This document shows positions 1-28,511 of a DNA stretch of 28,511 nt, in pieces. Below the pieces are notes generated by a model. The model worked only from the letters and a program-made list of their open reading frames with translations. It was not told the DNA's origin and did no database searches. A program made the translations under genes and the position numbers. The stretch is taken from IMG/VR virus record IMGVR_UViG_3300000115_000123, positions 775-29,285 of that record; one strand, written 5' to 3'. Numbering within the stretch: position 1 is the first letter of the stretch; every line of letters starts with the position of its first letter. Source of the stretch: a virus.

Positions 1-51
1 ATAGACGGTGGTTCTGTAAACATAGATGGTAACCCTATAGACTTGAACTAA
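1..51 (+). CDS. 3' end of an unidentified protein (partial)
   Basis: Frame 1 is open from the first base to a TAA at 49-51 and reads IDGGSVNIDGNPIDLN. The other two + frames stop within 30 bases. Asp/Gly/Asn-rich composition fits a phage structural or secreted-type protein, but 16 residues are too few to identify it. Its start lies outside the window. Confidence 0.4.
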   Translation: MDGGSVNIDGNPIDLN

Positions 52-89
52 GGCATAGGGTATGTTATACTGAGCTACGGCTGGTAATC

Positions 90-97
90 TATAAATG
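90..97 (+). promoter_or_regulatory. near-consensus T4-type late promoter
   Basis: TATAAATG differs from the T4 late octamer TATAAATA only at the last base. It lies 32 bases upstream of the small membrane protein at 130. The same 8-mer also occurs inside a coding region (15324), so by itself it is weak evidence. Confidence 0.35.
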
Positions 98-129
98 TAA
101 TAAAGATACTAAGACATACAGGAGACACA

Positions 130-249
130 ATGAAACGATACATCAAAGAATGGGGTTGGACAAACATCATACTTGCAGGTACATTAGGCGGATATCTAGG
201 TTATGTTTTTCTATTGGCGGCAATCAATACATTTTGTGATTGTATCTAA
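130..249 (+). CDS. 39-residue single-pass membrane protein
   Basis: This small gene starts at an ATG preceded by a strong Shine-Dalgarno sequence (AGGAGA, 120-125) at normal spacing. The product starts with a basic, aromatic head (MKRYIKEWGW), followed by one hydrophobic helix at about residues 12-34 containing the small-residue stretch AGTLGGYLGY that often mediates helix packing. It ends in two Cys residues (CDCI). It is probably an inner-membrane microprotein; phages use such proteins for lysis control or superinfection exclusion, but nothing here decides the function. The good ribosome site and the clean hydrophobic profile are the reasons to call it. Confidence 0.6.
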   Translation: MKRYIKEWGWTNIILAGTLGGYLGYVFLLAAINTFCDCI

Positions 250-313
250 CAGCCCACTACGTCAATACTGGAGCGACTTGTATTCAGTTACATAAGTAAT
301 ACTGTATATACGG

Positions 314-350
314 TGTGGGTGGCGAAGGGAGACTGGATCCACGCCACACA
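314..350 (+). other. GC-rich hairpin upstream of the first oxygenase
   Basis: TGTG-GG-TGGCG (314-324) pairs with CGCCACACA (342-350), with a two-base bulge and a 17-base loop that contains the palindrome GGATCC. It is much more GC-rich than its surroundings and sits 15 bases upstream of the ATG at 366. It lacks a T-run, so it is not a standard terminator; it may shape the leader of the oxygenase mRNA. Confidence 0.4.
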
Positions 351-365
351 TAATAGGTACGAAAT

Positions 366-854
366 ATGATAATACAAGATGATGACTTTCTCTCAGAGGA
401 ACATAAACAGTTTATAAACAATACTCTACTCTCAGATAACTTCCCTTTCTTTTACAATGAATGGAAGAACTTATCTTACATGGGACATAATGTGGTACTA
501 CGGAATGGACTTCGTAATAGTGATTACTATGAGGAGTTTATGTCTATGTTATATGCATTTACTACGAAGCATGATATACAGGTCAACAATATACTTCGTT
601 GTAGTTTGAACATGACCTTTCCTTTGTTTGAAGGTACAAGTCCTATACACAAGGACCACGAAGAAGAACATAAACAGTTAATACTCTATCTTAATGATGT
701 TGACGGTAATACTGTACTATGTGACGAGGACAGGATGCCTATACAGCATGTGGAACCTAAGGCGGGTAGAGCGATATTGTTTAACAATGTTTATCACTAT
801 GCACAGTTACCTAGAAATGGGCGAAGACTAATCGTGGTCTATACATTCAACTAA
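366..854 (+). CDS. 2OG-Fe(II) oxygenase-like protein
   Basis: This 162-residue protein has the metal and co-substrate signature of the Fe(II)/2-oxoglutarate dioxygenase superfamily: H95-x-D97 (IHKDH), distal H144 in the NNVYHYA segment, and a basic residue about ten positions later (R153/R154) that would bind 2-oxoglutarate. LILYLND follows the HxD and EPKAGRAILFNN precedes the distal His, as in prolyl-4-hydroxylase-like double-stranded beta-helix folds. The length is typical of minimal phage members. Substrate is unknown; relatives hydroxylate proteins, nucleic acids or small metabolites. It is the first of four such proteins in 3.2 kb. The Shine-Dalgarno is weak (AGG at 355-357), and a hairpin lies just upstream. 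Confidence 0.8.
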   Translation: MIIQDDDFLSEEHKQFINNTLLSDNFPFFYNEWKNLSYMGHNVVLRNGLRNSDYYEEFMSMLYAFTTKHDIQVNNILRCSLNMTFPLFEGTSPIHKDHEEEHKQLILYLNDVDGNTVLCDEDRMPIQHVEPKAGRAILFNNVYHYAQLPRNGRRLIVVYTFN

Positions 855-863
855 ATAGTAGGT

Positions 864-1025
864 ATGAGTGAACACGAATACTGTGGCACACCAGATTGTT
901 GTGGTGAGTGTGAAACAGAGAATAATAACACAACAATGGAGAATACAATGAGCATTAAAGAATTAATGGAAGAAATAGAAAAGTTAAAAGCAAGAGTAAA
1001 AGAATTAGAAGATAAATCAAACTAG
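864..1025 (+). CDS. Cys-rich plus leucine-zipper microprotein with two possible starts
   Basis: Read from ATG 864 the product has 53 residues: a Cys cluster (C7, C12, C13, C16, pattern C-x4-C-C-x2-C), a linker of mainly Asn, Thr and Glu, then a short coiled coil. ATG 864 has almost no ribosome site. An in-frame ATG at 948 has GGAG at 938-941 with six bases between, the better initiation signal, and would give a 25-residue peptide. That peptide has hydrophobic residues at I3, L6, I10, L13, V17 and L20, a regular 3-4 heptad pattern. Either form may be made. It lies between two oxygenase genes and could help assembly of a neighbouring product, but no family is recognised. Confidence 0.5.
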   Translation: MSEHEYCGTPDCCGECETENNNTTMENTMSIKELMEEIEKLKARVKELEDKSN

Positions 1026-1039
1026 AAAATTTTTAGATT

Positions 1040-1588
1040 ATGATAGAAGCGTTTAGTCCATACTTTGGACCTTTGATATTGAAATTTAAGTGTCCAGAAA
1101 ATATCGTCCAATCTATCCAAGATATTTCGGAGATTGAACGGAAACGGAATCCAAAAAATCGTAGAGTTCTCGGTGAATTTGATGACGAGAGACCTGAAGA
1201 CTTTGTCGCTCTTCGTTGGCGTTTACCTATAGAGACGAGACTGAAAGAATTTATTGATGTCTATTTGAAAGAGGCAAATGTGGATCGCTCTTATGAGATT
1301 GAAAGTTTATGGGTCAATGTTCAAAAGCGTGGCGAGTATCAACCTCATCACAAACATAGTGGCGATATCTCTTATAATTTAATACTTGACCAACCAAAAG
1401 GTTTAGGTGAGAGTGGTGTGTTATACTTCTCTTACGGAGAAAAACAAGCATTTAATAAAACACTATATAGAGTTGAACCAGAGAGAGGTGACTTAATACT
1501 CTTCCCTAGTTGGGTAACGCATTATGTTTATCCAACAACAAGTACACAAGAAAGGATTACCGCAGCCGGTAATATAAATTTAACATGA
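1040..1588 (+). CDS. putative 2OG-Fe(II) oxygenase (2OG-FeII_Oxy_5 type)
   Basis: This 182-residue protein resembles the phage 2OG-FeII_Oxy_5 group. Motif order: WVNVQKRGEYQPHHKHSGD (residues 91-109) carries the first metal site, GVLYFSYGE is the following strand, EPERGDLILFPSWVTHYV (146-163) carries the distal His H161, and R172 in TQERITAAGNI is the likely 2-oxoglutarate ligand. The first site reads H104-x-H106, not the canonical HxD, so the third ligand may be missing or replaced. No clear Shine-Dalgarno precedes ATG 1040. The end overlaps the next gene by four bases (ATGA), so translation of the two is probably coupled. Substrate unknown. Confidence 0.75.
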   Translation: MIEAFSPYFGPLILKFKCPENIVQSIQDISEIERKRNPKNRRVLGEFDDERPEDFVALRWRLPIETRLKEFIDVYLKEANVDRSYEIESLWVNVQKRGEYQPHHKHSGDISYNLILDQPKGLGESGVLYFSYGEKQAFNKTLYRVEPERGDLILFPSWVTHYVYPTTSTQERITAAGNINLT

Positions 1589-2289
1589 TACATTTTCCAA
1601 CAAACGTAATAGATAATTTTTGTGACAACCCAGACGAAGTGGTCAAAATGGCAAAGTCTGATAAAATAGAATGGCACAAACATGAGAGTGGTAACTGGCC
1701 GGGTATGAGGTCACAAGCGTTACATGTATTAGACAAAGAGTTTTGGGCAAACATGATTAAGAAATATTTAAATGTCTTTTGGACAAATGATGAAATGAAC
1801 TCACAAGATATTCGTTTTGAAGCAAGTAGTTTCTTTCAGCGTATTTCAAGTGAATACACAAATGGTTGGATACATTCTGACTTTCCAGATGTTCACACAA
1901 CGATACTCTATCTGACACCAAACGCAGACCCTAAATCAGGTACGGCAATATACATGCCAAAAAATATTAATACACAAGTAAAACATACAGATATAAAACA
2001 AAGTTATTATCGTGGAGAAATCAGTAAAGAGGAACAACAACCTTACCTTGAAGAACACAATAAAGGTTTCATTGAAGATTGTTTCTTTGCCAATAAGTAT
2101 AATCGTCAGATAGGTTTTGATAGTCGTTTATGGCATGGCGTTAAAGAGTTTGATACAAACACAAAAGAAGAACGATTAACAATTGTTACATTCATTCACA
2201 AAGTTATTGCACACGGACTACCAATGAACAGAATGAGAAATGTGCCGTTGACAAGAGATTTAAATTTACCACAACTAGATATAGTATAG
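1585..2289 (+). CDS. 2OG-Fe(II) oxygenase-like protein, long form
   Basis: This is the longest of the four oxygenase-like proteins (234 residues). It opens with MIHFPTNVIDNFCDNPDEVV, a start common in DUF6445-like phage oxygenases. H97-x-D99 (NGWIHSDFPD), distal H184 (DSRLWHGVKEF) and R197 (KEERLTIV) give a complete 2-His-1-Asp metal site and 2OG anchor. The insert at about 126-170 is rich in Lys, Glu and Gln and may form a substrate-binding lid. An Arg/Met-rich tail (GLPMNRMRNVPLTRDLNLP) follows the core. ATG 1585 overlaps the stop of the upstream oxygenase (ATGA). The two paralogues differ clearly in sequence, so they probably act on different substrates. Confidence 0.78.
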   Translation: MIHFPTNVIDNFCDNPDEVVKMAKSDKIEWHKHESGNWPGMRSQALHVLDKEFWANMIKKYLNVFWTNDEMNSQDIRFEASSFFQRISSEYTNGWIHSDFPDVHTTILYLTPNADPKSGTAIYMPKNINTQVKHTDIKQSYYRGEISKEEQQPYLEEHNKGFIEDCFFANKYNRQIGFDSRLWHGVKEFDTNTKEERLTIVTFIHKVIAHGLPMNRMRNVPLTRDLNLPQLDIV

Positions 2290-2307
2290 AAAATTTATTT
2301 ACACATA

Positions 2308-2338
2308 TTGAACAGAATATGGACAAAACTCTTATATA
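2308..2338 (+). promoter_or_regulatory. possible sigma70-like promoter before the ParB-like run
   Basis: TTGAAC (2308-2313) and TATATA (2333-2338) are separated by 19 bases, longer than the ideal 17. The 88-base gap between 2289 and 2378 is the only break in an otherwise overlapping gene series, so a promoter here is reasonable, but the match is mediocre. Confidence 0.3.
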
Positions 2339-2377
2339 TAGCATGCTGCTCTTTCAGACCCCCAACCTTAACCACCT

Positions 2378-2704
2378 ATGAAACTCCTCTCGGCCAAACA
2401 TATAGAGTTTCCTGAATACCACAAGGTCTACAATCTGAGTATGCTCGGCAACAAAACAGATTATCACAACCCAAACGATAAACAAAAACACAATCTATCA
2501 AAGTTATTTGAAAGTTTAGATAAACATGGTATGACACACCCTATCATTATATCTTGGAACGCATACTCTGTATCTGTAGGTCATCAACGAGTATGGTATG
2601 CTAAATCAAAAGGGTACACACACATAGATTGTTACCATGTAGAAAATCAAACACAATGGGAAAAAGTTTTTAATTATACAGCGAATGAGGAATATTTAAA
2701 ATGA
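2378..2704 (+). CDS. ParB-like domain protein, copy 1
   Basis: This 108-residue protein carries a ParB/Srx-like core: HGMTHPIIISWNAYSVSVG (about residues 50-68) matches the strand-turn-strand that reads roughly G-x-x-x-P-I-x-V in ParB N-terminal domains. HQRVWYAKSKGYTHIDCYHV (69-88) matches the helix and strand of the ParB box (G-x-x-R-x-x-A-x-x-x-G). It has no helix-turn-helix, so it is not a chromosome-partition ParB. Phage proteins of this size are often called ParB-like nucleases; newer work shows the fold can bind or hydrolyse CTP or ATP. There is no clear ribosome site before ATG 2378. The stop overlaps the next gene (ATGA). It is paralogous to the protein at 3747. Confidence 0.65.
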   Translation: MKLLSAKHIEFPEYHKVYNLSMLGNKTDYHNPNDKQKHNLSKLFESLDKHGMTHPIIISWNAYSVSVGHQRVWYAKSKGYTHIDCYHVENQTQWEKVFNYTANEEYLK

Positions 2705-3186
2705 TTGAAGTCAATAATTTTTTACCACAAGATGAGTTTGATAAATTAAAAACATTAATTACAAAGGAAGAATTTCCTTGGTATCATATTCAATCTATGG
2801 TAGCAGATAAGAAAGATAACTTAGGTTACTTTACTCATTCTTTCTATAATAATAATTCTATTAACAGTAATTATTATTCTGACTACATAGTACCAATACT
2901 GAACAAACTTAATGCAAAGGCAGTTGTTGAAGTACGCTCTAATTTATTTCCATCTGTGTTCTTTAATAAATCAGAATGGCATGTTGATAGAACTTTTAAT
3001 TGCAAGACGGCAATATTATATTTAAATACTTGTGATGGTGGTACAGAATTTAAAATGAACATACATAAATTTATTCAAGCGGAAGAAAACAAAATGGTAA
3101 TCTTTAATTCTAGTTTAGAACATAGAGCATGTACATCAACGAATACAGATTATAGATATATCATTAACTTTAACTATTATGATTGA
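2701..3186 (+). CDS. 2OG-Fe(II) oxygenase-like protein
   Basis: This 161-residue protein has a complete superfamily signature: H94-x-D96 (SEWHVDRTF), distal H141 (NSSLEHRAC) and R152 (TDYRYIINFNY). Strand segments AILYLNTCDGGTEF and NKMVIFNSS sit where expected. It has the same size and layout as the protein at 366, including an opening of the type MI-(hydrophobic)-x-D-x-F-L, and is probably a distant paralogue. It starts inside the stop of the ParB-like gene and overlaps the methyltransferase gene by eight bases, so expression of all three is likely coupled. Substrate unknown. Confidence 0.8.
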   Translation: MIEVNNFLPQDEFDKLKTLITKEEFPWYHIQSMVADKKDNLGYFTHSFYNNNSINSNYYSDYIVPILNKLNAKAVVEVRSNLFPSVFFNKSEWHVDRTFNCKTAILYLNTCDGGTEFKMNIHKFIQAEENKMVIFNSSLEHRACTSTNTDYRYIINFNYYD

Positions 3187-3754
3187 AGTAAGAAAAACAA
3201 AAGACTATAAGTCTATGCTCTTTAATGATGAGTTTATACAAGGTCGTGTTAATGCGTCTGGACAAATATCTTTATTGTATATGAAAGAAATAATGAAAGT
3301 GTTTAATCATGTAGAGAATATACAACATGTTTGTTTACTAGGTCTTGGTGCAGGTAATTTACATACAGAAATATACAATAAGTTTCCAGATGTACACATA
3401 GATACAGTTGAAATAAATCCAGAAGTTATAGAAATTGCACACAAAGAATTTAATTTACCAAAGTCAAAACGCCTTCGTATTATACAAGGTGATGTCCATG
3501 ATTATATACATGAAGTACATAACTATGATGTAGTGATTGTTGATGTATATGACGCAGATGGTCAAGTGATGTTAGACAATCGTTGGTTACGACAACAAGG
3601 TAAATGTATTGTTTATAATAGTTTAGTCAATAAGGACACTTATGTAAGTTATATGACTGAACTAAATACTTTGTACGATAGAGTACACGAACAATATAAA
3701 CCTAAACTCTCAAGCGAGGAGTATAATCATATCGCATTTTGTTTTAATGACTAA
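3179..3754 (+). CDS. SAM-dependent methyltransferase, spermidine-synthase-like
   Basis: This 191-residue Rossmann protein shows the ordered motifs of class I methyltransferases closest to the spermidine synthase-like group: CLLGLGAGNL (glycine-rich motif I, about residue 52), DTVEINPEVIEIAHKEF (acidic motif II, about 75-91), GDVHDYI (motif III, about 104) and YDVVIVDVYD (motif IV, about 115). At 191 residues it is much shorter than true spermidine synthases (about 280), with the N-terminal tetramerisation domain absent. Polyamine synthesis is therefore possible but unproven; methyl transfer to a modified base, peptide or small molecule is equally likely. It overlaps both neighbours by eight bases, placing it firmly in one operon with oxygenase and ParB-like genes. 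Confidence 0.75.
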   Translation: MIEVRKTKDYKSMLFNDEFIQGRVNASGQISLLYMKEIMKVFNHVENIQHVCLLGLGAGNLHTEIYNKFPDVHIDTVEINPEVIEIAHKEFNLPKSKRLRIIQGDVHDYIHEVHNYDVVIVDVYDADGQVMLDNRWLRQQGKCIVYNSLVNKDTYVSYMTELNTLYDRVHEQYKPKLSSEEYNHIAFCFND

Positions 3755-4100
3755 AAAAATATTACACGCAAAAGAAATTACTCACCCAGACTTGTATCAA
3801 ATATTAGATTTAAAAGATGTAACTTTTAAATGGGACAAAGTACAAGGCAGTTGGACAAGTTTCGCAGATAGTCAAGGCATTAATTATAAAAAATTATTTG
3901 ATGACATGGCAGAAAACGGTATGAAACATCCTGTAATGGTACGAAAACTCAATGAAATATATCGTAAATGGCAGGCAGGTGGTCGTAGAATTATATGGGC
4001 AAAGTTAAATGGTTATACACATATAGGTGCATATGTTTTAAAAACACAAGAACAAGTTGATGAAATATATGCGGCTCAATATGATGAAAGTTATAAATAA
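3747..4100 (+). CDS. ParB-like domain protein, copy 2
   Basis: This 117-residue protein is a paralogue of the one at 2378. Both have a Lys-rich start followed by AKxI near residue 8, NGMKHPVMVRK against HGMTHPIIIS, GGRRIIWAKLNGYTHIGAYV against GHQRVWYAKSKGYTHIDCYHV, and a Tyr-ending acidic C-terminus (DESYK against NEEYLK). The middle is diverged. The ParB-box Arg and the G-Y-T-H-I stretch are kept in both. The two copies flank an oxygenase and the methyltransferase, which suggests duplication inside the cassette. The final codons (AGT TAT AAA TAA) contain the late promoter octamer of the porin cassette. Confidence 0.65.
   Translation: MTKKILHAKEITHPDLYQILDLKDVTFKWDKVQGSWTSFADSQGINYKKLFDDMAENGMKHPVMVRKLNEIYRKWQAGGRRIIWAKLNGYTHIGAYVLKTQEQVDEIYAAQYDESYK
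4092..4099 (+). promoter_or_regulatory. T4-type late promoter for the porin cassette
   Basis: Perfect TATAAATA, embedded in the last codons of the ParB-like gene. With T4 geometry (octamer at -13 to -6) transcription would start at about 4105, giving an 87-base leader before the porin ATG, the longest leader predicted for the octamer sites in this window. Confidence 0.75.
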
Positions 4101-4106
4101 TACACC

Positions 4107-4168
4107 ATGAAAAATTTACGAGGTACATATTAAATCCCATTCAGGGATTGATTATAATTTTTATAATC
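4107..4168 (+). promoter_or_regulatory. structured leader: 8-codon ORF followed by two hairpins
   Basis: ATG 4107 to TAA 4133 encodes MKNLRGTY and would start two bases from the predicted mRNA 5' end. Right at its stop begins a hairpin, AATCCC-ATTCA-GGGATT (4133-4149), followed directly by a second perfect one, GATTATAA-TTT-TTATAATC (4150-4168). The porin Shine-Dalgarno AAGGAG lies at 4181-4186. The layout resembles a leader-peptide or attenuator region. It may also act as a simple stabilising or terminator structure; a TATAAT box at 4153-4158 lies inside the second hairpin but has no good -35. Confidence 0.4.
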
Positions 4169-4191
4169 TATAATTCAAAAAAGGAGAATAC

Positions 4192-5049
4192 ATGTTAAGA
4201 TTAATTACTGCTACGGTAGTTGGTATCGTTTTGCTTGCTTACACAGCAAACGCTGCTGAGATTAAACCGTATGGTACTTTTAACTACAAGTTTTCGCATG
4301 ATGAAAACGCCTCTGGTGTTGCATACGACAAACTTGAAAACAACGGATCAAAATTAGGTATTGATTTTTCAGAACCTAGTATTGAAGGTAGTTCTATTTC
4401 AGCAATTGCAAAATTGGAAGTTGGACTAGACGTTGACGATAGTGGTTCAGACACATTTGATTCCAGACTAGCATATGTTGGTTTAGAAAATAATGGTGTT
4501 GCAATTACTGTAGGTAGACAAGCTCATGCTTCAGTATCTCAAACAGATAACTTTCAAGTATATGGTAACAATGCTGTATTTAAATATGCAGATAGGTCAT
4601 CTAATACAATCAAACTAAGCAATGGTACAGTTAGTGCAATGGCAATGGTTGATGGAAGTAACGGCAAAAATGGTGTTGATGTTTATGAATGGAATATTTC
4701 TCATTCAATAAAAGACATTAACTTATCTGGTGGTTACGCTGACGATAGAGTTAACGATATCTCATATTGGGCTGCAGGTGCATCCACAACTGTAGGTGAC
4801 TTTACAGTCGCTTCAACTTATTCAATCTATGACGCTGCTACTGACTTAGTTGGTATGGAAGCAACAGTAGGTTGGAAAGCATTAACAGTTGGATACGGAG
4901 ATAAAGAAGGTACTGGTACTTACATGACTTATGGTGTAAACCATAACATGACAGAAAGTCTAAGTGTCTATGCAGAAATGCAACAAGACGATTTAGATAC
5001 TGGTACTGATTTACAACACTACTCATTTGGAACAAAGTTTGTATTCTAA
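4192..5049 (+). CDS. outer-membrane porin (Gram-negative general porin type)
   Basis: This 285-residue protein has a Sec signal peptide with cleavage expected after A21 (T-A-N-A, then AEIKPYG). The first mature strand EIKPYGTFNYKF and the block SKLGIDFSEPSI...AIAKLEVGLDV...RLAYVGLENNGVAITVGRQ (about 53-110) match the diagnostic region of the porin_4 family. Alternating polar and hydrophobic strands continue to the C-terminus YSFGTKFVF, with the terminal Phe used as a BAM assembly signal. It is shorter than common 16-strand porins (330-400), so loops are short or strands fewer. The product should form a diffusion channel in the host outer membrane. A late promoter and strong ribosome site (AAGGAG) suggest high late expression. 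It was probably acquired from a bacterium. It could alter nutrient uptake or phage receptor availability. Confidence 0.85.
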   Translation: MLRLITATVVGIVLLAYTANAAEIKPYGTFNYKFSHDENASGVAYDKLENNGSKLGIDFSEPSIEGSSISAIAKLEVGLDVDDSGSDTFDSRLAYVGLENNGVAITVGRQAHASVSQTDNFQVYGNNAVFKYADRSSNTIKLSNGTVSAMAMVDGSNGKNGVDVYEWNISHSIKDINLSGGYADDRVNDISYWAAGASTTVGDFTVASTYSIYDAATDLVGMEATVGWKALTVGYGDKEGTGTYMTYGVNHNMTESLSVYAEMQQDDLDTGTDLQHYSFGTKFVF

Positions 5050-5052
5050 ATA
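5045..5052 (+). promoter_or_regulatory. near-consensus T4-type late promoter
   Basis: TCTAAATA, one mismatch from TATAAATA, overlaps the porin stop codon and continues as TCTAAATAGT, sharing the GT extension of the perfect sites. It would place a start near 5058 for the small membrane gene at 5083. Confidence 0.3.
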
Positions 5053-5082
5053 GTAATAACATAAAAACAAAGGAGAAATCTA

Positions 5083-5241
5083 ATGTCAAAATGGATAAAA
5101 GATATATCTGCTTGGAAAGATTATGGTCTAATTTTATTAGCTGTAGTTCTTTTTACAGGTATCATGGCACCCCTTACAATAATTAAATGGGGTCTAATTG
5201 CTTGGATCGCTGCTAACTTATGGCAGAGATACAAAGCATAA
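5083..5241 (+). CDS. 52-residue membrane protein
   Basis: The gene starts at ATG 5083 with AAGGAG (5070-5074) upstream, 33 bases after the porin. The product has a charged amphipathic head (MSKWIKDISAWKD), two hydrophobic stretches (about residues 15-28 and 31-45) separated by a Pro (MAPLTIIK), and a short basic tail (QRYKA). It is likely a hairpin or single-pass inner-membrane protein. No family recognised. The position between the porin and another membrane microprotein suggests a small envelope-modifying cassette. Confidence 0.6.
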   Translation: MSKWIKDISAWKDYGLILLAVVLFTGIMAPLTIIKWGLIAWIAANLWQRYKA

Positions 5242-5258
5242 TATAAAAGGAAAATTAA

Positions 5259-5414
5259 ATGATTAGGAAATTAATATACGTTATTATAGTAATAGTAGCG
5301 TTTACTCTTGGTCACCACTATGGCGAAGACGCCGCTAGTTTAGTAGATAATGTACCTTTACCAAAAGTTACAATTGAAATGCCAGCGACAGAAACACCTG
5401 CCGTAGTTGAATAG
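5259..5414 (+). CDS. 51-residue N-anchored envelope protein
   Basis: ATG 5259 follows AAAGGA (5246-5251) and lies 17 bases after the previous stop. Residues 5-17 are a short hydrophobic anchor after MIRK; the remainder is polar and Pro/Thr/Val-rich (VPLPKVTIEMPATETPAVVE), so the C-terminus probably sits in the periplasm with the anchor in the inner membrane, or the N-terminus is a cleavable signal. It is the last gene before the terminator at 5423. No family recognised. Confidence 0.6.
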   Translation: MIRKLIYVIIVIVAFTLGHHYGEDAASLVDNVPLPKVTIEMPATETPAVVE

Positions 5415-5422
5415 ATTAAAAT

Positions 5423-5475
5423 AAAAAAAAGGACATCCTCACTTTTGTTTCAAAGGTACTTGGATGTCCTTTTTT
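5423..5475. terminator. bidirectional intrinsic terminator between convergent genes
   Basis: Eight A (5423-5430), GGACATCC (5431-5438), a 23-base interior, GGATGTCC (5462-5469) and six T (5470-5475) form a hairpin with a T-run on either strand. The interior can pair further: ACTTTTG with CAAAGGT (one G-U pair). It ends the rightward porin cassette and also sits downstream of the leftward genes that end at 5629. Confidence 0.9.
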
Positions 5476-5566
5476 AATTTTGTACGAACATTTAAAATGT
5501 TCTATGTTGCCTGTCCCATAGTGCTAGACAGATTACTCACTCTCACTTTTATTTCAAAGATACTTG
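5438..5566. repeat. 25-base direct repeat pair, one copy inside the terminator
   Basis: Copy A (5438-5462) and copy B (5542-5566) share 23 of 25 bases; both differences are G in A and A in B. Copy A is the interior of the terminator hairpin; copy B lacks the GGACATCC arms. The copies are 104 bases apart, in the gap between convergent operons. Copy B may be a decayed terminator or a protein- or RNA-binding site. Confidence 0.7.
5486..5502. other. 17-base perfect palindrome
   Basis: GAACATTT-A-AAATGTTC is a perfect inverted repeat with a one-base centre, just right of the terminator. The single-base loop makes an RNA hairpin strained, so a DNA-binding dimer site is at least as likely. Confidence 0.5.
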
Positions 5567-5628
5567 AGCTTTCACCTATACGTCTGTACAACGCCCCACA
5601 GGATAAAAACCGTTAGGTCTTATACTTG

Positions 5629-5892
5629 TCACATATCAGCAACAACTCCTTTCGTTGGTGTTATAACTTGGTCAAAGTACGCCCAATATTCGCCTTCACT
5701 TTCACCAAACGTTACATCTTTATAACCTATAGAACCTAAGTAACCCATATCAGTATCGTACTCTTTTAGTTTGATACCTAACTCACCAGCAGGGTCTGAC
5801 GTAGTAAGTCCTATAGAAATGTCTGTAATAATTCCGTCTCTATTGATACCTCTCTTGGAGATTTCAACTTTATCACCTATCTTAATTATCAT
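5629..5892 (-). CDS. small SH3/KOW-like protein
   Basis: This 87-residue protein begins IKIGDKVEISKRGINRDGIITDIS, the glycine-turn pattern of SH3/KOW-like barrels (about residues 3-25), and ends with SEGEYWAYFDQVITP. It is acidic and all-beta in appearance. The start ATG overlaps the stop of the upstream minus-strand gene (TAATG), so the two are translated together. Similar small barrel proteins are common among early or accessory genes of marine T4-like phages. No function is known to me. It ends 150 bases from the shared bidirectional terminator. Confidence 0.75.
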   Translation of the reverse strand: MIIKIGDKVEISKRGINRDGIITDISIGLTTSDPAGELGIKLKEYDTDMGYLGSIGYKDVTFGESEGEYWAYFDQVITPTKGVVADM

Positions 5893-6146
5893 TATGCCGC
5901 CTCCAACATTGACATTGGTACTCTATAACTTCTACCAAGCATATTTACTACACACCTAGATTGATTAATCTTAGTAATTACACCAGGAGTTTTTTTAGTC
6001 TTTTGGACAACAAACACTTTTTGTCCTACAGATAGAGAAGATTTAGCATTCATAACTTTAACATCACTAATAAAACTAGAAAGTTCATTCAGTTCAGTTA
6101 AAGACAGTTGTTGGATGCCAGCCTTGATTAGTTGGATTTTGTTCAT
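5892..6146 (-). CDS. small protein with N-terminal helix and SH3-like barrel
   Basis: This 84-residue protein has an N-terminal helical part (KIQLIKAGIQQLSLTELNEL, residues 3-22) followed by VGQKVFVVQKTKKTPGVITKI (about 41-61) and a closing strand CVVNMLGRSYRVPMSML, a KOW/SH3-like barrel. ATG 6146 has AAAGG seven bases upstream on the minus strand. The gene is first in a two-gene leftward operon driven by the promoter at 6177-6205. Together with the downstream protein it may be a pair of nucleic-acid or RNA-polymerase binding factors, but that is only suggested by the fold. Confidence 0.75.
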   Translation of the reverse strand: MNKIQLIKAGIQQLSLTELNELSSFISDVKVMNAKSSLSVGQKVFVVQKTKKTPGVITKINQSRCVVNMLGRSYRVPMSMLEAA

Positions 6147-6176
6147 AATATAACCTTTCGTTTTAAATATAGATAT

Positions 6177-6205
6177 ATCCTATCACATAAATACTTTAAA
6201 GTCAA
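6177..6205 (-). promoter_or_regulatory. sigma70-type promoter for the leftward operon
   Basis: On the minus strand, TTGACT (6205-6200) and TAGGAT (6182-6177) are separated by exactly 17 bases, 5/6 matches at -35 and 4/6 at -10. This differs from the TATAAATA sites of the rightward genes and suggests host-polymerase (early) expression. Confidence 0.75.
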
Positions 6206-6213
6206 GCATTATT

Positions 6214-6241
6214 TTGACTTTATTTCAAGGTGCGACAGAAT
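6214..6241 (+). promoter_or_regulatory. divergent sigma70-type promoter, rightward
   Basis: TTGACT (6214-6219), 16 bases, then CAGAAT (6236-6241). The -35 together with that of the leftward promoter forms the inverted repeat AAAGTCAA (6198-6205) and TTGACTTT (6214-6221). The -10 is weak. It would serve the small genes from 6287. Confidence 0.45.
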
Positions 6242-6247
6242 GTCTCA
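6231..6247. promoter_or_regulatory. candidate operator palindrome over the rightward -10
   Basis: TGCGACA-GAA-TGTCTCA is an imperfect inverted repeat (6 of 7 arm positions pair) covering the -10 of the rightward promoter. A repressor dimer could block that promoter without touching the leftward one. Confidence 0.35.
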
Positions 6248-6286
6248 GTTTTGTTCACTATTTGTTCTTTTTGAAAGGAGAATATT

Positions 6287-6427
6287 ATGGGATTTTTAAC
6301 TAAATTATGGACTATGACAGATAGTCTATGGAAACCTAAACCGTTAGTATTGACGAAAGACATGGAAGTCAAACCTAAGAAGAAAAAGAAATCAACTAAA
6401 AAGAAATCAACTAAAAAAAGGAGTTAA
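6287..6427 (+). CDS. 46-residue Lys-rich protein
   Basis: ATG 6287 is preceded by an excellent AAAGGAG (6274-6280). The N-terminal 23 residues contain aromatic and hydrophobic positions (MGFLTKLWTMTDSLWKPKPL); the C-terminal third is KKKKKSTKKKSTKKRS, with an in-frame repeat encoded by a repeated AAGAAATCAACTAAA. The tail should bind nucleic acid or acidic membranes. Its last codons (AAA AGG AGT TAA) also provide the AGGAG ribosome site for the next gene, so the Lys/Arg/Ser ending may be partly forced by that signal. No family recognised. Confidence 0.65.
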   Translation: MGFLTKLWTMTDSLWKPKPLVLTKDMEVKPKKKKKSTKKKSTKKRS

Positions 6428-6428
6428 C

Positions 6429-6551
6429 ATGAATTGCGACAACTGTGGTCATCCTTCTCATTGTGGAACACCCTTAATGAAGACCAATGAGGGTAGTGAG
6501 TATGAAGTTTGTAAACATTGTAGATGTGAGGAGTGTACTCCAAAGGAATAA
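6429..6551 (+). CDS. 40-residue Cys-rich, zinc-ribbon-like protein
   Basis: This microprotein has seven Cys (3, 6, 12, 28, 31, 33, 36): a first knuckle CDNC plus HC, and a second CKHCRCEEC. Two C-x2-C pairs separated by about 20 residues match a minimal treble-clef or zinc-ribbon layout. The ATG lies five bases after AGGAG in the previous coding end, and the gene is followed by a normal-spaced start at 6555 whose own site (AAAGGA) is formed by the codons AAG GAA here. It probably binds zinc; partner unknown. Confidence 0.6.
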   Translation: MNCDNCGHPSHCGTPLMKTNEGSEYEVCKHCRCEECTPKE

Positions 6552-6554
6552 ATT

Positions 6555-6824
6555 ATGCCAAGAATGAGGGAGTTTACCTTTAATAATGGAAAAGAAGATA
6601 AAATAATAGAAGCAATGTCTTATAAGAAAGCCGTGAAGTCTTATCAGTCAAGTGCAAATAGAAAAGAAGACGGCGATACAGTTAACGTTTACTGGTTAAG
6701 TAAAAAAGGTAAAGAAGAAAGTCTAGTACAGAAATTACCTTTAGGTAGAAAAATTAGGCAAGCGGAAATAATTGAAAGAGAAAAGGCGGCACTTAAAGCG
6801 GCTAAAGAAGCAGGTAGTAGATAA
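6555..6824 (+). CDS. basic helical protein, unknown function
   Basis: This 89-residue protein begins MPRMREFTFNNGKEDKIIEA, then a Lys/Ser-rich helix (SYKKAVKSYQSSANRK), a short beta segment DTVNVYWLSKKGKEESLVQKLPLG (about 41-64), and a long charged C-terminal helix REKAALKAAKEAGS. Such small proteins often stand next to the PAAR/gp25 block of marine T4-like phages. The stop overlaps the next start (TAATG). It may be a minor virion or DNA-binding protein; not recognised. Confidence 0.7.
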   Translation: MPRMREFTFNNGKEDKIIEAMSYKKAVKSYQSSANRKEDGDTVNVYWLSKKGKEESLVQKLPLGRKIRQAEIIEREKAALKAAKEAGSR

Positions 6825-6967
6825 TGGCAAAATTAGCAAAATCATTTGTACCTCATGTTTCAACACCTAAGAAGACTAGTCAAGGTAAACGAAAAGGTGT
6901 ATCTTTCTCTACTATGAACAAAGCTAAGAAACGAGATTTCAAAGCATACAAAGGACAAGGTAAATAA
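6824..6967 (+). CDS. 47-residue strongly basic protein
   Basis: MAKLAKSFVPHVSTPKKTSQGKRKGVS... has about 14 Lys/Arg in 47 residues and ends KAYKGQGK. There are no acidic residues except one Asp (KKRDFK). The start overlaps the previous stop (TAATG), and its stop TAA directly touches the PAAR start ATG. The tight packing and late position suggest a minor virion or scaffolding peptide; nucleic-acid binding is likely from charge alone. No family recognised. Confidence 0.65.
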   Translation: MAKLAKSFVPHVSTPKKTSQGKRKGVSFSTMNKAKKRDFKAYKGQGK

Positions 6968-7267
6968 ATGGGTCAACCAGTTATACGTTCAGGTTTAGAT
7001 AGTCATGCTGGGCATGCCAGTCCTACTCCTAACCCTTTTCACAAAACAGCATACACAGGTGGGTCACCTAATGTTAATACTAATGGCGCTGCCACTATTC
7101 GTAAAGGTAAAGACGCCACTTCTTGTGGAGACCCTGCTACAGGTGGGTCAACTACTGTATTTGTAAACGGTAAAGGTATTCACAGGAGTGGTGACGCAAC
7201 AGGTGGTCATGGTAGTTGGGTACCAAATAACGCAACAGGTGGAAGTTCTAACGTAAACGCTGGATAA
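6968..7267 (+). CDS. PAAR-motif tail-spike tip protein (T4 gp5.4-like)
   Basis: At 99 residues this is nearly the length of T4 gp5.4 (97). VFVNGKGIHRSGD (64-76) is the classic PAAR core; GG-turn repeats (TGGSPNVNTNG, TGGSTTVFVNG, TGGHGSWV, TGGSSNVNAG) form the triangular cone. Likely metal ligands are H16, C53, H72 and H81. The protein caps the central spike on the underside of the baseplate and sharpens it for piercing the host outer membrane. It sits immediately before gp25; no gp5 spike-lysozyme is in the window, so that gene must lie elsewhere. Confidence 0.88.
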   Translation: MGQPVIRSGLDSHAGHASPTPNPFHKTAYTGGSPNVNTNGAATIRKGKDATSCGDPATGGSTTVFVNGKGIHRSGDATGGHGSWVPNNATGGSSNVNAG

Positions 7268-7271
7268 TCTT

Positions 7272-7279
7272 TATAAATA
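7272..7279 (+). promoter_or_regulatory. T4-type late promoter for gp25
   Basis: Perfect TATAAATA followed by GT. The ATG of gp25 is at 7285, so T4 geometry puts +1 on the A of ATG. No Shine-Dalgarno lies within 15 bases of that start. Confidence 0.75.
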
Positions 7280-7284
7280 GTCGT

Positions 7285-7728
7285 ATGGCTATTACACAAT
7301 CAGGTTATAGAGACGCTCAAACTACTAATGCTTCAAGTAGAAGTGTTAGATTATATAAGGATTTAGCATTATCTTTTGAGAGAAATGATAATACTAAAGA
7401 TATAATAGTTAAGAAAGACATAGAGGCAGTGAAACAATCTGTCAGAAATCTTATATTAACTAATCATTTTGAGAGACCTTTTCATCCTGAGATAGGATCA
7501 AATGTTACAGCAGTATTATTTGAACCAATGAACCCTATCACAGCAAATAGTTTAACAAGAGTAATAGAAGAAACAATTGTAAACTTTGAACCAAGAGCAA
7601 GACTAGTATCTGTTAATGCTATTCCTAATCTGGCACAAAACGCTTACAATGTAACAATAAGTTTTTATGTAGTGAACATACCAGGCGAGTTGGTAGAGTT
7701 AACTACACTACTAGAAAGAAGTAGATAA
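7285..7728 (+). CDS. gp25: baseplate wedge subunit gp25
   Basis: This 147-residue protein belongs to the GPW/gp25 family of contractile-tail baseplates (T4 gp25 has 132). The region KDIEAVKQSVRNLILTNHFE (about 46-65) followed by RPFHPEIGSNVTAVLFEPMN (66-85) is the conserved EPR-type core; FEPRARLVSVNAIP (about 103-116) and the closing strand ISFYVVNIPGE complete the fold. The protein joins gp6 in the inner wedge and initiates sheath attachment. The stop overlaps the gp6 start (TAATG). Its own start may be leaderless: the predicted late mRNA begins at the ATG. Otherwise it must be coupled to PAAR translation 17 bases upstream. Confidence 0.9.
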   Translation: MAITQSGYRDAQTTNASSRSVRLYKDLALSFERNDNTKDIIVKKDIEAVKQSVRNLILTNHFERPFHPEIGSNVTAVLFEPMNPITANSLTRVIEETIVNFEPRARLVSVNAIPNLAQNAYNVTISFYVVNIPGELVELTTLLERSR

Positions 7729-9584
7729 TGGCAACGAACAAAAAACTAGAAGTAACAGATTTAGATTTTGATACAATCAAAACTAATCTTAAAAAATTTT
7801 TAAGACAACAAGACCAATTTACTGATTATGACTTTGAAGGTTCTACAATCAGTTCATTGTTAGATGTTCTAGCATACAACACACACTACAACGGCGTTTA
7901 TGCCAATGTTCTTGCCAATGAAATGTTTTTAGATAGTGCTGATATGAGAAACAGTATTGTCTCACATGCTAAACATGTAGGTTACACACCAAGAAGTGCA
8001 ACAGCACCTTATGCTGATGTTGACTTAGTTGTCAATAATGCTACTGGTGCAACTTTAACTGCCGCTCAAGGTACAACATTTACATCTACAGTTGATGGCG
8101 TGTCTTACAATTATATTGTAAAAGAAGATACTACAACTACACCAGTTGATGGTGTTTATACATTTAAGAATTTAAATTTATATGAAGGTACTTTAGTTAC
8201 AAACAAATATACAGTTAACACAGCAGACGCCAATCAGCGTTTCTTAATTAAGAATGATATGGCAGATACAACAACTTTATTAGTTAAAGTTCAAAACAGT
8301 TCATCTGATACTACTACAACAACATATGTATTGTCAACAGACTTAGTAGATGTATCAAGTACATCAACAGTTTATTTTTTAGAAGGTGCTGAAGACGAAC
8401 AGTATGAAGTTATATTTGGTGATGGTGTTTTAGGTAAAGCATTATCAACAGGTAATATTGTTTCACTCACATACATAGTTACTAATGGTTCAGATAGTAA
8501 TGGTGCTAGTTCATTTGCATTATCTGGTAATGTAGGTGGTTTTACTGATGTCAGTTTAACTGTAAACACAAACAGCGTTAACGGTGCAGACCCGGAAAGT
8601 CCGGCAAGTATTCGTTTCAACGCACCAAAACAATATGCCACACAAAATAGGGCAGTAACGGCGAAAGACTATGAAAGTAAAGTTAAATCAATTTATTCAA
8701 ATGCTAAATCAGTTCAAGTATGGGGTGGTGAAGATAATGAAACACCCGTTTATGGTAGAGTATATATCTCTATCAATCCTGTTGCTGGTGCTACACTTAC
8801 AGAAGCAACTAAGTCAGATATTATAACTCAACTAAAAAATTTTAATGTTGCAAGTATCACACCTGTAATTGAGAATCCAGAAACAACATTTATACAACCA
8901 ACTGTAACTGTAAGGTATGACGCTAAGTCAACTACTAACACAGCTGAAAGTATTAAGTCATTAGTACAAACAGCAATAACAAATTTTAATACAGATAACT
9001 TACAAGAGTTTGACCAAGTATTCAGACATTCTAAATTTATTGAAACAGTAAACAAAGCAGACGATAGTATTTTATCAAACATCACAACACTTAAATTACA
9101 CAAAGCATTTACTGCTACAGTATCAAGTTCAACAACATATACAATTAGTTTTAATAACGCATTATATAATCCACACTCTGGTCACAATTCAGACATGGGT
9201 GGTATATTATCTTCTTCTTCGTTTAAAGTATCTGGTGATACTACAAATGATTATTTTTTAAATGATGACGGACAAGGTAATATAAGATTGTATTATGTCG
9301 CAGGTGGTGTTAATGTTTACACAAACAATACACAAGGTACAATAAACTATACAACAGGAAAAATAACTTTAAATAGTTTACATATTTCTGAGGTTGGTAA
9401 TGTTGACGGTGCCACTTCTACTACCATTAGACTAACAGTAGTACCTAATTCAGTTGATGTAGTTCCAGTTCGTAATCAAGTTATACAAATAGATGAAACA
9501 AATGCTACTGTGGTTGTAACTGCTGATGACTACGATACTACATCAGGTATAGGATACACAACAGCGACAAACTATGCGAGTTAG
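7728..9584 (+). CDS. gp6: baseplate wedge subunit gp6
   Basis: This 618-residue protein is close to T4 gp6 (660). The start LDFDTIKTNLKKFLRQQDQF...DFEGSTISSLLDVLAYNTHYN (about 12-57) is the conserved N-terminal helical domain seen in T4-like and gpJ-like baseplate proteins. QYATQNRAVTAKDYESKVKS (about 304-323) with VWGGEDNETPVYGRVYISI is the baseplate-J core. The C-terminal 180 residues are Thr/Asn-rich beta structure. Gp6 forms the continuous ring that links wedges and drives the baseplate switch. Translation couples to gp25 through TAATG. Two consecutive stops (TAG TAA) precede the next gene. Confidence 0.9.
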   Translation: MATNKKLEVTDLDFDTIKTNLKKFLRQQDQFTDYDFEGSTISSLLDVLAYNTHYNGVYANVLANEMFLDSADMRNSIVSHAKHVGYTPRSATAPYADVDLVVNNATGATLTAAQGTTFTSTVDGVSYNYIVKEDTTTTPVDGVYTFKNLNLYEGTLVTNKYTVNTADANQRFLIKNDMADTTTLLVKVQNSSSDTTTTTYVLSTDLVDVSSTSTVYFLEGAEDEQYEVIFGDGVLGKALSTGNIVSLTYIVTNGSDSNGASSFALSGNVGGFTDVSLTVNTNSVNGADPESPASIRFNAPKQYATQNRAVTAKDYESKVKSIYSNAKSVQVWGGEDNETPVYGRVYISINPVAGATLTEATKSDIITQLKNFNVASITPVIENPETTFIQPTVTVRYDAKSTTNTAESIKSLVQTAITNFNTDNLQEFDQVFRHSKFIETVNKADDSILSNITTLKLHKAFTATVSSSTTYTISFNNALYNPHSGHNSDMGGILSSSSFKVSGDTTNDYFLNDDGQGNIRLYYVAGGVNVYTNNTQGTINYTTGKITLNSLHISEVGNVDGATSTTIRLTVVPNSVDVVPVRNQVIQIDETNATVVVTADDYDTTSGIGYTTATNYAS

Positions 9585-9587
9585 TAA

Positions 9588-12500
9588 ATGGCAAAATTTG
9601 ACAAAAAAATAAGTAACTTAGTTTCACGGCAGTTACCTGCCCATATACAGGCAAATCATCCACTATTAGTAGAGTTCGTAAAACAGTATTATGTTTTTAT
9701 GGACTCAGCACAAATCACTTTATCAAGTGTTAGTGCCTCTGACCAAATATTATTAGAAGCTGCAACTGGTGGGTTTGTTGCCTTAAATGCAACTAACGAA
9801 TTTGGTAAAGACGAAGGTGATTATATTCTTAGTGAACAAGAGAGTATAGGTGAGTTTACAAAAGGTGAAACTATTACAGGTGCCACTTCAGGTCAAACGG
9901 CAACTATACTTGCTGAAGATACAGACGCATTAAAATTATATGTTACAGAAAATAGTTTATTCGTAACAGGTGAAACTTTAACAGGTAGTACATCTGGTGC
10001 TCAAGGTGTTATATCAAGGTACAGACCAAACCCTAACGCACACTTAACACAACTGTTAGAGTATGCAGACGTTAACGATACTATAGATGATTTCTTTAAA
10101 CAATTTAGAAATACATTTTTACAAACTTTACCAAACACACTTACAAATGGTTTAGATAAAAGACAACTAACAAAAAATATTATATCATTATACAAAGCAA
10201 AAGGTACAAAAGCGGCAAATGAAATATTTTTCCGTGCCTTGTTTAATGAAACTCCAGAATTATATTACCCTACAGTAGATATGATGAGAGTATCAGACGG
10301 TAACTTTGATACTGAACAAATAATTAAAGCAACACTATCAGCACCGTCTGATGGTAACATGAACAATCTAGTAGGTAAAACAATTACACAAGCAGATATA
10401 GTAGGTAATGATACAGTAGATATTGCCAGTTCAGTTGTTGAGAAGGCAACAATATCTACGATATCGTTAAATGGTGTTTCGCATGATGTTGCTACATTTG
10501 TTTTAAATAAAGATAGTACATCTGGTTCATTTTCAAGTAGTGGAGGTGACGGATTAGTTTTAGATACAGCTGCTGATGAAAATGATAATATAATTTTAGA
10601 TGGTACAGATAGTTCATCTACAAATGCAGGTGATAGATTAATACAAAATACTAAATCAATATTTTTTGGTACAGATAATACAGATAGTGATGTTACTATA
10701 GAATGTAATGTTGAAAGTATATTAGATGATGTATCAGTAAATAGTGGTGGTCAATATTACTCTGTAGGTGAAAACATAAACTTTACAAAAGAAAAAGGTG
10801 GTACAGGTGCCATTGCACAAATAGAACAAGTTACATATGGTGTTATTGATAGTGTACAAATAGAAAATGGTGGTTCAGGTTACGCAGTAGGTGACGCATT
10901 ATCAGTTACAAATCCTACAAGTGGTGATGGTCTTGCAGGTACAGTTGCAGTTGTCAATGGTGGTTTTACTTTAGAAGGTGATACACATGATGACGGTATT
11001 CTTTTATTAGAACAAGGTACAGGTTTTCAACTTGTTATGGAAGCAGCGACAAACAGTTCTTCAAATGATATAACAAAAATTAGATTATCAAATAAAGGTG
11101 GTGGTTATCTATCATTACCTACAGTATCAGTAACTTCAACTGGTGGTTCAAATGCTCTTGTATATCCTGTATCTTCAAGTATAGGTAAAGCATTATCTGC
11201 TAAAGTTATTGACCATGGATTTAGATATGAGACAGCACCTGAAGTATCGCCAAAACTTCACATACAAATAGATACGCTATCAAGTAACTTCACTTCTGGT
11301 GAAACAATCACAGCTTCGTCTGAGGATTATATGGCGTTAGAGGCATATGAACAAATAGATTTCCCAATATTACTAGAAGACTTTAGACAAGCAGTAATTA
11401 GATTAGAAGATTTTGAAAGAGGTGACTTAGTTACGGAAGATGGCGAACAATTTGCATTAGAAGAATTTGTATCAGGCGCCGTACCAGAAAGTGCAAGTCC
11501 AGATTTCTTACGAGACGAAACAGATAACGACAGAATTGTATATAACGAATATGTATTAAAAGATAATACAGATTATATTGTGTTGAATGGCACAGATGGT
11601 TCATCTACAAATGCAGGTGGTAAAATACAAAGAGACGACCAAGAAACAGCGTCAGGTACTTTTGAAACTTTTGACGCAGCTACAAACATTCTTACACTAA
11701 AAGAAACTACAGGTACTTTTGATGACAAAGTTACAATCACAGGTTCTACATCAGGTGAAACGGCAAGAGTAAGAAACTATAATCCACAAGATACAAAAGC
11801 AAGTATGACTGCCACAGTAGGTACTGCCATAGAAACAGATGGTAGTAATACAGGTGTTGATGGACAGTTATCAGAAAGTACAAAGAAAGTACAAGACAGT
11901 TTATACTACCAAGATTATTCATACATTATTAAAGTTGGAGAAAGTATTACTGAATGGAGAGATTATCTTAAATCTGCCATACACCCTGCCGGTTTTTATT
12001 TCCAAGGGGAAGTTGCAATCAAAACACAATTGAATGCTAAGATGAAAACTGGATATACTAGAATATCCGGTCTTACTGAAACAGATGAAGTTGTTGAAAT
12101 ACTATCTGTTATCTTTAGTGAGAAGATTGGTAGAAGACTTGGTACGCCAACTGATGGTACAAGTGTAAGAAGTACACCTCAATTAGGTATAGAGGGTAGT
12201 GCTTCATTTGGTACTACAAGAGACGTTACACTTAATCAGGAGATTACACTTAAAACAAATCAACAAACTCAACAACAGTTTAGGTCTACAGATATTAAAC
12301 AAGGTCTAGTATATGCAGGTCCTCGTATGAAAACTATAGGCAATTTAGTCTCAGGTGCATTTGACCATACACCAGATAGAATGTTATTAAATGGTACTGA
12401 TGGTTCATCTACACATGGAAATGACGGATTAATATTAGAAGACGGTGGAGATATGAAACAAGAATTAGGTCTACGAGATATGGATAGCGGTATCACAATT

Positions 12501-12638
12501 GCCACTATAAATAGTATTAAATTAACAGGAACAGGTAATACATCATTTGATGGTGAGGCAAATAGAATAGATGATTTCAGTACAGGTCTTAAAACTAACT
12601 TTACTATACCTGCTCAAATAAAAACCTCGCTTGGTTAA
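9588..12638 (+). CDS. large baseplate/structural protein in the gp7 position
   Basis: This 1016-residue protein has nearly the length of T4 gp7 (1032) and sits between gp6 and gp8 as gp7 does, but I cannot confirm homology by eye. The N-terminus KFDKKISNLVSRQLPAHIQANHPLLVEFVKQYYVFMD is helical and typical of marine T4-like baseplates. The rest is modular: G-E-T-(I/L)-T-G-x-T-S-G hairpins at about residues 93, 127, 570 and 713; GG-x-x-Y-x-V-G-(D/E) turns at about 388-445; and three copies of L-(N/D)-G-T-D-x-S-S-T near 337, 666 and 934. SLYYQDYSYIIKVGESITEWRDYLKSAIHPAGF (about 768-800) is a conserved helical segment. It is likely a wedge or peripheral baseplate protein. It starts three bases after gp6. 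Confidence 0.7.
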   Translation: MAKFDKKISNLVSRQLPAHIQANHPLLVEFVKQYYVFMDSAQITLSSVSASDQILLEAATGGFVALNATNEFGKDEGDYILSEQESIGEFTKGETITGATSGQTATILAEDTDALKLYVTENSLFVTGETLTGSTSGAQGVISRYRPNPNAHLTQLLEYADVNDTIDDFFKQFRNTFLQTLPNTLTNGLDKRQLTKNIISLYKAKGTKAANEIFFRALFNETPELYYPTVDMMRVSDGNFDTEQIIKATLSAPSDGNMNNLVGKTITQADIVGNDTVDIASSVVEKATISTISLNGVSHDVATFVLNKDSTSGSFSSSGGDGLVLDTAADENDNIILDGTDSSSTNAGDRLIQNTKSIFFGTDNTDSDVTIECNVESILDDVSVNSGGQYYSVGENINFTKEKGGTGAIAQIEQVTYGVIDSVQIENGGSGYAVGDALSVTNPTSGDGLAGTVAVVNGGFTLEGDTHDDGILLLEQGTGFQLVMEAATNSSSNDITKIRLSNKGGGYLSLPTVSVTSTGGSNALVYPVSSSIGKALSAKVIDHGFRYETAPEVSPKLHIQIDTLSSNFTSGETITASSEDYMALEAYEQIDFPILLEDFRQAVIRLEDFERGDLVTEDGEQFALEEFVSGAVPESASPDFLRDETDNDRIVYNEYVLKDNTDYIVLNGTDGSSTNAGGKIQRDDQETASGTFETFDAATNILTLKETTGTFDDKVTITGSTSGETARVRNYNPQDTKASMTATVGTAIETDGSNTGVDGQLSESTKKVQDSLYYQDYSYIIKVGESITEWRDYLKSAIHPAGFYFQGEVAIKTQLNAKMKTGYTRISGLTETDEVVEILSVIFSEKIGRRLGTPTDGTSVRSTPQLGIEGSASFGTTRDVTLNQEITLKTNQQTQQQFRSTDIKQGLVYAGPRMKTIGNLVSGAFDHTPDRMLLNGTDGSSTHGNDGLILEDGGDMKQELGLRDMDSGITIATINSIKLTGTGNTSFDGEANRIDDFSTGLKTNFTIPAQIKTSLG

Positions 12639-12646
12639 ACTGAGCG

Positions 12647-12654
12647 TATAAATA
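12647..12654 (+). promoter_or_regulatory. T4-type late promoter for the gp8-like gene
   Basis: Perfect TATAAATA followed by GT in a 34-base gap. Predicted +1 near 12660; the leader would then hold GGAG (12664-12667) and the ATG at 12673, a conventional arrangement. Confidence 0.78.
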
Positions 12655-12672
12655 GTTTATGACGGAGAAAAA

Positions 12673-14061
12673 ATGCCAGCAATAATAACAAAAGATTTCA
12701 GAATACAAAACGCTAATCAGTTCAAAGAGAGTTTTGACGAGAGCGCAGACACATATTATCTTGCAATAGGTAGACCACAAGCGTTTGCCAATGACCAAGC
12801 ATTCAATGATGGTACAGATACATCACCACCAACACCAGTTGATAGTGTAGGTAGTGTAGATTACTATGTTTATGATGATTTAATGAGTGCAAAAAAGATT
12901 ACAAGTTCAAATGTATCAGCAGTAATACCAAGAAGAAACTGGACAACTGGTACAACTTACGACTATTACAGACATGATTATGGAGAAATAAACTCCGCTG
13001 GTTCAGCAATTGCTGCTAATTCAGGTGCAACAACTTTACATGACGCAACTTTCTATGTAATGAATAGTACCTTTGATGTATATAAGTGTATAGACAATAA
13101 TGGTGATAGTGCTTCAACAGTAGAACCAACTGGTAATAAAACAACTAGTGTGTTCTCAACTGGAGACAGTTACAAATGGAAATACATGTACACATTAACT
13201 GCTTCTGAACAAGCAAACTTCATGTCAACAGATTTTATTCATTGTTCAACTGAAAGTACAGACTACTCAACTACTGCTGGTGCAATAGAAAATGCTAAAG
13301 TAACGGCAGGTGGGTCATCAGGTACTAATGGTACATATACTAATGTTGATATTCGTGGTGATGGTTCAAGTGGTAAATGTACAATAGTTGTAGGATCAAA
13401 TTCAGTAACAAGTGTAACAATCACAACTGCTGGGTCTGGTTATACTTTCGCAAGTGTTAAGGCAAGTGACTTTGGTAATGTATCAGGCGCAGATATAGAT
13501 TTCATAATCTCACCTCCAGGCGGACATGCAACAGATGTTATCGCTGAGTTAGGTGGATTCTTTGTAATGATGAATGTTGACTTTTCAACAGATGAAAGTG
13601 GCGAGTTCAATACTTCAAATGATTTTAGAAGAATTGCTCTATTAAGAAACCCAACTGATAGTACAACAGGTGCAACAGCAACTGCTTCAACACTAGACGC
13701 AACTAAATCAATTACTTTCTCTGGCACACCAGGTACTTTTCAAGCAGATGAAAAGATTACACAAGCAAGTACAGGTGCTGTAGGTTATGTTGTTGATTAT
13801 AATTCTACAACAAAAGTTTTAAGATACATACAACCACAATTTGCAAACCAAGGTATTGATACAAACCAAAATGTAACGGCTTTCTCTGGAACGAATACAG
13901 TAACAGGCGGTACTTCAAGTGCAACAGGTACGCCAAGTTCACATGATGTTACTCCTGAACTAACGGCAGATACAGGTGATATTCTGTACATAGAAAACAG
14001 AAAACCTATTAGTCGTGCTTCAGACCAAACGGAGAATGTAAAGTTAATAGTAGAGTTTTAG
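12673..14061 (+). CDS. gp8: baseplate wedge protein, gp8-like
   Basis: This 462-residue protein begins PAIITKDFRIQNANQFKESF, then TYYLAIGRPQAF (about 28-38), which resembles the start of gp8-type wedge proteins in marine T4-like phages. SYKWKYMYTLTASEQANFM (about 167-185) is another conserved block of that group. T4 gp8 has 334 residues; the excess is a Gly/Ser/Thr-rich C-terminal region with a hairpin motif (ADEKITQASTGAVGYVVDYN, about 359-378) shared with the neighbours. In the baseplate gp8 bridges gp7, gp10 and gp6. Gene order (gp6, large protein, gp8) supports the call. Strong ribosome site GGAG. Confidence 0.65.
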   Translation: MPAIITKDFRIQNANQFKESFDESADTYYLAIGRPQAFANDQAFNDGTDTSPPTPVDSVGSVDYYVYDDLMSAKKITSSNVSAVIPRRNWTTGTTYDYYRHDYGEINSAGSAIAANSGATTLHDATFYVMNSTFDVYKCIDNNGDSASTVEPTGNKTTSVFSTGDSYKWKYMYTLTASEQANFMSTDFIHCSTESTDYSTTAGAIENAKVTAGGSSGTNGTYTNVDIRGDGSSGKCTIVVGSNSVTSVTITTAGSGYTFASVKASDFGNVSGADIDFIISPPGGHATDVIAELGGFFVMMNVDFSTDESGEFNTSNDFRRIALLRNPTDSTTGATATASTLDATKSITFSGTPGTFQADEKITQASTGAVGYVVDYNSTTKVLRYIQPQFANQGIDTNQNVTAFSGTNTVTGGTSSATGTPSSHDVTPELTADTGDILYIENRKPISRASDQTENVKLIVEF

Positions 14062-14070
14062 GAGATTTAA

Positions 14071-17000
14071 ATGGCAACAAACTTTAACGTCTCTCCTTAC
14101 TTTGATGACTTTTCAGAGGCAAAGAATTTTCATAGAATATTATTTCGTCCTGCTTTTGCAGTTCAAGCAAGAGAGTTAACACAACTACAAACTATCTTAC
14201 AAAACCAAATTGAAAGATTTGGTGAACATATGTTCAAAGATGGTAGTATGGTAATACCAGGCGAGATAGCACTTAACACAAAATACGAATATGTTAAATT
14301 AGCAAGTCATTCTACTTCAACAGTTTCTAACTTACAAGATTTAATTGTAACAGGTTCTACTTCAGGTATTACAGCAACAGTTGTAAACACAACTGAAGCA
14401 ACATCAACAGCAGCTGCAACAATCTATGTTTTATATACTGCCTCAGGTACAGACAATGCAACTAAAAGATTTACTGAGGGAGAAACTTTAACATTTACAT
14501 ACAATAGCACATCTTCAACGGCAGTTGTAGGTACTTCAGGTACTTCATTACCAACAGATAGTAACGCAACTGGTTTTGCTAGTTCAGTAAATGTTCAAGC
14601 AGGTGTATATTTTATTAATGGTTTCTTTGTTGCAAATACTGAACAGACTTTAATACTAGACCCGTATTCAAACACACCAACATATAGAGTTGGTTTCAAT
14701 GTAACAGAAAGTTTTGTTACACCGTCAGACGATAGTTCATTAAATGATAACGCAGCCGGTTCATCTAACGTAAATGCTCCTGGTGCTCACAGATTTAAAA
14801 CATCATTAACGTTAGTTAAAAAACTTATAACTGAAACAGATGATGAAAACTTTGTAGAGTTACTAAGAACAGGATCAGGTAATGTTGAAACAATTGTACA
14901 AAGAACAGATTACAATATACTAGAAGAAACATTAGCAAGAAGAACGGCAGATGAAAGTGGTGATTATGTTACTAAATCATTTGACATAGATATAAGAGAA
15001 CACAAAAATGACGGATCAAATCGTGGTATATATTCTGCTGATGGTTCAAGTTTATATAATGGATTAAGTTCAGCTAACTCAGAAGCTAGATTAGCAATTG
15101 GTTTATCTCCTGGTAAAGCATATGTTCAAGGTTATGAAATAGAAACAACAGGACAAAAATTTGTTACAATAGAAAAAGCAAGAGACTTTGATACAATACA
15201 AAACTCTACTACAAGATTAGCAATAGGTAATTTTGTTGAAGTAACAAATGTACATGGTACGCCAGATATAGGAACAGTATCAGGTGAAACAGAAGCGTTT
15301 AAAGAATTACAATTATATAAAAATATAAATGCTGTCAGAGGTACAAATCTATCTACAACTAATGTTGATGTAGAACAAATTGGTAGAGCAAAACCTAGAT
15401 ACTTTGAATACAAATCAGGTACTGCTGGTGCAACATTAACAAACACATCTTCAATTTATAAATTAGGTTTATTTAATGTTGATATGTTTACACATGTTGG
15501 TGTTACAAGTTCAGTTGAATTTGATACAGGTGAAACTCTAACTGGTGGTACTTCAGGTGCAACTGGTGTTGTAGAGGCAATATCATCTAACACATCAACG
15601 GATCCTGACCAGTTTATAACTGAGGACGGATTTAACCTTGTTGATGAAACAGATGGTGATGATTTAATTTTAGAACAATCTGTATTTACAACAGTTGTAT
15701 TAAGTAATGTATCAGGTTCTTTCGCAACTGGTGAAACTATAACAGACGAAAGTTCAAATAGTGGCGTAATAGTATCAAACACACCAGAAAGACAAGGTGT
15801 AACAGAATTTGATTTTGCACAAGTTAAGTCAGTTGGTATGACTGGTTCGCCAAACTTTACTGCTGATACAGTATTAACAACTACAGCTGCAAATGAAAGA
15901 GATGAAAGTAATATAACTATAGGCGGACTAATTAATATAGACGCAAACTCAAATGTAATAAAAGGTAACAACACAGAATTTAATTCAGACTTAAAAGTTG
16001 GCGACAACATTGTGTTTGAAGATAACAATGGTAATCAACAAAGTGGATTTGTTGGTGCTATTGCAGATGATAAAACAATAACATTAACAGCAAATGTAAC
16101 AGTTGCTGTAACATCAGCGTCAACACAAAGAAGAAGAACAAAATTACAAAACATTAATACTACTTCTCTAGTATATAAATTACCTGAGAATGTTATCAAA
16201 ACATTAAAGACTACAGACAATGCAGGTATCACAGATACAAGTCATAAAGTTAGAAGACAATTTGTTGAAACTTTATCATCATCTGGTGTTGCTACATTCT
16301 CTGCCGGTGCAAACGAAACATTTGACGCACACTCAGAAGCAGATTACACATTATCAATAATGACTGCCGGTGCAAGTGCAGGTGCTATAGGTGATATAGT
16401 GAGTTTATCAGGCAACAACCATGAAGGTGACGCCATATTCACATTAACTGGTAGTCCATCAGGTCGTCAAGTACAAATAGATTTAGGTGCTAACTATGCA
16501 ACTGCTAAAGTTAAATTAATTACAACAATAACTAAATCAGTTGCAGGTGAAAAAACAAAAACATTAATTTCAGACCAAACACAAACAGTTTCTACACAAG
16601 CATTAGCTGAAGAAAAAACAATCAGTTTAGGTAAAGCAGACGCATATGCTTTAACAAGTGTTTATATGTCGCCTGACTTTAGTACGGCAGCAACAACAAG
16701 TCATACTGATATTACAGATAGATTTACATTAGATACAGGTCAAAGAGATAGTTTCTATGATATTGCTAGAATAGTAAGAAATGACGGTGCTCAATTACCA
16801 ACTGGTAGATTGTTAATTACTTTCCAATACTTTACACACGGTACAGGTAACTACTTCTCAGTAGATAGTTATTCTGGTGTTGTAGATTATGAAAACATTC
16901 CTTTTTTTGAAAGTCCAACAAAAGGTAGAATAGAATTAAGAGACGCATTAGACTTTAGACCTAGAGTAGCGGACAATAGTGAAGTTGTAGGTTATGGTAA

Positions 17001-20000
17001 TGTAGATAGTATTGGTGCAAAAAATTATACTGGAGGCGGTGCTTCAACAGTTGATATGCCAAAACCTAGTTCAGACGCAACATTAGACTTTGAATTTTAT
17101 TTAAGTAGAATAGATGGTATCTTTGTAACTAAAGACGGTCTATTTAAACAAGCAAAAGGTACTCCAGCAATTGATCCTCAAAGAGCAGAAACAATTGATG
17201 ACGCAATGCCTTTATATTATCTAACTTTACCACCATACACTTTCTCTACAGATGATGTAGCAGTAACAGTAGTTGATAATAGAAGATATACAATGAGAGA
17301 CATTGGTAAGTTAGAACAAAGAATTAAAAATATAGAATACTATACTCAGTTATCTCTACTAGAACAACAAGCAGTTAATACACAAATACAAGACGCAGCT
17401 ACAGGTTTAGATAGATTTAAAAATGGTATTGTAGTAGATAGTTTCAAAGGTCATAATGTTGGTGATACTTTATCAAGTGAATATAGATGTTCAGTTGATA
17501 TGTCAGAAGGTGAGTTAAGACCAGAACATAATACAAACGTTGTAAAACTTATTGAGTTAGCCGCAAATGATACAGGCGCAGAAAGAACAACTGCTGGTTA
17601 TCAAAAAACAGGTGACTTAATAACTTTACCATATACTCATTCTAAGTTAACTGAAAATCCTTATGCAACTAAATCAGTTAACTGTAATCCATTCTTAGTA
17701 TTTCAATATCAAGGTGATGTTGCATTAACACCAGATGTTGATGAATGGTACGATACAACTAGAAGACCTGATTTAATTGTAAACGATAATAACTTATTTG
17801 ATACAATGACTAGTCTTGCAGGAACAAATAACAATTTAGGTACAGTTTGGAATAACTGGCAAACTAACTGGTCTGGTCGTTGGTCGTCTTCAGGTTCTTC
17901 AAGTAGAAGAATGGGCGATACAATTCATACAACTACTAGTACAATAGGCGGAGATATTACAACAAGAAGTAGAACAGGTATTACTAGAGAAATTTCAGGT
18001 TCAAATGTTGTAAGACAATCTTTTGGTGAAAGAATTGTTGATGTTGCGTTCATACCTTTTATTCGTTCTCAAACAATTTCATTCTCAGGTACAAGATTAA
18101 AACCAAACACAAGAGTTTATCCTTTCTTTGATAATGTAAATGTATCAACACATGTAACACCATCTGGTGGTGTATTAGGTGGTAACTTAGTTACTGGTAC
18201 AACAGGTACAATTGAAGGAACATTTACAATACCAAATACAGCAAGTGAAAGATTTAGAACAGGTGATAGAATATTCAGATTAACAAGTTCATCTTCAAAT
18301 AGTTCTACAGATGATGATGTAGATACTTTTGCTCAAGGTACATATACTGCTCGTGGTTTACAAACAACTACACAAGAAACAGTACAGTCAACTAGAGTAC
18401 CAATTATTGGTAGACAAACTGTAACTGAACAAGATACAAGAAGAACAACAGATAGTTTTTCAGTATCACAAACAACACAACAAATTCAAAATAATCCAGA
18501 CCCATTAGCACAAACGTTTAGTGTTGATGAAGCAAGTGGTGTATTCTTATCTAAAGTTGATATATACTTTGAAGAAAAAGATGATACAGTTCCAATTAAA
18601 GTTTATCTAGTAGAAACTATTAATAGTAGACCTGGTCAAAGAATACTTCCTTTCTCAGAGGTTACGCTTCAATCAAGTGAAGTTCTTACAAGTGCAACTG
18701 CTTCAACAGCAACAGTTGTAACATTCCCATCTCCTGTATATTTACAAGGTGGTAAAGAATATGCAATCATATTAAAACCTAACAGTCAAAAATATAAAGC
18801 ATGGGTAAGTAGATTAGGTGATACAGATGTTGGTGGTACAAGACGAGTAACACAACAACCTTTATTTGGTTCTTTATTCCGTTCTCAAAATGCAAAACTG
18901 TGGACAGAAGACCAAATGGAAGATTTAAAAATTACTTTATACAAAGCTGCATTTGATACAACTACAAACGGTACATTGTCACTAACAAATGATGATATTG
19001 AAACTAAGACACTTGATAACAATGCTATTGAAACAAATGCTACTTCCGGTTCAGGTACAACATTTGGTGATAACCCAGCGATAATTAAAATTAATCATAG
19101 ACATCATGGCATGAATGATAATAAACCAAGTAAGGTTACAATCTCTGGTCTTGGTGGTTCAACTGACTATAATGGTATTCAAGGTAGTGTTATTAATGGT
19201 ACGCATGATGTAGGTAATGTAACTGAGGATAGTTATACAATTACATTAACTGGTGATACAGCAACATCAACTGGTAGTGTTGGTGGTTCATCTATAGTTG
19301 CAACACAAGATAGAGCATTTGAAAGTATTATGCCTAAAATTGGTATGATGAATTTTCCAGATACTACTACTGAACATAAAATTAAAACTACTTCAACAAC
19401 ATCAATAGATGGCACAGAAGCGTCATATTCAACTGATAGTGCATTTACAAATATTGTACCAAATGAAAACTTTTACTTTACAAGTGCTAGAGCAGTTGCA
19501 AGTTCTATAAACGAAACAACTCACTTATCAGGTACAAAATCTTTATTCTATGATATTGTATTACAAACGGCAAATGCTAATGTATCTCCTGTGATTGACT
19601 TAGCAAGAACAAATATTTTCTGTACACATAACAGATTAGATAATCCAACTTCTAGTAATAGAACAGGATTTGTTGCAGAAACAGACCCAACTGGTGGTAA
19701 TGCGGCTGCTAAATATATTACAAAAGAAATTTCTTTAGAAAACCCAGCAACAGCATTAGATATTAGAATAGCTGCTAGTGTTTTCCCAACATCTTCAATT
19801 GAAGTTTTTAGAAAAGTTAAGTTTGAAGGTGATGATAGACAAATGAAAGATATACCTTATGTACAAATGACACAATCTAATACAGCAGTAAGTGCTGAAG
19901 GTAGAAGTCAATCACCGTACAATGCAAACTTTAAAGAAGATTTTTCTGACTTTGAGTTTAGTGAAGAAGGTATTAATGAGTTTGCAACATTCAAAATTAA

Positions 20001-20076
20001 AATAGTTATGAAAGGAACTAACCCAGCATATCCTCCTCGTATAACAGATATGAGAGCGATTGCGTTAGCAGTATAA
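14071..20076 (+). CDS. giant DUF4815 virion protein (baseplate or fibre base)
   Basis: At 2001 residues this is the largest gene. Its start, MATNFNVSPYFDDFSEAKNF followed by HRILFRPAFAVQARELTQLQ, is the hallmark of the DUF4815 family of marine T4-like phages. FGEHMFKDGSMVIPG continues the domain. Further landmarks: G-E-T-L-T-G-G-T-S-G hairpins at about 486 and 553; helical block MRDIGKLEQRIKNIEYYTQL (about 1074-1093); PFIRSQTISFSGTRLKPNT (about 1328); DPLAQTFSVDEASGVFLSKV (about 1477), then a beta-rich domain with VYLQGGKEYAIILKPNS. The late position between gp8 and the fibres, and the size, suggest the outer baseplate hub to which fibres attach (gp10-like role inferred, not shown). AGGAG overlaps the gp8 stop. 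Confidence 0.82.
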   Translation: MATNFNVSPYFDDFSEAKNFHRILFRPAFAVQARELTQLQTILQNQIERFGEHMFKDGSMVIPGEIALNTKYEYVKLASHSTSTVSNLQDLIVTGSTSGITATVVNTTEATSTAAATIYVLYTASGTDNATKRFTEGETLTFTYNSTSSTAVVGTSGTSLPTDSNATGFASSVNVQAGVYFINGFFVANTEQTLILDPYSNTPTYRVGFNVTESFVTPSDDSSLNDNAAGSSNVNAPGAHRFKTSLTLVKKLITETDDENFVELLRTGSGNVETIVQRTDYNILEETLARRTADESGDYVTKSFDIDIREHKNDGSNRGIYSADGSSLYNGLSSANSEARLAIGLSPGKAYVQGYEIETTGQKFVTIEKARDFDTIQNSTTRLAIGNFVEVTNVHGTPDIGTVSGETEAFKELQLYKNINAVRGTNLSTTNVDVEQIGRAKPRYFEYKSGTAGATLTNTSSIYKLGLFNVDMFTHVGVTSSVEFDTGETLTGGTSGATGVVEAISSNTSTDPDQFITEDGFNLVDETDGDDLILEQSVFTTVVLSNVSGSFATGETITDESSNSGVIVSNTPERQGVTEFDFAQVKSVGMTGSPNFTADTVLTTTAANERDESNITIGGLINIDANSNVIKGNNTEFNSDLKVGDNIVFEDNNGNQQSGFVGAIADDKTITLTANVTVAVTSASTQRRRTKLQNINTTSLVYKLPENVIKTLKTTDNAGITDTSHKVRRQFVETLSSSGVATFSAGANETFDAHSEADYTLSIMTAGASAGAIGDIVSLSGNNHEGDAIFTLTGSPSGRQVQIDLGANYATAKVKLITTITKSVAGEKTKTLISDQTQTVSTQALAEEKTISLGKADAYALTSVYMSPDFSTAATTSHTDITDRFTLDTGQRDSFYDIARIVRNDGAQLPTGRLLITFQYFTHGTGNYFSVDSYSGVVDYENIPFFESPTKGRIELRDALDFRPRVADNSEVVGYGNVDSIGAKNYTGGGASTVDMPKPSSDATLDFEFYLSRIDGIFVTKDGLFKQAKGTPAIDPQRAETIDDAMPLYYLTLPPYTFSTDDVAVTVVDNRRYTMRDIGKLEQRIKNIEYYTQLSLLEQQAVNTQIQDAATGLDRFKNGIVVDSFKGHNVGDTLSSEYRCSVDMSEGELRPEHNTNVVKLIELAANDTGAERTTAGYQKTGDLITLPYTHSKLTENPYATKSVNCNPFLVFQYQGDVALTPDVDEWYDTTRRPDLIVNDNNLFDTMTSLAGTNNNLGTVWNNWQTNWSGRWSSSGSSSRRMGDTIHTTTSTIGGDITTRSRTGITREISGSNVVRQSFGERIVDVAFIPFIRSQTISFSGTRLKPNTRVYPFFDNVNVSTHVTPSGGVLGGNLVTGTTGTIEGTFTIPNTASERFRTGDRIFRLTSSSSNSSTDDDVDTFAQGTYTARGLQTTTQETVQSTRVPIIGRQTVTEQDTRRTTDSFSVSQTTQQIQNNPDPLAQTFSVDEASGVFLSKVDIYFEEKDDTVPIKVYLVETINSRPGQRILPFSEVTLQSSEVLTSATASTATVVTFPSPVYLQGGKEYAIILKPNSQKYKAWVSRLGDTDVGGTRRVTQQPLFGSLFRSQNAKLWTEDQMEDLKITLYKAAFDTTTNGTLSLTNDDIETKTLDNNAIETNATSGSGTTFGDNPAIIKINHRHHGMNDNKPSKVTISGLGGSTDYNGIQGSVINGTHDVGNVTEDSYTITLTGDTATSTGSVGGSSIVATQDRAFESIMPKIGMMNFPDTTTEHKIKTTSTTSIDGTEASYSTDSAFTNIVPNENFYFTSARAVASSINETTHLSGTKSLFYDIVLQTANANVSPVIDLARTNIFCTHNRLDNPTSSNRTGFVAETDPTGGNAAAKYITKEISLENPATALDIRIAASVFPTSSIEVFRKVKFEGDDRQMKDIPYVQMTQSNTAVSAEGRSQSPYNANFKEDFSDFEFSEEGINEFATFKIKIVMKGTNPAYPPRITDMRAIALAV

Positions 20077-20077
20077 T

Positions 20078-20296
20078 ATGGCATATTTAAAAGTAGAAGG
20101 TCATCAACATATTGTAAGAGATACAAGTTCTAATGGTATAATAAATACTGATAAGAATGCTTATCAAATACATGTAAATCGTATTAGAGAAGCAAGAAAA
20201 TCTAGTAACGATTTAAGAAATGCGGTAAGAGATATAAATAATTTAAAACAAGAAATGTCTGAAATAAAAGGACTTTTATTAAAACTGGTAAAATAA
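20078..20296 (+). CDS. small coiled-coil protein between DUF4815 and fibre
   Basis: This 72-residue protein has a short beta head (MAYLKVEGHQHIVRDTSSNGIINTDKNAYQIH) and a long C-terminal helix with hydrophobic spacing over about residues 46-71 (DLRNAVRDINNLKQEMSEIKGLLLKLVK), a probable coiled coil. Gaps to both neighbours are one base, so it is surely in the same transcript. Comparable short proteins lie at this place in marine T4-like phages. It may be a trimeric adaptor linking fibre to baseplate; that is inference. Confidence 0.75.
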   Translation: MAYLKVEGHQHIVRDTSSNGIINTDKNAYQIHVNRIREARKSSNDLRNAVRDINNLKQEMSEIKGLLLKLVK

Positions 20297-20297
20297 T

Positions 20298-22178
20298 ATG
20301 GCAGCAAGACAAGTAGCAGCAGACGCAACGATAGAACAATTAAGAACAACTTTTAATACTCTATCAGCAACAGACTTTGGAGATATATCTGCTTTAAATT
20401 CATCTATTAGTGCAAGTAACCTTGTAGCGGCGATGAACGAGTTAGAAGGTGAAGTAACTCCTTTCTCAGCAGCTTTTATTGCAACACAAACAGATTTAGG
20501 TGCCGCTCCAGCAACTGGTGACAGTATAGTTATTAGAGACGCTGATGCTAGTGCATTGAAAGAAATGACTATTGCTAATTTATTTACTAGTCCAGCAATA
20601 GATACAATTACTGCCGGTACATTTACATTAGACGCTTCAGCAGATGTTAATATAGACGCTGGTGGCGGAGATATTATTTTAAAAGATGACGGTACTGAAT
20701 TTGGTAGATTAACAAACAATGCAGGTCAATTATTAATTAAATCAAGTTCAAGTGCTACAACAGCATTATCATTAAATGGTGCCAATGTTACTGTTGCAGG
20801 TAACTTAACAGTATCAGGTACTACAACAACTGTGGATTCATCTACTGTTAATTTACAGACTGGATTTATATTTGAAGGTTCAAGTGCTGATAGTTTTGAA
20901 ACAACATTAACAGCAACTGACCCAACAGCAGATAGAACAATTACTTTACCAGATTTAACAGGTACAGTATCATTAACGAGTGCAACAGAAACTTTAACAA
21001 ATAAAACTTTAACATCACCAGTTCTTACAACACCTATATTTACAGGTGCAACTGACCAAAGAGGTTCATTTGTATTTGAAGGTAGTACAGCAGACAGTTT
21101 TGAAACAACTGTAAGTGTTGTTGACCCAACAGCAGATAGAACAATAAACTTTCCAAATGTTTCTGGTACTGTTTTAACAACAGGTAATTTTTCTGATATT
21201 ACAGCAATAGGTGTTCAATCAGGATCAATTGTATTTGAAGGTTCAACAGCAAACAGTTTTGAAACAACTTTAGCAGTAACAGACGCTACTGCTGATAGAA
21301 CAATTACATTACCAGATTTAACTGGTACAGTTTCTTTGACTACAGCAACTGAAACATTAACAAATAAAACACTTACAACTCCAGTAATCGTTGAAGCTAC
21401 TTCAGGTTCAACTATAACACTTAACGCTACAACTGATATTGTATTAGACGCTGATGGCGGTGATGTGTTCTTTAAAGATGATGGAACAACTTTTGGTAGT
21501 GCAACAAACACTTCAGGTAACTTGATTATCAAATCAGGTACTACAACAGCATTAACATTTAGTGGTGCTAATGTTGCAGCTGCAGGTACATTAAGTGCAA
21601 CAACAATTACTGCTTCTACTGGACTAGAAACAAAAAATGGTGCTACTGGTGCCGGTTTTGTTAAGTTCTTTGAAGATAGTGATAACGGTACTAACGCTGT
21701 AACACTTTTAGGTCCTGCTTCAACAGGTGATATTGATATTACATTACCAACTCAAGCAGGTACAGTTGTTGTTTCTAATACAACTGATGGTAATGATGTT
21801 CAACTAGATAGTTTAGGATTGAATACTGCTGCCTCTGGTACTGCTGGAGAGTTGAGAGCAACAAATGATATAACTGCCTTTTATAGTTCAGATGTATCAT
21901 TGAAGGAAAATATTGTAGAAATACCATCTGCCTTAGATATGGTAGATAAAATAAGAGGAGTTTTCTTTGATTGGAAAGATGACTATATAGAAAGTAAAGG
22001 CGGCGAAGACGGATACTTTATGAGAAAACATGATGTAGGTTTAATTGCACAAGAAGTTGAGGCAGTTTTACCTGAGATTGTAGGTACTAGAAAAGATGGT
22101 ATCAAGGCAATCAAGTATGACAGATTGACTGCTTTACTATTGCAAGCGATTAAAGAATTGCAAGCGAAAATTAAATAA
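20298..22178 (+). CDS. tail fibre with C-terminal S74 self-cleaving chaperone
   Basis: This 626-residue protein has a helical start (ATIEQLRTTFNTLSATDFGD), then a beta-solenoid-like shaft containing three F-E-G-S-x-x-(D/N)-S-F-E-T-T modules near residues 191, 260 and 312 and two D-G-G-T-x-F-G modules. The last 96 residues are a peptidase S74 intramolecular chaperone: SDVSLKENI starts at S531, followed by KIRGVFFDW, DVGLIAQEVEAVLPEIV and IKYDRLTALLLQAIKEL. The S531/K536 pair fits the known Ser-Lys dyad that cleaves just before the Ser after trimer folding. The mature fibre would be about 530 residues. It is the only one of the complete fibre genes here with this domain. Confidence 0.88.
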   Translation: MAARQVAADATIEQLRTTFNTLSATDFGDISALNSSISASNLVAAMNELEGEVTPFSAAFIATQTDLGAAPATGDSIVIRDADASALKEMTIANLFTSPAIDTITAGTFTLDASADVNIDAGGGDIILKDDGTEFGRLTNNAGQLLIKSSSSATTALSLNGANVTVAGNLTVSGTTTTVDSSTVNLQTGFIFEGSSADSFETTLTATDPTADRTITLPDLTGTVSLTSATETLTNKTLTSPVLTTPIFTGATDQRGSFVFEGSTADSFETTVSVVDPTADRTINFPNVSGTVLTTGNFSDITAIGVQSGSIVFEGSTANSFETTLAVTDATADRTITLPDLTGTVSLTTATETLTNKTLTTPVIVEATSGSTITLNATTDIVLDADGGDVFFKDDGTTFGSATNTSGNLIIKSGTTTALTFSGANVAAAGTLSATTITASTGLETKNGATGAGFVKFFEDSDNGTNAVTLLGPASTGDIDITLPTQAGTVVVSNTTDGNDVQLDSLGLNTAASGTAGELRATNDITAFYSSDVSLKENIVEIPSALDMVDKIRGVFFDWKDDYIESKGGEDGYFMRKHDVGLIAQEVEAVLPEIVGTRKDGIKAIKYDRLTALLLQAIKELQAKIK

Positions 22179-22198
22179 TAACTAACGGAGAATAAATC

Positions 22199-22435
22199 AT
22201 GGCTGAGAAAGCAAAAGAACAACCTAAAGATATTAATTTAGATATGGAACACCTTACAGTAAAAGGTAAGATACATGCTGAACAATATAATAATCTTAGA
22301 GCACAAAAAATCCAACATCAAGTTGAAATAGAAAAAATAGATGTCCTATTGGCATACTATACTAAAGTTATTCCAACTGAGGTGTTACCTGAAGACCAAA
22401 GACCAAAAAAAGAAACTGAAAAGAAAGATAAGTAA
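22199..22435 (+). CDS. small charged helical protein downstream of the S74 fibre
   Basis: This 78-residue protein has GGAG nine bases before ATG 22199. The middle (LTVKGKIHAEQYNNLRAQKIQHQVEIEKIDVLLAYYTKVIP, about 19-59) predicts one long helix with coiled-coil spacing; both ends are Lys/Glu/Pro-rich and probably disordered (TEKKDK end). Its place between fibre genes suggests a fibre assembly factor or minor virion component. No family recognised. Confidence 0.65.
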   Translation: MAEKAKEQPKDINLDMEHLTVKGKIHAEQYNNLRAQKIQHQVEIEKIDVLLAYYTKVIPTEVLPEDQRPKKETEKKDK

Positions 22436-22436
22436 T

Positions 22437-22444
22437 TATAAATA
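22437..22444 (+). promoter_or_regulatory. T4-type late promoter for the BppU-like gene
   Basis: Perfect TATAAATA followed by GT, two bases after the previous stop. Predicted +1 near 22450; AAGGAG (22452-22457) and ATG 22463 follow, a normal leader. Confidence 0.78.
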
Positions 22445-22462
22445 GTCCCATAAGGAGAAATT

Positions 22463-22801
22463 ATGGCAGCTATTACTAATCTACTAATTGAACAAGGTGC
22501 AAACTTTTCAAGTACAATAACGCTTTTCAATGATGACGACACAGTATTTAACCTGACTGATTACACAGCTGCAGGTCAAATACGAAAGTCTTACTCATCA
22601 AGTTCAGCGTCAGCTACATTTTCAATAGCGTTCTCTGCTGATAGGTCAGCAGGACAAATAACACTTTCTTTAACTCCTACTCAGACTGCTGCTTTAGAAG
22701 AAGGAAGATATGTTTACGATATTGAAGTTACTTCAAGTGATAGCGTTGTAACAAGAGTTATACAAGGTACCGTAACTGTGAGTCCAAATGTCACACGGTA
22801 A
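22463..22801 (+). CDS. BppU N-terminal-like baseplate/fibre adaptor
   Basis: This 112-residue all-beta protein opens MAAITNLLIEQGANFSSTIT (1-20), has DYTAAGQIRKSYSSSSASATF (about 33-53), and closes with LEEGRYVYDIEVTSSDSVVTRVIQGTVTVSPNVTR. This order (E-Q-G-x-x-F, then a Q-x-R-K-S strand, then G-x-Y-x-Y-D-I-E and an ending V-x-P-x-V-T-R) resembles the N-terminal domain of phage upper baseplate proteins (BppU) and is common in marine myoviruses. Such domains anchor fibres to the baseplate. It stands just before two repeat-built fibres and has its own late promoter and AAGGAG. Confidence 0.65.
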   Translation: MAAITNLLIEQGANFSSTITLFNDDDTVFNLTDYTAAGQIRKSYSSSSASATFSIAFSADRSAGQITLSLTPTQTAALEEGRYVYDIEVTSSDSVVTRVIQGTVTVSPNVTR

Positions 22802-22825
22802 TATATTATGTCATAAAGGGGTATT

Positions 22826-25800
22826 ATGGCAATTAAAGCAAAGATAACATCAACTAATAGTGCAGGTCCTCAAAAGGTATCAGTAACAGTACCCGCTTCT
22901 GGCGGTACAGTAACAAGTGTTACTGCTATAGGTGATTTAACAGATGTTATTGCTTCATCATTACCTGACGGTGCTATTTTACAATATTTAACTTCCTCAG
23001 GTAACTGGGTATCCACAGCATTAGTAGATGATGATACATTCCCTTCATCAACAGCAACAGCAAAAAGTTTACACTCTGGCGAAAGTCTTAGAAATTTTAT
23101 TTTAGATGGTACATCAACACTTACTAACAAGACAATAGATTTAGACGCCAACACCTTAACAGGTACAATAACAGAATTTAATAGTGCATTACAAGGTGCT
23201 GACTTTGCTACTTTAGCAAATACAGAAACATTTACAAATAAAACTTTAACTCAACCAAAGATTGCTGAAATAGTTTCCTTATCAACTGGTGGTATTACAC
23301 TAGACGCTGATACTGATATTGTATTAGACGCTGATGGTGCAGATATAATTTTAAAAGATGGTGGTAGTGAGTTTGGTAGATTTACAAACTCATCTGGTGA
23401 ATTAGTAATTAAATCAAGTTCAAGTGCTACAACAGCATTAACATTTAGTGGTTCAAGTGCCACATTAGCAGGTAACTTAACAGTTACAGGTACATCTACA
23501 TTCAATGGTGGTACAATTAATCTTGGTGACGCAGCTACAGATACAATTGCTTTCAATGGTACAATTACTGGCAGTTTAGTATTTGAAGGTAGTACAAGTG
23601 ATAGTTTTGAAACTACATTAACACCAGGTAATCCAACTGCTGATATTACACTTACATTACCATCAAGCGCTAGTGATACACTTGTAGGTAAAGCAACTAC
23701 TGATACACTTACAAACAAATCAATAGATTTAGCAAACAATACTATAACAGGTTCAGTTGCAGAATTTAATAGTGCATTACAAAGTGATAGTTTCGTTACA
23801 CTTACAGGTTCAGAAACTTTATCAAACAAACAGTTTACAAATCCAGTTATAGCACATATAGACGGTACTGGTGGTATAGAATTAGACGCAGTACAAGATA
23901 TTACTTTAGACGCAGGTGGTGGAGATATATTTTTAAAAGATGATACAGCTGCTTTTGGTGCATTAACAAATAGTTCAGGTAACTTAATAATTAAATCTGG
24001 TACTACAACTGCTATGACATTTAGTGGTGCTAATGTAACTATGGCAGGTAATGCTACAGTTGCAGGTAACTTAACAGTTCAAGGTACTACAACTACAGTT
24101 GACAGTTCATCTATAAATGTTCAGAATGCTTTAGTCTTTGAAGGTGCAACAGCAGATAGTTTTGAAACAACATTAACTACAGTTGACCCTACAGCAGATA
24201 GAACAATATCATTACCAAATGCAACAGACACATTAATAGGTAAAGCAACTACTGATACATTAACAAATAAAACTTTAACAACTCCTGTAATTGCAGAAAT
24301 AGATTCCAATGCTTCTATAACTTTAGACGCTGCTACTGATATTATATTAGACGCAGGTGAACAAGATATTATTTTAAAAGATGACGGTACTGAGTTTGGT
24401 AGATTTACTAATAGTTCAGGTGAGTTAGTAATTAAATCAGGTTCAAGTTCTACAACGGCAATCTCAATGTCAGGTGCCAATGTTACGATTGCAGGTAATT
24501 TAGTAGTAACTGGTGCAACAGAAAATGATGGCAATATAACAATTGGTGACGCTGCTACAGATACTATTACTTTTGGTGGTACTATTCAAGGTAGTTTAGT
24601 CTTTGAGGGTAGTACAGCAGACAGTTTTGAAACAACTTTAACACCAGGTAATCCTAGTGGAGATATTACTCTTACATTACCGTCAAGTGCTACAGATACT
24701 ATAGTTGCAAGAAACACTACAGACACATTAACAAACAAAACTTTAACAAGTCCAACAATCAATGCAGGAACATTAAGTGGTGCATTTACTGGAACGGCAG
24801 ACTTAACAGGACTAGTTCTTTCAGGTGCAAGTCCTCTTGTTTTTGAAGGTTCAACAAATGATAGTTTTGAAACAACTTTAGCAGTTACAGACCCTACAGC
24901 AGATAGAACAATTACTTTACCTAACTCTACAGGTACTTTAGTTGTAACTGCTGATGTATCTGGTGACGCTACAATGGCAACATCTGGTGCATTAACATTA
25001 GCAACAGTCAATAGTAACACAGGTAGTTTTGGTAGTACAACATCAATACCAGTTATAACAGTCAACGCAAAAGGTCTTGTTACTGCCATGTCAACAGCTA
25101 CAATTGTAACAACATTAACTGTAGCCGCTGATAGTGGTTCAGATGACGCTGTTTCTTTGGCAACTGACACACTTAATTATGAAGGTGGTGCAAACATTAC
25201 AACAACAGTTTCTAATAACAATATAGCGATTGCCTTAGACGCTTCTCCATCAGTAACAGCATTAACAACAAGTGCTAATGTAAACGTTGGTGGTAGCATT
25301 GTATTTGAAGGTAGTACAGCAAATAGTTTTGAGACAACACTTACAGTTACAGACCCAACAGCAGATAGAACAATAACTTTCCCTAACAATACAGGTACAG
25401 TTGCGTTAACAAGTGATATTACTGGTGGTGGTCAAGCAGGTTCATTTACAAATTTAACATCTTCAGGTAATACTATACTTGGTAACGCTACCTCAGACAC
25501 AGTAACATTCAATGGTAGAATAGCGTCACACTTTGTACCTAGTGCTGATGATACATATACTTTAGGTACTGCTTCTTTAAAATGGGCAGAATTACATGTA
25601 TCAGGAAGTACAATCTTTTTAGGTGGCGCACAATTAACTGCTAGTGGAACAACAGTAGTATTACCGGCGAATAGTACAGTAGGTGATAGAGCAATACCTG
25701 ACGCAGATCCTACTACAGGTATTGTAACAAGAAAAGTACCATTATTTACAAAAGCAGGTGGTCTATCTTCAGCAGCAAAAACTTTTACTTTTAAAGCGTC

Positions 25801-25888
25801 TGGTTCATCTGATAGAGTTTTTGATACATTTACTAAAGAAGATGGCGCAGGAATAACAACACAAGAGAGAGCATTATTTTCATTTTAA
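22826..25888 (+). CDS. repeat-built tail fibre, long form
   Basis: This 1020-residue protein has a unique head (MAIKAKITSTNSAGPQKVSV and onward, to about residue 90) and a shaft with five F-E-G-(S/A)-x-x-(D/N)-S-F-E-T-T modules near residues 252, 437, 592, 672 and 826. They alternate with T-N-K-(T/S/Q) linkers and D-(A/G)-x-x-D-I-x-L-K-D blades. After about 905 comes a tip: DDTYTLGTASLKWAELHVSG is a common fibre-end motif, then FLGGAQLTASGTTVVLPANS and a charged C-terminus ending RALFSF. There is no S74 domain. Probably a trimeric beta-helical fibre. GGGG lies upstream of ATG 22826; transcription likely continues from the promoter at 22437. Confidence 0.85.
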   Translation: MAIKAKITSTNSAGPQKVSVTVPASGGTVTSVTAIGDLTDVIASSLPDGAILQYLTSSGNWVSTALVDDDTFPSSTATAKSLHSGESLRNFILDGTSTLTNKTIDLDANTLTGTITEFNSALQGADFATLANTETFTNKTLTQPKIAEIVSLSTGGITLDADTDIVLDADGADIILKDGGSEFGRFTNSSGELVIKSSSSATTALTFSGSSATLAGNLTVTGTSTFNGGTINLGDAATDTIAFNGTITGSLVFEGSTSDSFETTLTPGNPTADITLTLPSSASDTLVGKATTDTLTNKSIDLANNTITGSVAEFNSALQSDSFVTLTGSETLSNKQFTNPVIAHIDGTGGIELDAVQDITLDAGGGDIFLKDDTAAFGALTNSSGNLIIKSGTTTAMTFSGANVTMAGNATVAGNLTVQGTTTTVDSSSINVQNALVFEGATADSFETTLTTVDPTADRTISLPNATDTLIGKATTDTLTNKTLTTPVIAEIDSNASITLDAATDIILDAGEQDIILKDDGTEFGRFTNSSGELVIKSGSSSTTAISMSGANVTIAGNLVVTGATENDGNITIGDAATDTITFGGTIQGSLVFEGSTADSFETTLTPGNPSGDITLTLPSSATDTIVARNTTDTLTNKTLTSPTINAGTLSGAFTGTADLTGLVLSGASPLVFEGSTNDSFETTLAVTDPTADRTITLPNSTGTLVVTADVSGDATMATSGALTLATVNSNTGSFGSTTSIPVITVNAKGLVTAMSTATIVTTLTVAADSGSDDAVSLATDTLNYEGGANITTTVSNNNIAIALDASPSVTALTTSANVNVGGSIVFEGSTANSFETTLTVTDPTADRTITFPNNTGTVALTSDITGGGQAGSFTNLTSSGNTILGNATSDTVTFNGRIASHFVPSADDTYTLGTASLKWAELHVSGSTIFLGGAQLTASGTTVVLPANSTVGDRAIPDADPTTGIVTRKVPLFTKAGGLSSAAKTFTFKASGSSDRVFDTFTKEDGAGITTQERALFSF

Positions 25889-25899
25889 CACTAAAAGGA

Positions 25900-25907
25900 T
25901 ATAAATA
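25900..25907 (+). promoter_or_regulatory. T4-type late promoter for the third fibre
   Basis: Perfect TATAAATA followed by GT. ATG 25913 is six bases after the octamer, as at gp25, so the predicted mRNA is leaderless. AAGGA at 25895-25899 lies upstream of the predicted +1 and 13 bases from the ATG, so it can help only on read-through transcripts. Confidence 0.75.
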
Positions 25908-25912
25908 GTATT

Positions 25913-27802
25913 ATGGCAGATAAAGTACCAATAAGGACGGTCTTTGACAGTAGTGGAAACGCTACTGGATTAGCAGAATACCAATCAGGAGAAACAGTAG
26001 GTTTCGTACACGGTGGTACAGGTTTAGCCGCTATAGGAAGTGCCGGTCAAGTTTTAAGAGTAAATTCAGGTGCAAACGGTTTAGAATACGGTGACGGTTT
26101 TTCTGCTAACGCAATCACATTAGACGCTGCTACAGACATTACATTAGACGCTGGTGGCGCAGATATTATTTTAAAAGATGACGGTACTGAATTTGGTAGA
26201 TTTAGTAACTCATCAGGACAACTTGTCATTAAATCAAGTGGTAGTGCTACTACTGCTATTTCAATGTCAGGTGCAAATGTTACCATTGCAGGTAACTTAA
26301 CAGTTACAGGTACAACTGAGGGTGATAGTAATATTACTTTAGGTGACGCCGCTACAGATACAGTAACCTTTGGTGGTACTATTTCAGGTAGTTTAGTATT
26401 TGAAGGTTCAAGTGCTGATAGTTTTGAAACTACTTTAGTACCAGGTAATCCAAGTGCTGATATTAGTTTAACATTACCCGCTACTGCTAGTGATACATTA
26501 GCAGGTATTGCTTCAACACAAACTCTTACAAATAAAACATTAACAACACCTGTTATCGCTGAGATAGATAGTGGTTCAACAATTACACTTGACGCTACTA
26601 CAGATATTAATTTAGACGCAGATGGCGGCGATATAATATTAAAAGACGGTGGTACTGAGTTTGGTAGATTTACAAATTCTGGTGGACAACTAGTAATTAA
26701 ATCTAGTTCTTCAGCAACAACTAATATGACAATGAGTGGTGCTAACACCACAATTGCAGGTAACTTAACAGTTACAGGTACATCAACATTCAATGGTGGT
26801 ACAGTTAATCTTGGTGATAGTGCTACAGATACAATTGTCTTTAATGGTCTTGTATCAGGAAGTATTGTCTTTGAAGGTAGTAACGTAGATAGTTTTGAAA
26901 CTACTTTAACTCCAGGTAATCCAAGTTCAGATATTACATTAACATTGCCAAGTGCCTCTAGTGATGTACTAGTTGGTCGTGCAACAACAGACACATTAAC
27001 AAATAAAACAATAACAAGTCCAACAGTTTCAGGTTTAACATTATCAGATAGTGCAATCAGTTTTGAAGGTTCTACTGCTAACTCATTTGAAACTTCTTTA
27101 ACTGTAACAGACCCTACAGCAGATAGAACAATCACATTACCAAACGCAACTGGTACTCTTATATCTCATGGAATGTTTAGTGGTGACGCTACAGTAGCAA
27201 CAAGTGGTGCAGTTACATTAGCGACAGTAAATAGTGATACATCAGCAGTTGGTAGTACAACTGTTATACCAGTAATTACTGCTAACGCAAAAGGACTTGT
27301 AACATCTATAGGTACTGCCTCTATATCTACTCTATTAACAGTAGGTGCAGATAGCGGTTCTAACGATACAATAACAGTAGGTACTGATACACTAGATTTC
27401 TCTGGTGGATCAAACATTACAACAACAGTTTCAAACAATGATATCTCAATCGCCTTAGACGCAAGTCCAAGTGTGACTAACTTAACAGTTGGTGGTAACA
27501 TTGTATTTGAAGGTTCAACGGCAGACAGTTTTGAGACTACATTAGCAGTAACAGACCCAACCGCTGATAGAACAATCACAATACCTAATAAATCAGGTAC
27601 TGTGGCAATGACAAGTGATACATCATTCCCACAATCAACATTAACTGAACACCCAGCGGCGCAAGGAAATGCTGATTTAGCAGGAGGTGAAACACCTTTT
27701 GAAGCAATCGTTGACGCATTCCAGGTTATTACATCTAATTTGTATGACCACATGGAACCTAGAGGTGAAGTAGTTACAGTTGATTTAGGAAGTGTAGCAT
27801 AA
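25913..27802 (+). CDS. repeat-built tail fibre, short form
   Basis: This 629-residue protein has a different head from the previous fibre (MADKVPIRTVFDSSGNATGL, then GFVHGGTGLAAIG, a common fibre motif). The shaft contains F-E-G-S modules near residues 162, 319, 382 and 531, with the same T-N-K-T linkers and D-G-G-T-E-F-G-R-F blades. The tip is short and ends YDHMEPRGEVVTVDLGSVA, with an Ala/Gly/Glu-rich helix before it. No S74 chaperone. Long stretches of the shaft are near-identical in DNA to the 22826 gene (for example around 23475 and 26765), pointing to recent duplication or recombination. Start chosen at 25913 from the promoter geometry. Confidence 0.85.
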   Translation: MADKVPIRTVFDSSGNATGLAEYQSGETVGFVHGGTGLAAIGSAGQVLRVNSGANGLEYGDGFSANAITLDAATDITLDAGGADIILKDDGTEFGRFSNSSGQLVIKSSGSATTAISMSGANVTIAGNLTVTGTTEGDSNITLGDAATDTVTFGGTISGSLVFEGSSADSFETTLVPGNPSADISLTLPATASDTLAGIASTQTLTNKTLTTPVIAEIDSGSTITLDATTDINLDADGGDIILKDGGTEFGRFTNSGGQLVIKSSSSATTNMTMSGANTTIAGNLTVTGTSTFNGGTVNLGDSATDTIVFNGLVSGSIVFEGSNVDSFETTLTPGNPSSDITLTLPSASSDVLVGRATTDTLTNKTITSPTVSGLTLSDSAISFEGSTANSFETSLTVTDPTADRTITLPNATGTLISHGMFSGDATVATSGAVTLATVNSDTSAVGSTTVIPVITANAKGLVTSIGTASISTLLTVGADSGSNDTITVGTDTLDFSGGSNITTTVSNNDISIALDASPSVTNLTVGGNIVFEGSTADSFETTLAVTDPTADRTITIPNKSGTVAMTSDTSFPQSTLTEHPAAQGNADLAGGETPFEAIVDAFQVITSNLYDHMEPRGEVVTVDLGSVA

Positions 27803-27807
27803 TAGAT

Positions 27808-27824
27808 TATAAATAGTATAAATA
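27808..27824 (+). promoter_or_regulatory. tandem T4-type late promoters
   Basis: Two perfect TATAAATA octamers (27808-27815 and 27817-27824), nine bases apart, in the 49-base gap before the last fibre. Predicted starts near 27821 and 27830. AGGAG (27841-27845) precedes ATG 27852. It is the only doubled site in the window. Confidence 0.75.
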
Positions 27825-27851
27825 TAGCATAGAATTAACTAGGAGAAAAAT

Positions 27852-28511
27852 ATGCCAACAGCATTACAATTAAGACGAGGATCAACGTCTCAAAATAATA
27901 GTTTTACAGGTGCTGTAGGTGAGGTAAGTGTAGATACTGATAAAGATACTCTTAGAGTCCATGATGGCTCGACAGCAGGCGGTTTTGAAGTAATAACGGC
28001 AACTGCTACACAAACACTCACAAACAAAACCTTAACGAGCCCAAATATTTCAGGCGCCTCTTTCACAGGTGCAAGTTTCACTTTTGAAGGTGCAACAGAT
28101 GACAGTTTTGAAACAACTCTAACAGTTGTAGATCCAACAGCTGACAGAACAGTAACTATTCCAAATGCAACTACTACACTAGTTGGTACGGATGTTTCAC
28201 AAACTCTTACGAACAAAACTTTAACTACACCAGTTATCGCTGAGATAGATAGTGGTGGTAGTATAACTTTAGACGCAACAGCAGATATTATATTAGACGC
28301 TGATGGTGCTAACGTAACTATAAAAGACGGCGGTACAACAACATTAGACTTTGTTAGTAACGGTGCAACAGATATTACACTAGACGCTCCAGGCGATGTT
28401 AAAATAGACGCTGATGGCGGAGACATAATCTTTATGGATGGTGGTGCTGTCTATGGTAGTGCAACAAACAATTCAGGTAACTTGATTATCAAATCAGGAA
28501 CTACAACAGCT
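27852..28511 (+). CDS. tail fibre with Mtd-N-like head (partial, runs off the window)
   Basis: The frame is open for 220 codons to the last base. Residues 3-45 (TALQLRRGSTSQNNSFTGAV, then GEVSVDTDKDTLRVHDGSTA and GGF) match the N-terminal domain pattern of the Bordetella phage major tropism determinant, also widely seen at the heads of phage fibres. Two T-N-K-T-L-T linkers (about 57 and 121) frame one F-E-G-A-x-D-D-S-F-E-T-T module near residue 77. From about 140 come DATADIILDADGANV and VKIDADGGDII blades. The last 57 bases repeat 21495-21551 almost exactly. The start is firm (AGGAG, tandem promoters). The end is unknown. Confidence 0.82.
   Translation, partial: MPTALQLRRGSTSQNNSFTGAVGEVSVDTDKDTLRVHDGSTAGGFEVITATATQTLTNKTLTSPNISGASFTGASFTFEGATDDSFETTLTVVDPTADRTVTIPNATTTLVGTDVSQTLTNKTLTTPVIAEIDSGGSITLDATADIILDADGANVTIKDGGTTTLDFVSNGATDITLDAPGDVKIDADGGDIIFMDGGAVYGSATNNSGNLIIKSGTTTA

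Follow-up and report, generated by a model that had tools for sequence, protein, structure and literature searches.

Many short sites of the restriction type, GATGC/GCATC being one of them, have been removed from the genome of the Pelagibacter phage HTVC008M, and this avoidance, which acts on the DNA word itself, spares those sites whose GA follows a G (GGATC, GGANTC, TCNGGA and GGATGC). That GGA-bearing copies are spared suggests a chemical mark on GGA, made by the phage, through which it evades DNA-cutting defences; the enzyme responsible is probably one not previously assigned to such a task. A phage-encoded modification of GGA that masks the avoided sites overlapping it is the simplest reading of the survivor rule, and the proposed enzymes are one or both of two DruA-family proteins of the phage; we regard this explanation as a whole as probable, although well short of certain.

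Sequences and controls

The window, by which we mean the whole stretch of 28,511 nucleotides analysed, carries the gene for the baseplate wedge protein gp6 (7728..9584, plus strand), which served as a marker for identifying the phage and gathering relatives. Window position 7728 corresponds to position 31,575 of KC465899.1, the 147,284 bp genome of HTVC008M, an abundant T4-like ocean phage of Pelagibacter (host HTCC1062). Since the two are near-identical (99.7% identity over the 12 kb compared), sites were also counted on the whole HTVC008M genome. Expectations for the window were obtained from 300 codon-preserving (synonymous) shuffles, from a strict version that also fixes the codon block and the next base, and from a maximum-order Markov model, with the 512 pentamer pairs ranked by z. 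Paired numbers given below for a site are observed/expected.

Depletion of GATGC/GCATC and other words

The window holds four copies of GATGC/GCATC against 31 expected from the Markov model, the second lowest z among the 512 pentamer pairs; the lowest belongs to CACTG/CAGTG (1 against 46). Synonymous shuffling predicts 55.7 copies (minimum of 300 shuffles, 42) and strict shuffling 45.7 (minimum of 300, 35), while the complete HTVC008M genome has 23 copies, where the Markov model predicts 131 and the strict shuffle 174 (expectations of about 172–199 from the codon-preserving shuffles). Codon-preserving controls thus reproduce the low count in neither the window nor the full genome, which backs the view of the initial annotation that selection acts on the DNA pentamer and not on codon usage. 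Exact counting agrees with the three copies of GATGC and the one of GCATC that had been located by eye, and with the abundance given for GACGC (about fifty; 52 counted) and GCGTC (at least seven; 7 counted). The codon habits that had been described are equally evident: Asp-Ala is written GAC GCN, Asp before GC being GAT once and GAC 47 times, against 123 GAT and 40 GAC (GAC 40/163) before other G-initial codons, and Ala-Ser shuns GCA TCN, GCA making up 2.6% of Ala codons before TC and 56.5% elsewhere. The avoidance holds, as had been claimed, in both orientations and in every reading phase with enough expected sites, and GACGC does extend beyond the fibre genes, 25 of the 59 copies of GACGC/GCGTC lying before position 20,000.

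Other suggestions of the initial annotation stand only in part. GACGC is indeed common, but what looked like replacement by it largely reflects the synonymous choice open to Asp-Ala; depleted sites in HTVC008M pass into whichever synonymous word is on offer. The depletion of GATC, for instance, coincides with a surplus of AGATA, CTATC and TATCA, so that no single T-to-C process is at work, and T-to-C mutation or very-short-patch repair (GATGC to GACGC, GANTC to GANCC) is ruled out by these varied outlets and by the GGA rule. It is reasonable to propose that a system recognising GCATC exerts the pressure, but since at least seven sites are avoided and GCATC is only one of them, that pressure is broad. 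Besides GATGC, the strongly depleted words are GATC, GANTC, TCNNGA, TCGA, CACTG, AGTACT and GAATTC, and in the depletion test for restriction-site avoidance the words fall below the expectation from codons and dinucleotides. By synonymous shuffling, HTVC008M has TCGA at 2/211, CACTG at 9/121, AGTACT at 0/47, GAATTC at 0/30 and CGCG at 0/32, with AGCT at 134/407 and ACGT at 101/318; GTAC (610/579) and CATG (381/367) are normal.

The sole CAGTG/CACTG of the window, where shuffles predict 28.7–29.6, lies at 7427..7431 (plus strand) in the context GCAGTG. In the whole genomes of HTVC008M and of its relative Mosig this word is even more strongly depleted than GATGC, and its few survivors, written as CACTG, all precede C or G (9/46 against 0/75 before A or T in HTVC008M; 7/43 against 0/69 in Mosig), which is possibly the trace of a second masking motif.

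The GGA exemption

Two of the four survivors in the window, GATGC at 734..738 and 6114..6118 (plus strand, exact counts), stand in GGATGC, the exempt context, as does GCATC at 4780..4784 in the porin gene, which is followed by C and reads GGATGC on the minus strand; the only copy without GGA, at 20544..20548 (plus strand), stands in TGATGC. Scanning the window for the other words gave 15 GATC sites (336..28134; at 336, 1283, 4346, 5205, 7496, 13394, 14873, 15014, 15601, 17173, 21223, 25706, 27408, 27880 and 28131), all of them GGATC or GATCC, nine GANTC sites (1147..27959; at 1147, 4459, 8873, 9702, 13556, 20835, 22780, 24302 and 27955), all GGANTC or GANTCC, and 23 TCNNGA sites (1093..28499), all TCNGGA or TCCNGA. 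The overlap with GGA/TCC is thus 15 of 15, nine of nine, 23 of 23 and, for GATGC, three of four. With survival taken as unrelated to GGA and sites treated as independent, the chance of all survivors bearing GGA is about 10^-33 for GATC, 10^-26 for GANTC and 10^-57 for TCNNGA. The modification-linked constraint that the initial annotation had offered as an alternative to host pressure accordingly becomes its more informative half, GGATGC copies being spared, with a mark that we infer from sequence.

The rule extends to the whole of HTVC008M. By synonymous shuffling the GGA-free forms are at 0/206 (HGATCD), 0/211 (HGANTCD), 0/225 (TCDHGA) and 9/178 (HGATGC), against 26/9.7 (GGATCC), 53/115 (GGATCD), 31/55 (GGANTCD), 132/125 (TCDGGA) and 14/17 (GGATGC) for the GGA-bearing forms, and the strict codon control gives the same pattern. 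GGA-bearing copies are therefore close to expectation, with two exceptions: one-sided GGATC and GGANTC reach only about half of the expected numbers, and two-sided GGATCC is enriched. The near absence of TCGA, whose sole copy in the window is at 27969..27972 (14–37 expected), is predicted by the same rule, since its GA can never follow G. GGGA is unprotected (GGGATC 0/9.4, TCGGGA 0/3.6), and the motif in HTVC008M is therefore narrower than GGA. Environmental relatives obey the same GGA rule.

We propose that the phage would modify GGA at its adenine, or else a base in the complementary TCC. That adenine coincides with the one that ordinary restriction–modification (R-M) methylases guard in GATC, GANTC and TCNNGA, so that a mark falling there would mask the overlapping sites; in HTVC008M a mark on a single strand would often suffice.

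Candidate modifying enzymes

A family search of HTVC008M gave no match to PF02086, PF01555 or PF00145 (the D12, N6/N4 and C5 methyltransferase families), and a motif scan found no DPPY-type motif in any plausible enzyme. The methyltransferase-like gene at window 3179-3751 was rejected as a DNA methyltransferase, as its product resembles a small-molecule or O-methyltransferase. Two paralogues match PF14236 (DruA, DUF4338), with E values of 2e-10 and 5e-18, and both pass the curated cut-off of 27 bits (40.9 and 65.6 bits). Protein A (KC465899.1, 86,116-87,258), which also matches the PADLOC DruA model (4e-14), occupies the slot before a peptidase, and protein B (99,535-100,659) directly follows the DNA polymerase. 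Their family matches are to DruA and to PHROG families of unknown function, with none to a Mom family, and a cyanophage homologue carries the annotation 'methylcarbamoylase mom'. The fold model of protein A (pLDDT 76.8) has GNAT acetyltransferases as its top PDB matches, at E values of 0.3–1 and none at or below 0.001, and the alignment of protein A, searched against PDB sequences, matched nothing; DUF4338 has been termed a GNAT domain (PMC10853773).

The best argument for the DruA proteins as putative DNA-modifying enzymes is that they appear to swap position with DNA methyltransferases. The slot after the DNA polymerase holds DruA in HTVC008M, an adenine methyltransferase (by annotation) in Mosig, an HhaI-like C5 methyltransferase in Melnitz and a C5 methyltransferase in L207, while that before the peptidase holds DruA in HTVC008M and Mosig and a C5 methyltransferase in the relatives L185, L188 and L207. 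Because no methyltransferase of the main classes is recognizable and those of the relatives sit in these same two slots, one or both DruA/DUF4338 proteins, GNAT-like, are proposed as the makers of the mark, and would act like Mom of phage Mu. Of the exempt genomes with better sampling, HTVC008M and G008 have both A and B, Mosig has A and G005 has B. Some of these also carry ordinary methyltransferases (a D12 enzyme in G005, a methyltransferase in Mosig), for which reason the association of DruA with the GGA rule is correlational. A third apparent modification slot lies between hsp20 and a DUF3310-type gene, with a methyltransferase-like gene in L184 (5407-7989) and a D12 methyltransferase in G005 (L220, reverse complement 7438-8241).

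GGA might instead be modified by another phage enzyme, such as a 2OG-Fe(II) oxygenase or an unrecognised methyltransferase, or the mark might lie on C or T of TCC. HTVC008M does encode many 2OG oxygenases and two carbamoyltransferases, and sequence data alone fix neither the base nor the strand of the mark; DruA, on the other hand, is what the better-sampled exempt genomes have in common, in slots that relatives give to methyltransferases, and we consider such an enzyme unlikely, if a serious contender.

Comparison with other phages

A plainer account would dispense with modification altogether: host defences acting on GCATC, GATC, GANTC, TCNNGA and the like would simply not cut when G precedes GA. 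Many R-M-type sites are clearly shunned, and real enzymes do show flanking-base effects, but several distinct sites would all need an identical flanking rule. The unrelated podophages HTVC011P and HTVC019P, which infect the same host HTCC1062, shun GATC and GANTC without any GGA exemption (GGATCD 0/34 and 0/32), and in Melnitz, a relative that avoids GATC, GGATC is not spared (4/51 in one 50-kb stretch, 10/144 genome-wide). Over these three GATC-avoiding genomes, which are without DruA, GATC stands at 8/317 with no GGA and 10/207 with one. We hold plain avoidance to be improbable.

The podophages also indicate that the exemption is not host-derived. Pelagibacter genomes are described as GANTC-methylated (PMC9516812), which would allow a host methyltransferase, for example of the CcrM type, to mark phage DNA at GGA, but the lack of a GGA exemption in phages of the same host and the difference between GGA and GANTC make this very improbable. 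Codon usage, amino-acid composition or fibre repeats are a negligible explanation of the low counts and are refuted, for although 34 of the 59 GACGC/GCGTC copies lie after position 20,000, in the fibre-gene half of the window, the shuffles never approached the observed four (35 at the lowest) and the effect is genome-wide.

In pooled DruA-bearing contigs, whose totals are non-independent samples because they include near-identical relatives and were chosen for GGA-free depletion, GATC is at 3/1241 with no GGA, 218/589 with one and 117/53 with two, while TCNNGA is at 3/673 without and 365/347 with GGA, and GATGC at 26/454 and 40/45. In Mosig it looks as though both strands of GATC need marking (HGATCD 0/194, GGATCD 0/98, GGATCC 19/6), and yet GGATGC is spared (19/16, against 13/157 for HGATGC), which would fit a mark that, when present on one strand, protects against some enzymes and not against others. 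The DruA-bearing relatives L172 (0/8) and L152 (0/13) have little or no one-strand GATC exemption. GGGATC, which is not spared in HTVC008M, is spared (9/12.2) in the clade for which B was the only one of the two proteins detected; the motif therefore varies. A sister clade with a C5 methyltransferase is mixed, GGAWTC being spared (26/26, against 33/92 for HGAWTCD) and GGASTC and GGATGC not. Cyanophages with protein B avoid none of GATC, GANTC, TCNNGA and GATGC, so no signal of a GGA exemption is readable there.

Relation to known systems

SAR11 bacteria have been reported to be almost without R-M systems (PMC7029224, PMC9516812), and DpnII (PF04556), the family searched, had no match over the cut-off in 347 Pelagibacterales genomes. 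The published GANTC depletion of pelagiphages is alike in that short R-M words fall below codon-aware expectation; that account, in the part concerned, reports GANTC density and mentions no exemption (PMC9516812), whereas here multiple sites are avoided and their GGA-overlapping copies spared. Should the GGA mark be confirmed, strong multi-site restriction pressure would have acted on a phage whose host is credited with almost no restriction systems.

Mom of phage Mu, a GNAT-like adenine modifier, offers a parallel, in that a relaxed short asymmetric adenine motif would guard against many unrelated restriction enzymes; the Mu Mom motif is unlike the proposed GGA. Orphan DNA methyltransferases of phages occupy the same slots in relatives, with the same presumed purpose, but HTVC008M has no match to the D12, N6/N4 or C5 family. 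Druantia, whose DruA resembles proteins A and B through PF14236 and, for A, PADLOC, is a multi-gene operon with the DruE helicase, whereas only DruA-family genes are found among the annotated genes of HTVC008M. The structural resemblance of the cyanophage homologues to DruA has already been reported, with no function given in the section concerned (PMC12774648). We tentatively advance the wider proposal that DruA/DUF4338 may be a widespread sequence-specific class of phage DNA-modifying proteins, the pelagiphage GGA mark masking GATC, GANTC, TCNNGA and GATGC together and the spared sites being the footprint of its specificity. If true, this would explain what a family of proteins otherwise familiar chiefly through Druantia defence does, and would provide a general method by which the modification motif of a phage is deduced from its surviving avoided sites.

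Other phages and window genes

GGATG, a FokI-type word, is missing from the coding sequence of HTVC011P and HTVC019P (0/20 and 0/30), as is GATC. Among cyanophages, GTAC is absent from stretches of Syn1 (0/151) and S-RIM44 (0/141) and CTAG from a stretch of S-SM2 (0/78), and AGCT in Syn1 is apparently exempt within GCAGCT (20/27 against 15/70). In the window, the products of 366-854 and 2701-3186, annotated as 'DNA endonuclease V', match Pfam 2OG-Fe(II) oxygenase profiles, although one of the two scores under the curated cut-off, and the label may be an old mis-annotation. The phage also carries a Gram-negative porin gene at 4192-5049 (PF13609, E value 1e-13).
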